This document shows, piece after piece, positions 1 to 64,000 of a stretch of DNA of 64,000 nucleotides. Each line of letters starts with the position of its first letter. Positions within the stretch are counted from its first letter, which is position 1. The notes under the pieces are model-generated. The model was given only the letters and a program-made list of their open reading frames with translations. It was not told the origin of the DNA and did no database searches. This DNA is from an uncultured beta proteobacterium (GTDB lineage: Bacteria > Pseudomonadota > Gammaproteobacteria > Burkholderiales > Rhodocyclaceae). Location of the stretch: positions 1 through 64,000 of the forward strand of contig CAIVQO010000090.1 in assembly GCA_903908065.1 (NCBI GenBank). Reading direction: 5' to 3'. A program made the position numbers and the translations under genes.

Positions 1-520
1 CGCGGTTGAGGTTGGCATGCACCTTCTTGATGGTGTTCACCAGGTCCGAGAGCCCCTCCAGCGCGTAGTATTCACATTGCATCGGTATGATGACGCCATG
101 CGCGGCGCACAGGCCGTTGAGGGTCAGCATCGACAGCGAGGGCGGGCAGTCGATGAGGACAAAGTCATAGTCGGAACGGTGCGCGGCGAGCGCGGCCTTG
201 AGCCGCATCTCGCGCAGCTCGAGGTCAACCAGTTCCACTTCGGCGCCGGCCAGGTCGCGGTTCGCCGGCAACACATCGAACTTGCCGGAGGGTGAGGTGA
301 CGCGCGCCCGATCGAGCGTGGCCAGCTGCAGCAGCACCTGATACACCGACGACTGGAGGTTGCGCTTTTCCACGCCGGCACCCATGGTGGCGTTGCCCTG
401 CGGATCGAGATCGACCAGCAGGGTACGCTGCCCGTTGGCCGCCAGGGCGGCGGCAAGATTGACGGCGGTGGTGGTCTTGCCGACCCCGCCCTTCTGGTTG
501 GCGATGGCGAATATATGCAT
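1..520 (-). CDS. parA: ParA/Soj chromosome-partitioning ATPase (partial, runs off left edge)
   Basis: ParA-family ATPase that, with ParB bound at parS, segregates the newly replicated origin. The frame opens at ATG 520 (MHIFAIANQ) and has no stop before base 1, so about 173 of roughly 260 residues are visible. The deviant Walker A KGGVGKTTT is at residues 10-18, VDLDPQGN at about 36-43 and a DCPPSL motif near residue 125. It starts one base after the rsmG stop, so it is cotranscribed with mnmG-rsmG; parB would be expected beyond the edge. Two parS sites lie about 2.6 kb away at 3130-3169, as expected for this system. Confidence 0.95.
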   Translation of the reverse strand, partial: MHIFAIANQKGGVGKTTTAVNLAAALAANGQRTLLVDLDPQGNATMGAGVEKRNLQSSVYQVLLQLATLDRARVTSPSGKFDVLPANRDLAGAEVELVDLELREMRLKAALAAHRSDYDFVLIDCPPSLSMLTLNGLCAAHGVIIPMQCEYYALEGLSDLVNTIKKVHANLNR

Positions 521-521
521 T

Positions 522-1157
522 TCAGGCTTTCTCGATTACCAGCAAATGGCGTTGCGCATTCAGTCCGGGAACCCGCAAGGGCAGCGCCTCATGCAGGGAC
601 CAGCCGTCGGGCAGGTGCTTGATTTCCTCGTCGGGCATGACGCCCTTCATGGCATACAGGCGGCCGGACGGCGCCAGCAAATGGCCGGCAAGATGCACAA
701 AATCGGATAGCGCGGCAAAAGCGCGCGAGACCACGGCATCGAAACCGCCAGCAGGCATGTCCTCGACACGCCTGTTCTCGACCGCAAGATTGTCCAGTCC
801 CAACTCGATCTTCGCCTGGCGCTGAAACGCCGCCTTCTTTTCCACGGTTTCAATCGATGTCAGCTTGAGTTCGGGACAGGCAAGCGCCAGAGGTATGCCC
901 GGCAGCCCCGCTCCGCTGCCGACATCGGCCCAGCGCCGTCCCGCCAGCGCCGACTCTCCGAGGGCCGGCAGCAGCGACAGCGAATCCAGCAGATGGTGGG
1001 TCAGCATTTCCTTCTCGTCACGGATTGCGGTCAGGTTGTACGTGCGGTTCCATTTCTTCAGTAAGCCGATGAAATCCAGCAATTTCGCCTGCCGCGCCTC
1101 CGGCAAGTCAATCCCCATGGCGGCGAGCGCGCCGCGCAGTTCCACCGCGAGCGTCAT
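522..1157 (-). CDS. rsmG: 16S rRNA (guanine527-N7)-methyltransferase RsmG
   Basis: RsmG (GidB) methylates G527 of 16S rRNA using S-adenosylmethionine. The 211-residue length is normal. The SAM-binding loop [14 protein letters not shown] lies near residues 97-110, after the characteristic [11 protein letters not shown] and [10 protein letters not shown] segments. The start ATG overlaps the mnmG stop by four bases and the stop is one base from parA, so the three genes form one unit. The variable stretch ESALAGRR just before the SAM motif is encoded by a copy of the dispersed 24-bp repeat (934-957). Confidence 0.96.
934..957 (-). repeat. dispersed 24-bp repeat, copy 1 (inside rsmG)
   Basis: Matches the window consensus (AAAGTCGGCGCTGGCGG, two variable bases, CGGCG) at all but one defined position. 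It is read in frame as ESALAGRR in the variable stretch before the RsmG SAM loop. Confidence 0.7.
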
Positions 1158-3031
1158 GCCGCCTTGCGCCGTTTCAGGAAAACCAGCAGCAGCGATATCG
1201 CCGCCGGCGTTACGCCCTGCACCCGCGACGCCTGGCCGAGGGTTTGCGGGCGGGCCTGGCTCAGTTTCTGGCGAACCTCGAAGGACAGGCCGCGTACCTC
1301 GTTGTAGTCGATGTCGTCCGGCAGGGCCATCGATTCGTGCGCCAGGCTCTTGTCGATCTCGTCTTGCTGGCGTTCGATGTAGCCCTGGTATTTAGCCTGG
1401 ATCTCGACCTGCTCGATGACCTCGGCTTCGCCCAACGGGCTTCCCGCACCGGGCAGGGTCAGCAGGCTGGCGTAGCTGACTTGCGGCCGGCGCAGCAGGT
1501 CGAACAGCCGGTACTCGCGCTCCATCGGTTGACCCAGCACGCGCAGTGCATCGGCCTCCGGCAACTGTCGCGGATTGACCCAGGTCGACTTGAGGCGCTC
1601 GGCTTCGCGCGCCACGGCGTCGCGTTTGCGGTTGAAGGCATCCCAACGGTGGTCGTCTACCAGGCCCAACTCGCGGCCGATCTCGGTCAGGCGCAGATCG
1701 GCATTGTCCTCGCGCAGCGACAACCGGTACTCGGCGCGACTGGTAAACATCCGGTAGGGCTCGGAGACGCCGCGCGTAATCAGGTCATCGACCAGCACAC
1801 CCAAGTAGGCCTGGTCGCGCCGCGGCGACCACGGGGCCTGTTGCTGCGCCAGGCGTGCGGCGTTGATTCCCGCCAGCAAGCCCTGGGCGGCGGCTTCCTC
1901 GTAGCCGGTGGTGCCGTTGATCTGGCCGGCGAAAAAGAGTCCGTCGATCGACTTGGTTTCCAGGCTTGCCTTCAGGTTGCGCGGATCGAAATAGTCGTAC
2001 TCGATGGCGTAGCCGGGACGGGTGATATGGACGTTCTCCAAGCCACGGATCGAACGCACCAGTGCCAGTTGCACATCGAAGGGCAGGCTGGTGGACACGC
2101 CTTGCGGATACACCTCGTGGGTCGTCAGGCCTTCGGGTTCGAGGAAGATCTGGTGGCTGTCCTTGCCGGCAAAGCGATGGATCTTGTCTTCGATCGACGG
2201 ACAGTAGCGCGGGCCGACACCTTCGATCACGCCGGTAAACATGGGCGAACGGTCCAGCCCGGAACGGATGATCTCGTGGGTCCGCGCATTGGTATGGGTA
2301 ATCCAGCAGGGCACCTGGCGCGGGTGTTGGTCGCGGCGACCGATGAAGGAAAACACCGGCTCCGGCGTATCGCCGGGCTGAACCTGGATTTGTGAATAGT
2401 CGATGCTGCGGCCATCAAGCCGCGGCGGCGTCCCGGTCTTGAGTCGACCGACCGGGAGATTGATTTCCTTCAGTCTCTGCGCTAGCGAGATCGCGGCGGG
2501 GTCGCCGAATCGGCCGGCGCGGTAGTTCTCCAGCCCGACATGCACCAGACCATTGAGGAAGGTTCCGGCAGTAAGCACCACCGCCGGTGCCTCGAAGCGC
2601 AGCCCGAGCTGGCTGACCACGCCAACGACCCGATCGTCATTCAGGATCAGGTCATCCGCCGCCTGCTGGAAGATGCTCAGGTTCGGCTGGTTTTCGAGCA
2701 CTTGGCGAATCGCCTGGCGATACAACTGGCGATCGGCCTGGGCCCGCGTTGCCCGTACTGCCGGACCCTTGGAAGCGTTCAGGGTACGAAACTGGATCCC
2801 GGCGGCGTCGGTGGCCAGTGCCATCGCCCCGCCCAGGGCATCGACTTCCTTCACCAGGTGACCCTTGCCGATGCCACCGATGGACGGGTTGCAGGACATC
2901 GCACCCAGGGTTTCGATGTTATGGGTCAACAGCAGGGTGCGGGCTCCGGCGCGTGCAGCGGCCAGACAAGCCTCGGTGCCGGCATGGCCACCACCAATCA
3001 CGATCACGTCGAAGGAAGCCGGAAACTGCAC
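1154..3031 (-). CDS. mnmG: tRNA U34 carboxymethylaminomethyl synthase subunit MnmG (GidA)
   Basis: FAD-dependent MnmG works with MnmE (7693-9033) to make cmnm5U34 in tRNAs. The dinucleotide-binding motif [14 protein letters not shown] is right at the N terminus. [23 protein letters not shown] and the [10 protein letters not shown] region are family hallmarks. I chose GTG 3031 because it gives [11 protein letters not shown], aligning residue for residue with the usual MFYPDPFD-VI start. An ATG at 3064 has a better Shine-Dalgarno (GAGAGG) but lies inside a terminator stem and would add 11 atypical residues. Product is 625 aa, overlapping rsmG by four bases. Confidence 0.93.
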
Positions 3032-3045
3032 GCGGATGCCCAAAC

Positions 3046-3072
3046 AAAAAAGAGGCGCAATCATACGCCTCT
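3046..3072 (-). terminator. rho-independent terminator between livF and mnmG
   Basis: Read on the minus strand, AGAGGCG, an 8-base loop, CGCCTCT and then TTTTTT. The 7-bp stem is perfect (3051-3057 with 3066-3072). It would stop transcripts coming from the liv operon before mnmG. Confidence 0.7.
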
Positions 3073-3129
3073 CGCCAACCCCGCGCAGCAGCTTTAGCTT
3101 TTACGACTCAGATCCAGCCCCGAGACCGG

Positions 3130-3145
3130 TGTTTCACGTGAAACA
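3130..3145. other. parS: parS site 1 (ParB-binding centromere)
   Basis: Perfect 16-bp palindrome TGTTTCACGTGAAACA, the widely conserved bacterial parS sequence. It sits in the livF-mnmG gap, 2.6 kb from parA and about 10 kb from the putative oriC. Confidence 0.96.
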
Positions 3146-3153
3146 GGCCGCCT

Positions 3154-3169
3154 AGTTTCACGTGAAACA
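3154..3169. other. parS: parS site 2
   Basis: AGTTTCACGTGAAACA, identical to parS except for the first base, 24 bp centre to centre from site 1. The pair gives two ParB nucleation sites on nearly the same face of the helix; the second is three bases from the livF stop. Confidence 0.92.
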
Positions 3170-3171
3170 AA

Positions 3172-3915
3172 TCAGTGCTTGCCGCCTAGGCCAAGATACG
3201 ACTGAACCACTTTTGGATCGTCGATCAAATCCCGGCACGAACCCTCGAGCGCCACCTCACCAGTCTCCAAAACGTAGCCGTAGTCGGCTATCTGAAGCGC
3301 GGCACGTGCATTCTGCTCAACCAGGAGGATGGAAACTCCCATGTCCTTAAGCGTTGCCACGACGCGGAAGATTTCCTTCACGATCAGCGGCGCCAATCCC
3401 AGACTCGGCTCGTCCAGCATCAACAAACGAGGCTTCGCCATCAGTGCGCGCGCCAGCGCAAGCATCTGACGCTCCCCGCCCGAAAGCGTGCCGGCATGCT
3501 GATCGCGCCTTTCCTTGAGGCGGGGAAAGATGGTAAACACCTCTTCCATGGTTTGCTGTTGATCCCGGTCGCCGCCACGATAGCGATGAAAGCAACCCAG
3601 CAGCAAATTGTCCTCAACGCTCATCTCGCCGAACAGGGCGCGGGACTCCGGTACCAGATTCACACCCAGCGCGACCATATCCTCGACTTCGGCATCGCCA
3701 AGATCAATTCCCCGGAAGCGAATCACTCCCTGGCTCCGGGGCAACAAGCCCATAACCGAGGAAAGCATGGTGGTCTTGCCGGCACCATTGGGACCGATCA
3801 CGGTGACGATCTGACCTTCCCCAACCCGGATTCCGACATGATGCAGCGCTTCGACCTTGCCGTAGGAAACACACAAGTCATCGACCTCGAGTATCGGCAT
3901 CCCGCTATCCATCAT
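3172..3915 (-). CDS. livF: branched-chain amino acid ABC transporter ATP-binding protein LivF
   Basis: Cytoplasmic ATPase subunit of a LIV-type importer. It has Walker A IGPNGAGKTTM near residue 40, the signature LSGGERQMLALARAL near 143, and Walker B LLMLDEPSLGLAP near 163. The 247-residue length is slightly above the usual 235 because of a short N-terminal extension; internal ATGs at residues 2 and 6 are alternative starts. Its ATG overlaps the stop of the upstream livM-livG fusion by four bases, indicating coupled translation. The product PxxLEVDDLCVSYG start is typical of LivF rather than LivG. Confidence 0.93.
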   Translation of the reverse strand: MMDSGMPILEVDDLCVSYGKVEALHHVGIRVGEGQIVTVIGPNGAGKTTMLSSVMGLLPRSQGVIRFRGIDLGDAEVEDMVALGVNLVPESRALFGEMSVEDNLLLGCFHRYRGGDRDQQQTMEEVFTIFPRLKERRDQHAGTLSGGERQMLALARALMAKPRLLMLDEPSLGLAPLIVKEIFRVVATLKDMGVSILLVEQNARAALQIADYGYVLETGEVALEGSCRDLIDDPKVVQSYLGLGGKH

Positions 3916-5702
3916 TCCACCCCGCCGAGGTAGGCTTCGATCACCGCCGGATTGCGCTGTACCTCCTCCGGCAGGCCCTCGGCAATCTTTTCGCCGAATT
4001 CCATCACCACTACCCGATCAGCCAGTCCCATCACGAAATCCATGTCGTGCTCAACCAGCAGGATGCCCATTCCCTCCCCGCGCAACTTGCGCAGCAACTC
4101 GGCCAGCGCCTGCTTTTCCATGTAACGCAAACCCGCCGCCGGTTCATCCAGCAACAACAGGCAGGGATCGGCGCAAAGCGCCCGCGCGATCTCCAGGGTA
4201 CGCTGTTGACCGAGGGCAAGACTACCGGCAGCCTCGAACATCGACCCGCCCAGACCCACCCGTTCAACCTGGCGCGCAGCCTCCACCAGCAGCTGGCGCT
4301 CCTCCGTCCGTTCGAGATGCAGCAGCGCCTGGATGACGCCCTTGCTGCCCCGCATATGGGCGCCGATCGCCGCGTTCTCCAGCACGCTCATGGTCGGTAA
4401 CAAACGCACATGCTGGAAGGTCCGGCTCATGCCCAGCCTGGCAATCTCGCGCGAATCCAGCCGGGTCACCGCCCGACCGCAAAACAGGACCTCGCCGTCG
4501 GTCGCCCGATCAACACCGGAAACGCAATTGAACATGGTGGACTTCCCTGCCCCGTTGGGGCCGATCAAGGCCATGATCTCGCCGGCCCGAACGCTTAGGT
4601 TCATGTTGTTGTTGGCCACCAAACCGCCAAAGCGCTTGACCACGTTGCGTGCTTCCAGCAACACCGTCCCCGCTTCGGGCAGGGACTTGCGCGGCAGGGC
4701 AGCGGCCTCCGCCACTCTGCGTTGCGCGCCCTGCCAAGGCACCCACCTCGCGAGGATGGGCCACAGCCCATCCCTTGCCCGCTGCAGCACGAAAATCATC
4801 AGCAGGCCAAAAACGATCATTTCGAAATTGCCCGATGCGCCCAGCAATTTGGGCAACCAGTCCTGCAGCCACTGCTTGAGAACGGTGATGACCCCGGCAC
4901 CAAGCACCGCACCCCAAACATGGGCCGCACCGCCCAGCACCGCCATGAACAGGTATTCGATGCTCATGTTGAGGCTGAACGGGGTCGGGTTAACGAAGCG
5001 CTGCAGGTGCGCATACAGCCAGCCCGAAATGCAACCGAACAAAGCGGCGATCAGGAAGATCACCAGTTTCGAACGCGCGGTATCGACACCCATCGCCTCG
5101 GCCATGATCGCGCCACCCTTCAAGGCACGAATGGCACGACCTTCGCGGGAATCGAGCAGGTTAATCGTCAGCCACACCGCAAGCAGCACCACCACCCAGA
5201 TCAGGTAGTAGAACTTGCGGCTGTCCTTCAATGGCAGGCCGAACAGATCAAGCGCCGGAATGCCGGCGATCCCGGTATGACCGCCGAGGAACTCGAGGTT
5301 GCCGAACAGGAAATACAGGCTGATGCTCCAGGCGATCGTACCCAACGGCAGGTAATGGCCGGAAAGGCGCAGCGTCAGCAACCCCAGCAGCAATGCCACC
5401 GTCGCGGTCAGGATGATCCCGGCCAGCAGCCCCATCCACGGCGAGCCGCCGAACATTGCCAGCCAGGCCGGCAGACTGGTTGCCGTGGTCAGGTAGGCGG
5501 TGGCATACCCACCCAGGCCAACGAACGCCGCCTGGCCGAAGGACATCAACCCGCCCACCCCGGTAAGCAAAACCAGGCCCACCGCCACGATCGAATACAG
5601 GCCGATGTAGTTCAGCAGCGTGACATGGAATTCGGACACAAGATGCGGCGCTACCAGCAGCAGCAGGACGAAGCCGGCAATCAGCAGCCGCGGCGACATC
5701 AC
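3912..5702 (-). CDS. livMG: fused LivM permease - LivG ATPase of branched-chain amino acid transporter
   Basis: A 596-residue fusion. Residues 1 to about 315 are a multi-helix LivM-type permease with the GLMSFGQAAFVGLGGYATAY segment (quoted in part) and GGAAHVWGAVLGA loop. Residues about 345-596 are a LivG ATPase with Walker A IGPNGAGKSTMFNC, signature SLALGQQRTLEIARAL and Walker B LLLLDEPAAGL. It overlaps livF and livH by four bases on each side. Such permease-ATPase fusions are known in betaproteobacteria. There is no frameshift or internal stop; the linker (around residues 315-340) is Ala/Arg-rich. Confidence 0.93.
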   Translation of the reverse strand: MMSPRLLIAGFVLLLLVAPHLVSEFHVTLLNYIGLYSIVAVGLVLLTGVGGLMSFGQAAFVGLGGYATAYLTTATSLPAWLAMFGGSPWMGLLAGIILTATVALLLGLLTLRLSGHYLPLGTIAWSISLYFLFGNLEFLGGHTGIAGIPALDLFGLPLKDSRKFYYLIWVVVLLAVWLTINLLDSREGRAIRALKGGAIMAEAMGVDTARSKLVIFLIAALFGCISGWLYAHLQRFVNPTPFSLNMSIEYLFMAVLGGAAHVWGAVLGAGVITVLKQWLQDWLPKLLGASGNFEMIVFGLLMIFVLQRARDGLWPILARWVPWQGAQRRVAEAAALPRKSLPEAGTVLLEARNVVKRFGGLVANNNMNLSVRAGEIMALIGPNGAGKSTMFNCVSGVDRATDGEVLFCGRAVTRLDSREIARLGMSRTFQHVRLLPTMSVLENAAIGAHMRGSKGVIQALLHLERTEERQLLVEAARQVERVGLGGSMFEAAGSLALGQQRTLEIARALCADPCLLLLDEPAAGLRYMEKQALAELLRKLRGEGMGILLVEHDMDFVMGLADRVVVMEFGEKIAEGLPEEVQRNPAVIEAYLGGVE

Positions 5703-6736
5703 TCCTCCTCCTCGACGTGATGAGTCGTCAGGGACAACCAGACCAGCACCGGGATGATCAGGGTGAACACGATCACTTCCTTGAAGGCTGACGCCCAGAA
5801 CGAGGAAAACGCTTCGAGCAACCCGACCAGCAAGGCGCCCAGCGCCGCCAGGGGATAACTCGACAAGGCGCCGACGATCGCGCCGACGAAACCCTTGAGG
5901 CCGATCAAAAACCCAGTGTCATAATAGACCGTGGTGATCGGCGCGATCAGGATGCCGGAAAATGCGCCGATCAACGACGCCAGCAGGAAGGACAGCTTGC
6001 CCGCCATGACCGTCGAAATCCCCATCAGGCGCGCGCCGGTGCGGTTCATTGCGGTGGCCCGCAAGGCCTTGCCATAGATCGTCCGCTCGAAGAAATAGGC
6101 CAGCACCACGATCAGGCAGAGGCTGGAGCCCAATACCCACAAGGTCTGGGCATTGACCGTCAGCGAACCCAAACTGAGGCTGCCGTCGGAGAACGCAGGG
6201 GTGCGGGAACCTTCGGCGCCGAAAAAGAGCAAGCCAAGCCCGACCATCGCGAAATGAACGCCGACCGCAACGATCAGCAGCACCAGCACGCTGGCTTCCG
6301 CGAGCGGCTGGAACGCCAGCCGGTAAATCATCGGCCCGAGCGGAACCACCAGGATCAGCGAAAGTAGGATCTGCGCCAGCAGGGGCAGCTCGGCGGGGTT
6401 CAGCGCAAAAATCAGCCCGGCCGCCAGCGCCGGATACACCAGATTCCAGCCGATGATGCGGGGAATCCTGCGCCGTTGTCGGGCACGGACCGCTGCCATC
6501 AGATCAACCATCGCCACCGCGATGCCCACCCCGACCAACAGCCACAAAGTGCCCGGCAGCTTGCCGGCCTGAAAGCTGGCCAGGGTTAAGGCACCGTAAG
6601 CAACGAACTCCCCCTGCGGTATGAAGATCACCCGGGTGACAGCAAACACCAGCACCAGCGCTAGCGAAAGCAGCGCATAGATGGCGCCGTTGGTGATTCC
6701 GTCCTGACCCAGCAACAGCGCTATCTGCAGATCCAT
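5699..6736 (-). CDS. livH: branched-chain amino acid ABC transporter permease LivH
   Basis: Inner-membrane permease partner of LivM. It begins MDLQIALLLGQDGITNGAIY, the normal LivH start, so I place the ATG at 6736 rather than further upstream (an ATG at 6799 would add 21 polar residues). The 345-residue product is longer than the usual 290-310 because of an extra loop and helix pair at about residues 65-115, including a basic stretch RARQRRRIPR. The last codons overlap livMG. No livJ/livK binding protein is next to the operon, so the binding subunit must be encoded elsewhere. Confidence 0.92.
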   Translation of the reverse strand: MDLQIALLLGQDGITNGAIYALLSLALVLVFAVTRVIFIPQGEFVAYGALTLASFQAGKLPGTLWLLVGVGIAVAMVDLMAAVRARQRRRIPRIIGWNLVYPALAAGLIFALNPAELPLLAQILLSLILVVPLGPMIYRLAFQPLAEASVLVLLIVAVGVHFAMVGLGLLFFGAEGSRTPAFSDGSLSLGSLTVNAQTLWVLGSSLCLIVVLAYFFERTIYGKALRATAMNRTGARLMGISTVMAGKLSFLLASLIGAFSGILIAPITTVYYDTGFLIGLKGFVGAIVGALSSYPLAALGALLVGLLEAFSSFWASAFKEVIVFTLIIPVLVWLSLTTHHVEEEE

Positions 6737-6809
6737 GCGTCCGCTTTCAGTTTCGCCATCCCGGGCTGGCATGCCTGCCGACTTTCGGCCGCTCGCCAAC
6801 CGCCTCCTT

Positions 6810-6831
6810 GCAGGCGATGCGTGTCGCCTGC
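6810..6831. other. hairpin in livH leader
   Basis: Perfect 8-bp stem GCAGGCGA/TCGCCTGC with a 6-base loop, 74-95 bases upstream of livH in the 179-bp gap to the TSUP gene. There is no T-run, so it is not an obvious terminator; nothing else convincing is seen in the gap. Confidence 0.4.
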
Positions 6832-6915
6832 GGCGCAGGATTCTTTGCCCCGCGCTTCTTTGCCGATACTAACCAGCGTTCTCAGTGTACCGTATACAAA
6901 CAAGCCACCACGAGT

Positions 6916-7683
6916 TCAGCTGACGAAGATGTCCCAACCAAGCCGGGCAATCAGCACGCTGGCCACAACGACGAATGCGCCGCGCACAAAACCGCTGCCG
7001 TGCCGCAACGCCAGGCGCGAACCGAGCATTGCGCCAAGGATGTTGAAGGCAGCCATGCCGAATCCGATCGCCCACAGGACGTGTCCATTGGGCACGAAAT
7101 AGCCTAACGCGGCGGCATTGGTCGAAAAGTTCACCACCTTGGCCGCACTGGAGGCATGCAGGAAATCCAGCCGGAACCAGCGCACGAATGCGAATATCAT
7201 GAAGCTGCCGGCGCCGGGACCGAAGAAACCGTCATAGAACCCCAGCACAGCGCCGACGAGCAATGCCAGGCGTCGTTCCCGCACAGGTTCCAGCCGGGGC
7301 CCAGCGACGGAACCGAACTCGGGCCGCGACACGGTATACACCAGCACCAGCAGCAGAAGCACCAGCACCAGCGGACGCACCACGTCCTTGGGCAGCCAGG
7401 ACACGGCAGCCGCGCCGCCCAATGAAAAGACGAACGCTGCTGCCGCTGCCGGCAGGGCCAGGCTCCAGGGCAAGGCAATTCGTCTGGCATAGCGCAGGGC
7501 AGCGTTTCCGGTGCCGAAGATGCTTGCCAGCTTGTTGGTACCGAATACCGTCGCCGGTGCCTGCTCCGGCAAGGCAACCAGCAGCGTCGGCACCTGGATC
7601 AGGCCGCCGCCGCCCGCCACCGCGTCGATGAAGCCGGCAAACAAGGCCGCGAGCAGCAGCAGTGCGATATCGAGTTCGGCCAC
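6916..7683 (-). CDS. TSUP (TauE/SafE) family membrane permease
   Basis: Probable anion/sulfur-compound permease of the TSUP family. The 255-residue protein has about eight hydrophobic helices. It shows the diagnostic repeat-start motifs FAGFIDAVAGGGGLIQVP (residues about 15-32) with NKLASIFGTGNAALRY, and the second-half GFYDGFFGPGAGSF. Substrates in this family range from sulfite to sulfoacetate and cannot be deduced here. It lies 9 bases downstream of the mnmE stop on the same strand, so it may be read through from mnmE. Confidence 0.88.
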   Translation of the reverse strand: MAELDIALLLLAALFAGFIDAVAGGGGLIQVPTLLVALPEQAPATVFGTNKLASIFGTGNAALRYARRIALPWSLALPAAAAAFVFSLGGAAAVSWLPKDVVRPLVLVLLLLVLVYTVSRPEFGSVAGPRLEPVRERRLALLVGAVLGFYDGFFGPGAGSFMIFAFVRWFRLDFLHASSAAKVVNFSTNAAALGYFVPNGHVLWAIGFGMAAFNILGAMLGSRLALRHGSGFVRGAFVVVASVLIARLGWDIFVS

Positions 7684-7692
7684 GAACGCCGC

Positions 7693-9033
7693 CTACTTGC
7701 CGATGCAGAAGCGGGAAAAAATTTCCCCCAGCAAATCGTCGGCCGTGAATTCGCCGGTAATGGTCGACAAGGCTTCCTGAGCCAGGCGTAGCTCCTCCGC
7801 ACAAAGCTCGATCTCGCCCAGTCGCCGTTCCGCCAGCGCCGACTTTTCACTTGCCAGGATCAACGCGGCGAGGTGGCGCTCCCGTGCCAGCACCGCGTCC
7901 TCACCCCGCCCCTGCCAGCCGGCCACGCGCAGGAGTTCGTCGTGCAGCAGTCCGATACCCGCTCCCGTCTTTGCCGACAGTCTCAGCCTGACGCAAGCCT
8001 CACTCGCTTCCCGGCCGGGCGCCAGGCCTGCAAGGTCGCATTTGTTCTCGATCACGATGCGAGCCACGCCCCTCGGCAGGCCGGCAGCAATCGCACGATC
8101 TTCGTCGGTTTCGCCATTGCGTGCATCGAGCAGCTGCAACACCACGTCGGCGCCCTCGATTTCGCGCCAGGCACGCTCGACGCCGATTTTCTCCACGACG
8201 TCGTCGGTATCGCGCAGACCGGCGGTATCGATCACATGCATCGGTATGCCTTCGACCTGGATCGCCTCGCGCAGCACGTCCCGCGTCGTGCCCGCCACCT
8301 CGGTAACGATCGCCCGGTCCTCGCCGGAAAGTCGGTTCAGCAGTGAAGACTTGCCGACATTGGGCAAGCCGGCCAACACCACATGCAGGCCGGAACGCAA
8401 CCTGCTGCCTGCGCGCGCACGCGCTATCAAGGCATCAAGCGCGGCACGCAAAGCGGCGAGCCGCGCCCCCACCTCGCCCTCGCGCAGGATGTCGATTTCT
8501 TCCTCGGGGAAATCCAAGGCCGCTTCGACGCGCATGCGCAGCTCGATCAGTCGCTCGACCAGCCCATGAACCTCGCGCGAGAATTCTCCTGACAGCGAAC
8601 GCATCGCCGAACGGGCCGCGGCTGCAGTTTCGGCCTCGATCAGGTCGGCCACGGCCTCTGCCTGCACCAGGTCGATTTTGTCGTTCAGATAGGCACGCCG
8701 AGAAAATTCGCCCGGCTCGGCCAGTCGCGCGCCCAGCTCCAAGCAGCGCGCCAGCAGCATCTGCATTACCACGGGGCCGCCATGCCCCTGCAGTTCCAGC
8801 ACGTCCTCGCCGGTAAAGGAACCCGGCGCAGGAAAATACAGCAGCAGTCCACGATCCAGCACGGCACCGTCTGCCGCAAGGAAGCTCCTCAGAACCGCAC
8901 GCCTGGGCTCGACTTCCCTGCCGGTCAATTCCCGCGCGAGACCTTCCAGCCGCTCGCCCGACACTCGCACCACGCCGATACCCCCTCGCCCGGGAGGGGT
9001 CGCGATTGCCGCGATGGTATCGGAGCGAGCCAC
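7693..9033 (-). CDS. mnmE: tRNA modification GTPase MnmE
   Basis: GTPase partner of MnmG in U34 modification of tRNA. The N-terminal domain begins [20 protein letters not shown]. The G domain has G1 [10 protein letters not shown]2 AGTTRD, G3 DTAGLRD and G4 NKCD. It ends with the conserved FCIGK carrying the C-terminal cysteine. GTG 9033 is chosen because it matches the family start; an upstream GTG at 9069 overlaps yidC and adds 12 residues. Length 446 aa, close to the usual 450. A variable helical stretch KSALAERR in the C-terminal region is encoded by a copy of the dispersed repeat. Confidence 0.94.
7823..7846 (-). repeat. dispersed 24-bp repeat, copy 2 (inside mnmE)
   Basis: Perfect match to the window consensus at every defined position. 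It is read in the same frame as copy 1 and encodes KSALAERR in the variable part of MnmE between the G domain and the conserved C terminus. Confidence 0.75.
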
Positions 9034-9055
9034 CCCCGGCCCGAGGAACCGCCGG

Positions 9056-10699
9056 CTACTTGCCCTCACCCGCCTCGATCAGGCGGGTGATCTGCCATTG
9101 CTGCGCAATCGACAGGATGTTGTTAACCGTCCAGTAAAGGACCAGACCCGCCGGGAACCAAAGGAACATGAAGGTGAATATGATCGGCATCATCAACATC
9201 ACCTTGGCCTGGATCGGATCCGGCGGCGTTGGATTGAGCTTGGTCTGGATGAACATGGTGGCACCCATGATCAGCGGCAGCACGTAGTAGGGATCCTTGA
9301 CCGACAGATCGGTGATCCAGCCCAGCCAGGGCGCATTGCGCATTTCGACCGTGCCCAGCAAAACCCAGTAGAGCGCGATGAACACCGGAATCTGCACCAG
9401 AACCGGCAAGCAGCCACCGAGCGGATTGACTTTCTCCCGCTTGTAGAGCGCCATCATCTCCTGATTCAGGCGCTGCTTGTCATCGCCATAGGTCTCCTTG
9501 AGCTTCATTAGCTTGGGCGTCAGCACGCGCATCTTGGCCATCGACTTGTAGCTGGCCGCCGAGAGCGGAAAGAATGCGAGCTTGAGCAGGACGGTCAGAC
9601 CGATGATGGCCCAACCCCAGTTACCGACCAGCTTGTGGATAGCACCCAGCACCCAGAACAGGGGCGCAGCAATCACGGTCAGCCAGCCATAGTCCACCAC
9701 CAGGTCGAGGCCCGGGGCTATCTTTTCCAGCTTGTCCTGTTCCTGTGGACCGGCATACAGCGTGATCGTGCTCTTGCCATCGGCCGCAACCGGCAGGATC
9801 ACCCCTGCCGAGTACATATCTTCACCGACCTTGCGCATATAGAACTCGCGCGACAAACCGGGTGCCGGCAACCAGGCCGATACGAAATAGTGCTGCACCA
9901 TGGCCAGCCAACCGTTATCCGCCTTGGTGGAAAACTTGGCCTTGCCCTTCTGGATGTCGGTGAACTCCACCTTCTGGAACTTCTCGGCATCGGTGTAAAC
10001 CGCAGGCCCGGTAAAAGTGACCACACCCATCATCATCGAGTTGCTCTGCCCGTCGGCCGGTTTGCCGTCACGGGTGATCTGGTAATAGGCGTGGGTGCCG
10101 GATTTGGCGCCTTCGTGCAAAACCTCGATCTGGTAACTGCCGCGACGGAAAATATAGGTCTTGCTTAGCTTCGAGCCGTCCGCCGCCATGGCCTCAAGGC
10201 GCATCTCAAGCTTGTCCTCTCCATCCTTGAGATTCAGTTCGCCCGGTGCCAGCTTCCATTCGCTCTTGTGATTGGGCAAGCCCTCACCGATAACCCCGGA
10301 TTGCGCCTGATACACGTGTTTGCCACCGTTGTCGAACAAGACAAAATTCTTGGTCTTGTCCTCGGTGTCCCCGTGCTTTAGCAACTCTAGGCGAACAATG
10401 TCACCTCCCTGCGAAGATATCTCTGCCTGATAGAGGTCGGTACGCAGCTTGGCAATCGCCCCCGCGGACTGTACCGGGGTGTTCGCGACCGGCACCACCG
10501 GTGTGCCGGCATTCGTCGTCGGTGTCGGCACGGCGCCCGCCGCAGCCGGTGCTCCACCAGCCACCGCTGCCGGAGCGGAATTGGTCGCGGAAGCTACTGC
10601 CGGTGCTTTGGGCATATTCTGCCGCTGCCATGCATCCCAAAGCATGATCAGCGAAAAGCTGAACACCAGAAGCAACATCAATCGTCGGTTATCCATCAC
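9056..10699 (-). CDS. yidC: membrane protein insertase YidC
   Basis: Inner-membrane insertase acting alone or with SecYEG. The 547-residue protein starts with an N-terminal membrane anchor ([19 protein letters not shown]), then an Ala/Pro-rich linker and a large periplasmic domain (about residues 80-340). The conserved five-helix core follows, with [40 protein letters not shown] and the terminal [14 protein letters not shown]. This is a typical proteobacterial YidC1-type length. It lies in the classic order rpmH-rnpA-yidD-yidC-mnmE. The 88-bp gap to yidD shows no clear terminator. Confidence 0.97.
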
Positions 10700-10787
10700 T
10701 GTCTCGGCAGAGGATTTTTGTTATCGGGCTTTGAAGTCAAACTGGGCAAACAACTTGCCACAGTCAGGAAAAGGAAGGGACCATATT

Positions 10788-11009
10788 TTAGGGAACTGGA
10801 TCATACCCGCCCGGATGCCATGGGTGACAGCGGCCAACGCGGCGCATACCAAGCCACAGCCCACGCATCGGACCATGTTTTTCCAATGCCTCCATTGCGT
10901 ACTCCGAGCAGCTGGGGAAGAACCGGCACCGATTGCCAAGCATCGGACTGATTGCCAGCTGATAGGCACGAATCAACCAGATCAGCGGTCGTGCAAGGAC
11001 CGACTTCAT
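10788..11009 (-). CDS. yidD: membrane protein insertion efficiency factor YidD
   Basis: Small membrane-associated protein (73 aa) thought to assist YidC-dependent insertion. It has the family motif [20 protein letters not shown] followed by CSEYAMEAL and HPWHPGG near the C terminus. I start it at ATG 11009 ([16 protein letters not shown]), which overlaps the rnpA stop as ATGA; the frame stays open further upstream but that would lie within rnpA. Translational coupling with rnpA and proximity to yidC fit the known cluster. Confidence 0.94.
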
Positions 11010-11413
11010 GAACCACGCGTCCCGAGGCGCCGCAACAGCGCCTCGATTTCTCCGCGCCACAACCTACATTGCCCATCGAACCCGGCAGGCGCTTTATCTA
11101 CTCGACGCTTCAATCGGACGACCACGTCGCAGGGCCTCAAGGGCAATTGACGGAAGGCCTCGCGACCCTGACGCTTTATGGCATTGCGCAAACTTGCGGC
11201 TTGCGCCAGACGCTTGGGTACCACCAATCCCAAGCGTGGCAGCAACAGACCTTCCTTTTCGAGGAAGTGGAGGTCAAAGGTTTCACCCCTCACCACTTTG
11301 CGCGCGGAAAGTACTGCGGCAAATTCCTGCGGCTTATGAAGCCGCTGACCCTTTTGAAACCGGAGGCCAGAATCAGACGCCGAGGCGATGGCGACCCTTG
11401 GCGCGACGCGCAC
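11006..11413 (-). CDS. rnpA: ribonuclease P protein component
   Basis: Protein subunit of RNase P, which matures tRNA 5' ends. The family core is clear: [12 protein letters not shown] at the start, then RLGLVVPKR and [12 protein letters not shown] (the RNR-like RNA-binding motif). The only canonical start codon between the upstream in-frame TGA and the conserved core is GTG 11413. It lies inside rpmH, so the two genes overlap out of frame by 41 bases and RnpA gains about 17 leading residues (135 aa in all). Initiation at a non-canonical codon after rpmH cannot be excluded. It overlaps yidD as ATGA. Confidence 0.9.
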
Positions 11414-11507
11414 GAATCACAGCACGACCGCCACGGGTACGCATGCGTACGAGAAATCCGTGGGTGCGCTTGCGGCGCACGACCGAAGGCTGATAAGTAC
11501 GTTTCAT
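11373..11507 (-). CDS. rpmH: 50S ribosomal protein L34
   Basis: L34, 44 residues, highly basic. It reads [20 protein letters not shown] at the start and AKGRHRLGV at the end, the standard sequence. It is the first gene of the rpmH-rnpA-yidD-yidC-mnmE series and diverges from dnaA. A strong sigma-70 promoter lies 31-60 bases upstream (11539-11567). Its last 41 bases overlap the only canonical rnpA start. Confidence 0.97.
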
Positions 11508-11538
11508 GACAATTCCCCTGCTTCAAGAAAAACCGCAG

Positions 11539-11567
11539 ATTACAACCGGTTACGGCTATTTTGTCAA
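11539..11567 (-). promoter_or_regulatory. sigma-70 promoter of rpmH operon
   Basis: On the minus strand TTGACA (11567-11562), a 17-base spacer, then TGTAAT (11544-11539). The -35 is a perfect consensus and the -10 is one mismatch away, about 30 bases from the rpmH ATG. Confidence 0.8.
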
Positions 11568-11585
11568 GATTGTCGCCCTTTTGGC

Positions 11586-11594
11586 TGTGGATAA
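11586..11594 (-). promoter_or_regulatory. DnaA box upstream of dnaA
   Basis: TGTGGATAA on the plus strand (TTATCCACA on the minus), a perfect DnaA box. It lies 107 bases before the dnaA start in the rpmH-dnaA gap, next to a TAGAAT (11611-11616) that could be a dnaA -10, so it suggests autoregulation. Confidence 0.7.
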
Positions 11595-11700
11595 CTTTTC
11601 GGTGACGCGATAGAATCTTTTCCTTGACGAGCAAGACCACCGACAAAAACGGTAGCCTAAAAACCGTTAACGCTTCCAATAATTCCTTTGCCAATTGCAC

Positions 11701-13059
11701 ATGAATGACTTCTGGTCAGCCTGCCTGAGTCGCTTTGAGCGTGACTTGCCAGCGCAGCAGTTCAATACCTGGATCAAGGGCTTGCAACTTGAGGAAGACA
11801 GCGGTGAAGGTCAGTTTCGCTTGGTGGCTCCGAACCGCTTTGTGATGCAGTGGGTACGCGAACGCTATTTGGGCCAGATAGAGGCTTTGGGAAAGGAATT
11901 CTTTTCGGCACCCATTACCATCGCCTTGGGTGTCGCCGAAGCAAGCCCGGAATCCCTACCGGCAAACGAAGCCCTGGAACTCCCGGCCACCCAGCCGTTA
12001 CCGGAAGCCAAAAAGCCGATTGCCGATCCGGCTTATGAAAAAACCCGTTTGAATGCCGACTTCACCTTTGACACCCTGGTGACCGGCCGCGCCAACGATC
12101 TCGCCCGAGCCGCCGCCCAGCAGGTGGCGATGAACCCCGGTGTTTCCTACAACCCGCTATTTATATATGGTGGCGTAGGTTTGGGCAAGACGCACCTGAT
12201 TCATGCCATCGGCAACGCAATCTACAATGCCAATCCGCACATGGAAGTCCGCTACGTCCATGCCGAAGATTATTTCTCGGATGTGGTCAAGGCCTTCCAA
12301 CAGAACTCACGCGAAGCCTTCAAACAGTATTACCGCTCGCTGGACCTGCTTTTGATTGACGATATCCAGTTCTTCAATCGCAAGGATCGCACCCAGGAAG
12401 AATTTTTCTATGCCTTCAATGCGCTGGTTGAAGCAAAGAAGCAGATCATCATTACCTGCGATACCTATCCCAAGGACGTCCAAGGCTTAGAGGAACGTCT
12501 CGTATCACGTTTCGACTGGGGATTGACGGTCGCCATCGAACCCCCCGAACTCGAAATGCGCATTGCGATCCTGCGAAAAAAGGCAGAGGCCGAAAACATC
12601 GTTGTTTCCGATGATGTCGCTTTCCTGATCGCCAAGAATCTGCGTTCCAACGTACGCGAGCTTGAAGGTGCCCTGAACCGGGTTGTTGCCTATGCGCGAT
12701 TCCATGGTCGCGAGATCGGCCTTGACGTTGCCAAGGAAGCCTTGCGCGACATCATTGGTGCCACCAATCGGCAGATTTCAATGGAACTGGTCCAAAAGAC
12801 CGTCTCAGACTATTACAAGATCAAGGTCGCGGACATGTTTTCGCAGAAGAGAACCCGCGCCATCGCACGACCTCGACAAGTCGCCATGTGGTTGGCCAGG
12901 GAATTGACCACACACAGCCTTCCGGAAATCGGTGAAGCCTTTGGTGGTCGTGACCACACCACGGTGCTGCACGCCTGCCGCACCATCGTAGACCTTCGAA
13001 CCAAAGATGGACGACTGAACAACGACCTGCATATCCTGGTTCAAACCATCAAGGGATAA
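11701..13059 (+). CDS. dnaA: chromosomal replication initiator DnaA
   Basis: DnaA initiates replication by binding DnaA boxes and melting oriC. The 452-residue product starts [20 protein letters not shown] (domain I). The AAA+ domain carries Walker [11 protein letters not shown] near residue 157 and Walker B LLIDDIQF near 220. Domain IV has the DNA-contact signature [15 protein letters not shown] near the C terminus. ATG 11701 is preferred to the in-frame TTG at 11695. It diverges from rpmH and is followed by an AT-rich, DnaA-box-rich gap and dnaN, the classical origin arrangement. Confidence 0.98.
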
Positions 13060-13268
13060 GTTGTGGAAAAGTTGCCGGCAGAACCGCGTGAACAATTGTG
13101 GATAACTAGGACCTACCCATCCGAAGCGAGGAATCATCCAACTTCATCCACAACCAGGAACGACTTTCATCCACGTGCTTATCCACTGTACAATTAGCTG
13201 TATTTAATAAAGATTTAGGTGTTTTCCACAAGCAAGAGCTTCCCTTATTAATCATAAGGCTTTTATAT
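13060..13268. other. oriC: putative replication origin (oriC) in dnaA-dnaN gap
   Basis: This 209-bp gap holds a perfect DnaA box TGTGGATAA (13097-13105). Close variants are TTATCCACT (13179-13187), TCATCCACA (13144-13152), TCATCCACG (13167-13175), TTTTCCACA (13222-13230) and TGTGGAAAA (13062-13070). Two AT-rich stretches (about 13191-13220 and 13240-13268) could serve as the unwinding element. The position between dnaA and dnaN with parAB/parS nearby supports oriC. Some of the boxes could instead regulate dnaN. Confidence 0.75.
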
Positions 13269-14372
13269 ATGCTCCTATTTAAAGGTCCACGTGACCAGCT
13301 TCTTTCACCATTACAGGCGGTATGCGGCATCGTCGAAAAACGTCACACGCTGCCAATTCTTTCCAATGTTCTAATGGAAAAGAATGGCGAGAAGCTGACG
13401 CTCTTGGCAACGGACATCGAGATCCAGATCACAACCCAGACACCGACTCAAGGAGCCGAGAAGGCTTCGATGACGGTAGGGGCGCGAAAGATGCAGGATA
13501 TCCTGCGCTCGCTTCCCGAGTCTGCCGAAGTAAGCCTGACGCTGGACGACAAGCGATTGCAGTTGAAGGCGGGTAAAAGTCGTTTCAACCTGCAAACCTT
13601 GCCGGCTGAAGATTTTCCGCGCATGGCGACCAGCGAGGGGCAGGCCTCCCGGCTTTCGCTGACCCAGAAGCAGATGAAGCGCCTGCTCGGGTTGGTCCAA
13701 TACGCAATGGCCCAGCAGGACATCCGTTACTACCTGAATGGATTGTTGCTGGTGGCCAAGGGCAGCGAGCTACGCATGGTTGCAACCGATGGCCATCGCC
13801 TCGCCTATGCCGCGGAAACGCTCCCTGAAGCACCCTCGCCGATCGAGGTGATACTACCGCGCAAGACGGTGCTCGAGCTGTCGCGCCAGCTGGCGGATAG
13901 CGATGACCCGCTGGAGGTGTTGCTGACGCCCACCCAGGCCCGCTTCAGCTTCGGCAGCATCGAGCTGGTGTCAAAGTTGATCGACGGCAAGTTTCCGGAT
14001 TATGAGCGTGTCATACCACAGCACCATGCAAAAGTCATCAAGATGTCGCGCAATACCTTGTTGCACTCATTGTTGCGCGCCGCCATCCTGACCAACGAAA
14101 AATTCCGTGGCGTGCGCCTTGTCCTATCGCCAGGCAGCCTGAAAATCATTTCCAGCAACGCCGAGCAGGAAGAAGCCCAGGAAGAAATCGAGATCGAGTA
14201 TTCGGCCGAGGCGCTTGATGTCGGTTTCAACGTTACCTACCTGCTTGACGTGCTGAACAACGTCAGCAATGAATCGATCGAGCTGCACCTGGCCGATGCC
14301 AACTCGAGCGCCCTATTCGTGCTTCCCGGCAACGACACGTTTAAGTACGTAGTCATGCCAATGCGTATTTGA
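13269..14372 (+). CDS. dnaN: DNA polymerase III beta subunit (sliding clamp)
   Basis: Ring-shaped clamp that tethers Pol III to DNA. The 367-residue length is exact for the family. Visible hallmarks include VEKRHTLPILSNVL near residues 22-35, ATDIEIQI, DGHRLAYA in the central domain, the C-terminal EGALKII-equivalent SPGSLKIISSN, and the ending YVVMPMRI. It is 15 bases upstream of gyrB on the same strand, so both are probably cotranscribed. Confidence 0.98.
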   Translation: MLLFKGPRDQLLSPLQAVCGIVEKRHTLPILSNVLMEKNGEKLTLLATDIEIQITTQTPTQGAEKASMTVGARKMQDILRSLPESAEVSLTLDDKRLQLKAGKSRFNLQTLPAEDFPRMATSEGQASRLSLTQKQMKRLLGLVQYAMAQQDIRYYLNGLLLVAKGSELRMVATDGHRLAYAAETLPEAPSPIEVILPRKTVLELSRQLADSDDPLEVLLTPTQARFSFGSIELVSKLIDGKFPDYERVIPQHHAKVIKMSRNTLLHSLLRAAILTNEKFRGVRLVLSPGSLKIISSNAEQEEAQEEIEIEYSAEALDVGFNVTYLLDVLNNVSNESIELHLADANSSALFVLPGNDTFKYVVMPMRI

Positions 14373-16850
<2,478 letters not shown>

Positions 16851-16929
16851 AGGGCTGACCCTACATCGGTCACCGGGAGGGCGCTAGGATGCGCCCATTC
16901 CTCCTCCTCTGATCCTTTGGATTGGATTC

Positions 16930-16958
16930 GCCCGATACCTCGGTATCGGGCTTTTTTT
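16930..16958 (+). terminator. rho-independent terminator after gyrB
   Basis: GCCCGATACC, two-base loop TC, GGTATCGGGC and then seven Ts. The 10-bp stem is perfect. It closes the dnaA-dnaN-gyrB group. Confidence 0.93.
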
Positions 16959-17016
16959 GGCATCGTGCGCCTGATCGAGGCCTGACACCGGGAATGGCGC
17001 AGCGCAGCAATAAATA

Positions 17017-17045
17017 TTGACAATATCCGGTAAGTTATTTATATT
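17017..17045 (+). promoter_or_regulatory. sigma-70 promoter of phasin gene
   Basis: Perfect TTGACA (17017-17022), 17-base spacer, TATATT (17040-17045). It lies in an AT-rich island of an otherwise GC-rich region, 87 bases before the phasin start. Confidence 0.75.
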
Positions 17046-17131
17046 AATGGATATTGCAACGCAGCAATTCGGTATTGACAGGCAGCCATTCCGCGCCTGT
17101 CCAATGAATCAGCTTCCGTAAGGAGACTGGC

Positions 17132-17485
17132 ATGAATCACGTATCCGAACAGTTCCGGCTTGCGAACCAGACCGGAATGCAAACACTGGAAACCGTCGCC
17201 GTTCTGGCCTTCGATGCCATGGAAAAGATGGCCGCCTTGAATCTGGGCATGGTGAGGGGAGTACTCGAGCAGCGCGAAACCGCCAGCCGCAAACTGGTCG
17301 CCGCCACCCGGCCGGAGACGCTGGTGTCGTTGCAGGCCGGTGTGTTCCTTGAAAGCTCTCGCCAAGCCATGGACTATTCGCAACGCGCCATGGAAATTGG
17401 CAGCGCCACCCGCGATGGCTTGACCAGGCTGGTCGCCGAACAGATCCCGGGGGTCATTCCTCCACAACGGAAAAAAGCTGCCTGA
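17132..17485 (+). CDS. phasin-family protein
   Basis: 117-residue, helical, cysteine-free protein resembling phasins, which coat polyhydroxyalkanoate granules. Features are an amphipathic N-terminal half (TGMQTLETVAVLAFDAMEKM), RETASRKLVAATRPETLVSL, SRQAMDYSQRAMEIGSATRD and a basic tail. A good AAGGAG Shine-Dalgarno precedes the ATG and a consensus promoter lies upstream. The monocistronic, strongly promoted layout fits an abundant granule protein. Family assignment rests on composition and pattern, not a catalytic motif. PHA synthase genes are not in the window. Confidence 0.72.
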   Translation: MNHVSEQFRLANQTGMQTLETVAVLAFDAMEKMAALNLGMVRGVLEQRETASRKLVAATRPETLVSLQAGVFLESSRQAMDYSQRAMEIGSATRDGLTRLVAEQIPGVIPPQRKKAA

Positions 17486-17635
17486 AAGGGCGGTTGAACC
17501 AATCCAATCCGGCGGACATAACACCGTTCCGCACCCCGCGCCATCGCCCGCTGTTCCTTGCGCGATGGACCAGAAAGCGAACAACCACCCAAGGAAGCCA
17601 GGCTAGACCCTGGCCGAAAATCGTGGGTGCGTTCT

Positions 17636-18388
17636 ATGGGAGTCGATGTGTCGATCGCAGAAAACCGTCTGAAATACCAGCTACGAGGCGCTGACATATT
17701 TTCCTCGCGCCGTAGCGGCAGCCCGTCACAATTGCTGGTTGCCGCCCTGGTTGTTACCACCCTGGCCGGTGGTATCGCCGCCGCGACCCGACCGATTGCC
17801 AATGCCGAGGCCGTGCCGGCAATCAACGCCAGCGAATCGGTCGGCAGTGCGCAGCCGGTGGGTACCGAACTCAACCCGTCGATGAGTGCCGCCCTTGAGT
17901 CTGTTGCTCAACGTTATCGAGTGGCACCCGAAGCCCTGCAACCGATATTTACAGCCGCACAACAGGCCGCCCGTGAGCTCGATCCCCTGCTGATCATTGC
18001 CGTAATTGGCGTCGAATCCGGTTTCAATCCGTTTGCCCAAAGCGTGATGGGAGCTCAGGGTCTCATGCAGGTGATTCCGCGTTATCACCGCGACAAATTG
18101 CCCCCCGAGACACCCCCGATGGCGTTTCTCGACCCGGTCAGCAATGTTCGTGTCGGGGCACAAGTGCTGCAGGAAGCGATCCGCCGTAGCGGCGGCCTGA
18201 TCGAAGGCCTGCAGTATTACGCAGGGGCTGCCGACGATCCCGAGCGTGGTTATGCGACGCGAGTGATCGCCGAAAAGCAGCGCCTGGAGTTGGCGGCGCG
18301 CGGGCGCAAGGGCCCGGCCGTAGCGCTAAACAACCCGTTGCGCCCGATCGTTCCGCAGCAGCGTGAGCTGGCCAAAAAGAGCGACTGA
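17636..18388 (+). CDS. SLT-domain lytic transglycosylase, membrane-anchored
   Basis: Cleaves peptidoglycan glycan strands. The protein (250 aa from ATG 17636, MGVDVSIAENRL) has a hydrophobic anchor at about residues 30-50 (LLVAALVVTTLAGGIAAA) and then a periplasmic SLT domain. The catalytic glutamate is in VIGVESGFNPFAQS, followed by GAQGLMQVIP and the C-terminal YYAGA segment. The frame stays open upstream to a TTG at 17558, but the extra residues look unlike coding sequence. The domain resembles the MltC/Slt70 C-terminal lysozyme fold. Confidence 0.85.
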   Translation: MGVDVSIAENRLKYQLRGADIFSSRRSGSPSQLLVAALVVTTLAGGIAAATRPIANAEAVPAINASESVGSAQPVGTELNPSMSAALESVAQRYRVAPEALQPIFTAAQQAARELDPLLIIAVIGVESGFNPFAQSVMGAQGLMQVIPRYHRDKLPPETPPMAFLDPVSNVRVGAQVLQEAIRRSGGLIEGLQYYAGAADDPERGYATRVIAEKQRLELAARGRKGPAVALNNPLRPIVPQQRELAKKSD

Positions 18389-18460
18389 CGATACTGGCCA
18401 CCGCAGGGTCTATACTGCGATGAAAAGGGTGCTTCGAAACTCGTTTCAGGGAGAAAGCCC

Positions 18461-18844
18461 GTGACCACGTTGAACATTCCTTCCGCGCCGCCATCACTGG
18501 CGCCGGGTGGCGATTTACGCCACGATCTGGTCGATGCCCAGGTGCAGGTGCTGAGCATCTACCTCGACAAACGGCCCCCCGAACACCTCGTCACCGCGCT
18601 CGATCGTTTGATCGAGTGTTGCCGCGCCAGCTTTCGCGAGGAAGAAGCGCTGATGACCCGTCTGGGTGGGCAAATCGATCCGGCGCATCGCGACCGGCAC
18701 CAAACCGTGATGCACCAGCTTTCCGACCTGCGCCTGGGGGCACTGGATTCCGACCGCGGGCGGCTGCTCGCCAGCCTGATCCTGATCGACCGCGAACTGA
18801 TAGCCCATATTGCCGACGCCGCTCTGGTTTCGGCCGAAGGCTGA
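18461..18844 (+). CDS. hemerythrin-like protein with missing metal ligands
   Basis: 127-residue protein with the helical pattern of bacteriohemerythrins: DLVDAQVQVLSIYL, then CRASFREEEALM, AHRDRHQTVMHQL and IAHIADA. Against the family pattern (H; H-x3-E; H-x3-H; H-x4-D) it retains the EE pair, the HRDRH pair and the last histidine. The first histidine position reads V, the histidine before F reads S, and the final aspartate is displaced. If the alignment holds, it cannot bind the normal di-iron centre. It stands alone between the transglycosylase and a small exported protein. Confidence 0.6.
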   Translation: MTTLNIPSAPPSLAPGGDLRHDLVDAQVQVLSIYLDKRPPEHLVTALDRLIECCRASFREEEALMTRLGGQIDPAHRDRHQTVMHQLSDLRLGALDSDRGRLLASLILIDRELIAHIADAALVSAEG

Positions 18845-18970
18845 ACGGCCGCCTGCGGCGACTTCCCGCAGTTAGCTCCGGGCAAAGCTTGCGCTTTCAC
18901 CCGGACCATGGCCCGCCGGTGATGCGCGCATAATGACAGCCCTGCCAACCAGCGCCCCGGGGGATTCGCC

Positions 18971-19396
18971 ATGAATGCGATGCGCAGTACCGTATGCCTG
19001 CTTGCCTGCCTGAGCGCGACGGCCGCCGTCCAAGCCGCCGATACTTACCTCTGCGTCGCCGAAATGACCACTGGCTTCAACTACGACGCGAGCAAGAAAG
19101 CCTGGCGCAGCGCGGATTTTCGCTCGGACAAGAAATTCGCGATCAGTCGTTCGAAGACCAAGGCCTACGCCTGGGAAGCCAAGGAGGTTGGCGACGCCAG
19201 ACCCGCCGCAACCTGCGAGAAGGATTTCAACGAAGCGGGCAACCTATTCTGCACCGGCGTATTCGACCTGCGTTTCAATCGTCGCCAGCTGCGCTTCCTG
19301 TATGCCTACCCGATCGGCTACTGGAGTGACGGTGCCGGTGCGCGTGAGGGGGAAAACACCCCTGCCATGGCGATCGGACGGTGCCGCGAACTCTGA
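18971..19396 (+). CDS. small exported protein of unknown function
   Basis: 141 residues with a clear signal peptide (MNAMRSTVCLLACLSATAAV, cleavage likely after AQA or so). The mature part has four cysteines (CVAE, CEKD, FCTG, GRCREL), suggesting disulfides in the periplasm, and an aromatic-rich C-terminal part. I do not recognise the family. Its last 16 bases overlap the GTG start of the histidine phosphatase gene, so the two are translationally coupled. Confidence 0.75.
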   Translation: MNAMRSTVCLLACLSATAAVQAADTYLCVAEMTTGFNYDASKKAWRSADFRSDKKFAISRSKTKAYAWEAKEVGDARPAATCEKDFNEAGNLFCTGVFDLRFNRRQLRFLYAYPIGYWSDGAGAREGENTPAMAIGRCREL

Positions 19397-19956
19397 TACG
19401 CGCCGGCGTGTTCGCTGCGGCGCTGGCCTGCGGCGTGGCATGCGCGACTGCCGGCGAGCCGGTGGCGCCCGGCGAATTGGCAGTACCGGGACGCCTGTTG
19501 ATGCTTCGTCACGCCCACGCGCCGGGCAACGGTGATCCGGCCAACTTCAAGCTGGGCGATTGCAGCACGCAGCGCAATCTCGATAGTGCTGGACGTGAGC
19601 AGGCGCGTGCGCTGGGCCGCCGCCTGGCCAAGGCAGGCATCAAACGAGCGCGGGTGTATTCCAGCCAGTGGTGTCGCTGCCTCGAGACAGCGCAATTGCT
19701 GGGCCTCGGCGAGCCGATACCCTTGCCGGCCTTGAATTCCTTTTATCCCGTGCCCGAAGAGCGAGAACCGCGGCTGGCCGAGCTGCGCCGATTTTTAGCG
19801 GCGCAAGCACCCGACGGACCGCCGCTGATCCTGGTGACCCACCAGTTCACGATTTCCGGCCTGACCGAGGCGGGTACTCCCTCGGGCGGCGGCAGCGTGT
19901 TTCAGCTTAACGGTAGCGGCAGTCCGCGCCTGATCGGCAGCCTTGCGCCGGAATGA
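19381..19956 (+). CDS. exported histidine phosphatase family protein
   Basis: Branch-1 histidine phosphatase fold, 191 aa. The catalytic motif is LLMLRHAHAPG (RHA) near residue 40, with the second histidine in VTHQFTISGL near residue 155 and an SSQWCRCLETAQLLG segment typical of the SixA/phosphoglycerate-mutase-like group. An N-terminal signal (GVFAAALACGVACATAGE) indicates export. The start is GTG 19381, inside the preceding gene. The substrate cannot be inferred; exported members often act on small phosphoesters. Confidence 0.82.
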   Translation: MPRTLIRAGVFAAALACGVACATAGEPVAPGELAVPGRLLMLRHAHAPGNGDPANFKLGDCSTQRNLDSAGREQARALGRRLAKAGIKRARVYSSQWCRCLETAQLLGLGEPIPLPALNSFYPVPEEREPRLAELRRFLAAQAPDGPPLILVTHQFTISGLTEAGTPSGGGSVFQLNGSGSPRLIGSLAPE

Positions 19957-19964
19957 AACGGGAT

Positions 19965-19988
19965 CGCCGTGGGACCAGCGCCGACTTT
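19965..19988 (-). repeat. dispersed 24-bp repeat, copy 3 (intergenic)
   Basis: Matches 20 of 23 defined consensus positions. It lies between the histidine phosphatase stop and the terC promoter, ending six bases before the -35 element. Confidence 0.65.
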
Positions 19989-19994
19989 TAATAG

Positions 19995-20023
19995 TTGACT
20001 CTTTTTGTCGGAATGGTTACAGT
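19995..20023 (+). promoter_or_regulatory. sigma-70 promoter of terC riboswitch transcript
   Basis: TTGACT (19995-20000), 17-base spacer, TACAGT (20018-20023). The predicted start near 20030 coincides with the first base of the riboswitch P1 helix. Confidence 0.7.
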
Positions 20024-20031
20024 CCTTCTGT

Positions 20032-20160
20032 CCCAAGGGGGAGTAGCTCTCCGCCGCGACGTCGTCAATACGGAAACATGAAATCGTTTCCCGGCGCGCG
20101 GGTGGTGGTCGCAAGACCGCCGCGAGCAAGACCTTTGCCGCGATGGCGGAGGTTCCCTTG
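20032..20160 (+). ncRNA. yybP-ykoY manganese riboswitch
   Basis: Cis-regulatory Mn2+-sensing leader. The conserved pieces are all visible: the 5' CAAGGGGGAGTAGC segment, the GTCAATACGG segment, and near the 3' end GCAAGACCTTTGCC. The terminal helix pairs CAAGGG (20034-20039) with CCCTTG (20155-20160). It sits between a sigma-70 promoter and a TerC-family gene, the commonest genomic partner of this riboswitch (as in alx). Mn2+ binding is expected to raise expression downstream. Confidence 0.9.
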
Positions 20161-20251
20161 TCGAAACACGGCCCTTCGTCCTCGCCGGACTGGGGTCGTT
20201 TCGTTTGCTGACCGCACGCAACGGCTATAAGGGTCTGACAAGGAGAGCAGT

Positions 20252-21235
20252 GTGGAAACAATTGGAACCGGTTGGATGTGGGCGGCATTTTTCGGAGTCG
20301 TCCTGGTCATGCTGGCAATCGACCTGTTCGTGGTCGGCGGCGGCAAGCAGCATCGCGTCAGCATGCGCGAAGCCGCCGGCTGGTCGCTGGTCTGGGTAGC
20401 GGTGTCGCTGGCCTTTGCCGGCGCCCTGTGGTGGTACCTCGATGGCACCCTGGGGCGTGAGCTGGCGAACCAGAAGGCGCTCGAGTTCGTCACCGGCTAC
20501 CTGATCGAAAAATCATTGGCCGTGGACAACGTTTTCGTCTGGCTGATGTTGTTCGGCTTCTTCGCCGTGCCCCTGGAGCTGCAAAAGCGCGTACTGGTGT
20601 TCGGTGTGCTTGGTGCCATCGTCATGCGCACGGTGATGATCTTCGCCGGTGTCTGGCTGATCGCCAAGTTCCACTGGATCCTGTATGTCTTCGGCGCCTT
20701 CCTCTTGATCACCGGGGTCAAGATGTGGTGGTTTGCCGACGAAAAGCCGGACCTCGCCAACAACCCGGTGATCCGCTGGCTGCGCGCGCACATGAAGGTC
20801 ACCGACGAGCTGCATGGCGAGCGCTTTTTCGTCATGAAGGAAGAAGCCGGCAAATGGGTGCGTTACGCCACGCCCTTGTTCCTGGTGCTGGTGCTGGTGG
20901 AGATTTCGGACCTGATCTTCGCGGTCGACTCGATCCCGGCGATCTTCGCCATCACCACCGATCCTTTCATCGTTCTGACCTCCAACGTCTTCGCCATCCT
21001 CGGCTTGCGCGCCATGTATTTCCTGCTTGCCGACATGGCGGAACGATTCAGCCTGCTCAAATACGGCCTGGCCCTGGTGCTGGTCTTCATCGGAACCAAG
21101 ATGATGTTGATCGACCTGGTCAAGATTCCGGTCACGGTCTCGCTTGGTGTGGTTGCGCTGATCATCGGCACCTCGGTGGTGCTCTCCTTGCGCCGCAGCT
21201 CAGCCAAGCCCGCCGCGGTGGTCGACAAGCCGTGA
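20252..21235 (+). CDS. TerC/Alx family integral membrane protein, probable Mn2+ exporter
   Basis: 327-residue polytopic membrane protein of the TerC family. It shows the family motifs [17 protein letters not shown] and [20 protein letters not shown], with conserved acidic residues inside helices, and [12 protein letters not shown]. Translation starts at GTG 20252 with AGGAG eight bases upstream. The upstream yybP-ykoY riboswitch and the homology to Alx suggest manganese export. Its stop overlaps the GTG start of the PAP2 phosphatase, so it heads a coupled three-gene operon. Confidence 0.92.
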
Positions 21236-21855
21236 CCCCGGCAGTTCGCGGGCTGCTGCTCGGCGCGGCCGCCTTGCTGACACTCGCGGGCGGGGCGGCC
21301 TGGGTCTGTCCGGGCAATCGGTGCGCCGTCCCGGCGCTGGATGCCGCGGGGCTGGGTGCTGCCCATGAATCCCGGGCGGCCTGGCTAGATGGCTTGGTCC
21401 AGGGAGTCACCTGGGCCGGCTCGCTATGGTTACTGCTGCCCCTCGCCATCCTTGTCGCTTGGCGACTTTCCCGGTGCGACGGATGGCAGGCCGCGAGTTT
21501 CGTCCCGGCAGCCTTGCTGACCGCCACGGCCCTGGCGCACCTGGCCAAACTCGCGGTGCTGCGACCGCGTCCCGAGCTGTTTCCGCCGCTGGTGGCGATG
21601 CCGGCCGATGCCAGCTTTCCCAGCGCCCACGCGATGCAGGTCAGCGCCTTGGTTCTTGCGCTGCTGCTGCGGCCCGGCGCCCAGCCCGGCATCGCGTTCT
21701 GGTTGGCCGGGGTGGCCTTGATCGTCTTGGTCGCGGCGTCACGGGTGTACCTGCAGCTGCATTTCCCCAGCGACGTCCTGGCGGGTATTGCGGCTGCCGT
21801 AACGCTTGTGTTGGCCCTGCGCACCCTTCCCTGCTGGCGGGGGGCGCAGCCATGA
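21232..21855 (+). CDS. PAP2-type lipid phosphatase
   Basis: Membrane phosphatase of the PAP2/type-2 phosphatidic-acid phosphatase fold, 207 aa. All three signature motifs are present: [16 protein letters not shown] (PSxH) and [12 protein letters not shown] (SRxxxxxHxxxD). Several helices span residues 1-25, 60-80 and 140-200. GTG 21232 overlaps the terC stop as GTGA and its stop overlaps the dgkA start as ATGA. Likely substrates are undecaprenyl pyrophosphate or phosphatidate/phosphatidylglycerophosphate. DgkA next to it points to lipid phosphate recycling. Confidence 0.88.
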
Positions 21856-22229
21856 GGCACAAGTTTCTCGGTACCGGCGAACCCGGCTACCACCCCCTGC
21901 GCAAGTTCCGCACCGTGGTGTCGGGCCTGCGCTACGCCGTGATCTACGACTGGTCGGTGACCTACAAGCTGGTGCTCTCCGCGGGTGTGTTGATCCTTGC
22001 CTTCGGCATGCGCGCCTGGGTGGATTTCCTGCTGATTCTGGTGGTGACCGTGTTCGTGCTTGTCGCCGAGATCTTCAACAGCGCGATCGAAGCGCTGTGC
22101 GATTTCGTCGAGACGCGGCATAACGAGAAGATCAAGGTGATCAAGGACATCGCTGCCGCCGGCGTCGGCCTGGCGATTCTCGCCTGGTGCATCGTGCTCG
22201 GCGTCGAGCTGGGGCGGTTGCTAGCCTAG
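21852..22229 (+). CDS. dgkA: diacylglycerol kinase (DgkA)
   Basis: Small trimeric membrane kinase that phosphorylates diacylglycerol (undecaprenol in some lineages). It is 125 aa with the catalytic signature EIFNSAIEALCDFVETRHNE and three transmembrane helices (about residues 35-55, 58-78, 98-120). ATG 21852 overlaps the PAP2 stop. The 3' end overlaps the convergent NhaR-like gene by nine bases. Confidence 0.95.
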   Translation: MRHKFLGTGEPGYHPLRKFRTVVSGLRYAVIYDWSVTYKLVLSAGVLILAFGMRAWVDFLLILVVTVFVLVAEIFNSAIEALCDFVETRHNEKIKVIKDIAAAGVGLAILAWCIVLGVELGRLLA

Positions 22230-23117
22230 CTTTTTCGCCGCCGCCGCGAGTATCGCGCCGACCGCCGGGTGCGGGATCTTGCGTCGGGTGACGATGGCAT
22301 GCCAGCGTTCGTGTACGCCCTCAAGGGTGCCGAGCGGCAGCGCGCCGAACTGCACGGCGATCTCGTCGCGCAGTTCGGTCGGTGCCGGGAACAGTCCGTA
22401 ACCGCCTCGTCCGAAGGTCTTGAGCAATGCGCTGTCGGAAAACTCGCCGACGATTTCCGGGCGTAGTTCGTGCTGCTGCAGCCAGGCATCGACGTCGGCG
22501 CGCAGCGGATGGCTGCGCGCTGGCAAAAGCAGCGGAGCGCCGTCGAGGCGGTGCGGGAAGTCCGGCGCATGGCGCCGATGCAGCTCGACGTCGCCGTACA
22601 AATCGACCCCGGCCTTGCCGATCAGGTGCGATTGCAGCTTGAGGTGGGCATCGGTGGGCGCCGGCCGGTCGGCCAGCACCATGTCGAGGCGGTTCATCGC
22701 TAGTTCGGCGAGCAGGTGCTCGAAGCCGCCCTCGGTGCACTCGAGGCGCATCGACAGCGGCGCGTCGAGCGCGGGATGCAGCAGGCGAAAGGCCACCAGC
22801 TTGGGCAAGGCGTCGCCCAGTCCCACCGCTAGCCGTTGCCGTGAGCTGCGATCGGTGACCGCGTGGCGCAGGCGGTCGCCGAGCAGGAAGATCTGGTCGG
22901 CGTAGTCCAGCGCCGTGCGTCCCGCCTCGGTCAGGGCCAGCGAACGCCCCTGCGGAGCGAACAGGGCCTGCCCGAGTTGGCGTTCGAGCATCCCGAGCTG
23001 GGTGCTGATGGCCTGCGCCGAGAGGTTCAGGCGCTCCGCAGCACGGGTGATGCTGCCCTCCTTGGCAACCGCCCAGAAGTAGAGCAGGTGGCGGAAATTG
23101 AGTTCGTCCGGGCTCAT
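22221..23117 (-). CDS. LysR-family regulator, NhaR-like
   Basis: 298-residue LysR-type regulator. The N-terminal winged HTH reads LNFRHLLYFWAVAKEGSITR then AAERLNLSAQAISTQLGMLE, closely resembling NhaR (YNHLYYFW...EGS). Unlike a typical NhaR setting, no nhaA antiporter gene is nearby. It faces away from a two-gene unit (23240-23958), and the 122-bp gap contains a dyad that could be its operator, so that unit is a plausible target. The assignment to the NhaR branch is by sequence resemblance only. Confidence 0.82.
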   Translation of the reverse strand: MSPDELNFRHLLYFWAVAKEGSITRAAERLNLSAQAISTQLGMLERQLGQALFAPQGRSLALTEAGRTALDYADQIFLLGDRLRHAVTDRSSRQRLAVGLGDALPKLVAFRLLHPALDAPLSMRLECTEGGFEHLLAELAMNRLDMVLADRPAPTDAHLKLQSHLIGKAGVDLYGDVELHRRHAPDFPHRLDGAPLLLPARSHPLRADVDAWLQQHELRPEIVGEFSDSALLKTFGRGGYGLFPAPTELRDEIAVQFGALPLGTLEGVHERWHAIVTRRKIPHPAVGAILAAAAKKLG

Positions 23118-23138
23118 GGAAGCATCCAGAATTTTTTA

Positions 23139-23156
23139 GTATTCCATCAAAAATAC
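23139..23156. promoter_or_regulatory. candidate LysR-type operator
   Basis: Dyad GTATT, eight bases, AATAC (GTATTCCATCAAAAATAC) in the only AT-rich part of the divergent gap, 22 bases upstream of the NhaR-like start. It has the size and AT-rich interrupted-dyad form of LysR sites. Confidence 0.45.
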
Positions 23157-23197
23157 ACCATTTATCTTGAGTCTGGCGAGGCCTAGAGTGCGTCTCA

Positions 23198-23220
23198 CCG
23201 GGACGGACTCGCCGTCCCGG
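23198..23220 (+). other. leader hairpin before small-protein/TerB-like unit
   Basis: Perfect 9-bp stem CCGGGACGG/CCGTCCCGG with a five-base loop, ending 19 bases before the ATG at 23240 and just upstream of the AGGAG. It is not followed by a T-run; it could affect translation or mRNA stability. Confidence 0.5.
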
Positions 23221-23239
23221 ATTCAAAAAGGAGACAAAG

Positions 23240-23437
23240 ATGATCACCCTGGAAGATTGCCGCGGCCTCTGCGATGCCGACCCGGCGCTGGTGGCGCGGC
23301 TTGCCCGCGACGAGGCCTTGCCCGAGGTGCTCGCGCTGGCGCGGGCGCAGCAGCTGTGTCACGGTGCCAAACAGGATTTTCCGCGCGCCGCGCGGATCCG
23401 CACCCAGCCGGCCGGTGACTACCGGCTGGCCGCCTGA
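23240..23437 (+). CDS. conserved small protein, unknown function
   Basis: 65-residue soluble protein MITLEDCRGLCDADPALVAR... with two cysteines near the N terminus, an acidic helix (VARLARDEALPEVLALARAQQL) and a basic tail. AGGAG sits at the right distance upstream. Similar short proteins occur in other betaproteobacteria as I recall, but no function is known to me. It is followed after 11 bases by the TerB-like gene, whose own AGGAG lies in the gap, so the two are probably an operon. Confidence 0.7.
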   Translation: MITLEDCRGLCDADPALVARLARDEALPEVLALARAQQLCHGAKQDFPRAARIRTQPAGDYRLAA

Positions 23438-23448
23438 GGAGAGCCGCC

Positions 23449-23958
23449 ATGATGAGCATGCAAGCCCGCGAACGCCTTTCGCGCCCTGTCCGCGCCGCCC
23501 GGGGCCTGCGCCCCTACCCGGTGAACAGCGCCTGCGCCAAGGCGCGCCTGCTGGTGCTGGCGATGATCGCCGACGGCCGCATCGATGCCGCCGAACTCGA
23601 CGGCCTGTTGAAGCGCGACGCGTTTGCCGAACTGGGCATCACGCGCAGCGACTTCCTCGAAGTGCTGTACGAATTCGGTGCCGACCTTGCCGGCTTGCCC
23701 AGCAGTGGTTTTGACGTGGCCATCAGCCCGCGTGTGGTCGATTCCCTGTTTGCCGAAATCTCTGACGACAGCGAAAAGTTGGCCATGCTGCGCCTGATCT
23801 TCGACGTGATCCGCAGCGACGGCGAGCTGGCTCCGGCTGAAGCGCGGCTGTTCTGGAACGCGCTCGATGCCTGGAGCCTGCGCATCGAAGATGGACGCCG
23901 CCACGCCCCGGACGTCCCTGCCGGGAGGTCGCCGCAGCGCCTGCGCCAGGCTGCTTGA
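23449..23958 (+). CDS. TerB-like domain protein
   Basis: 169 aa. Residues about 30-145 follow the TerB/DjlA-N helical pattern: two copies of an acidic metal-binding-like turn, VLAMIADGRIDAAELDGL and LIFDVIRSDGELAPAEARLF. In TerB these D/E residues coordinate metal at the membrane surface. The last 25 residues are Arg/Pro-rich and look like a degraded or read-through tail. The gene is paired with a small upstream protein and lies 2.2 kb from a TerC-family gene. The pairing of TerB-like with TerC-like proteins is common, but here they are not in one operon. Confidence 0.65.
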   Translation: MMSMQARERLSRPVRAARGLRPYPVNSACAKARLLVLAMIADGRIDAAELDGLLKRDAFAELGITRSDFLEVLYEFGADLAGLPSSGFDVAISPRVVDSLFAEISDDSEKLAMLRLIFDVIRSDGELAPAEARLFWNALDAWSLRIEDGRRHAPDVPAGRSPQRLRQAA

Positions 23959-24006
23959 GGGCTGGTGCGGTTGTCGGCCGCCGGCTCTGGTACGCTCGCC
24001 TGCTTT

Positions 24007-24028
24007 GCCTCCCGCCACGGCGGGAGGC
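24007..24028 (+). other. hairpin between TerB-like gene and pepN
   Basis: GCCTCCCG, six-base loop, CGGGAGGC in the 91-bp gap upstream of pepN. There is no T-run. It may stabilise or attenuate transcripts. Confidence 0.4.
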
Positions 24029-24049
24029 AGCAACCCCTGGAAAGCCACG

Positions 24050-26695
24050 ATGCGCACCGAAACCCCGCAAGCCATTTACCTCAAGGACTACACCGCGCCG
24101 GCATGGTGGGTCGACACGGTCGACCTGCATGTCGCGCTCCACGACGACCACGCCGAAGTCAGGGCGAGCCTTGCCTGCCGGCGCAATCCCGCGAATTCGC
24201 AGCCCGACCTGGTGCTCGACGGCGAAGAACTGACGCTGCTGGAAGTCGGCGCTGACGGTACGGCGATCGCTCCGTCTCGCTACACCGTCGGCGACGAAAC
24301 CCTGATCCTGCACGGGCCCCTGCCCGACAGCTTCATGCTGGAAACCCGGGTGCGCATCGAGCCCGACCGGAACACCCAGCTTTCCGGCCTTTACAAATCC
24401 AAGGACGGCTATTTCACGCAGTGCGAAGCACAGGGCTTCCGCCGCATCAGCTTTTTTCCCGACCGGCCCGACGTCATGTCGCGCTATACCTGCACCATTG
24501 AAGCCGATAGGGCACGCTTCCCGCAGCTGCTGTCGAACGGCAATCCGGTTGCCGCGGGCGAGCTCGAAGGGGGTCGCCATTGGGCAAAGTGGGAAGATCC
24601 CTTCGCCAAGCCCTGCTACCTGTTTGCCCTGGTTGCCGCGAAACTGGACGTGCTGGAAGACGAATTCCTCACCCGATCCGGCCGCCGCGTGCGTTGTGCG
24701 GTCTACGTCGAACCCGGCAAGCTCGACCAGTGCGGCCACGCCATGGCGGCACTGAAGAAATCCATGGCCTGGGACGAGCAGCGCTTCGGCCTGGAGATGG
24801 ACCTCGACCACTACATGATCGTTGCCGTAGGCGACTTCAACATGGGGGCGATGGAGAACAAGGGCCTCAACATCTTCAACACCAAGTACGTGCTGGCCCG
24901 CCCCGACACCGCCACCGACACCGACTACCAGGGCATCGACCGCGTCGTCGCCCACGAGTACTTCCACAACTGGACCGGCAACCGCGTCACCTGCCGCGAC
25001 TGGTTCCAGCTGTCCCTGAAGGAAGGTCTCACCGTCTATCGCGACCAGGAGTTCGGCGAGGACCTGCACTCGCGCGCAGTGACGCGGATCCAGGAAGTGC
25101 GCACCCTGCGCGTCGCCCAGTTCCCCGAGGATGCCGGGCCGATGGCGCACCCGATCCGGCCGGCGTCGTATGCCGAGATCAACAACTTCTACACCGCCAC
25201 GGTGTACGAAAAAGGCGCCCAGGTCATCCGCATGATCGAGACCCTGATCGGCCGCGACAACTTCCGCAAGGGTATGGACCTCTACTTCGCCCGCCACGAC
25301 GGCCAGGCAGTGACCTGCGAGGATTTCGTGCAGGCGATGCAGGATGCGTCGGGCGTCAACCTCACGCAGTTCCGCCGCTGGTATGCACGGGCCGGAACGC
25401 CGCGGCTGAAGGCCGAGGGCGTGTATGACACGGCCGCCAAACGCTACACGCTGACGCTGACGCAGTCGCTGGCACCGACGGCTTATGAAGCACGATTGCG
25501 TGCCGCCGGCATCGCCCCCGAAGATGGCCCGCTGCACATCCCGGTAGCCGTCGGCCTGGTGCTGCCCGACGGCAGCGATGCTTTTCCGACGCGCGTGCTG
25601 TCGCTCACCGATACTTCGCAGACCTTCGCCTTCGATGGCATCCCGGCGGTGCCCGTGGCGTCGTTGTTGCGCGGCTTCTCTGCCCCGGTGCATCTCGACT
25701 TCGACCAGTCCGATGCCGAGCTGGCCCACCTCATGGCCCGCGATTCGGATCCCTTCAACCGCTGGGAAGCCGGGCAGCGCCTGGCCACCCGCGTGTTGCT
25801 GGCGGGCATTGCCGCAGGCGGCCACGGCGATACCTGGATCCCGACCAGCCTGGTCGAGGCCTTCCGCCGCGTGCTGGCCGATGGGCAACGCGACCCTGCC
25901 TTCGCTGCCGAGGCCTTGGCCCTGCCCGCTGAACAGGTGCTGGCCGAAGAAGTCGTCGCCACGGGTGGCATCATCGATCCCGAAGCCATCCATTTGGCAC
26001 GCCTCAACCTGCGTCGCCACCTTGCGGCGGAGTTGCACACCGAGTTCGAATCCACCTGGCAGGCCCTCTCGCCTGGCGAACCCTACGCGCCCGACGGCGC
26101 CCAGGTCGGCCGCCGCGCCCTGCGCAATGCCTGCCTTGCCTTCCTCGCCGATGCCGAAGCGGCCGCCGTGCTGCCGCGCCTGCTGGCCCAGTTGCACGAA
26201 GGCGGCAACATGACCGACGTGATCGCCGCGCTCGGCATTCTGGCCAACCAGGAGCTGCCCGAGCGCGAAGAAGCCCTGGGTGCCTTTTATGCAAAATGGA
26301 AGGACGAGGCACTGGTGGTCGACAAGTGGCTCTCGGTGCAATCCACCTCGCGCCTGCCCGGCACCGGGGCGCGGGTACGCGCACTGATGCAGCACCCGGC
26401 CTTTGACCTGAAGAACCCGAACAAGGTGTATGCCCTGGTGCGTGCCTTTTGCGGCGCCAATCCGCGCCACTTCCACGCCCTGGACGGCAGCGGCTACCAG
26501 TTCGCCGCCGACGTCATCATCGAGCTGCAGGCGATGAATCCGCAGGTGGCTTCGCGCATTGCCCGCAGCTTCGATCGCTGGCGCCAGTTCGATACCGTTC
26601 GCCAGGGCCACGCACGTGCCGCCCTGGAGCGCATCCAGGCGTGTGCAGGCCTGGCCAAGGATGTCGCCGAAGTGGTCGGCAATGCGCTGAAGTGA
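24050..26695 (+). CDS. pepN: aminopeptidase N (M1 zinc metallopeptidase)
   Basis: Cytosolic M1 aminopeptidase removing N-terminal residues from peptides. It is 881 aa, close to the usual 870-880. The exopeptidase motif GAMENKGLNIF is near residue 263, and the zinc site HEYFHNWTGNR with downstream KEGLTVYRDQEF supplies the HExxH-x18-E ligands. ATG 24050 (MRTETPQAIYLKDYTAP) matches the family start; the open frame upstream is not part of the protein. A copy of the dispersed repeat encodes EVGADGTA in the first beta domain. Confidence 0.97.
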   Translation: MRTETPQAIYLKDYTAPAWWVDTVDLHVALHDDHAEVRASLACRRNPANSQPDLVLDGEELTLLEVGADGTAIAPSRYTVGDETLILHGPLPDSFMLETRVRIEPDRNTQLSGLYKSKDGYFTQCEAQGFRRISFFPDRPDVMSRYTCTIEADRARFPQLLSNGNPVAAGELEGGRHWAKWEDPFAKPCYLFALVAAKLDVLEDEFLTRSGRRVRCAVYVEPGKLDQCGHAMAALKKSMAWDEQRFGLEMDLDHYMIVAVGDFNMGAMENKGLNIFNTKYVLARPDTATDTDYQGIDRVVAHEYFHNWTGNRVTCRDWFQLSLKEGLTVYRDQEFGEDLHSRAVTRIQEVRTLRVAQFPEDAGPMAHPIRPASYAEINNFYTATVYEKGAQVIRMIETLIGRDNFRKGMDLYFARHDGQAVTCEDFVQAMQDASGVNLTQFRRWYARAGTPRLKAEGVYDTAAKRYTLTLTQSLAPTAYEARLRAAGIAPEDGPLHIPVAVGLVLPDGSDAFPTRVLSLTDTSQTFAFDGIPAVPVASLLRGFSAPVHLDFDQSDAELAHLMARDSDPFNRWEAGQRLATRVLLAGIAAGGHGDTWIPTSLVEAFRRVLADGQRDPAFAAEALALPAEQVLAEEVVATGGIIDPEAIHLARLNLRRHLAAELHTEFESTWQALSPGEPYAPDGAQVGRRALRNACLAFLADAEAAAVLPRLLAQLHEGGNMTDVIAALGILANQELPEREEALGAFYAKWKDEALVVDKWLSVQSTSRLPGTGARVRALMQHPAFDLKNPNKVYALVRAFCGANPRHFHALDGSGYQFAADVIIELQAMNPQVASRIARSFDRWRQFDTVRQGHARAALERIQACAGLAKDVAEVVGNALK
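24242..24265 (+). repeat. dispersed 24-bp repeat, copy 4 (inside pepN)
   Basis: Matches 21 of 23 defined consensus positions and encodes EVGADGTA in the N-terminal beta domain of PepN, a loop region that varies in the family. Confidence 0.6.
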
Positions 26696-26716
26696 TTTAC
26701 TTTGAACGGCAGGAGG

Positions 26717-27403
26717 TCAGTGCAACGCCCGTTCAGCGCCGCAGCACTTCTTGAACTTCTTGCCGCTGCCGCACGGACAGTCGTCGTTGCGGCCGACCTT
26801 GGGCGCCTCGCGGCGTAGAGTAGAGGCGCGCTTGCGCTGCGGCAACCACCAGGCCATCAGTTGGAGGACGCTGGGGCCGAGCGATGCCGCGTGCGCCTCG
26901 ACTTCGTCATCCAGCGTCGGATCGCTTTCCAGTTCGCGCGCACCCTCCTCCGTGCCGTGCAGCAGGATGATGTCGAGCAGCCCGGCATTTTCCTCGTCGT
27001 CAAGGAGAGCTTGCCAGCCGGCCTCGTCGAGCGCCATGCCGCGCACAAAGCCGGAGCACCATTCGCCGATCACGGGCAGTTGCCGGCCTTCGTCCTCGCG
27101 CTCCCAGAGCAGGGGCTCGAAGTCCTCGGGTTCTTCACGCAAGTAGAGCAGCAGTGTGTTGGCGTGGCGCAGTACCAGGCTGCGCATGCGCTCCGCCAAC
27201 TTTTCCGAAGTCCAGCTGACGCCCTGGCGCCAGACCTCGGGCAGCCACAATGCGGGCGGCAGGTTGGTCGGGCCGACCGCCAGCGCGGTGAGGAAGCCGT
27301 CGACCATCGACAAGTCCATCGCGTCGTCGCCGATGGCGTCGGAACGCAGGAAGGCGTCCAGCTCGTCCAGCTCGTCGTCGTCAAGCAGCAGCTCAGGGTC
27401 CAT
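26717..27403 (-). CDS. UPF0149/YecA-family protein with C-terminal SEC-C zinc motif
   Basis: 228-residue acidic protein. Residues about 1-180 follow the UPF0149 (YgfB/YecA) helical domain, including [23 protein letters not shown]. The C-terminal SEC-C motif [17 protein letters not shown] coordinates zinc, as in SecA. Start at ATG 27403 with AAGGAA upstream; the frame continues further upstream into an unrelated region. YecA proteins bind ribosomes and zinc in some bacteria, but the role here is not established. It converges on pepN. Confidence 0.88.
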
Positions 27404-27461
27404 GTATGTTCCTTTCCGGGAGCGGTTGGCGCTTGGGTCAGGCGGGTACTCGCCCGCGCGG

Positions 27462-28214
27462 CTAGGGCTTGGTTGCCCGGAAGAGTGCGCCGACGGTCGA
27501 TGCTGCGGTCTTGTAGCCGGTGACCGCCAGATGCGCGACGTCGGTAAAGCCAGCCTCGCGCAGCTGCCGCAGGACCTCCTCCACACCGAGGGTCCCGGAG
27601 ACGCAATTGGCCCAGCTGTCGCCCGCCGGGCAGCATGAGCCCTGCCCTGGCTCGCGCACCATGTCGGCAAATCCGAACCGTCCGCCGTGGCGAAGAATGC
27701 GGAAGACTTCGGCGAACACCTTCGCTTTATCTACCGCGAGATTGATCGCGCCGTTCGAGATCACGACATCGGCTGCCCGGTCGGGAAATTCGAGGGCATC
27801 CATTGGTCCTTCGCTGAACTGGACATGCGCCAGGCCGGCGGCGCGCGCGCTCCCCTGCGCCTTGCTGACCATGGCGGGCGTCAGATCGAACCCCATCACC
27901 CTGCCGGTGTTGCCCACCAGCAGTCCGGCTATGCAGGCATCGGCGCCGGCACCGCAACCCAGATCCACCACGGTTTCCCCCGGCTGGATCGGGACCGCGG
28001 CGAACGGGTTGCCGACTGCCGCCGCAGATTCCCAGACAAGATCAGGCAAGGCAGCGAGCCATTCGGCCCGGTAGCCCAGTCGACGCGCATTATCTTTGCC
28101 CTTGGCCCACCCGAAATCCTTCTGCGGATTCTGGGCCAGATCGGTATACAGCTCCCGGATCTGATCGAGAGGACTGCAGGGGGAGTTTTGGCAACTCGTG
28201 GTGGTTTCCATCAT
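27462..28214 (-). CDS. class I SAM methyltransferase, ArsM-like
   Basis: 250 aa. The SAM-binding core reads [19 protein letters not shown] then [13 protein letters not shown], with [20 protein letters not shown] and [13 protein letters not shown]. This layout is that of arsenite methyltransferases. The usual ISNCVINL cysteine is glycine here; [16 protein letters not shown] retains the CxxG-type segment and SSCC gives two further cysteines. It may therefore be an ArsM relative with altered thiol ligands or another SAM methyltransferase. A perfect dyad lies 28 bases upstream (28242-28260). Confidence 0.7.
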
Positions 28215-28241
28215 CGGGCCGGTCGTGGAGCGGGAAAAAGC

Positions 28242-28260
28242 GACTTGCGATCGGCAAGTC
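28242..28260. promoter_or_regulatory. candidate operator upstream of ArsM-like gene
   Basis: Perfect 19-bp dyad GACTTGC-GATCG-GCAAGTC located 28 bases upstream of the ATG. It could bind a dimeric repressor; no regulator gene is adjacent. Confidence 0.45.
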
Positions 28261-28336
28261 GACGGATTGGCAATGATACGGCGGCATGGAGATCAAGGGA
28301 CCGCCTCGCTGCACCGACTTTTCGTGACGTTCCCGC

Positions 28337-28624
28337 TCAGGCGGAGAGGCGTGGGGACCGTTTGGCGCTTGCCGATCTCGATTCCGTCAACGCCGCCAGG
28401 ATCTGCGTTTCGGCGATGCCTTCCTGGATCATCCAGGTACTGACGATGCCGATTTCGATCGGGGTCAGGGCCTCGGCCTGCGCAATTGCGTGGGCGATGC
28501 CGGCCTTACCCTTCCTGACGTGACCCGCCAGGCACAGGGCCAGCGCATGCAGCGCCGCCCCGGCATGGTGATGACCAGCAGCGCGCTGCGGATTGTTAGC
28601 TATCAGTCGAAGTTGGGTGCGCAT
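28337..28624 (-). CDS. hypothetical small protein
   Basis: 95-residue frame starting MRTQLRLIANNPQRAAGHHH, with a helical centre (ALHALALCLAGHVRKGKAGI) that faintly resembles carboxymuconolactone-decarboxylase-like helices, and a Ser/Arg-rich tail. Third codon positions are mostly G or C, consistent with coding. AAGGGG lies 12 bases upstream of the ATG. I do not recognise the family. It follows the 52-residue gene (28688-28846) on the same strand, 63 bases away. Confidence 0.45.
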   Translation of the reverse strand: MRTQLRLIANNPQRAAGHHHAGAALHALALCLAGHVRKGKAGIAHAIAQAEALTPIEIGIVSTWMIQEGIAETQILAALTESRSASAKRSPRLSA

Positions 28625-28687
28625 GATTCGTCATTCCCCTTACCCGATTTACGGCAGCCGGTTGCAAAAGCTGAACCCGGCCGACAC

Positions 28688-28846
28688 TCAGGATGCGGAA
28701 CGGCCCCAGAGTTCCAGCGGAACACCTACGGTTTTGCGCAGGGCATCGCGCACCCGGGTAGCGGTGAGCGGAGCCTTGAAGGTGATGGCATGCGCGAACT
28801 GTTCTCCGGCGAGGCGGTAGAACCATGTGCGGCGACGAACGATCAT
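28688..28846 (-). CDS. hypothetical 52-residue protein
   Basis: Short basic protein beginning MIVRRRTWFYRLAGEQFAHA and ending LELWGRSAS, with GGGAGAAG at an ideal distance from the ATG. Its sequence has a beta-beta-alpha flavour (FAHAITFKAPLTATRVRDAL). It is a plausible real gene that size cut-offs would miss; function unknown. Confidence 0.55.
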   Translation of the reverse strand: MIVRRRTWFYRLAGEQFAHAITFKAPLTATRVRDALRKTVGVPLELWGRSAS

Positions 28847-28997
28847 GATCTTCTCCCATGTGTGTTGTTCTTACGCCCTGCAACACGCATAGGCCATGCC
28901 AGTGCCCAAAATCCCCGCCTGGCCCCGGTTGGGGTAGGCTAGGCGGGCGATTCCGGCAATTCGACGGACGATAGCGGCAAGTATTGCCAGCAGATAT

Positions 28998-30203
28998 TTA
29001 CCAGAGCGTTTCGCGTTCCGCGCTGGCAGTGATCTGGTGGATGGTGAGATCGGCCCCGTTGAATTCTTCCTCGGCATCCAGCCTGAGGCCGACCATGGCC
29101 TTCAGGGTCCCATAGACGAGGAAGCCTCCTACCAGCGCCACCGTCACGCCGAGCGCGGTGCCCGCCAGCTGGCTCATGAAGGCCACGCCGCCCATGCCGC
29201 CCAGCGCCTTGCTGCCGAAGATGCCGGCGGCGATGCCACCCCAGGCGCCGCACAGGCCGTGCAGCGGCCAGACGCCGAGCACGTCGTCGATCTTCCAGCG
29301 GTTTTGCGTCAGGGTGAACATGAAGACGAAGAGGCCGCCGGCAACGCCGCCGGTGACCAGCGCGCCGATCGGGTGCATCAGGTCGGAACCGGCACAGACG
29401 GCGACGAGGCCGGCCAGCGGGCCGTTATGCACGAAGCCCGGGTCGTTCTTGCCCATTACCAGGGCGACCAGGGTGCCACCGACCATGGCCATCAGCGAAT
29501 TCATGGCGACCAGACCCGAGATCTTGTCCAGGGTCTGCGCGCTCATCACGTTGAAGCCGAACCAGCCGACAATCAGGATCCAGGCACCCAGCGCGAGGAA
29601 GGGGATGCTGGACGGCGGGTGTGCGCCGGCGATACCGCCATCCTTGTGGTAGCGACCGCGGCGGGCGCCCAGCAGCAGCACGGCGGCCAGCCCGATCCAG
29701 CCGCCGACGGCATGCACTACGACCGAGCCGGCGAAGTCGTGGAACTCCTCGCCGAAGCTGGATTTGATCCAGGCCTGGATGCCGTAGGCCTGGTTCCAGG
29801 CGATGCCTTCGAAGAAGGGATAGACCAAGCCAACCAGCAGGAAGGTGGCGGCCAGTTGCGGGCCGAACTTGGCACGCTCGGCGATGCCGCCGGAAACGAT
29901 GGCCGGGATCGCGGCAGCAAAGGTGAGCAGGAAGAAGAACTTGGTCAGCTCGAAGCCGCTTTTCTGCACCAGTGTCTCGGCGCCGGCGAGGAAGTTCACC
30001 CCGTAGGCGATGCCGTAGCCGATGAAGAAATAGGCGATGGTCGATACCGAAAAGTCGCAGAGGATCTTGACCAGGGCATTGACCTGGTTCTTGCGCCGCA
30101 CCGTGCCCAATTCGAGGAAGGCAAAGCCGGCGTGCATGGCCAGGATCATGATGGCGCCGAGCAGGATGAACAGGACGTCGGCGGATGTCTTGAAATTCTC
30201 CAT
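28998..30203 (-). CDS. amtB: ammonium transporter AmtB
   Basis: Trimeric inner-membrane ammonium channel, 401 aa with 11 helices. Family motifs include HAGFAFLELGTVRRKNQVNA, DFAGSVVVHAVGGW (first pore histidine), GWFGFNVMSA and SDLMHPIGALVTGG (second pore histidine). There is no signal-peptide extension and no adjacent glnK. In a nitrogen-regulated organism it would be expected under NtrC control, but I found no sigma-54 site in the 200 bp upstream. A TTGACA lies at 30300-30295 on the minus strand as a possible -35. Confidence 0.94.
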   Translation of the reverse strand: MENFKTSADVLFILLGAIMILAMHAGFAFLELGTVRRKNQVNALVKILCDFSVSTIAYFFIGYGIAYGVNFLAGAETLVQKSGFELTKFFFLLTFAAAIPAIVSGGIAERAKFGPQLAATFLLVGLVYPFFEGIAWNQAYGIQAWIKSSFGEEFHDFAGSVVVHAVGGWIGLAAVLLLGARRGRYHKDGGIAGAHPPSSIPFLALGAWILIVGWFGFNVMSAQTLDKISGLVAMNSLMAMVGGTLVALVMGKNDPGFVHNGPLAGLVAVCAGSDLMHPIGALVTGGVAGGLFVFMFTLTQNRWKIDDVLGVWPLHGLCGAWGGIAAGIFGSKALGGMGGVAFMSQLAGTALGVTVALVGGFLVYGTLKAMVGLRLDAEEEFNGADLTIHQITASAERETLW

Positions 30204-30374
30204 TGTGGGGCTCCCAAAGCGCGCAAGGCACGAATGGGAGGCACGAAAGCAACGAGCATTCCTGAAGATGAAGCTATTTTAAATCAGTGGGTTGTGTCAA
30301 TGGACCGGTTGGCTTGGCACTTGAATGGTGCAGCCGCACCGGCCCATGCACCGGAATGGTGAGCGATTCCCGCA

Positions 30375-30398
30375 AAAGTCGGCGCTGGCGGGGCGGCG
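30375..30398 (+). repeat. dispersed 24-bp repeat, copy 5 (intergenic)
   Basis: Matches the consensus with at most one difference (GGCGGCG end). It ends nine bases from the mltA stop codon, in the gap between amtB and mltA. Confidence 0.75.
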
Positions 30399-30406
30399 TT
30401 TTTTCC

Positions 30407-31636
30407 TCAGCTGCCGGGTGGCGTATAGCCGCGCGGCAGCAGCACCCACATGCGGCCCTGCTGGCGCATCTTGCCGGCCTGGTTGCCGGCCTCGGCACCG
30501 CTGCCCCAGTAGAAATCGGCACGCACCACGCCGCGAATCGCACCGCCTGTGTCTTGACCCAGCATCAGGCGAGTAAGCGCCTGCTCACTGTTTGGCCTGG
30601 TTGTCGCAAGCCAGATCGGTGCGCCCAGCGGCACATGGCGGGGGTCGACGGCGAGCGAGCGCTCGGGGGTCAGCGGCAGGCCCATGGCGCCCTGCGGCCC
30701 GCTGCCTTCCACCGGCAGTTCGCGGAAAAACACCAGGCTGGGGTTGGCGTTGAGCATTTCGCCCAGGCGCTTCGGGTTGGCCTTGGCCCAGGCCTTGATG
30801 TTCTGCATCGAGGCCTGCTCGGCCTTCATCTCGCCCTGATCCACCAGCCAGCGCCCGATCGAGCGGTAGGGGTGGCCGTTCTGGTCGGCGTAGTTTAGGC
30901 GCACGCGGCTGCCGTCGGCAAGCTGCACCTGACCGGAGCCCTGGATCTGCATGAAGAAGAGGTCGATCGCATCATCGATCCACAGGAGGGCCTCAGGTGA
31001 GCGCTTGCTCTCCTGCGGAGCCCATTCAGCACGCGAATAAAAAGGAACCAGCTTGCGCCCCTCGAGACGGCCGCGCAGGCGCAGGTGCTTGAGTTCGGGG
31101 TAGAGCTCGGCGAGGTCAACCACGATCAGGTCCTCGGGTGGGCCGAACACCGGGTTGGGGTAGGCCTTGCTGCGCTGCCGGCTGCCCTTGAGGACGGGCT
31201 CGTAATAGCCGGTGATCAGGCCGTTGCGCGAGCCGTCGGGATTGACTAGCGCCCAGGGACGGAAGCTGCCTTCGAACCAGGAGCGCAAGGCGCCGGTCGT
31301 GGTGTCGGCGAGATCGCGCGCGGAGGCGCAAACCGGCTTCCAGTGCGCCTGGCGTTCGAGGCTGCGGCAACTGGCGATGAAGGCGGTGAAGGCAGCCGAG
31401 GGGTCGTCCTCGGTCCAGCCCGTCAGCTCGCTCCACTCGGCGGCTTGCAATGGTTTCTCTGCCGGCTTGGGCGGCTCGACCGTGGGGCAGACCGGACATG
31501 CGGGGCAGGCTTGGGGCGCCGGGCAGGTGGTCGTTGCGGGGGCCTGCGCCGCGGCTTGCGCCGGCGCCTGCGACGGCAGTTGCGCACAGCCGGCAAGGGC
31601 CAGCAGGGCAAGGAAAGCAGGGAAGGAGCGGAACAT
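30407..31636 (-). CDS. mltA: membrane-bound lytic murein transglycosylase A
   Basis: Outer-membrane lipoprotein that cleaves murein glycan strands. ATG 31636 gives MFRSFPAFLALLALAGCAQ, a lipoprotein signal with lipobox LAGC. A Pro/Ala/Cys-rich linker follows (residues about 20-65, including CPAPQACPACPVCP). The MltA barrel has TGYYEPVLKGSRQRS, and the 3D-type domain ends with the catalytic aspartate region GQDTGGAIRGVVRADFYWGS (20 residues quoted). Length 409 aa. An in-frame TTG upstream at 31663 is unlikely. It diverges from the DUF815 ATPase gene. Confidence 0.95.
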   Translation of the reverse strand: MFRSFPAFLALLALAGCAQLPSQAPAQAAAQAPATTTCPAPQACPACPVCPTVEPPKPAEKPLQAAEWSELTGWTEDDPSAAFTAFIASCRSLERQAHWKPVCASARDLADTTTGALRSWFEGSFRPWALVNPDGSRNGLITGYYEPVLKGSRQRSKAYPNPVFGPPEDLIVVDLAELYPELKHLRLRGRLEGRKLVPFYSRAEWAPQESKRSPEALLWIDDAIDLFFMQIQGSGQVQLADGSRVRLNYADQNGHPYRSIGRWLVDQGEMKAEQASMQNIKAWAKANPKRLGEMLNANPSLVFFRELPVEGSGPQGAMGLPLTPERSLAVDPRHVPLGAPIWLATTRPNSEQALTRLMLGQDTGGAIRGVVRADFYWGSGAEAGNQAGKMRQQGRMWVLLPRGYTPPGS

Positions 31637-31697
31637 GAATCTGCTAAAGTGCGCCGACAGCAAGAGCCCGCAAGCTTAACCGATCTCCGAGACCGCA

Positions 31698-32606
31698 ATG
31701 ACCGACCTGCACCGTGCCGTGGCGCCCCTGATCGACCGCCTCGACGCCCTCTTCGACCGCCTCGACGCCGTGTTGCCGCCGCCCCTGCCGAAGACCGACT
31801 GGTCGGCGACGGCTTTCCGCTGGCGCACCCGCGCTGGGCGCGGCTGGCTCGAAGCCGTCAAGCAGCCGCACCGCATCCGCTTCGAGGATCTGCAGGGCGT
31901 CGATGAGCAGAAGCGACGGATTGCCCAGAACACCAAACAGTTCGTGCAGGGGCGCAGCGCCAATAACGTGCTGCTCACCGGCGCGCGCGGCACCGGCAAG
32001 AGTTCGCTGGTCAAGGCCGTGCTCAACCAGTTTGCGGCCAAGGGCCTGCGCCTGATCGAGGTGGACAAGGACGACCTGGTGCACCTGCCCGAGATCGTCG
32101 AGTTGATCGTCGGCCGCCGCGAGCGCTTCATCATCTTCTGCGACGACCTCTCCTTCGAATCCGGCGAGCCCGGTTACAAGGCGATGAAGAGCATCCTCGA
32201 CGGCTCGATCACCGGCATGCCGGACAACCTGCTGGTGTATGCCACCTCTAACCGGCGCCACCTGATGCCGGAAAAGATGTCGGAAAACCTCGAAACCAAA
32301 TACAACGCCGACGGCGACATTCATCCCGGCGAGACCACCGAGGAAAAGATTTCGCTCTCCGAGCGCTTCGGCCTCTGGCTGTCCTTCTATCCCTTCGGCC
32401 AGGACCATTACCTGGAAATCTGCGCCCACTGGCTCGGCGAGTTCGGCGCCTCCGCTGCGCAGATCGAGGCGGCGCGCGGCGAGGCCCTGCAGTGGAGCCT
32501 GATGCGCGGCTCGCGCAGCGGCCGCGTGGCCTGGCAGTTCGCCCGCGACTACGGTGGTCGGCACGCCGGCAAACCGACTTCGCCCCGGCGCAGCAAACCT
32601 GAATGA
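31698..32606 (+). CDS. DUF815 family AAA-type ATPase
   Basis: 302-residue P-loop ATPase of the DUF815 family (function unknown). Walker A is LLTGARGTGKSSLVKA near residue 98, and Walker B-like FIIFCDDLSFE near residue 148. SNRRHLMPEKMSEN and SLSERFGLWLSFYPF are the family's conserved C-terminal blocks. The N-terminal 60 residues are Leu/Asp-rich and helical. Its stop overlaps the start of the Nudix-ThiE gene as ATGA. Confidence 0.9.
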   Translation: MTDLHRAVAPLIDRLDALFDRLDAVLPPPLPKTDWSATAFRWRTRAGRGWLEAVKQPHRIRFEDLQGVDEQKRRIAQNTKQFVQGRSANNVLLTGARGTGKSSLVKAVLNQFAAKGLRLIEVDKDDLVHLPEIVELIVGRRERFIIFCDDLSFESGEPGYKAMKSILDGSITGMPDNLLVYATSNRRHLMPEKMSENLETKYNADGDIHPGETTEEKISLSERFGLWLSFYPFGQDHYLEICAHWLGEFGASAAQIEAARGEALQWSLMRGSRSGRVAWQFARDYGGRHAGKPTSPRRSKPE

Positions 32607-33547
32607 AGCTCACCGAAGTCGCAGCCGCCGTCATCGAACGGCGCGCGGCGGATGGCGCCATGGAATTCCTGCTCGGTCAGCGCGCGCCGGGCACCTTCTA
32701 CCCCGGTTACTGGGAATTCCCCGGCGGCAAGGTGGAGCCCGGCGAGACGCCGCATGCCGCGCTGGTGCGCGAGCTGGGCGAGGAACTTGGCATCGGCGCG
32801 ACCCGCGCCGACCCCTGGCTGCGGCGCGAACACGTGTATGAGCACGCCCATGTGCGGCTGAACTTCTTTCGTGTGCGCGACTGGTGCGGCGAGCTGCACG
32901 ACCATGTGCATAGCGCCCTGGCCTGGCAACGCGCCGATGCGCTGACGGTGTCGCCGATGCTGCCGGCCAACGCGCCGGTGCTGGAGGCGCTGGCGCTGCC
33001 GGATTTCTATGCCATCAGCCACGCTGGCGAAATCGGCATCGACGCCCAGCTGCTGGCCCTGGCCCGGGCGCTCGACGCCGGCCTGCGTCTGGTGCAGCTG
33101 CGCGAGCCGGCGCTGGATGGCGCACGCCGTGCCGCCTTTGTCCATGCCGCCGTGGACCTGTGCCACCAATACGGTGCACGCGTGTTGGTCAATGGCGATA
33201 CCGGCCTGGCGGAGGCCGCCGGCGCCGATGGCGTGCATCTGCCTGCGCGCGATCTCGCGGCGCTGGAACGGCGGCCGGACTTTCCGCTGGTCGCGGTGTC
33301 CTGCCACCAGGCGGCGGAGCTGGACCACGCGGCGTCCCTGGGTTGCGATTTCGCGGTGTTCGGTCCGGTGCGGCCGACGGCCAGCCATCCCGGCGCGCCC
33401 GGCATCGGCTGGGACGCATTGGCCGCCGTGCTCGCCGTGCCGCCGCTGCCGACTTTTGCCCTCGGCGGGCTGGCGCGTGCCGACCTCGATGCCGCCCAGC
33501 GCGCCGGTGCCCACGGCATTGCCGCGATCCGCGCTGCCTGGGACTAA
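32603..33547 (+). CDS. Nudix hydrolase fused to thiamine-phosphate-synthase-like domain
   Basis: 314 aa. Residues 1-130 are a MutT-type Nudix domain with the box GGKVEPGETPHAALVRELGE-ELGI; related proteins clean up 8-oxo-dGTP. Residues about 135-314 are a ThiE-like TIM barrel: VQLREPALD, VLVNGDTGLAEAAGADGVHL, FAVFGPVRPTASHPGAPGIG and FALGGL. The same fusion is found in many gamma- and betaproteobacteria, where its thiamine role is unproven. A dispersed repeat copy encodes AVPPLPTF in front of the last strand. It overlaps DUF815 by four bases and converges on yacG with four bases between. Confidence 0.92.
   Translation: MKLTEVAAAVIERRAADGAMEFLLGQRAPGTFYPGYWEFPGGKVEPGETPHAALVRELGEELGIGATRADPWLRREHVYEHAHVRLNFFRVRDWCGELHDHVHSALAWQRADALTVSPMLPANAPVLEALALPDFYAISHAGEIGIDAQLLALARALDAGLRLVQLREPALDGARRAAFVHAAVDLCHQYGARVLVNGDTGLAEAAGADGVHLPARDLAALERRPDFPLVAVSCHQAAELDHAASLGCDFAVFGPVRPTASHPGAPGIGWDALAAVLAVPPLPTFALGGLARADLDAAQRAGAHGIAAIRAAWD
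33433..33456 (-). repeat. dispersed 24-bp repeat, copy 6 (inside Nudix-ThiE gene)
   Basis: Matches 20 of 23 defined consensus positions on the minus strand. The plus strand reads AVPPLPTF in the ThiE-like domain just before the FALGGL strand. Confidence 0.55.
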
Positions 33548-33551
33548 GCAC

Positions 33552-33752
33552 TCAATCCGAAGAAGCTTCGTCCGGTTTCGGTTCTTCCTTCGCCGCCACG
33601 CGGTACTGGTCCGAGGCCCAGGCGCCGAGGTCGATGCCCTTGCAGCGCGCGGAGCAGAAGGGACGATGCCTGTTTTCCGCCACCCATTCGACGGCTTTGC
33701 CGCAGGACGGGCAATTGACGATGCGGGGTGAAGCGGGACTTACAGGTTGCAC
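33552..33752 (-). CDS. yacG: DNA gyrase inhibitor YacG (zinc-ribbon)
   Basis: 66-residue zinc protein. The four cysteines are CPSCGK and FCSARCK, and the core [20 protein letters not shown] (20 residues) and [11 protein letters not shown] are family hallmarks. The best start is GTG 33752, which overlaps the zapD stop by 13 bases; no ATG is available before the first cysteine. The zapD-yacG pairing is the usual arrangement. Confidence 0.92.
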
Positions 33753-34495
33753 AGCGTGAGTTCGAAATTCACCTGGCTGTCGAGCTGCCTTGGCCGCTGG
33801 TCCATGTCGGGACGCAGGAAGCGGATGTTGATGGCGAACTTGCCGGCGGAAATCTCGGGCAGGCAGGGCTCGCCCGAGCTGGTCTTGAGCCGGATCAGCT
33901 GGGCATTGCGGCCGCCGAGCATGAGCTGGAACTGGCCGCGTTGCGCCACTTGCGGCTCGGCGCGGCCGGAGGCACGCAGCAGGCGCAGCACGATCGCCAG
34001 CCCGCTGCGGATCGGCAGCATGGGCGCAATCCAGCCTTCGATGTCCTGCTGGCGCAGCGCCGATTCGCGGTGCCGCCAGTAGTGGTAGCCCGGCAGGTCG
34101 AACTCGCAGACGCCGCCCGGAATCGCGGCGCGGTTCTTGATCGCCATCAGCCATTCGTTTTCGCGCAGGTAGTGGCCGATCTTGCCCTGCATCGCCAGCA
34201 ACAGGGCGCTGGCCTGCTCGATCTCGTAGAGCGCGCCGGACAGCGCCTGCTCGGAAATCTCGGGGTTGTTGCGGAAGGAAAGCAGGATCTGGCGCTGGCG
34301 TTCGAGTTCCTGCACCAGGTCGAATTTCAGCTCGGCGCGCCCGGCAACTTCGAGGATCTCGAACAGCGTGACCAGCGCGACGTGGTGTTCCATCGCCCCG
34401 TCCGCCGTGGCGAAATGGGCGATCTTGTCGAACAGGTCTTCAAGCCGCAACAGCGTGCGAACGCGCTCGCTGAGAGGGTATTCGTAAGTGATCAC
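33740..34495 (-). CDS. zapD: cell division protein ZapD
   Basis: Cytoplasmic FtsZ-bundling protein, 251 aa. It begins [22 protein letters not shown], the conserved ZapD start, with [11 protein letters not shown] in the centre and the C-terminal half rich in beta strands ([18 protein letters not shown]). The order coaE-zapD-yacG is standard. A 63-bp gap separates it from coaE. Confidence 0.96.
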
Positions 34496-34558
34496 ACGCC
34501 GGCCGGGTCGGGAAAATTCACGGGATTGTGACCCAATTCAATGCAAATCTCAACCGAA

Positions 34559-35158
34559 TCACCCCGCCAATGCCAAATAACTGGCATGCAGGCGTTCGAT
34601 TTGCGGCTCCAGGTCGGCGAGACTTCGATCGTTGTCGATCACGTCGTCGGCAGCCTCCAGGCGCTGCGCGCGCGTGGCCTGGGCGGCAAGGATGCGCTCG
34701 ACCTCGGCGCGCGTCAGGCCGTTGCGTTGCATGACGCGGGCAATTTGCGTTTCCACGTCGCAGTCGACCACCGCGACGCGATTCACCCGCTCGCGGTAGC
34801 TGCCGGACTCAATCAGCAGCGGCACCATGAGAATTGCATAGGAAGAGTCGGCGCCGGCAAGACGGCGTTCGCTCTCTTCGCGAATCATCGGATGCAGGAT
34901 GCCCTCCAGGCGCTTGCGCGCCGGCGGGTCGGCAAACACGATGGCGCGCATCGCGGCGCGATCCAGCGCACCGTCCGGTGTGGCAACGGCATCGCCGAAG
35001 GCGGCGCGGATCGCCGGCATCGCAGCCCCGCCGGGGGTGGTCAGCTGGTGCGCGATGGCGTCGGTGTCGATCACGGCGATGCCCTGCTCTTCGAACAGCC
35101 GGCCGACCGCGCTCTTGCCGCTGCCGATGCCACCGGTGAGACCGATCACGAAGCTCAT
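34559..35158 (-). CDS. coaE: dephospho-CoA kinase
   Basis: Last enzyme of CoA synthesis: phosphorylates dephospho-CoA. It is 199 aa with the P-loop GLTGGIGSGKSAV at residues 7-19, the VIDTDAIAHQLT segment and ILHPMIREE. The stretch RRLAGADS before the MVPLLIESG strand is encoded by a dispersed repeat copy and lies where the family varies. The start overlaps the upstream SPOR-protein stop by four bases. Confidence 0.96.
   Translation of the reverse strand: MSFVIGLTGGIGSGKSAVGRLFEEQGIAVIDTDAIAHQLTTPGGAAMPAIRAAFGDAVATPDGALDRAAMRAIVFADPPARKRLEGILHPMIREESERRLAGADSSYAILMVPLLIESGSYRERVNRVAVVDCDVETQIARVMQRNGLTRAEVERILAAQATRAQRLEAADDVIDNDRSLADLEPQIERLHASYLALAG
34844..34867 (+). repeat. dispersed 24-bp repeat, copy 7 (inside coaE)
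   Basis: Matches about 19-20 of 23 defined consensus positions. Read on the gene strand it gives RRLAGADS in a variable helix-loop of CoaE. Confidence 0.55.
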
Positions 35159-35811
35159 CGCGGGCAGTCCGTCAGGGCGGCGTCGGCATGCGGCGCGATC
35201 AGCTTCGGCAACTGCTGCAACAGGCTTGCCGCGACACCGCGCAGTTCGACGCGGGCCTTGGCCGGCGGCTGGTCGCGGGCGTCGACGCGGGCGGACTTGA
35301 TTCCGCGTTTATTGAGTCCGAGGAGGAACTCGCGCGCCGCCGGTTCGGTGGGGAAGCGCCCGAGCACGATCTCCTGCCGCCCGCCGTCGAGCGCCACGGT
35401 TTCCTGTTGTTCCACGCTGAAGCGCTTGAGTTCGGCCGCCTTCTTTTCCGCTGCGGCGAGGTTGGGCAGATCGGCGATCACCACCAGATAGAGCGCCGGG
35501 TCCACCTGGGGCATCAATTGCGCCTCGAAGCCGGCCGCCTGTGTCGCCGCTTTCAGGGCTTCCGCATCAATCATGGCAAGGCCGCCGACGATGCGGCAGG
35601 CGATTTCACCGCTGCTGCCGGAAGTCGGCGCGGGCGCCACGGCGCTTGCCGTCCCGTTTGCGGCGATGACCCGCAGCTTCTCGGGTTGCAGTTGCTGCGC
35701 CAGTCGGTCCGGTTCGCGGTTGGGGTCGCCGCCACCGAAGTAACCCTGGCCCCAGGCAAAGAACACCAGGTTGATGAAGATCAGCAGGAAAAAGCTAGCT
35801 CGCAGGGCCAT
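35155..35811 (-). CDS. SPOR-domain membrane protein
   Basis: 218 aa with an N-terminal membrane anchor (SFFLLIFINLVFFAWGQGY), a Pro/Ala/Ser linker (about residues 55-70), and SPOR-like repeats: AGFEAQLMPQVDPALYLVVI and EIVLGRFPTEPAAREFLLGL, each with the expected hydrophobic pattern. SPOR domains bind denuded peptidoglycan at septa. It is translationally coupled to coaE and next to zapD, so a septal role is plausible. The linker AVAPAPTS is encoded by a dispersed repeat copy. Confidence 0.8.
   Translation of the reverse strand: MALRASFFLLIFINLVFFAWGQGYFGGGDPNREPDRLAQQLQPEKLRVIAANGTASAVAPAPTSGSSGEIACRIVGGLAMIDAEALKAATQAAGFEAQLMPQVDPALYLVVIADLPNLAAAEKKAAELKRFSVEQQETVALDGGRQEIVLGRFPTEPAAREFLLGLNKRGIKSARVDARDQPPAKARVELRGVAASLLQQLPKLIAPHADAALTDCPR
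35621..35644 (+). repeat. dispersed 24-bp repeat, copy 8 (inside SPOR-protein gene)
   Basis: Matches 21 of 23 defined consensus positions. On the gene strand it encodes AVAPAPTS in the linker between the membrane anchor and the SPOR-like part. Confidence 0.65.
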
Positions 35812-35817
35812 GGGTCA

Positions 35818-36204
35818 TCAGGTGCCGGAAACTGGCGCAGCCGCGCCGAGGCGTCCGCGTTCGACATCGCGCCGCACGCTGCGTCCCGCCTGGAAGGCAA
35901 GGGCCAGCGCGCGATAGGCGGATTCCGCGGCCGCGCGATTATCGCGGCTGTGGTTGCAGACGTAAAGGTCGCAAGTGACGGCGTTCTGTTCCGGCCAGGT
36001 ATGCACCGCGAGATGCGATTCCGCCAGCACCAGCGCGCCGGTGGCGCCGGCCTCGGGAAACTGGTGGAAGGCGGCGGCCACCACCTCCAGCCCGGCCTCG
36101 GCACAGGCGCGCCGGCACAGCGCGGCCAGTGCCTCGGCGTTGCGCAGCAGGCGGGGCTCGCCGGCGCAGTCGTGGAACTCGGCAAGGATGTGCAGACCGT
36201 TCAT
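35818..36204 (-). CDS. speD: S-adenosylmethionine decarboxylase proenzyme
   Basis: Makes decarboxylated SAM, the aminopropyl donor. It is a short class-1B enzyme of 128 aa starting MNGLHILAEFHDCAG. The self-cleavage/pyruvoyl motif is ESHLAVHTWPE around residue 63 (serine precursor of the pyruvoyl group), followed by AVTCDLYVCN. ATG 36204 overlaps the FAD oxidoreductase stop as ATGA. It is the last gene of the seven-gene DUF350-to-speD unit, supplying the donor for the SpeE-like enzyme two genes upstream. Confidence 0.93.
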   Translation of the reverse strand: MNGLHILAEFHDCAGEPRLLRNAEALAALCRRACAEAGLEVVAAAFHQFPEAGATGALVLAESHLAVHTWPEQNAVTCDLYVCNHSRDNRAAAESAYRALALAFQAGRSVRRDVERGRLGAAAPVSGT

Positions 36205-37823
36205 AGGGAGGAGGCGAAGGATACGCCGAGCCGGCGCAGCGTGCGCTCGGCGGCCAGCACGCCACGATAATTGGCTTCCTCGAACAGCGACAGGCCGGAG
36301 ACGTCGGCATGGGCAAACTGGACCCCCGGCAGGCCGCGTTCGAATGCCTCGCGCGTGCCGCCCCACAGCCGCCCCGGCCGCGGGCGGACCATGGCATGGG
36401 CATGGCGGTGCACGTCGAGCCGCGTCACCAGTTCGCGGATCTCGGGGTGGGGGCGCGACAGGTCGGCGAGTATTTCGCGCGCCCAGTCTTCGTGCGAGTA
36501 CAGGAGTCGGCGCCTATCGGACGCCGACTGCGACGCCGATCCGGACGCCGATTCCTCATGCAGCGCGCGGTACCAGCTGATCACCGTCGGCCCCGGCGCG
36601 TAGCGCAGCTGCTGGTGCGTCGCCACCACGTAGCCCAGCGCGGCGCTGTCGTGCAACACGTTGTCCCAGGCCAGCGGCTGGCCGGCGCGTGTCAGCGGTG
36701 GTTCCGTCAGGGTCAGCGTCGCCACCACCCAGGGCGCGTAGTCGGCGCCGGCCAGCGCCCGGCCCCACTCGGCCGGCAGGGCCGGGAACACGCGCGGCAG
36801 CAGGAACAGCGGCGCGGCCCAGATCAGCTCGCGTGCCTCGATGCGCAGGCTGCGATTTTCGGCGGCGAGGAAGACATCCAGGATCGCTCCCCGGCGCCCC
36901 TGCTCGACGCGGAAGACCAGGGCGCGGGGCAGCACCCGTCCCGCCGCCGCACGCGCCAGACCGCGCGCCAGGCAGGCATTGCCTTCCGGTGCGGTGAGCA
37001 CCTGGCCTTCGCCGTCGCGACAGGCGAAGTAGTGCAGGCCGGCCCAGGCCGAGGTCTGCATCGCGCTCGTGCCGTAGTCGTCGCGGCAGGCGTAGTCGGC
37101 CAGCCAGTGCAGGCCTGGCGCCGTGTAGCCCTCGGCCAGCAGCCAGTCGCGCAGGTTGCTGCGGTCGAGTGCCCGCCATCCGGGGTCGCGGCTGGAGAGC
37201 GCGAGCGGCAGCGCGAATGCCCGCCGCCCGCTGCCATCCCGTTGCTGCCGCAGTTGCTGGATGAAGTCCTGGAAGCGCACGTATTGCGCCCGTTCCGCCG
37301 CTGGCACGCCGAGCGTCGGCCACAGGCCTTCCTGCCAGTAACCGTCCTTGTACAGCCGCTCCTGCGGCGCGTGGCAGAGGTAGCGTTCGTCATAGTTCGG
37401 ATGCGCGGCGTCCCGGTTGCCGCGCAGCACGCCCAGCTCGGCCAGCAGCGCGCGCGTGGCGCGCGCCTCGCGCGGCGGCAGCGGCAGGTAGTGGGCGCCC
37501 AGCGGATAGGCCGAGACCGCATTCTTCCCGGCGCGCGAATTGCCGCCGGCCTCGGATTCCATCTCCAGCAGCAGGTAGTCGTCGCAGCCGGCGCGGGTGA
37601 GCTTCCACGCGGCCGAGAGGCCGCCGATGCCACCACCGACAATGGCCACGGCGAGTTTGCGCGTTTCGGTCGGCGCCGGAAAATCCGGCTGGCGCAGGCG
37701 GTGGCCGAGCTGGTCGTCGGCACCGGTCAGCACGCCCGGCGGCAAGGGCGGCGCAGCCTTGCCGCCGCAGGCTGCGAGGGCGGCTGCGGCGGAACTGGCG
37801 GCGAGGAAATCGCGCCGGCGCAT
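36201..37823 (-). CDS. exported FAD-dependent oxidoreductase (amine oxidase-like)
   Basis: 540 aa. The N terminus MRRRDFLAASSAAAALAACG combines a twin-arginine motif with a lipobox (LAAC), so it is probably a Tat-exported lipoprotein. The FAD-binding motif is VAIVGGGIGGLSAAWKL near residue 58, followed by LLEMESEAGGNSRAG, and a C-terminal GVQFAHADVSGLSLFEEANY block typical of flavin amine oxidase/protoporphyrinogen oxidase-like proteins. A Ser/Ala/Asp-rich insertion (SASGSASQSASD, near residue 430) sits on a GACGCCGA-rich DNA repeat. ATG 37823 overlaps the SpeE-like stop. The substrate is unknown; polyamine-related amines are an inference from neighbours. Confidence 0.85.
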   Translation of the reverse strand: MRRRDFLAASSAAAALAACGGKAAPPLPPGVLTGADDQLGHRLRQPDFPAPTETRKLAVAIVGGGIGGLSAAWKLTRAGCDDYLLLEMESEAGGNSRAGKNAVSAYPLGAHYLPLPPREARATRALLAELGVLRGNRDAAHPNYDERYLCHAPQERLYKDGYWQEGLWPTLGVPAAERAQYVRFQDFIQQLRQQRDGSGRRAFALPLALSSRDPGWRALDRSNLRDWLLAEGYTAPGLHWLADYACRDDYGTSAMQTSAWAGLHYFACRDGEGQVLTAPEGNACLARGLARAAAGRVLPRALVFRVEQGRRGAILDVFLAAENRSLRIEARELIWAAPLFLLPRVFPALPAEWGRALAGADYAPWVVATLTLTEPPLTRAGQPLAWDNVLHDSAALGYVVATHQQLRYAPGPTVISWYRALHEESASGSASQSASDRRRLLYSHEDWAREILADLSRPHPEIRELVTRLDVHRHAHAMVRPRPGRLWGGTREAFERGLPGVQFAHADVSGLSLFEEANYRGVLAAERTLRRLGVSFASSL

Positions 37824-39325
37824 CAATGCGCCTGCACCCTGCCCCACTCGCGCTCGAAGATGCGGACCAGGTTCTGGTTGTCGAGGCGGTTGGGTTCGGC
37901 GGCGACGCGCGCCATGTCGGCGGGGAAGTGGAACAGCGCGGGAATCGCATCTGGAGTGACGAAGCGGGTCGCCACCGGGATGGTTTGCGGCGGCCGGTAG
38001 TCGCGCTTGCCGGCGAGGATGTAGCCCCATTCGCCGAAGCTCGGTACCAGGGCGTGGTAGGGTGCGGTGCGCCAGCCGGCGGCTTCCAGCGTGGCGACCA
38101 CGGTCCAGAAGCTTTGCCGCGCGTAGAGCGGCGAGGTGGCCTGCACCGCGACCAGGCCGGTTTCGGCGACGTGCTGTTTCAGCAGGCGGTAGAAGGCGGT
38201 CGAGTAGAGCTTGCCCAGCGCGTGGTTGGACGGATCGGGAAAATCGGCGATGACGAAATCGAATATCTCGGTAGAGGTTTCCAGCCATTGCAGGGCATCG
38301 GCGTTCACGATCTTCAGCTTGGGCGAAGCCAGCGCGCCGCCATTAAGCTCGCGCAGCAGCGGCGACTGGGCGAAGAGTTCGGTCATGCGCGGGTCGAGGT
38401 CGACCAGGGTGATGTGTTCCACCTGCGGGTACTTGAGGACCTCGCGCACCGCCATGCCGTCGCCGCCGCCCAGCACCAGCACCCGGCGCGCACCCGGCAG
38501 CGCGGCCAGGCCAGGATGTACCAGGGCTTCGTGGTAGCGGTACTCGTCGCGCGACGAAAACTGCAGGTTGTGGTTGAGGTAGAGCCGCGTCTCGTCGCGG
38601 CTCCGGGTGACGACGATGCGCTGGTAGGCGCTGGACTCGGCGTGCACGATGTCTTCGGCATAGAGGTTGGCCTCGGCCAGGCTGACGTAGTGGCCAGCGA
38701 AGCCGAAGCCGACGGCCAGCAGCGCCAGCACCGCGATGCACTGTGCGCGCAGCGCCGGCAGCGGGCCGAGCTGGGCGCGGAACAGCCACAGCGCCCAGGC
38801 CGCGACCAGGGCATTGAGCAGGCCGAACAGCAGCGCGCTCCTGACCAACCCGAGATGCGGCGCCAGCAGCAGCGGGAACAGCACCGACACCGCCAGCGCG
38901 CCGATGTAATCGACGCTAAGTACTTGCGCGACCAGGTCCTTGAACGCCACTTCGCGCTTGAGGATGCGCATGATCAGCGGGATCTCCAGCCCGACCAGGA
39001 TGCCGATCAGCAGCACCAGGCCATAGAGGGCGAAGCGGAAGGGTCCGGCGTGGAGGGTGAACAGCAGGAACAGTAGCCCGGCCGAAAGGCCGCCGAGCAG
39101 GCCCACCAGCAGTTCGATCTGGATGAAGCGCACCAGCAAGTTGCCCGCCACGTGCTTCGACAGCCAGGAGCCGATGCCCATGGCGAACAGGTAGGCGCCG
39201 ATCACCGTGGAGAACTGCGTCACCGAATCGCCCAACAGGTAGCTCGCCAGGGCGCCTGCGATCAGCTCGTAGGCCAGCCCGCAGGAGGCGACGATGAACA
39301 CCGAGGCCAGCAGGGTGCGCTGCAT
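37823..39325 (-). CDS. membrane-embedded spermidine synthase-like aminopropyltransferase
   Basis: 500 aa from ATG 39325 (MQRTLLASVFIVASCGLAYE). Residues 1 to about 215 form seven or so transmembrane helices. Residues about 225-480 are a spermidine-synthase Rossmann domain with LVLGGGDGMAVREVLKYP, LVDLDPRM and IADFPDPSNHALGKLYS. The SpeE active-site block DxxDP is present as DFPDP. The frame continues upstream to 39526 but would add 67 atypical residues. Its start overlaps the 48-residue gene by one base (TAATG). The membrane domain suggests a membrane or extracellular aminopropyl acceptor. Confidence 0.88.
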   Translation of the reverse strand: MQRTLLASVFIVASCGLAYELIAGALASYLLGDSVTQFSTVIGAYLFAMGIGSWLSKHVAGNLLVRFIQIELLVGLLGGLSAGLLFLLFTLHAGPFRFALYGLVLLIGILVGLEIPLIMRILKREVAFKDLVAQVLSVDYIGALAVSVLFPLLLAPHLGLVRSALLFGLLNALVAAWALWLFRAQLGPLPALRAQCIAVLALLAVGFGFAGHYVSLAEANLYAEDIVHAESSAYQRIVVTRSRDETRLYLNHNLQFSSRDEYRYHEALVHPGLAALPGARRVLVLGGGDGMAVREVLKYPQVEHITLVDLDPRMTELFAQSPLLRELNGGALASPKLKIVNADALQWLETSTEIFDFVIADFPDPSNHALGKLYSTAFYRLLKQHVAETGLVAVQATSPLYARQSFWTVVATLEAAGWRTAPYHALVPSFGEWGYILAGKRDYRPPQTIPVATRFVTPDAIPALFHFPADMARVAAEPNRLDNQNLVRIFEREWGRVQAH

Positions 39326-39471
39326 TATTTGTGAAACAGGCGTGAGGCTTGGCCCGGGCGCAGGGCCTGGGCGTTGGCGTCGTCGGCGAACAGGGACCAG
39401 CCCTGGTACTGCGCGTAATTGAAGAGCAGGAAGCCGGACAAGGCCAGGGCGAGGGTCAGCCGTGCCAGCAT
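39325..39471 (-). CDS. 48-residue single-helix membrane protein
   Basis: Small protein MLARLTLALALSGFLLFNYA then QYQGWSLFADDANAQALRPG and a basic end. One N-terminal transmembrane helix or signal anchor is clear, followed by a short polar tail. Its ATG overlaps the DUF4178 stop (ATGA) and its TAA overlaps the SpeE-like ATG by one base, so it is coupled at both ends. I do not recognise the family. Confidence 0.7.
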   Translation of the reverse strand: MLARLTLALALSGFLLFNYAQYQGWSLFADDANAQALRPGQASRLFHK

Positions 39472-41429
39472 CAGTCGCCCCCTCCGTCGCCGCCCGAATC
39501 TCCGTCGCTGTCGGAATCGCTTTCACTGCCGAACTCGGCGCCGCTGGAAAGGAAGTCGGCCTCCTTCCAGCGTTCGGCCTCGAAGTCGGCTACCCGGTAA
39601 CGGCTGAACATTGGCAGCAGGACCAGGAAGCTCAAGAGGAAGAAGAAATTGCTCCAGGCAGCCTGGTCACGGACGACGCGGACGCGATCGGCCACGCCGA
39701 CGCGCTTCTCGGCGGAAAATTCCGGATCGATGACAAAAAAATAGTCGCCCGCCGGCAGGTCGCGGAACACCAGCTCGCGCGAGCGGTCGCCCTCACTCCA
39801 GGCGCCATCGTCGTAGCCGTGCCAGTAGGCCAGCTCGGTCTGGCTGGCCCAGGCGCGGCCGCTGCTCTTTTCCACCAGGGTGATGCCGAGTCCGAGCCAG
39901 TTGTTGTCGAGGTCGGTATCGTGGCGCAGCACCACGCTGCGCGCTTCGCGCTCCAGGCGGAAGCTTTGGGTGGTCACCGGCTCTTCGTTGTCGGTGGCGA
40001 AGAACAGGCGCTGGTCGAGCACGGTGCGCCCGCCGAGCAGGAAAACCCACAGCAGTTGCGCCAGCAGCGCCAGCATGGCGAACTTCCAGAACTGGCTAAA
40101 GACCTTTCGATGCGGCTCGGCGCGCGGATTGGGCTGGTTGGCAGCGATGCCGGTCGGCGCCGGCAGCGCATGGTCGAGCTTGAAGGCGGCGGCAACTTCC
40201 TCGACCGGCAGATAGTCGGCCAGCGACCAGGTGATCTCGGCATGCCGCGCCTCGCGGCTCAGCATGTGCGGCGGGGCGACGAAGTCGATGGTTTCCCAGG
40301 TCTCGCCGACGGCGATTTTCCAGGTGAATTCGCCCATGACATAGCGCGTCACCGCCGAGCCGGCGGCAAATCGTTTATAGGGTTCGCCCTTGTAGAGGGC
40401 TTCCGACTGGCCCACCTGGTAGCGCGGCGGATTGCCGACGGGGCTGACCCAGCTCCAGTGGCCGTTCGCTTCGACCAGCCAGCGAAAGCCTTCTTCGGCG
40501 TGGTGCAGCAGGTATTCGTGCCATCGGTAGTCCTTGCCTTCGGCGGTAACGGCGCGTTCCTGGAAGCCGATCACGGTCCAGTCGCGGCCGCCGAAGCGGC
40601 CCACGCTGCCGAGCGGGATCAGCGGCTCGATGCGCGTCAGGGTAATGGCCTTGTGCAGGATGCGCAGGCTGCTGTTGTCGTGTTCCAGCACCGTCAGGCA
40701 GGACGGACAGGCCACGCTTTGCACCGCCTTGTCGTGGATGTCGATGGCGCTGCCGCAGCGCGGGCAGTTGAGCGCCTTGACCATCCCGGCGGATTTGGCC
40801 GGACTTTCGGCGCGCAGGTTGGCAAAGCCGAAACTGGCGAAGGGCAGCGATTCGCCGACAAAGACCAGCGGCGGCGTTTCCGAGTAGTCGATGCTGGCGA
40901 AGCCGGCGCCCTCGGTGGCGCGCAGGTCCACCACCGGCGCCGGGTAGCCGGCGCCAAAGGGAAACGGCAGCTCGCCTTCGCCTGCCACGCACAGGGCTTC
41001 CTCGCGGTTGCCGACGACGAATTCGCGTCCGGCGATGCGTACCGCATCGTTGGGCATGATCCCGGCGAAGGCCGGCAGCTCGCCGCCGGGCGGGGTGAGG
41101 AAGCTGATCGTGTATTCGCCTCCGGCGTCCGACAGCCAGCCCGAGCGCATGTCGTCGAACAGCACATGCCATTCGTTCCAGATGCCCGCCTCATAGCGCA
41201 GCTGGATGCGGCCGATCACGGCGAAATGCACACCCTTGTAGCGGCCCTCGGTACCGAGCCGGATCGGCGAGGCGTCCTCGAGCAGGTCGGCCATGCGGCC
41301 GAGGTTCTCCAGGTTGCCGCCGTGGCGGACCAGCGTGCTGCGGCAGAACTCGCAGACGCCGTGGAAGGAGGCCGAGGACTTAAAAACGACCGGCGCGCCG
41401 CAGGCCGGGCAGTTGGCGCTGAAAGGCAT
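39471..41429 (-). CDS. DUF4178 protein with zinc ribbons and membrane helices
   Basis: 652 aa. It starts with a zinc ribbon CPACGAPVVF...CEFCRS, then a first DUF4178 module (about residues 60-190). A second zinc ribbon NCPRCGSAIDI...ACPSCL and a second DUF4178 module (about 260-410) follow. Transmembrane helices lie near residues 455-475 and 595-620, and the tail is acidic Ser/Asp/Gly-rich (SDSDSDGDSGGDGGG). It reads like a sensor or scaffold at the membrane. It lies 24 bases after the SPFH gene and overlaps the 48-residue gene. Confidence 0.82.
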   Translation of the reverse strand: MPFSANCPACGAPVVFKSSASFHGVCEFCRSTLVRHGGNLENLGRMADLLEDASPIRLGTEGRYKGVHFAVIGRIQLRYEAGIWNEWHVLFDDMRSGWLSDAGGEYTISFLTPPGGELPAFAGIMPNDAVRIAGREFVVGNREEALCVAGEGELPFPFGAGYPAPVVDLRATEGAGFASIDYSETPPLVFVGESLPFASFGFANLRAESPAKSAGMVKALNCPRCGSAIDIHDKAVQSVACPSCLTVLEHDNSSLRILHKAITLTRIEPLIPLGSVGRFGGRDWTVIGFQERAVTAEGKDYRWHEYLLHHAEEGFRWLVEANGHWSWVSPVGNPPRYQVGQSEALYKGEPYKRFAAGSAVTRYVMGEFTWKIAVGETWETIDFVAPPHMLSREARHAEITWSLADYLPVEEVAAAFKLDHALPAPTGIAANQPNPRAEPHRKVFSQFWKFAMLALLAQLLWVFLLGGRTVLDQRLFFATDNEEPVTTQSFRLEREARSVVLRHDTDLDNNWLGLGITLVEKSSGRAWASQTELAYWHGYDDGAWSEGDRSRELVFRDLPAGDYFFVIDPEFSAEKRVGVADRVRVVRDQAAWSNFFFLLSFLVLLPMFSRYRVADFEAERWKEADFLSSGAEFGSESDSDSDGDSGGDGGGD

Positions 41430-41453
41430 GGGCGATGCGGAGACTGTGCGGCG

Positions 41454-42488
41454 TCAGCCGAGCTTCTTCAGCAGCTCTGCCTTTTTCGCGTTGAACTCGG
41501 CTTGCGAGAGGATGCCCTTGGCCACCAGGCCGTGCAGCTTCTCCAGCGTGGCGACGACATCGTCGGCCGACACCGGTGCAGAAGTCGGCGCTGGCGGTGC
41601 GGCGTTCTGCGGCGCGGCGAGCGGGTTCAGCGCGCCGGCCATGGCGCCAGCGACCTGCTGACCAAGACCGAGCCCGACGCCAAGGCCGGCGCCGATCCCG
41701 GCCAGCCCGCCCTCATTCTGTGCCGCCAGCGGGATCGCCTCGGCGGTCTGGAACTGGGTGTAGGCCTGCATGCCGCCCATCATGTTCACGCCGATGCGCT
41801 TGTCGAGCATGGCCTGCAATTCTTCGGGCAGCGAAATGTTCTGCACGTTGAGGCTGTCGAGCGCCAGGCCGTACTGCTGGAACATCGGATCGAGCTTGGC
41901 CTTGAGCGCTCTGCCGAACTCTTCCTGGTTGCCCGCCATGTCGATGAAGGGCACGCCCGATTCGCCGAAGATGTCGGAGATATGGCCGACGATGGTGTTG
42001 CGCAGCTGGCCTTCGAGCTGCTCGGACGTGAAGCGCTCCAGCGTGCCCGAGAGCGTGCCATGGAAGGCCTTGGGGTCTGTCAGGTGGAAGGCATAGATGC
42101 CGAAGGCGCGCAGCCTCACCATGCCGAAATCCTTGTCGCGGATGGTGACCGGATTCGGCGTGCCCCACTTGCGGTCGATCTTCTGCCGCGTGCTGAAGAA
42201 ATACACGTCGGACTTGAAGGGCGACTCGAACAGCTTGTCCCAGTTCTTCAGGTAGGTCAGCACCGGCAGGGTCTGGGTGGTCAGCTTGTACATGCCGGGG
42301 CCGAAAATGTCGGCCACCACGCCCTCGTTGATGAACACCGCCATCTGCGATTCGCGCACCGTCAGGCTGGCGCCGTTCTGGATTTCCATCTCGGCCATGG
42401 GGAAGCGCCAGGCCATGGTCTCGCCGTCATCCTCGGTCCATTGGATGATGTCGATGAACTGTTTCTTGATGAAGTCCATGAGTGCCAT
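41454..42488 (-). CDS. SPFH/Band-7-type protein with SHOCT C terminus
   Basis: 344 aa. Residues about 20-230 form an SPFH domain of the virion-core-protein-like group (SQMAVFINEGVVADIFGPGM, VNIRDKDFG-like TIRDKDFGMVRLRAFG). A glycine-rich region (GLAGIGAGLGVGLGLGQ) and a Pro/Ala linker AAPPAPTS come next. The end is a SHOCT motif GILSQAEFNAKKAELL. There is no N-terminal membrane helix, so association with membranes would be peripheral or oligomeric. It sits 24 bases after DUF350 in the same unit; the linker is encoded by a dispersed repeat copy. Confidence 0.87.
   Translation of the reverse strand: MALMDFIKKQFIDIIQWTEDDGETMAWRFPMAEMEIQNGASLTVRESQMAVFINEGVVADIFGPGMYKLTTQTLPVLTYLKNWDKLFESPFKSDVYFFSTRQKIDRKWGTPNPVTIRDKDFGMVRLRAFGIYAFHLTDPKAFHGTLSGTLERFTSEQLEGQLRNTIVGHISDIFGESGVPFIDMAGNQEEFGRALKAKLDPMFQQYGLALDSLNVQNISLPEELQAMLDKRIGVNMMGGMQAYTQFQTAEAIPLAAQNEGGLAGIGAGLGVGLGLGQQVAGAMAGALNPLAAPQNAAPPAPTSAPVSADDVVATLEKLHGLVAKGILSQAEFNAKKAELLKKLG
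41581..41604 (+). repeat. dispersed 24-bp repeat, copy 9 (inside SPFH gene)
   Basis: Matches the consensus at all but one or two defined positions. On the gene strand it encodes AAPPAPTS in the linker between the glycine-rich and SHOCT regions. Confidence 0.7.
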
Positions 42489-42512
42489 GCGGGTCTCCCT
42501 GGTTATTGGTGT

Positions 42513-42917
42513 TCAGTAGGTCATGCAGGCGGCATTGATCAGGCCGATGGTCAGCGACAGCGCCGCGACGAAGATCGCCGGCGCGATGCGGTTGGCGGCG
42601 ATGTCTTCCTTCAGCGTTGGCAGCGCCACGCGCGCCACCAGCCAGGCGGCGAGCTGCACCAGCCCGGCAATCAGGCTCCAGACCAGCAGATCGAGCAGGG
42701 TGTCGCTGTGGGCGATGACATTGGCGATCGGCATGGCGAAGCCGAGCACCGCGCCGGACAAGGAAACGGCGGCAGCCACGTTGTTGTTGCGGATCAGGCG
42801 GATTTCGTCGTAGGGCGTGACGAACAGGTAAACCGCGACAAAGACCGCCAGCAGCGCAATGGCGGCAGCAAAGTAGGCAAGGAAGTTCGGCAGCGTGGCG
42901 AGAAAATGGGCGGGCAT
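42513..42917 (-). CDS. DUF350 (YjfL-like) membrane protein
   Basis: 134 aa with four transmembrane helices (about residues 12-32, 50-72, 80-100, 113-132). The pattern FVTPYDEIRLIRNNNVAAAV then SLSGAVLGFAMP is the DUF350 hallmark. It is the first gene of the seven-gene unit ending in speD. The function is unknown; the family often accompanies SPFH, PspA-like or polyamine-synthase-like genes, as I recall without checking. Confidence 0.88.
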   Translation of the reverse strand: MPAHFLATLPNFLAYFAAAIALLAVFVAVYLFVTPYDEIRLIRNNNVAAAVSLSGAVLGFAMPIANVIAHSDTLLDLLVWSLIAGLVQLAAWLVARVALPTLKEDIAANRIAPAIFVAALSLTIGLINAACMTY

Positions 42918-42946
42918 GTCTGGGCCTCCGATCAGCCTGTCATTCT

Positions 42947-42974
42947 CCCCTTGTCGCGCAGGGGCGACAAGGGG
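42947..42974. other. strong hairpin between AsmA-like gene and DUF350
   Basis: Perfect 11-bp stem CCCCTTGTCGC/GCGACAAGGGG with a six-base loop. There is no T-run, so a rho-independent terminator is unlikely; it lies in the leader of the DUF350-speD unit. Confidence 0.5.
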
Positions 42975-43004
42975 TGGCCCGCGAGATTGCCCTCGGGCGC
43001 GTTC

Positions 43005-44663
43005 TCAGCGCTGGTAGTTCGGTGCCGCCAGCGTGCCGCCCAGCCTCAGGTTGACCGCCCGGCGCGGCCCGGGCGTCAGCGCTTCGACCGTGAGCCGGCC
43101 GTTGGCCGTGCCGAGGGCATTGAAGCCGAGTTCGCCGCCGGCCTTGAGCCCGGGCGCCAGCAGGCGCAGCCGGTTCAGTTCGGTGCGTCCTTCGTCCACC
43201 GCAAAGTCGCCGGCCAGCGACTCGAAGCGGAAATCGCCGCCGCTGCCGCGCTGTTGCAGGACGCGGTCGAGGTCGACTCCGGCCAGTTCGCCCCGGCCCA
43301 GTTCGAAGCTGCCCGCCAATGACGTCCGCGTCAGCAGGTCGCCCGGACGGGCCGCGACGGCGACCAGCGTGGCCTCGCCGGAAGCCATGCCTTCTGGAAT
43401 CCATTGGCGCGCCAGCTTGCCGGCATCGATCCGCTTGGCGGCGAGCTTCGCGCTCAGGCGCCAGCCGTCGCGCCAGGTGAGCAGGCCGTCGCCCATGACT
43501 TCCCCCGCCAGCACGGTGGCCGACAATTTGTTGAAACGCAGGCCGTCCGCGGTCAGTTGGCCGCTCAATGACACATCCGCGAGCGGCGATCGGGCGCCCA
43601 GCAACCAGCGCATCTGGCTGGCTGCCAGCGTCAGCTGCCATTGGTCCTCGCGGCGCAGGTCGAAGGTGATCCTGCCGGTTTCGGCACCTTCGCCGCTCCC
43701 GCTGAGGGAAACCAGCCGGCCGTCCTGAAAGCGGGCGCGCAGCTTGAGCGGCGGCAGATCCTTCTGCTCGCCGGCGAACATCAGGTCTTTGACGTCGATA
43801 TCACCCGACGCCATCAATGCGGAATTTGCCGCGCCCTCGAGCAGTGTTATTGCCAGCTTAGGTGGCAGCAGCGGCCGCTCGATGCGTATCGCATGGTAGG
43901 CCGGTGGGTCGGAGAAGATTCCGCCCCAGCCGCTGTCGATGGCGACCAGCCCGATGTGCGCTGTCGCGTCCGGTGCAGCCGCGGTCACCTCATGCAATTG
44001 CCATTGCGGGTGCGGCAGCAGCGCCAGTCTTGCGCTGCCGACTTTCACGGGAACGCCGAACAGCGCGCTGGCGCTTTGCTCGAAGCCGGCGAGTCGGCTT
44101 TCGAAGTTGTAAAGCTGAAGGAAGCCGAGAACAAGCAGCGGCGGCAGCAGCACGCCCAGCAGCAGCGGCCAGACCACGCGTCGCTGCCGCTCGCGGCGCT
44201 GGCGCAGTCGTTCATGGAGAGCCGCGCGGTCGCATTCCTCTTCTTCGAGTCGCGCGCGCTCCATTGCCTCGGCGCGGGCCTTCTTCTCCGCTGCCTTGCG
44301 CCGACGCTCGTCCTCGGCACGCTGGCGTGCGGCGTCGGCTTCAAGCCGGGCCTGCTCTGCAACCGCGCGCTGCGCGGCCGCTTCCGCTTCGCGCCGTGCC
44401 TGTTCAGCGGCGGCGATGCGGGCCTGCTCCTCGGCCAGCCGGCGCGCCTGTTCCTCGGCCGCCAGGCGCACGCGCTCGGCCAGTTCCCGCGCGGCCTTTT
44501 CCTCGGCCTTGCGGCGTGACTCGTCATCGAGTTGGCGCAGCAGCTCGGTTGCGTTGCCATCGCGCTGGCCGCGCCGACGTGCGAAGTCGGCGCGCAGCTT
44601 CTCGGCGGTCTGGTCGATTCCCGGTTCGCTGTCGTCCAGCGCGATGTCTATCGGTCTTCCCAT
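43005..44663 (-). CDS. TolA-like coiled-coil / AsmA-like envelope protein
   Basis: 552 aa from ATG 44663 (MGRPIDIALDD, with GGAG upstream). Residues about 50-165 are a long Ala/Glu/Arg-rich coiled coil of the TolA type (AAEEQARRLAEEQARIAAAE). One transmembrane helix follows (VVWPLLLGVLLPPLLVLGF). The remainder is a periplasmic, beta-rich AsmA-like part (FGVPVKVGSARLALLPHPQW; LSGQLTADGL; FELGRGELAGVDLDRVL). Most AsmA proteins have no such cytoplasmic coil. It precedes the DUF350 unit on the same strand by 87 bases. Confidence 0.75.
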   Translation of the reverse strand: MGRPIDIALDDSEPGIDQTAEKLRADFARRRGQRDGNATELLRQLDDESRRKAEEKAARELAERVRLAAEEQARRLAEEQARIAAAEQARREAEAAAQRAVAEQARLEADAARQRAEDERRRKAAEKKARAEAMERARLEEEECDRAALHERLRQRRERQRRVVWPLLLGVLLPPLLVLGFLQLYNFESRLAGFEQSASALFGVPVKVGSARLALLPHPQWQLHEVTAAAPDATAHIGLVAIDSGWGGIFSDPPAYHAIRIERPLLPPKLAITLLEGAANSALMASGDIDVKDLMFAGEQKDLPPLKLRARFQDGRLVSLSGSGEGAETGRITFDLRREDQWQLTLAASQMRWLLGARSPLADVSLSGQLTADGLRFNKLSATVLAGEVMGDGLLTWRDGWRLSAKLAAKRIDAGKLARQWIPEGMASGEATLVAVAARPGDLLTRTSLAGSFELGRGELAGVDLDRVLQQRGSGGDFRFESLAGDFAVDEGRTELNRLRLLAPGLKAGGELGFNALGTANGRLTVEALTPGPRRAVNLRLGGTLAAPNYQR

Positions 44664-44868
44664 GGCGTGCTCCGTGACGTGATGCGCAAGGCTGGGCATC
44701 GTCGCGACTGAATGATCCGTCATTTTTTCGGCATCGACCGTGACGTAGCGCACGCTGGGCCGCGCGAGCTGCCGCGAAGACCGTGAACTAACGCACAGAG
44801 CGGCGCATTTTCTGCCCTGGGAGAGGCCAACGCCTCCGCTACACTCGCGCCACCATGAAGGACAAGGA

Positions 44869-45497
44869 ATGATCAGGCAGGCCCGGCTGGCCGGTGGCGC
44901 GATGGTCTGCGGCATGGCGCTGGCGACACTGGCTGACCGGGTCGGTGCGGACGCCGAGGCTCCATTGGTCCGTGCGACGGAGCAGAAACTCGCTCTGGTG
45001 CTGGACCTGCACAAGGGCGAAGTGGGCCGCTGGCGCGAACTCCAGGCCGAGCGGCGCCCGAGTCGCATCGCCGAGCTTGCCGCCGCCTTTCGCCGCGACT
45101 TCCCGCAAAGTCCGCATCGCAAGGAGGCACAGGAGATGGAAGCCGGTGCCCTGCGCGCCGCCAAGCTCAAGCGGGAGGTCGGCTTGTCGGGCGAGTTCTT
45201 CGACATTGCCCATGGCGACGATGCCTTCGATGCATGGGGGCCGCGCGGGGCGATGCCGAGGCCGCCTACCGCGTGGCACGCGCCTACATCGAGGGCAGGT
45301 CGGGTGTCTTCGCCAGCCTCTACCGCCATGAACAATGGTTGCGTTTTGCCGGCGAACTCGGCCACGCGCGCGCCAGCTGGGAACTGGCGCAACTCCTCAA
45401 CACCCTTGGCCGCGTTGCAGAAGCCGCGCACTACGAGAAGCGCGCGATCGGCCTCGGCTACAAGCCGCCGCCGCGCCTGTCCACCCGCGATTATTGA
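44869..45497 (+). pseudogene. Sel1-repeat-like protein with apparent frameshift
   Basis: Two frames together make one protein. The first, from ATG 44869, has an N-terminal signal-like segment and a helical region up to DIAHGDDAFDAW. The second continues as GAARGDAEAAYRVARAYIEG...LGHARASWELAQLLNTLGRVAEAAHYEKRAIGLGY, a Sel1/TPR-type repeat pattern. The switch falls at a GGGGG run near 45236-45240; one additional G would join the frames as DAWGAARGDAEAAY. This is either a true disruption or a homopolymer sequencing error. The stop at 45497 abuts a dispersed repeat copy. Confidence 0.65.
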
Positions 45498-45520
45498 AAG
45501 TCGGCGCTGGCGGTACGGCG
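45497..45520 (+). repeat. dispersed 24-bp repeat, copy 10 (intergenic)
   Basis: Perfect match to the consensus at all defined positions. It fills almost the whole 27-bp gap between the convergent Sel1-like gene and coaX, its first base being the last base of the TGA stop. Confidence 0.8.
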
Positions 45521-45524
45521 CGAT

Positions 45525-46232
45525 TCAGCGGCCCAGCCCGTATTGGGCCAGGCCCTCTAGTACCAGGTTGTCCACCACGCGAATGGGTGGGGTTACGTGC
45601 GGTGCTAGTTCGACTGCAGCGCCGCCGGAAAGCAGGCAGGTGAGCCCCGGCGGCCGGGTGGCCCTTACACGCTCGATGGCGCCCAGCGTGGCGTGCAGCA
45701 CGCCGCTGACGATGGCGTCGTCGGTGTTGGTGGCCAGCGCGCGAAAGTGCCCGCTGGCATGGGGAAGGTCGGCCGTGTTGCTGGCCAGCGCGCTGCGCAT
45801 CAGGGCCAGGCCGGGCAGGATCATGCCGCCGAGGAAGTGTCCCCGGGCGTCGAGCATGTCTACGGTGGTTGCGGTGCCGGCCATCACCACCACGCAGGCA
45901 TCGCCGTGCAGGGCGCGGGCGCCGATCAGCGCCGCCCAGCGATCGGCGCCGAGCTGCTGCGGCCTGTCGTAACCGTTGCTGACGCCGCAGGCGATGGGCG
46001 ACGAGCTAAGCCAGTCGAGCGGTATGCGCAGCTTTGCCGCCAGCGCCTCGATGCGCTGACGGGCTGTCTCGCCGGCGACGTTGCAGGCCACGATGCGCTC
46101 CGGCCGTGCCGGCAGCTGCCGTTCCAGCGTATCCGAATCGGCATGGTCCAGCGCGCCCCGGGCACGCCACTCGTCGCCATCGTGCAGCCCATACTTGAGG
46201 CGCGTATTGCCGGCGTCGAGGCAGAGCAGCAC
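45525..46232 (-). CDS. coaX: type III pantothenate kinase
   Basis: First step of CoA synthesis. The 235-residue protein has the ASKHA fold motifs DAGNTRLKYGLHDG at residues 6-19, GADRWAALIGA near residue 95 and DMLDARGHFLGGMILPGL near residue 127. Potassium-dependent type III enzymes have this layout. It lies nine bases downstream of birA, the standard pair. Confidence 0.95.
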   Translation of the reverse strand: MLLCLDAGNTRLKYGLHDGDEWRARGALDHADSDTLERQLPARPERIVACNVAGETARQRIEALAAKLRIPLDWLSSSPIACGVSNGYDRPQQLGADRWAALIGARALHGDACVVVMAGTATTVDMLDARGHFLGGMILPGLALMRSALASNTADLPHASGHFRALATNTDDAIVSGVLHATLGAIERVRATRPPGLTCLLSGGAAVELAPHVTPPIRVVDNLVLEGLAQYGLGR

Positions 46233-46241
46233 CGATTCGCC

Positions 46242-47033
46242 TCAGGCCGGACGCAGCGAGACTTCGCCGGAGAGCACGCGCTCGATGCGGCCCTCGCTTT
46301 CCAGCAACAGCGCGCCATCGGTGTCCACGCCACGACAGATGCCCTGGCGCGGCGCGCCGAAATCGGCGCTCAAGACGACGGGCGCATCCTGGAAGGCATG
46401 GCGCCCGATCCATGCGTCACGCATGGGCGCGAAGCCGGTGCCGGCGAACTGTTCCAGGCGTTCCAGCAGGCGGATCAGCAGGCTGGCATAGAGCGCATTG
46501 GGGTCGGCATCCGGCAGGTCGAGTGCGGCCGATGCCGCCCGCAATTCATCCGGCATGACAGCAGCCGGGCGCAGGTTGAGGCCGATGCCGATCACGGCGG
46601 CATGCGGCGCGCCGGGCAGCAGCTCGATCAGGATGCCGCCAAGCTTGCGTCCGCCCCTGAGGATGTCGTTGGGCCATTTCAGCGTCGCATCCTCAGCGCC
46701 AGCGCCCTGCGTCCTTCCGGGAAAATCTGCCAGGGCTTCTGCGACGGCGAGGCCGACCGCCAGCGACAGTCCGGCCGGCGCGGTGCCCGGCGCGAAGCGC
46801 CAGAACAGCGAAAAGGTCAGGCTGTCGCCGGGGCTGGCAAACCAGCTGCGACCGCGCCGTCCGCGCCCTGCCGTTTGCTCGTTGGCGATGACGACGGTAC
46901 CCGAGGCTGCGCCCGCTTCGGCGCGCGCCAGCAGCACGGCGTTGGTCGAATCGCAGCGGTCGAGCACGTCGATGTCGAAGCGGCGGGCCAGCGGGCCGAG
47001 CGCGTTGGCGATGGCGTCGATCGTGGCAGGCAT
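46242..47033 (-). CDS. birA: biotin--[acetyl-CoA-carboxylase] ligase
   Basis: 263 aa. Motifs are STNAVLLARA, the biotinyl-AMP loop GRGRRGRSW and KWPNDIL. From ATG 47033 (GGAGGA upstream) there is no N-terminal winged-helix repressor domain, so it is the monofunctional ligase type. The open frame to 47231 is not coding. It is paired with coaX. Confidence 0.94.
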   Translation of the reverse strand: MPATIDAIANALGPLARRFDIDVLDRCDSTNAVLLARAEAGAASGTVVIANEQTAGRGRRGRSWFASPGDSLTFSLFWRFAPGTAPAGLSLAVGLAVAEALADFPGRTQGAGAEDATLKWPNDILRGGRKLGGILIELLPGAPHAAVIGIGLNLRPAAVMPDELRAASAALDLPDADPNALYASLLIRLLERLEQFAGTGFAPMRDAWIGRHAFQDAPVVLSADFGAPRQGICRGVDTDGALLLESEGRIERVLSGEVSLRPA

Positions 47034-47109
47034 GCGTCTTCCTCCGGTCGGGGCGGCACCTGATGGCCGCAGGGCCGGAAGACTATAAACGATGCCGCCA
47101 GGGAGTGCT

Positions 47110-48530
<1,421 letters not shown>

Positions 48531-48531
<1 letters not shown>

Positions 48532-49598
48532 CAGTCTTCCTTCTTCCTCTTTGCCAGCGGCAGCAACAGCGAGAAGCAGGTGCGCCCCGGGCGCGAACTG
48601 ACTTCGATGCTGCCGCCATGCTGCTGGATGAAACTCTGGGCGATGGTGAGTCCGAGGCCGCTGCCCTTTTCGCGGCCGGACACCAGCGGGTAGAAGATCT
48701 TGTCGCGAATCTCTTCGGGAATGCCAGGTCCGTTGTCGATCACTTGCAATTCAAGTGCCAGCTCGTAGTGCTTCTTTGCCAGCGTGACATGGCGCGCGGC
48801 GCGGGTGCGGTAGATGATCTCCCCTTTGCCGTGCATTGCCTGCGCCGCGTTGCGCGAAATGTTGAGGATGGCCTGGATCAGCTGCTCGCGGTCGCCAGTG
48901 ATGTCGGGCAGCGAGGTGTCATAGTCGCGCCGTACGCTGACCTCGTGGTATTCGGCGTGGATCAGGCGCCGCACGCGTTCGAGGATTTCGTGAATGTTGA
49001 CCTGCGCCGGCTGCATCACGCGGTGCGAGGACAGCAGGCGCTGCATCAGGTCCTGCAGGCGGTCGGCTTCCTCGATGATGACCTGGGTGTATTCCTTGAG
49101 CTGCGGGCTGGCCAGTTCGCGCTCCAGCAATTGCGCCGAGCCGCGGATGCCGCCCAGCGGATTCTTGATCTCGTGTGCCAGGTTGCGCACCAGTTCGCGG
49201 TTGGCCTGCTGCTGCTGCGCCAGCTGCTCCTCGCGCGCGGCCTTGAGCTGCTGGTCGATCGGCCGCACTTCGAGCAGCAGGCGGGCATTCGTGGCTTCGA
49301 CCGGCGTCACCGTGCAATCGACGTGGAGCTGAATGTCGGGCCCGCGCTGGATGCGGATGTTGTGGCCGGTATAGCTCCAGTTGTTCTTCAGCGCGTTGTC
49401 CAGCGCGGCGGAAAGCTCCGGGGGTTCGCCCACCAGCTTGCCCAGGGGATGGCCGAGCACTTGCCGCGAACTGACGGCAAACAGGTTTTCGGCAGCCGGA
49501 TTGAGGTGGCGCAACACCAGCCCGGCGTCGACCAGAACCACTGCCGAGGAAAGCAGATCGAGGCCGCTGAATGCGGTGTAGGGGTCGGGCTGATTCAT
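48531..49598 (-). CDS. ntrB: nitrogen regulation sensor kinase NtrB (GlnL)
   Basis: 355 aa from ATG 49598. An N-terminal PAS domain (LDLLSSAVVLVDAGLVLRHL) is followed by the H-box LAHEIKNPLGGIRGSAQLLE with the phosphorylated histidine. The N- and G-boxes are IDNGPGIPEEIRDKIFYP and GSGLGLTIAQSFIQQHGG. No transmembrane helices are present, as expected for the soluble GlnB-controlled NtrB. A start nine codons upstream is possible. Confidence 0.96.
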
Positions 49599-49653
49599 CG
49601 CCGGTGATCGCTGCAAGAAGCGCACCAGTCAGGAGTTGGCAGCCGGCCGCGAT

Positions 49654-50094
49654 TCAGCGGAGGTTGCCGAGCTCCTTCTTCAGCGCCTCGACGTTGCGTT
49701 CGTGCAGTGCCAGCGTGTCGCGCAGCGGCTGGAGTTTGTCGGCGGGCTGGTTGCCGGCGTCCTGCAAGGCCTTGCGCGCCTTTTCCGCACTTTGCGTTTC
49801 GGTCGCCAGTTCCCGGTCGAGGATCGCCTTGCGATCGCTGTCGCGGCTCTTCTGTTCGCTGCCTGAAACCCGCGGGAAGTCGCTTGGCGTCGGCGTCGCC
49901 GCGGCGCGGGGGCGAGTGGCGCCTGACGTGGCCGGCGGTGGCGGCGACGCGGATTGGGAGAGCACCACGCAGCTCTTTTTTGCTGCCTTCTGGTTGGTGT
50001 AAAGCACTACGCCGGATTCGTCGGTGCACTTGTAAAGCGTGTTGCCTATGGCCGTGACGGGCAGCAGTGCCAAGGTGATCAGGAGCGGCTTCAT
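49654..50094 (-). CDS. exported DUF4124 protein
   Basis: 146 aa. A short signal peptide (MKPLLITLALLPVTAIGNTL) is followed by the DUF4124 core YKCTDESGVVLYTNQ. A Pro/Ala/Ser linker and a charged coiled coil (SRDSDRKAILDRELATETQS...LALHERNVEALKKELGNL) make up the rest. DUF4124 proteins are common in betaproteobacteria, often between glnA and ntrB. The function is unknown. The glnA terminator lies 60 bases upstream. Confidence 0.88.
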   Translation of the reverse strand: MKPLLITLALLPVTAIGNTLYKCTDESGVVLYTNQKAAKKSCVVLSQSASPPPPATSGATRPRAAATPTPSDFPRVSGSEQKSRDSDRKAILDRELATETQSAEKARKALQDAGNQPADKLQPLRDTLALHERNVEALKKELGNLR

Positions 50095-50153
50095 GGTGCC
50101 GAGTGTATGCCAAATCCTCAGAATACCGGCCGCGTCGCGGGCCAGAAATAAAG

Positions 50154-50180
50154 AAAGGACGGGTCGCCCCGTCCTTTTTT
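50154..50180. terminator. terminator after glnA
   Basis: Inverted repeat AAAGGACGGG-TCGC-CCCGTCCTTT followed on the plus strand by further Ts and on the minus strand by TTTCTTTATTT. It ends the glnA transcript (minus strand) 24 bases after its stop. Confidence 0.9.
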
Positions 50181-50200
50181 ACTGCGCTGCCCGATCGAAA

Positions 50201-51610
50201 TCAGATCGAGTAGTACATGTCGAACTCGACCGGATGGGTGGTCATGCGGAACTTCGTGACCTCTTCCATCTTGAGCTCGATGAAGGCGCTGAGCATTTCG
50301 TTGCTGAACACACCGCCACGGGTGAGGAACTCACGATCCTTGTCGAGATACTCCAGGGCCTGCTCCAGCGACGAGCAGACGGTCGGGATCTTGGCATCCT
50401 CTTCCGGCGGCAGGTCGTAGAGGTTCTTGTCGGCCGGATCGCCCGGGTGGATCTTGTTCTGCACGCCGTCGAGGCCGGCCATCATCAGCGCCGTGAAGCA
50501 CAGGTAGGGGTTGGCGCCCGGATCGGGGAAGCGGGTCTCGATGCGGCGGGCCTTGTCCGAATGCACGTAGGGAATACGGATCGAGGCAGAGCGGTTGCGG
50601 GCCGAGTAGGCCAGCTTGACCGGGGCTTCGAAGCCGGGCACCAGGCGCTTGTAGGAGTTGGTCAGCGGGTTGGTGATGGCGTTCAGGGCGCGGGCGTGCT
50701 TGATGATGCCGCCGATGTAGTACAGCGCGAACTCGGACAGGCCGGCGTAGCCGTTGCCGGCGAACAGGTTCTTGCCGTCCTTCCAGATCGACTGGTGCAC
50801 GTGCATGCCGGAGCCGTTGTCGCCGACGATGGGCTTGGGCATGAAGGTCGCGGTCTTGCCGTAGCTGTGGGCGACGTTATGCACGATGTACTTCAGCAGC
50901 TGGGTCTGGTCGGCGCGGCGCACCAGGGTGTTGAACACGGTGCCGATTTCGTTCTGGCCGGCGGTGGCGACTTCGTGGTGATGCACTTCGACCTTGAGGC
51001 CGCAGGCTTCCAGCAGCAGGCACATCTGGGCGCGCATGTCGTTGAAGCTGTCGACCGGGGGCACCGGGAAGTAGCCGCCCTTGACCGTGGGACGGTGGCC
51101 GGTGTTGCCGCCTTCGAACTTCTCGGAGGACGACCAGGCGGCCTCTTCGGAGAAGATCTTGACGTGGGCGCCAGACATATCGACGCCCCACTCGATGCTG
51201 TCGAAAATGAAGAACTCGGGCTCGGGGCCGAAGTAGGCGGTGTCGCCGATGCCGGAGGACTTCAGGTAGGCCTCGCCACGCTTGGCGATGGAACGCGGAT
51301 CGCGGTCATAGCCCTTGCCGTCGGCGGGCTCGACCACGTCGCAGGTCAGCACCAGGGTGGTCTCGTCGAAGAAGGGGTCGATATAGGCGCTGCTGGCATC
51401 GGGCATCAGCTGCATGTCGGAGGCCTGGATGCCCTTCCAGCCGGCGATCGAGGAACCGTCGAAGGCATGGCCGTCTTCGAACTTGTCCATGCTGAAGGCC
51501 GAGATCGGCACGCCGACGTGCTGTTCCTTGCCGCGCGTATCGGTGAAGCGGAAGTCGACGAACTTGACTTCCTTGTCCTCGACCAACTTGAGTACGTCCT
51601 GGGGGGTCAT
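50201..51610 (-). CDS. glnA: glutamine synthetase type I
   Basis: ATP-dependent ammonia assimilation. The 469-residue subunit begins [20 protein letters not shown] and has the glutamate-binding [15 protein letters not shown] (quoted in part) and [20 protein letters not shown] blocks. The adenylylation site tyrosine is in [10 protein letters not shown] near residue 397, so it is under GlnE-type control. It is preceded by a sigma-54 promoter and two NtrC sites and followed by a strong terminator, then DUF4124 and ntrBC. Confidence 0.98.
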
Positions 51611-51684
51611 GAGCTGCTCTCCTGAAAATGAATGGCTAAGGCTGAAAATTCGGTACCAAGGGCAAAACCGTGCGAAATCCGGTT

Positions 51685-51700
51685 AGCAGGTAGCGTGCCA
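51685..51700 (-). promoter_or_regulatory. sigma-54 promoter of glnA
   Basis: TGGCACGCTACCTGCT on the minus strand has the invariant GG and GC spaced by ten bases (the -24/-12 element), with one mismatch to TTGC. It lies 75-90 bases upstream of the glnA ATG. Confidence 0.8.
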
Positions 51701-51762
51701 CTCGTGCAGCACGGGGAAACGATTGTGCCACAAGTCTTTTTCACACTTGGGCAGAGTTTGAA

Positions 51763-51779
51763 TGCACCAAGTAAGTGCA
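51763..51779 (-). promoter_or_regulatory. NtrC-binding site 1 upstream of glnA
   Basis: TGCACTTACTTGGTGCA on the minus strand, a near-perfect dyad of the NtrC form TGCAC-N7-GTGCA, centred about 100 bases upstream of the probable transcription start. Confidence 0.8.
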
Positions 51780-51793
51780 AGTTTTAGATTGCA

Positions 51794-51810
51794 CGCACTA
51801 TTATGGTGCA
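51794..51810 (-). promoter_or_regulatory. NtrC-binding site 2 upstream of glnA
   Basis: TGCACCATAATAGTGCG on the minus strand, centred 31 bp (three helical turns) from site 1. It overlaps the last codons and stop of the convergent-facing CDF gene's 3' end (51801-51803). Confidence 0.7.
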
Positions 51811-52994
51811 TTTGGGTTGTCGAGCTTTTCATTGAGCCGTATCGCGCTGAACCAGGGGTCGGTCGCCAGGCCGTCCTTCAGGCGCTGGTGCATGGCGGCA
51901 TCGGCCACGCCCGGAGGCAGGAATACTTCGGCTTCGACCCGGTTGCCCAGGTAATGCAGCATGGTGTGCTCGAATCCGGGTGGATCAGCGTCGAGCAGGC
52001 GACGCAGGTGGGCGAGCAGGGTATCGCGGTCCGGTAGTTCCGCCGCCGCATTCCCCATCAGGTCGTTCTCGGCATCCACATGCACCAGCACGTCAAGCAC
52101 TTCGGGATGGCTGGCGAGGACCCGCCGCCGTGCCGTTTCGGCAATGCGGTGGCCTTCCGAAACGCTGATTCGCGGGTTGACCTGCACATGGGCGTCGACC
52201 AGCACCTGGTGCGCCATGCGGCGGGTGCGCAGCTCGTGCATGCTCAGCACGCCGGGGGTGGCGGCGATGCTCGCGCGAATTGCCGCCACCTCCTCGGGCG
52301 ACAGGCCCGTGTCGATCAGTTCGCGTATCGCGTCCCAGGCGAACTTGGCGCCGGCCTTGACGATCATGCCGCCGACGATGATCGCCGCCACGGCATCGGC
52401 AAAATTGAAGCCGAGCAGCGCACCGCCAATGCCCGCGGCAACCACCAGCGAAGACAGTGCGTCGGCGCGCGCGTGCCAGGCGTTTGCCACCAGCATCGGT
52501 GAACGCAGGCGCTGTGCGGTGGCGAGCATGTAGCGGAACAGGCCCTCCTTGGCAGCGAGCGTGATCAGCGCCGCCCACATCGCGGCAACGCCCACCGGCG
52601 GCATGCTGCCCAAGTCCTGCAGGCGGCCGGCGGCGGTGATCAGGATGCCGGCGCCGGTACCGGCCAGCAGCAGGCCCAGCACCAGCGACGCGGCAGTTTC
52701 GTAGCGGCCGTGGCCATAGGGGTGATCGGCATCCGCCGCTTCCGCGCCCTTGCGGTTGGCTACCAGGACGAAGGCATCGGCAACGATGTCCGACAGCGTG
52801 TGCATGGCATCCGCGATCAGGCTTTGCGAGTGGGCGGCCAGCCCGACCACGATTTGCATCGTGGTCAGCACGATATTCACGCCGACGCTGATCCAGGTAA
52901 TACGCTGGCCTTCGGCAAAGCGTGAGCCGGGACCAGTGTCGACCTCGACGTGTCGCAGATTGGCCATGTCGTGGTTGTGGGGTTCGCGGGACAT
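51801..52994 (-). CDS. cation diffusion facilitator family metal exporter
   Basis: 397 aa from ATG 52994. Six transmembrane helices with the metal-site aspartates in DAMHTLSDIVADAFVL and HARADALSSLVV, a His/Asp loop HPYGHGRYE between helices, and a cytoplasmic C-terminal domain with extra sequence (about residues 290-397). CDF proteins export Zn2+, Fe2+, Mn2+ or Ni2+. HxxxD and DxxxD pairs suggest Zn or Mn, not decidable here. It diverges from the rhodanese gene with 57 bases between; TATAAC and TATACT there may be -10 elements. Confidence 0.9.
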   Translation of the reverse strand: MSREPHNHDMANLRHVEVDTGPGSRFAEGQRITWISVGVNIVLTTMQIVVGLAAHSQSLIADAMHTLSDIVADAFVLVANRKGAEAADADHPYGHGRYETAASLVLGLLLAGTGAGILITAAGRLQDLGSMPPVGVAAMWAALITLAAKEGLFRYMLATAQRLRSPMLVANAWHARADALSSLVVAAGIGGALLGFNFADAVAAIIVGGMIVKAGAKFAWDAIRELIDTGLSPEEVAAIRASIAATPGVLSMHELRTRRMAHQVLVDAHVQVNPRISVSEGHRIAETARRRVLASHPEVLDVLVHVDAENDLMGNAAAELPDRDTLLAHLRRLLDADPPGFEHTMLHYLGNRVEAEVFLPPGVADAAMHQRLKDGLATDPWFSAIRLNEKLDNPNAP

Positions 52995-53051
52995 TGCGGG
53001 CGGGTATACTCGTTCCCCCCATTCTATAACCCAGCCTGCAAGCCACTTTCC

Positions 53052-53504
53052 ATGGGCCGTCTGAATGAAATCCTGTCCCTCGCTCAGGCGCGTGCGCGCG
53101 AACTGAAGCTCGCCTTCGAAGGTGCGCTGACACCGCGCGAAGCGCAGGAAGTGCTGCAGCTGGCGAAGCACGCACGCCTGATCGACGTGCGTACCAAGGC
53201 CGAACTGGACTGGGTCGGTCGCGTTCCCGGTGCCATCGAAATCGAATGGCAGGATTGGCCGGCCAAACACCTGAATCCGTATTTCCTGCAAACGCTGAAA
53301 CACAGCGTGGTCAGCGAGTCCCTGCTGCTGTTCCTGTGCCGCTCCGGCCAGCGCTCGGCACATGCCGCCAAGGCGGCCACGGAGGCCGGCTTCCCCGACT
53401 GCTACAACATTCTCGAAGGCTTCGAGGGCAACAAGGATGCCAACGGCCAGCGCAACCGCACCGGCGGCTGGCGCCACGCCGGCCTGCCCTGGCACCAGAG
53501 CTGA
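53052..53504 (+). CDS. rhodanese-like domain protein
   Basis: 150 aa. The rhodanese domain spans about residues 20-130 with the conserved start LIDVRTKAELDWVGRVPGAI (20 residues) and the active-site cysteine in LFLCRSGQRSAHAA near residue 97. It ends eight bases upstream of nadA on the same strand. It may deliver sulfane sulfur or protect the NadA iron-sulfur cluster, but that is inference from the neighbour. Confidence 0.92.
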   Translation: MGRLNEILSLAQARARELKLAFEGALTPREAQEVLQLAKHARLIDVRTKAELDWVGRVPGAIEIEWQDWPAKHLNPYFLQTLKHSVVSESLLLFLCRSGQRSAHAAKAATEAGFPDCYNILEGFEGNKDANGQRNRTGGWRHAGLPWHQS

Positions 53505-53512
53505 GGTACCCC

Positions 53513-54610
53513 ATGCAAACCGCCACCATTTCCTTCGACCGCTTTAACAGCCTCGCCGACAATGACGCCGGTGAGCGCATCCGCACCGCGAAAGCGAAAC
53601 TGGGCAAGGACGTGGTCCTGCTCTGCCACCACTACCAGCGCGCCGACGTGTATGTCCACGCCGACATCACCGGCGATTCGCTCAAACTCTCGCGCCTGGC
53701 CTCGCAAGCCGAGGCCAAGCACATCGTTTTTTGCGGCGTGCATTTCATGGCCGAGGTGGCCGACATCCTGTCGCGGCCGGAGCAAATTTCGATATTGCCC
53801 GACCTCGCCGCCGGCTGCTCGATGGCCGACATGGCGAGCCTGGCCAAGGTCGAGCGCGCCTGGCGTGAACTCGGCGCCGTGCTCGATCCGGACCAAAAGG
53901 TGACGCCCGTCACCTACATCAATTCTGCGGCCGACCTCAAGGCCTTCTGCGGCGCCCACGGCGGCATCGTGTGCACCTCGTCGAATGCGCCGAAGATCCT
54001 CGAATGGTCGTTCAAGCAGCGCGAGAAGGTGCTGTTCTTCCCCGACCAGCACCTCGGCCGCTGGTCAGGCTACAAGATGGGCATTCCGCTCGACGAAATG
54101 GTGATCTGGAACCCCGACCTGGAACAGGGCGGCCTGACGAAGGAACAGATCGAGAAGGCGAAGATCATCCTCTGGCATGGCTACTGTTCGGTGCACCAGA
54201 TGTTCCAGCCGCGCGACATCATCAAGTTCCGCAACCAGTACCCGGATGGCATCGTCATCTCGCACCCCGAGTGCAGCTTCGAGGTCTGCAAGCAGTCGGA
54301 TTACATCGGCAGCACCGAATACATCCTGAAGACGGTCAAGGAAGGCGCGCCGAACACGCGCTGGCTGGTCGGCACCGAGCTCAACCTGGTGGAGCGCCTG
54401 GCGCAGGAAGTGAAGCACGAAGGCAAGACCGTGCAGTTCATGGCCGGCACCATCTGCATGTGCTCGACCATGCAGCGCATCGATCCGCAGCACCTGGCCT
54501 GGACGCTGGAGAACCTGGTCGAGGGCAAGGTGGTCAATCAGATCTCCGTGCCGGAGCATGAAGCCAAGCTGGCAAAGATCTCGCTGCAGCGGATGCTCGA
54601 CGTGTCGTAA
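53513..54610 (+). CDS. nadA: quinolinate synthase
   Basis: Iron-sulfur enzyme of de novo NAD synthesis, condensing iminoaspartate and dihydroxyacetone phosphate. It is 365 aa; ATG 53513 (MQTATISFDRFNSLAD) fits the family. The [4Fe-4S] cysteines are in AAGCSMADMAS, SHPECSFEVC and GTICMCSTMQR. HHYQ and NAPKILEW blocks are present. The frame is open upstream through the rhodanese gene but that is another frame's shadow. Confidence 0.97.
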   Translation: MQTATISFDRFNSLADNDAGERIRTAKAKLGKDVVLLCHHYQRADVYVHADITGDSLKLSRLASQAEAKHIVFCGVHFMAEVADILSRPEQISILPDLAAGCSMADMASLAKVERAWRELGAVLDPDQKVTPVTYINSAADLKAFCGAHGGIVCTSSNAPKILEWSFKQREKVLFFPDQHLGRWSGYKMGIPLDEMVIWNPDLEQGGLTKEQIEKAKIILWHGYCSVHQMFQPRDIIKFRNQYPDGIVISHPECSFEVCKQSDYIGSTEYILKTVKEGAPNTRWLVGTELNLVERLAQEVKHEGKTVQFMAGTICMCSTMQRIDPQHLAWTLENLVEGKVVNQISVPEHEAKLAKISLQRMLDVS

Positions 54611-54619
54611 GCGGTTGGC

Positions 54620-54643
54620 CGGCGTCCCGCCGGTGCCGACTTT
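54620..54643 (-). repeat. dispersed 24-bp repeat, copy 11 (intergenic)
   Basis: Matches 20 of 23 defined consensus positions and lies in the 48-bp gap between nadA and the queuosine-precursor transporter, immediately before the latter's Shine-Dalgarno (GGGGAG). Confidence 0.65.
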
Positions 54644-54658
54644 CAGCAAGGGGAGCCG

Positions 54659-55366
54659 ATGAGCCCGCCGCGCAGCTACCGCTACTACGATCTGGTCATG
54701 GCGGCCTTCGTCTGCGTGCTACTTTGCTCCAACCTGATCGGTGCCGCCAAGGCCGCCGTGGTTACCCTACCGTTGCTGGGCGAGGTGACGTTCTCGGCCG
54801 GCGTGTTGTTCTTTCCGATTTCCTACATCTTCGGCGACATCCTGACCGAGGTCTATGGTTACGGCCGCGACCGGCGCGTGGTCTGGGCCGGCTTTGCGGC
54901 GCTGGCCTTCGCCAGCTTCATGGCCTGGGTGGCGCTTACGCTGCCGCCGGCACCGGGAGAGTTCAATATCGCCTACCAGGCGCACATGCAAGGCGTGTTC
55001 GGCAACACCTGGCGCATCGTCGCCGGCTCGATGATCGCCTTCTGGTGCGGCAGTTTCGCCAACAGCTATGTGATGGCGAAGATGAAGGTGTGGATGCAGG
55101 GCCGGCAACTGTGGATGCGCACCATCGGCTCCACGGTGGTTGGCGAGGCGGTGGATTCCGGCCTGTTCTATTCCATCGCCTTCTACGGCATCTGGCCCGA
55201 CCAACAGGTGGCGAAGATCGCGCTGGCGCAGTACCTGCTGAAGACCGGCTGGGAGGTGCTGATGACGCCGGTGACCTACCGCGTGGTGGCGGCCCTCAAG
55301 CGCGCCGAGGACGAGGACTGGTACGACCGCGATACGGATTTCAACCCCTTCCGCGTCCGCGTCTGA
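54659..55366 (+). CDS. yhhQ: queuosine precursor transporter (YhhQ/QPTR)
   Basis: 235-residue membrane protein with about six helices. It has the family motifs FVCVLLCSNLIGAAKAA, SYIFGDILTEVYGYGRDRR, GSTVVGEAVDSGLFYSIAFY and TPVTYRVVAALKRAED. It imports preQ0/preQ1 for tRNA queuosine. GGGGAG precedes the ATG at 54659. It stands alone between nadA and the nuclease gene. Confidence 0.94.
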   Translation: MSPPRSYRYYDLVMAAFVCVLLCSNLIGAAKAAVVTLPLLGEVTFSAGVLFFPISYIFGDILTEVYGYGRDRRVVWAGFAALAFASFMAWVALTLPPAPGEFNIAYQAHMQGVFGNTWRIVAGSMIAFWCGSFANSYVMAKMKVWMQGRQLWMRTIGSTVVGEAVDSGLFYSIAFYGIWPDQQVAKIALAQYLLKTGWEVLMTPVTYRVVAALKRAEDEDWYDRDTDFNPFRVRV

Positions 55367-55396
55367 GGGCGTCCGTCGCGCTAGACTGGCGGGGCC

Positions 55397-56155
55397 ATGA
55401 GCACCACGCTCTCGATCGCCACCTGGAACATCCACAAGGGTTTTTCGCAGTTCAACCGCCGCATGGTGGTGCACGACCTGCGCGAGCGCCTGCGCGAGCT
55501 GTCGGCCGATATCGTGTTCCTGCAGGAGGTACAGGGCCTGCACCTGGGGCATGCCGAGCGGCACGCCGACTGGCCAATGCAGCCGCAGCACGAATTTCTC
55601 GCCGAGGACGTCTGGCACAACCACGCCTACGGCCGCAACATGGTGTACGACCACGGCCACCACGGCAATGCGATCTTGTCGCGCTTTCCCCTCCTGCATG
55701 AGCACAACCAGGACGTGACCCACCTGCGTTTCGAGCGGCGCGGCCTGCTGCATTGCGCGCTGGAGGTGCCGGGGCTGGGTTTGCCGCTGCACTGCGTCTG
55801 CGTGCATTTGTCACTCTTTGCCCGCTCGCGGCGCTGGCAGATGGCGGCGCTTGCCGAGCGCATCGAGGCCCTGGTGCCGGCGGAGGCGCCGCTGCTGATC
55901 GCCGGCGATTTCAACGACTGGCGCAACCATGCGCGGGACCTGCTGGGCGAGCGCCTCGGCCTGCACGAAGTCAGCGCCGGCGGGGATCGCTCCCCGGCTC
56001 GTAGCTTCCCCGCCGCACTGCCACTGTTCCGCCTTGACCGCATCTACCAGCGCGGCCTGCGGCTGGATGCCAGCCGCGTGCATGCCGGCCCGCCCTGGTC
56101 GGGCATTTCCGACCATGCCGCGCTGTCGGCCGAATTCCGCATCGCCGTGCCGTGA
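55397..56155 (+). CDS. endonuclease/exonuclease/phosphatase family protein
   Basis: 252 aa of the EEP (DNase I-like) fold. Motifs are IATWNIHKGFSQFN at the N terminus, VFLQEVQG, IAGDFNDWRNH near residue 174 and GISDHAALSAEF near the C terminus, which provide the metal and catalytic residues. Its stop overlaps the clsB start as GTGA. In many proteobacteria a similar protein (YbhP) is next to clsB (YbhO), so it is likely involved in membrane phospholipid metabolism. Confidence 0.9.
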   Translation: MSTTLSIATWNIHKGFSQFNRRMVVHDLRERLRELSADIVFLQEVQGLHLGHAERHADWPMQPQHEFLAEDVWHNHAYGRNMVYDHGHHGNAILSRFPLLHEHNQDVTHLRFERRGLLHCALEVPGLGLPLHCVCVHLSLFARSRRWQMAALAERIEALVPAEAPLLIAGDFNDWRNHARDLLGERLGLHEVSAGGDRSPARSFPAALPLFRLDRIYQRGLRLDASRVHAGPPWSGISDHAALSAEFRIAVP

Positions 56156-57363
56156 GCGCCGCCCGCCTGGATACCGCTTCGCATAGCGTTCCTGCGCCCC
56201 TGGCGCGCGGTTTTACCGACGGCAACCACCTGCAACTTCTGAAGAGCGGAGGCGAGTACTTTCCGGCATTGATCGCCGCCATCGAACAGGCGCGGCATGA
56301 AGTCCACCTTGAAACCTACATCTTTGCCGACGATGCGACGGGGCGCCGCGTCGCCGCCACGCTGGTGCAGGCGGCGCAGCGGGGCGTGGCGGTGCGGGTG
56401 CTGGTGGATGGCTTTGGCGCGCGCGATTTCGAAGCCGGCATGGGCGCCGGTTTGGCTGCCGCCGGCGCGGAAGTGTTGACCTATCGGCCCGAGGCGGGGC
56501 GTTTCGCCATGCGCCGCCATCGCCTGCGGCGCATGCATCGCAAGCTGGCGGTGATCGATGGCAGCATCGGTTTTGTCGGTGGCATCAATGTGGTCGATGA
56601 CTTCGATGCCGGCACTGCGCCGCGCTTCGATTACGCGGTACGCGTCGAGGGACCGCTGGTTGCGCGCCTGCACCTGGCGGTGCGCCATGTCTGGCGCATG
56701 GTGCGCTGGGCGCGGCTGGGGCACCGCCCGCCGCCCCCTGCCCCGCTGCCGCGGCATCCTGTTCCCGCCGGGACGATGCGCGGCGCGCTGGTGTTGCGCG
56801 ACAACCTGGCGCATCGCCACGACATCGAATACGCCTACCTCGACGCGATTCGCGGCGCGCGGCGCGAGATACTCATTGCAAATGCCTATTTCCTGCCCGG
56901 CCGACGTTTCCGCAAGGCACTGCTGCTGGCGGCGCAGCGCGGCGTGAGCGTCCGCCTGCTGTTGCAGGGGCGCTCCGACCATGTGCTGTTCCACTATGCG
57001 ACGCAGGCGCTGTACGACCGCCTGCTGGCCGCCGGCGTGCGCATCTACGAATACGACAAGGCCGAACTGCACGCCAAGGTGGCCGTGGTGGACGACGACT
57101 GGGCCACGGTCGGTTCGTCGAACATTGATCCCTTCAGCCTGCTGCTGGCGCGCGAAGCCAATCTCGTGGTGCGCGATGTCGGCTTTGTTGGCGAACTGCG
57201 CAGCAGCCTGGCGGCGGCGCTGGCGGGTACCGCGCGCGAAATCCGCGCCGAAGACCAGGCCCACCGTCCGTGGCGCGCGCGCCTGGCGAGCCTGCTGGCG
57301 TATTCCCTGGTGCGCTTCATGCTCGGCGTGACCCGCTACGCCGGCAAGCAGTATTCGGGTTGA
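56152..57363 (+). CDS. clsB: cardiolipin synthase B
   Basis: 403 aa phospholipase-D superfamily enzyme. It has two HKD motifs: HRKLAVIDGSIGFVGGIN near residue 125 and HAKVAVVDDDWATVGSSNID near residue 305. The start is GTG 56152 overlapping the upstream gene. The C terminus is basic with a hydrophobic end (LLAYSLVRFMLG), suggesting peripheral membrane binding. Pairing with the EEP-family gene matches the ybhP-ybhO arrangement. Confidence 0.93.
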   Translation: MSAARLDTASHSVPAPLARGFTDGNHLQLLKSGGEYFPALIAAIEQARHEVHLETYIFADDATGRRVAATLVQAAQRGVAVRVLVDGFGARDFEAGMGAGLAAAGAEVLTYRPEAGRFAMRRHRLRRMHRKLAVIDGSIGFVGGINVVDDFDAGTAPRFDYAVRVEGPLVARLHLAVRHVWRMVRWARLGHRPPPPAPLPRHPVPAGTMRGALVLRDNLAHRHDIEYAYLDAIRGARREILIANAYFLPGRRFRKALLLAAQRGVSVRLLLQGRSDHVLFHYATQALYDRLLAAGVRIYEYDKAELHAKVAVVDDDWATVGSSNIDPFSLLLAREANLVVRDVGFVGELRSSLAAALAGTAREIRAEDQAHRPWRARLASLLAYSLVRFMLGVTRYAGKQYSG

Positions 57364-57369
57364 GCTCCG

Positions 57370-57399
57370 TTCGACATCGCGTTTCGCAGCGGCTACAAT
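57370..57399 (+). promoter_or_regulatory. promoter of tRNA-Gly gene
   Basis: TTCGAC (57370-57375), 18-base spacer, TACAAT (57394-57399), 11 bases before the first tRNA base. The -35 is weak but the -10 is good. Confidence 0.6.
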
Positions 57400-57409
57400 C
57401 CGCTCCCAC

Positions 57410-57483
57410 GCGGGCGTCGTATAACGGCATTACCTGAGCTTCCCAAGCTCATGAAGAGGGTTCGACTCCCTTCGCCCGCTCCA
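57410..57483 (+). tRNA. glyU: tRNA-Gly (anticodon CCC)
   Basis: A 74-base cloverleaf. The acceptor GCGGGCG pairs with CGCCCGC, followed by discriminator T and encoded CCA. The anticodon stem TGAGC/GCTCA encloses the loop TTCCCAA (anticodon CCC, reads GGG). The T arm GAGGG-TTCGACT-CCCTT is normal. A palindromic terminator follows directly. Confidence 0.96.
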
Positions 57484-57490
57484 GAATGCA

Positions 57491-57518
57491 AAAGCCGGCC
57501 CGCGGGCCGGCTTTGTTT
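57491..57518 (+). terminator. terminator after tRNA-Gly
   Basis: Perfect 24-bp palindrome (AAAGCCGGCCCG/CGGGCCGGCTTT) followed by GTTTT, 8 bases after the tRNA CCA. It is also 19 bases from the stop of the convergent FecR gene, so it can serve both. Confidence 0.9.
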
Positions 57519-57536
57519 TGGGCAGCGCGAGGGCGC

Positions 57537-58775
57537 TTACTGCTGCGTCGTCTCGGCCTTGATCGCCAGCCACTTGCCGCCGCGCTGTACCAGCGTGAAT
57601 TGCTCAAGCGATTCGAAGCGATAGGGCTTGCCGGACTGCTTGCCCTGTTCGACCACCGCGGAGCGCAGGCTGATGTTGTCGCAGGCGGCGCTGCCGGCCA
57701 GGTCCACCAGGCGCGCATCGGTCCACACGCGACGCTGGCGGTAGTCCTTGAGGCCCTTGATCGCGGTGATGGTGCTTTGTGCGAGTTCGTCGCGCGTCAG
57801 GTCGACGCTGGCCATCTTGCCGTCCTTTTCCTTGACGTTGGCCTTGACCTTGGCGTCCTGGGCGAACATCGCGATCACACCCTGGGCGTCGCCCTTGGCG
57901 ATGGCGCCGTCGAGCTGGGCCAGCCAGGCCTTGGCGATGTCCACCGGGGCGCATTCGGCGACGGCACCGGGCGCCTTGCGCTTCTGTTCCAGAAGGCGCT
58001 TGGCTTCCTGGTCGGCATTTGCCGAGTAACGGTCGAGCTCGGTGTCGAACTCGCCCGGCACGTAGAAGGCTGGCACCTTGTCCAGCAGCACCGGCAGCAG
58101 GATGGTCAGCAGTGCGCGTTCCTTGGTCTTGGGCGGGTTGCGGGCAAAGCCGACCTGGCCGGGATCGATGTCGACTTTGTTCTCGCCCACTTTCAGGGTG
58201 GTGCCGCCGCGATTCACCTTGTCATAAGTACCCTCCGGGTTGGAGGTCTGCTTGGCGAGCTCCGGGGAAGGAACATAGGGCTCGTGGTCGGTGCCGCGGA
58301 TGCCGATGGTGGCCGACGGGGTGACGATGTTTTGTCCGGCCTTGTTGGTCTGCCCTATCCAGCCGCTGATCACGCGCAGCGAGCCAGTCAGCAGGCGCAC
58401 GGTGAAGCCGTCGCTGGGCTTGTCCTCGGCGGCAAAGCGTTCGGCAACGAATTCGGTATTGGGGCGTATCGCCACCACGCCGGCATCATCGGTGCGCAGC
58501 ACGGCTTCGGCTTCGCCGCCCGCGCGCAGGCGCTCGCCGACATAAACGGGATCACCCTCACGCAGCTTGCGCACCGGCGCGCCCACCTTGCTCGCCGTGA
58601 CTTCACCGCGAATGCGCCAAACCACGCCATATTTGGCGCCGGTCGCGGCAGAAGCCGCTTCGGCAACCGGAGCGGATGCTGCGCCAGCGCTCATGGGCGC
58701 GGCGACGAACATGAGACAGAGGCCGAGGCTGCCCATCAGGGCGCCAAGGCTGGCTCGATTGAATGCGTATTTCAT
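57537..58775 (-). CDS. exported FecR-domain protein with C-terminal NTF2-like domain
   Basis: 412 aa from ATG 58775 (AAGGAG upstream; a GTG at 58790 would be within the Shine-Dalgarno). A signal peptide (SLGLCLMFVAAPMSAGAASA) is followed by a FecR domain (about residues 45-170; VGAPVRKLREGDPVYVGERL, GIRGTDHE). The second half (about residues 285-410; IAKAWLAQLDGAIAKGDAQG...MFAQDAKV) resembles a SnoaL/NTF2-like fold. No TonB-receptor or sigma factor is adjacent, so it is not a classical FecR regulator. The function is unknown. Confidence 0.8.
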   Translation of the reverse strand: MKYAFNRASLGALMGSLGLCLMFVAAPMSAGAASAPVAEAASAATGAKYGVVWRIRGEVTASKVGAPVRKLREGDPVYVGERLRAGGEAEAVLRTDDAGVVAIRPNTEFVAERFAAEDKPSDGFTVRLLTGSLRVISGWIGQTNKAGQNIVTPSATIGIRGTDHEPYVPSPELAKQTSNPEGTYDKVNRGGTTLKVGENKVDIDPGQVGFARNPPKTKERALLTILLPVLLDKVPAFYVPGEFDTELDRYSANADQEAKRLLEQKRKAPGAVAECAPVDIAKAWLAQLDGAIAKGDAQGVIAMFAQDAKVKANVKEKDGKMASVDLTRDELAQSTITAIKGLKDYRQRRVWTDARLVDLAGSAACDNISLRSAVVEQGKQSGKPYRFESLEQFTLVQRGGKWLAIKAETTQQ

Positions 58776-58928
58776 GGTGAGCTCCTTCACTTTCCAGATG
58801 TTTCACTGCAACAACCTATTGAAGCATATCGGCATTACTGCCTGCTGTGCGGTATTTGGCAGTTTCCGCCAAATAGGCGTCGACCGGGCGTGGATTCTGT
58901 CATATCCGGTCCCTGGTTTGCCGGCCCG

Positions 58929-61715
<2,787 letters not shown>

Positions 61716-61771
61716 GTCGTCATCTTAGCCGCAGTGCAGCAAAGATGGATCACGCTTGCTGATCGAAGCGA

Positions 61772-62500
61772 TCAGTGATGCAGGATGCGCGAAAGGAAAA
61801 GTTGCGCCCGCTGCGACTTTGGGGCGGCGAAGAAGTCGCCCGCCGGGCTGTCCTCGACGATCTCGCCCTGGTCCATGAACAGGATGCGCTGCGCCACCTG
61901 GCGCGCGAAGCCCATTTCGTGGGTGACCACCATCATGGTCATGCCTTCGCGCGCCAGCTCGACCATCACGTCGAGCACTTCGCCGATCATCTCCGGGTCG
62001 AGCGCCGAGGTCGGCTCGTCGAACAGCATGCAGACCGGGTCCATGGCCAAGGCGCGGGCGATCGCCACGCGTTGCTGCTGGCCGCCGGAGAGCTGGGCCG
62101 GGTGCTTGTCGGCGTGGGCGGCAAGGCCGACCCGGTCGAGCAGTTTGAGGCCGCGCGCATCCGCTTCCTCGGCGCTGCGACCGAGCACCTGCACTTGCGC
62201 CAGGGCCAGGTTTCGGCGCACGCTCATGTGCGGGAACAGCTCGAAGTGCTGGAACACCATGCCGACGCGCGCGCGCAGCCGTGGCAGGTTGGTGGCCGGA
62301 TCGCCGACGGAAACGCCATCGACCACGATGCGTCCCTGCTGGAAGGGCTCCAGGCCATTGACGCACTTGATCAGCGTCGATTTTCCCGAGCCCGACGGAC
62401 CGCAAACCACCACCACCTCGCCCTTGGCGACCGTGGTGCTGCATCCCTTGAGCACCGGGGTGGCGCCGTAGGATTTGGAGACATCGCGGATTTCAATCAT
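61772..62500 (-). CDS. gltL: glutamate/aspartate ABC transporter ATP-binding protein GltL
   Basis: 242-residue ATPase of a polar-amino-acid importer. It has Walker [16 protein letters not shown] near residue 34, signature [17 protein letters not shown] near 137 and Walker [17 protein letters not shown] near 158. The [15 protein letters not shown] switch region is typical of GltL/GlnQ. It is the last gene of gltJKL. Confidence 0.94.
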
Positions 62501-62512
62501 GCGTGGTGAGCC

Positions 62513-63175
62513 TTAGCGGACGATGGCAACGCGCTTCTGCAACTGGCGTACGGCCAGCGAGAGGCTGAAGCAGATGGCGAAGTAGATCAGGGCCGAGAGC
62601 ACGATCATCTCGACCGGGCGATTGTAGTTTTTGCCCACCACGTCGGCCGCCTTGAGCAAGTCCTTGGCGCCGATGGCATACACCAGCGAGGTGTCCTGGA
62701 ACAGCACGATGCTTTGCGTCAGCAAGACCGGCAGCATGTTGCGCAGGGCCTGCGGCAGGACGACGTTGAGCATCGCCTGCGCCGGAGTCAGGCCCAGGGC
62801 CTGGGCTGCCCAGACCTGGCCGCGCGGCACGCTCTGGATTCCCGAACGCATGATCTCGCAATAGAAAGCGGCCTCGAAGGCGGTGAAGGTGATGATGGCC
62901 GAGGTTTCGGCGCCAACCGGCTTGCCGGTGAGGAAGGGAATCACCAGGAAGAACCAGAGGATCACCAGCACCAGCGGGATCGAGCGCATGGTGTCGACAT
63001 AGGCGCCTGCCGCCAGCGACAGGGGCTTGAACGGCGACAGCCGCGCCAGCGCCAGCAGGGTACCGATGACGATGCCGCCCGTCATCGCGATCAGGGTCAG
63101 GCGCAGGCTGAACAGCAGGCCGTCGCGGATGAACGGCAGGCTCGGGCCCCAGACGCTGAAGTCGAACTCGCCCAT
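62513..63175 (-). CDS. gltK: glutamate/aspartate ABC transporter permease GltK
   Basis: 220 aa His/Glu/Gln/Arg-type permease with about five helices. It has the EAA-loop GIQSVPRGQVWAAQALGLTP (20 residues) near residue 120, which contacts the ATPase, and the FRSIPL-like MRSIPLVLVILWFFLVIP. It ends 12 bases before gltL and begins two bases after gltJ ends. Confidence 0.93.
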   Translation of the reverse strand: MGEFDFSVWGPSLPFIRDGLLFSLRLTLIAMTGGIVIGTLLALARLSPFKPLSLAAGAYVDTMRSIPLVLVILWFFLVIPFLTGKPVGAETSAIITFTAFEAAFYCEIMRSGIQSVPRGQVWAAQALGLTPAQAMLNVVLPQALRNMLPVLLTQSIVLFQDTSLVYAIGAKDLLKAADVVGKNYNRPVEMIVLSALIYFAICFSLSLAVRQLQKRVAIVR

Positions 63176-63177
63176 CG

Positions 63178-63915
63178 CTACCCCGGCTTCGCGATCAGGC
63201 CGGGCACGCGCGAACGCGCCTCAATCCAGGCCATGCCGCGGTTGGCGGCAAAGGCGCAGATGAAATACAGCAGGGTCACGGCGAGGTAGGTTTCGATGCC
63301 CTGCTCCGAATCCTCCTGCATCTGCCGTGCCTGGAAGGTGAGCTCCATGACGCCGATGGCGAAGGCGATCGAGGAGTTCTTGAACACGTTCATGAATTCC
63401 GACGTCAGCGGCGGGATCACGATGCGCAGCGCCTGCGGCAGGATCACGTGGCGGTAGGCCTGCGGCAGCGTGAGCCCGAGCGCCAGCGCAGCGTCGCGCT
63501 GGCCGCGCGCCAGGCTGCCGACGCCGGCGCGCACCTGCTCGGCGACCCGCGCCGAGGTAAATAGGCCGAGGCACAACGCGGCGGTGACGAATTCCTTGGC
63601 CAGCATGTCCTGCTTGACCCACAGGCCCCAATCGGGCGGCAGCAACTCTGGCACGACGAAGAACCAGAGGAACATCTGCACCAGCAGCGGGATGTTGCGG
63701 AACAGCTCGACCCAGGTTGCGCCCAGCACCGCCAGGCCCTTGTGCGGCACGGTGCGCAGCGTGCCGACGGTGATCCCCAGCAGCAGCGCCAGCAACCAGG
63801 CGGCGAGCGACACGGCCAGGGTCCAGCCCAGGCCGGTGACGAGCCAATGCAGGTAGGTCTCCTCGCCGGCCTTGACCTGTTCGAGGAAGATGCCCCAGTT
63901 CCAGTGGTAGTCCAT
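63178..63915 (-). CDS. gltJ: glutamate/aspartate ABC transporter permease GltJ
   Basis: 245 aa permease beginning MDYHWNWGIFLEQVKAGEET, the typical GltJ start. It shows ELFRNIPLLVQMFLWFFVVP and the EAA-loop GVGSLARGQRDAALALGLTL (20 residues). A gltI binding-protein gene would be expected upstream beyond 64000. The upstream 85 bp contain a dispersed repeat copy and a GC-rich hairpin at 63976-63992. Confidence 0.93.
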   Translation of the reverse strand: MDYHWNWGIFLEQVKAGEETYLHWLVTGLGWTLAVSLAAWLLALLLGITVGTLRTVPHKGLAVLGATWVELFRNIPLLVQMFLWFFVVPELLPPDWGLWVKQDMLAKEFVTAALCLGLFTSARVAEQVRAGVGSLARGQRDAALALGLTLPQAYRHVILPQALRIVIPPLTSEFMNVFKNSSIAFAIGVMELTFQARQMQEDSEQGIETYLAVTLLYFICAFAANRGMAWIEARSRVPGLIAKPG

Positions 63916-63924
63916 GCGTCAAAT

Positions 63925-63948
63925 CGGCGTGGTACGGGCGCCGACTTT
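63925..63948 (-). repeat. dispersed 24-bp repeat, copy 12 (intergenic)
   Basis: Matches 17 of 23 defined consensus positions; the AAAGTCGGCGC part is intact and the second half diverged. It starts nine bases upstream of gltJ. Confidence 0.5.
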
Positions 63949-63975
63949 TTCCTGCGTCAGAAACTTTCGGCCGGC

Positions 63976-63992
63976 GCGTCGCTCGGCGACGC
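63976..63992. other. hairpin upstream of gltJ
   Basis: Perfect 7-bp stem GCGTCGC/GCGACGC with a TCG loop at the right window edge. It may be an intergenic element between the expected gltI and gltJ; there is no T-run. Confidence 0.45.
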
Positions 63993-64000
63993 AATGAGGA

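Follow-up and report, generated by a model that had tools for sequence, protein, structure and literature searches.

Neisseriaceae and Pasteurellaceae live mainly on mucosal surfaces. A 2025 article calls them the sole families known to have self-DNA uptake motifs (PMC12616744), and PMC7811141 does so similarly. The DUS of Neisseriaceae is present in about 1900 copies in genomes of 2.2-2.3 Mb (PMC3630211), and the Pasteurellaceae USS, given for Haemophilus influenzae as Hin-USS, AAGTGCGGT, in PMC12616744, is 65% genic in H. influenzae (PMC1626085). The Rhodocyclaceae motif described here resembles the DUS in being the top over-represented oligomer, in lying both within and between genes, in having dialects by clade, and in having copies conserved in permissive core regions (PMC3630211, PMC2397512). 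It is unlike the DUS (10-12 bp) in being 25 bp long, unrelated in sequence and bipartite with two free bases, in its lower density (about 1.7 copies per 10 kb in the relative G002), and in lacking close inverted pairs. Specifically, the close inverted pairs that are tied to terminators in DUS genomes are absent from 400 kb of G002, where the nearest two copies start 256 bp apart. With the USS it shares an extended consensus, an origin by substitution rather than insertion as far as mnmE shows for the motif, and a genic share of about two thirds (PMC1626085); it differs in its sequence (just AAGT is common at the start), in its lower density, and in that canonical ComEA is undetected in most Rhodocyclaceae hosts. 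In the literature searched, outside which subscription journals largely fall, the motif sequence strings had no match, and none of the matches listed describes uptake sequences for Rhodocyclaceae or Sulfuritalea. Nor was competence found described for Sulfuritalea, the sole co-mention of natural competence concerning Spirochaeta.

The window, that is, the whole 64-kb stretch of DNA analysed, comes from a Sulfuritalea-like member of the Rhodocyclaceae and contains, on both strands, a repeat with the consensus RAAGTCGGCGCTGGCG-NN-ACGGCGA. The first-pass annotation had put the unit at about 24 bp; the A directly after the two variable bases is nearly fixed and an A is preferred after the last G, which brings the unit to about 25 bp. 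The repeat is real: 10 copies occur at ≤3 mismatches compared with 0.01 expected (100 dinucleotide shuffles), and 10 of the 12 copies originally listed fall within this distance of the annotated 24-mer. Independent gene finding reproduced the split of the twelve into seven genic and five intergenic copies. The genic copies lie in rsmG (934..957, minus strand, 1 mismatch), mnmE (7823..7846, minus, perfect), pepN (24242..24265, plus, 2 mismatches), a Nudix-ThiE gene (33433..33456, minus, 3 mismatches; common to G008, G002, and G022), coaE (34844..34867, plus, 4 mismatches), a 218-aa gene at 35155-35811 (35621..35644, plus, 3 mismatches; better kept in G008), and an SPFH-domain gene (41581..41604, plus, 1 mismatch). 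Pfam matches agree with the annotated identities of RsmG, MnmE, the M1 aminopeptidase PepN, Nudix-ThiE, CoaE, and SPFH, but the 218-aa gene, previously assigned to SPOR, has no Pfam match at E 1e-4. Intergenic copies are found at 19965..19988 (minus, 3 mismatches), 30375..30398 (plus; also in G008, with indels around it), 45497..45520 (plus; adjoining the type III pantothenate kinase gene at 45525-46232), and 54620..54643 (minus, 3 mismatches). Three copies (7823, 30375, and 45497), not two as claimed, agree with the 24-mer wherever it is fixed. The coaE copy is upheld by its conservation in the nearest relative, G008, and the rsmG copy is recognisable, partly degenerate, in six other aligned genomes of the genus (G002, G008, G010, G018, G022, and G027). 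The doubtful copy at 63925..63948 (minus) is not established above chance and was not counted, since it has 6 mismatches and no alignment to G008.

Shuffling of synonymous codons in the window genes yielded a mean of 0.75 copies (maximum 3, 100 runs) compared with 7 real ones, and for 400 kb of G002 the shuffled mean was 5.9 (maximum 11, 30 runs) compared with 55. The earlier description of a dispersed, non-palindromic, protein-tolerated repeat, for which no named family was found, stands. Its copies have sharp edges and a strong consensus, and their decay is uneven, some positions being invariant across 86 copies and others free.

The motif is abundant on both strands of the window's own genome, with 508 copies (239/269 by strand) compared with one for the reversed control. 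In G002, 37 plus-strand and 45 minus-strand copies were counted over 0-0.4 Mb, and 16 and 23, respectively, in the other five stretches together. Of the seven samples, G002, G022, G000+G008, and G186 have a 12-mer of the motif as their most strongly over-represented 12-mer, and AGTCGGCGCTGG ranks first in G002 and G022 and second in G000+G008 and G186. Copies are spaced more evenly than random in both G002 (CV 0.75 vs 0.99, p 0.0005) and G022 (CV 0.69 vs 0.96, p 0.014), and 68% of copies (59/87) are genic. Among 4-kb windows, low-GC ones hold 0.31 copies per 10 kb compared with 1.7-3.5 in higher-GC ones, a difference that composition may partly explain; aligned DNA, standing for the core, holds 26 copies in 108 kb (2.41 per 10 kb) and unaligned DNA, standing for the accessory part, 6 in 42 kb (1.43), a weak contrast based on small numbers. 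The motif was also found on viral contigs, which may include host contamination.

A survey of 395 genomes from 68 genera of the family revealed that the motif is restricted to a clade: 55 of the 57 genomes of six genera carry 250 copies or more, one genome in each of two other genera has 77 and 42, respectively, and the remainder have ≤21. Eight of nine genomes of the window's genus hold 214-695 copies. The ninth, G017, has few (51 in the survey and 57 in a separate count), and G655, also from a rich genus, has none. One dialect was seen, that of genus g32, in which the motif ends in ACGGCA (in G186, and in most G061 copies among those listed). In a rough single-gene MnmE tree the window's genus forms one clade and g32 a long branch. 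The record labels of motif genomes name lakes and groundwater.

Orthologous copies are conserved at the DNA level within permissive flanks. Conservation at third codon positions is 0.84 per site in the motif compared with 0.62 in the flank, and is higher in the motif at 41 of 48 sites (p 1e-7, the sites being not fully independent). Flank identity drops from 0.815 to 0.685 on approaching the motif, which itself stands at 0.822; the same fall towards the element is reported for the DUS (PMC2397512). Sites of G002 aligned in G022 keep the motif (≤4 mismatches) in 16 of 20 cases, and more distant pairs keep fewer: 4/7 G008 sites in G002, 4/7 in G022, and 1/4 G002 sites in G284, which belongs to a motif-rich genus. 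Genic copies force rare codons, with ACT, GCT, and CCA (3-4% of their synonyms) making up 48 of the 385 codons in coding copies, and a codon-choice z of -6.6 in the motif vs -2.2 in its flanks.

The first-pass annotation had likened the repeat to a mobile element inserted into genes, a resemblance that the gene alignments do not bear out. Orthologues without an insertion, which it had named beforehand as the refuting outcome, were found at mnmE: the region has equal length in all 24 rows from the genus (19 of them with residues KSALA), and six of seven motif-less relatives have the same length with different residues, so that the mnmE motif, judging from these alignments, arose without an insertion. 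At rsmG, motif-less genera are about 12 nt shorter at the motif site, not 24, and the exact insertion of about 24 nt was seen in neither gene. One g32 site is about 9 nt longer than in motif-less relatives (among the sites listed, with few outgroup sites), and 15 of 20 G002-G022 site pairs have no indel inside the motif. Origin as a mobile repeat of RPE, REP, or MITE type, once inserted both within and between genes and since then in decay, would be in keeping with the sharp edges and strong consensus, with the REP-like hairpin in the middle of some copies, and with a length difference of about 20 nt at some intergenic copies of g32 and g36, relatives being the shorter; it is nevertheless unlikely given the gapless mnmE alignment, the position-specific decay, orthologous copies better conserved than their flanks, even spacing, and a 25-mer whose folding does not surpass that of shuffled sequence (z -0.5 and -0.6). 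The uneven tolerance by position, orthologue conservation, genus dialect, and even spacing are better fitted by a recognised sequence maintained by drive than by decaying insertions. In being in-frame, protein-tolerated, and dispersed, the motif is like a Rickettsia palindromic element (RPE). RPEs are larger palindromic insertions; the motif is 25 bp long and non-palindromic, has no hairpin beyond chance, and came into mnmE apparently without insertion. From REP elements (RAYT/TnpA-REP), likewise, it is set apart by the lack of a hairpin beyond chance in the 25-mer and by its mostly genic location, the likeness being confined to the 36-nt hairpin within some copies, in size and paired outer stem.

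This hairpin interrupts the motif in the G008 orthologues of the pepN copy, where it amounts to 36 extra nt, and of the copy at 45497. In the sequence examined, 28 of 36 REP-like hairpins sit between two motif halves. Their folding is not significantly better than that of shuffles (z -1.15 and -1.11); the case for the hairpin rests on paired variants. Some RPEs carry a CGTC tag, according to PMC3733652; inspection by eye found neither a GTAG nor a CGTC tag at the hairpin stem. The position of the hairpins would suit the idea that the 25-mer is an empty or scar form of a 61-bp hairpin element after loss of the 36-nt core, but this is very improbable: the nine genomes of the genus searched contain only 1-41 hairpins each, compared with 57 motifs in G017 and 214-695 in each of the other eight, no hairpin was detected at 3 mismatches in the tested motif-rich genomes of g32 (G186 and G573), g166, and g192, and mnmE shows no insertion. 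The g32 genomes sampled thus resemble a motif-rich lineage in which the hairpin was never present.

A protein-binding role on the chromosome deserves more weight. Chi, KOPS, HIP1, attC, terminators, and REP were rejected as identities on account of no clear polarity, chance-level folding, and the absence of closely paired copies; for HIP1, attC, and terminators the comparison was with these general features. Selection may possibly, though with a rather low probability, keep the motif as the site of a DNA-binding protein of the clade acting in nucleoid organisation, segregation, or repair. Even spacing and DNA-level conservation at orthologous loci favor such a site, as does the finding that no competence gene examined tracks the motif. 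That two members of rich genera, G017 and G655, have few copies or none suggests a dispensable function and speaks against it, as do the lack of a clear Chi/KOPS-type strand bias along the replichore in the G002 stretches examined and an information content of about 34 bits, in excess of the 13.5 bits needed to mark 652 sites. Such an excess over the need of site marking also holds for the DUS and USS.

Motif hosts have ComEC and type IV minor pilins, and motif-poor relatives have them equally; no gene among ComEC, FimT/GspH, ComP_DUS pilins, and ComEA tracks motif presence. ComEC occurs in 25/25 genomes, motif-poor relatives included, and in low-copy G017 the ComEC frame is open (808 aa). FimT/GspH is found in 24/25, the sole genome without it being the motif-rich G284. 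A ComP_DUS-domain pilin (PF16732), promising in single proteins, is present in all 25 genomes tested, including motif-poor ones, and does not follow the motif. Canonical ComEA, searched with two HMMs and one protein, was detected in just 2 of 22 motif-rich genomes (G484 and G563), in a search of imperfect sensitivity, as a common 800-aa HHH protein was missed in G002. Most TIGR00426 and PF12836 matches fall in frames about 800 aa long, taken here for Tex-like proteins rather than ComEA, and G435 has one weak match (E 0.09) in a 133-aa frame. The lack of a gene that tracks the motif and the rarity of ComEA count against an uptake role, as do the missing inverted pairs, the weak difference between aligned and unaligned DNA, the lower retention of sites in more distant pairs, and a density below and a length above those of the DUS.

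Taken as a candidate, the motif is rather probably a third, independently evolved uptake-type sequence, belonging to a Rhodocyclaceae clade and kept by molecular drive. A receptor for DNA at the cell surface, probably carried by the type IV pilus, would prefer DNA with the 25-bp motif, and motif-bearing fragments from close relatives would more often be taken up and recombined. Through this more frequent uptake, recombination is proposed to spread and repair copies at homologous places, which would constitute the drive. Gene function would limit the spread, and copies would settle in permissive stretches, both genic and intergenic. About an even call is the reading of the motif as a 25-bp bipartite self-DNA uptake tag with genus dialects in environmental Betaproteobacteria, whose receptor would act in mostly ComEA-less cells and whose two-base centre would serve as the landing site of a REP-like hairpin.

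Should the motif mark a chromosomal protein instead, it would be a site of unassigned function, unusual in its length and abundance. If it is an uptake-type sequence, it would offer a new system for studying molecular drive, the part played by ComEA, and the receptor itself, with G017 and G655 as natural controls, and this third case, in environmental Rhodocyclaceae, would mean that uptake tags evolve repeatedly outside animal hosts.

The dispersed bipartite repeat described in the first-pass annotation is borne out in the window, where 10 copies were found at up to 3 mismatches, compared with 0.01 expected from shuffled sequence. The window's own genome (3.84 Mb, 103 contigs) contains 508 copies, divided 239 and 269 between the two strands, against a single match of the reversed pattern. 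The motif unit, derived from 86 copies in a 400-kb portion of G002, the closed genome of another member of the genus, is R-A/R-A-GTCGGCGCTGGCG-NN-ACGGCG-A, with sharp edges. G002 copies with up to 4 mismatches carry about 34 bits of information; 13.5 bits would be enough to mark 652 sites. The positions differ in tolerance, some being invariant among the G002 copies and others free or mostly purine, and this inequality is not the pattern of uniform decay.

All 31 searched genomes of the window's genus contain the motif, with 57 to 695 copies apiece, the lowest counts being those of G017 (57), G021 (157) and G025 (214), and 30 relatives outside the genus have 0 to 6. A survey of 395 genomes from 68 genera of the family, at up to 2 mismatches, revealed six motif-rich genera: the window's own genus, g1 (22 of 23 genomes), g32 (18 of 19), g36 (4 of 4), g215 (9 of 9), g166 (1 of 1) and g192 (1 of 1). 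Two further genera included one genome with 77 and one with 42 copies, and all remaining genomes had at most 21. At the same threshold, no genome outside the family exceeded 5 copies (399 genomes drawn from the order); the 4–5 copies in G119 (contig C34), G047 (C29), G216 (C5) and G338 (C55), some of them clustered on one contig, perhaps represent DNA acquired horizontally from motif-bearing relatives. Among the 80 listed of at least 115 exact matches to one version of the motif in GTDB genomes, labels were Sulfuritalea, Rugosibacter, Rhodocyclaceae or Rhodocyclales, together with some broader or other ones (beta proteobacterium, Burkholderiaceae, Gammaproteobacteria bacterium). Exact matches were also present in at least 120 stretches of IMG/VR viral contigs (L166 onward), for which host contamination, prophages and real phage carriage are all possible sources.

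Coding copies impose codons avoided by the host genome, and only 5.9 of 55 copies remain after synonymous-codon shuffling. Between species of the genus, identity at third codon positions is 0.84 within the motif versus 0.62 alongside it, and is greater within the motif at 41 of 48 sites, a comparison whose p value is too small because one locus can recur from several query genomes. Flank identity falls on approaching the motif, from 0.815 at 150–250 bp to 0.685 at 3–15 bp (55 sites). The motif is kept between G002 and its congener G022 at 16 of 20 G002 sites and 11 of 13 G022 sites, between the window's genome and its nearest relative, G008, at 5 of 7 and 6 of 7 sites, and at 4 of 7 G008 sites in each of G002 and G022; G002 sites retain it in 1 of 4 cases in the motif-rich genus g36 and 0 of 3 in a motif-poor relative, G424. 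These comparisons argue that selection acts on the motif as DNA and not on the protein. DNA uptake sequences (DUS) of Neisseriaceae are described in similar terms, as themselves conserved, situated where the core genome tolerates change and missing from recently acquired genes (PMC2397512).

Entry of the motif into genes as an insertion of about 24 nt is not supported; no clean insertion of 24–25 nt was found among the coding sites listed. The MnmE site has equal length in 24 of 24 genus sequences and in 6 of 7 motif-less relatives; its residues are KSALA in 19 of these genus sequences as well as in g36, and differ in the motif-less relatives and in G021. Among the alignments listed, the rsmG site is about 12 nt shorter in relatives that lack the motif, a coding site in g32 exceeds its counterparts elsewhere by about 9 nt, and intergenic sites show an ambiguous gap pattern. 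The same kind of gap test is reported to have shown that uptake signal sequences (USS) are not insertions (PMC1626085). Another repeat lies within some motif copies: a 36-nt hairpin splits the G008 counterparts (loci L317 and L318) of the window copies at 24242, in pepN, and 45497, lengthening G008 pepN by 36 nt. At up to 3 mismatches, nine genus genomes have 1–41 hairpins each, G530 has 8 and G519 has one, and the hairpin is absent from 15 other genomes searched. Recognisable motif halves flank 28 of the 36 hairpins examined (22 in one orientation, 6 in the opposite one), 3 lie beside the right half only, and 5 beside neither. The outer stem differs with pairing retained (TACCTG/CAGGTA, TGCCGG/CCGGCA), and the hairpins fold no better than shuffled sequences. 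We read the hairpin as a REP-like element that would prefer the motif as a landing site.

In 400 kb of G002, analysed with a purpose-made gene finder and up to 4 mismatches, 59 of 87 copies are genic, 25 intergenic and 3 at gene edges, with 87% of bases coding. Five of the six reading frames are used, unequally (22, 19, 8, 7 and 3 copies), and the encoded peptides include KVGAGDTA, AVSPAPT, ESALAARR and RRVASADF. Copies are spaced more regularly than expected at random. The motif is itself GC-rich, and 2 copies fall in 64 kb of sequence windows below 60% GC, against about 2 per 10 kb in the rest; copy density differs only weakly between alignable and unalignable DNA. Positions 7847–19964 of the window are copy-free (up to 4 mismatches) and span its lowest-GC 4 kb (0.555, 12001–16000). 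Two sites resembling parS (TGTTTCACGTGAAACA, with a mismatch in one of them) lie at 3130–3145 and 3154–3169, between ORFs 1154–3064 and 3172–3915, a placement expected close to the origin.

Uptake motifs are thought to build up through biased uptake plus recombination (PMC7811141), and a 2025 paper calls Neisseriaceae and Pasteurellaceae the only families known to use them (PMC12616744). The motif shows most genomic signatures of uptake sequences. Dialects are described for DUS (PMC3630211), and the motif ends in ACGGCA-C in G186, of genus g32, versus ACGGCG-A in G002. Inverted pairs are reported as numerous in all DUS genomes (PMC3630211), whereas no close inverted pairs of the Rhodocyclaceae motif were found in the 400 kb of G002. 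With or without the motif, all or almost all of the tested genomes encode ComEC and type IV minor pilins. Among 22 motif-rich genomes, only 2 gave a canonical ComEA in a search of limited reach, since 5 of 29 genomes, including G002, yielded no match whatever. Because most signatures are present but no machinery gene searched for follows motif presence, the motif is termed uptake-sequence-like and is not classed as DUS or USS; from its genomic pattern, we lean towards the view that it functions like an uptake sequence.

Two genomes are exceptions within rich genera in the family survey: G017 (g1) with 51 copies and G655 (g32; 87% complete) with none. No over-represented motif 12-mers were found in 282 kb of G017. 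At five loci well aligned to intact genus copies, G017 shows 2 to 10 mismatches and no gaps, and its other matches to genus motif loci are gapped or seemingly unrelated. Its most over-represented 12-mer is a different one, CAGAGGCGCAGA (10 versus 0.06 expected), probably a tandem repeat. In G017, copies have either decayed following a loss or never accumulated to full numbers; as lost or never-filled lineages, G017 and G655 are useful as controls.
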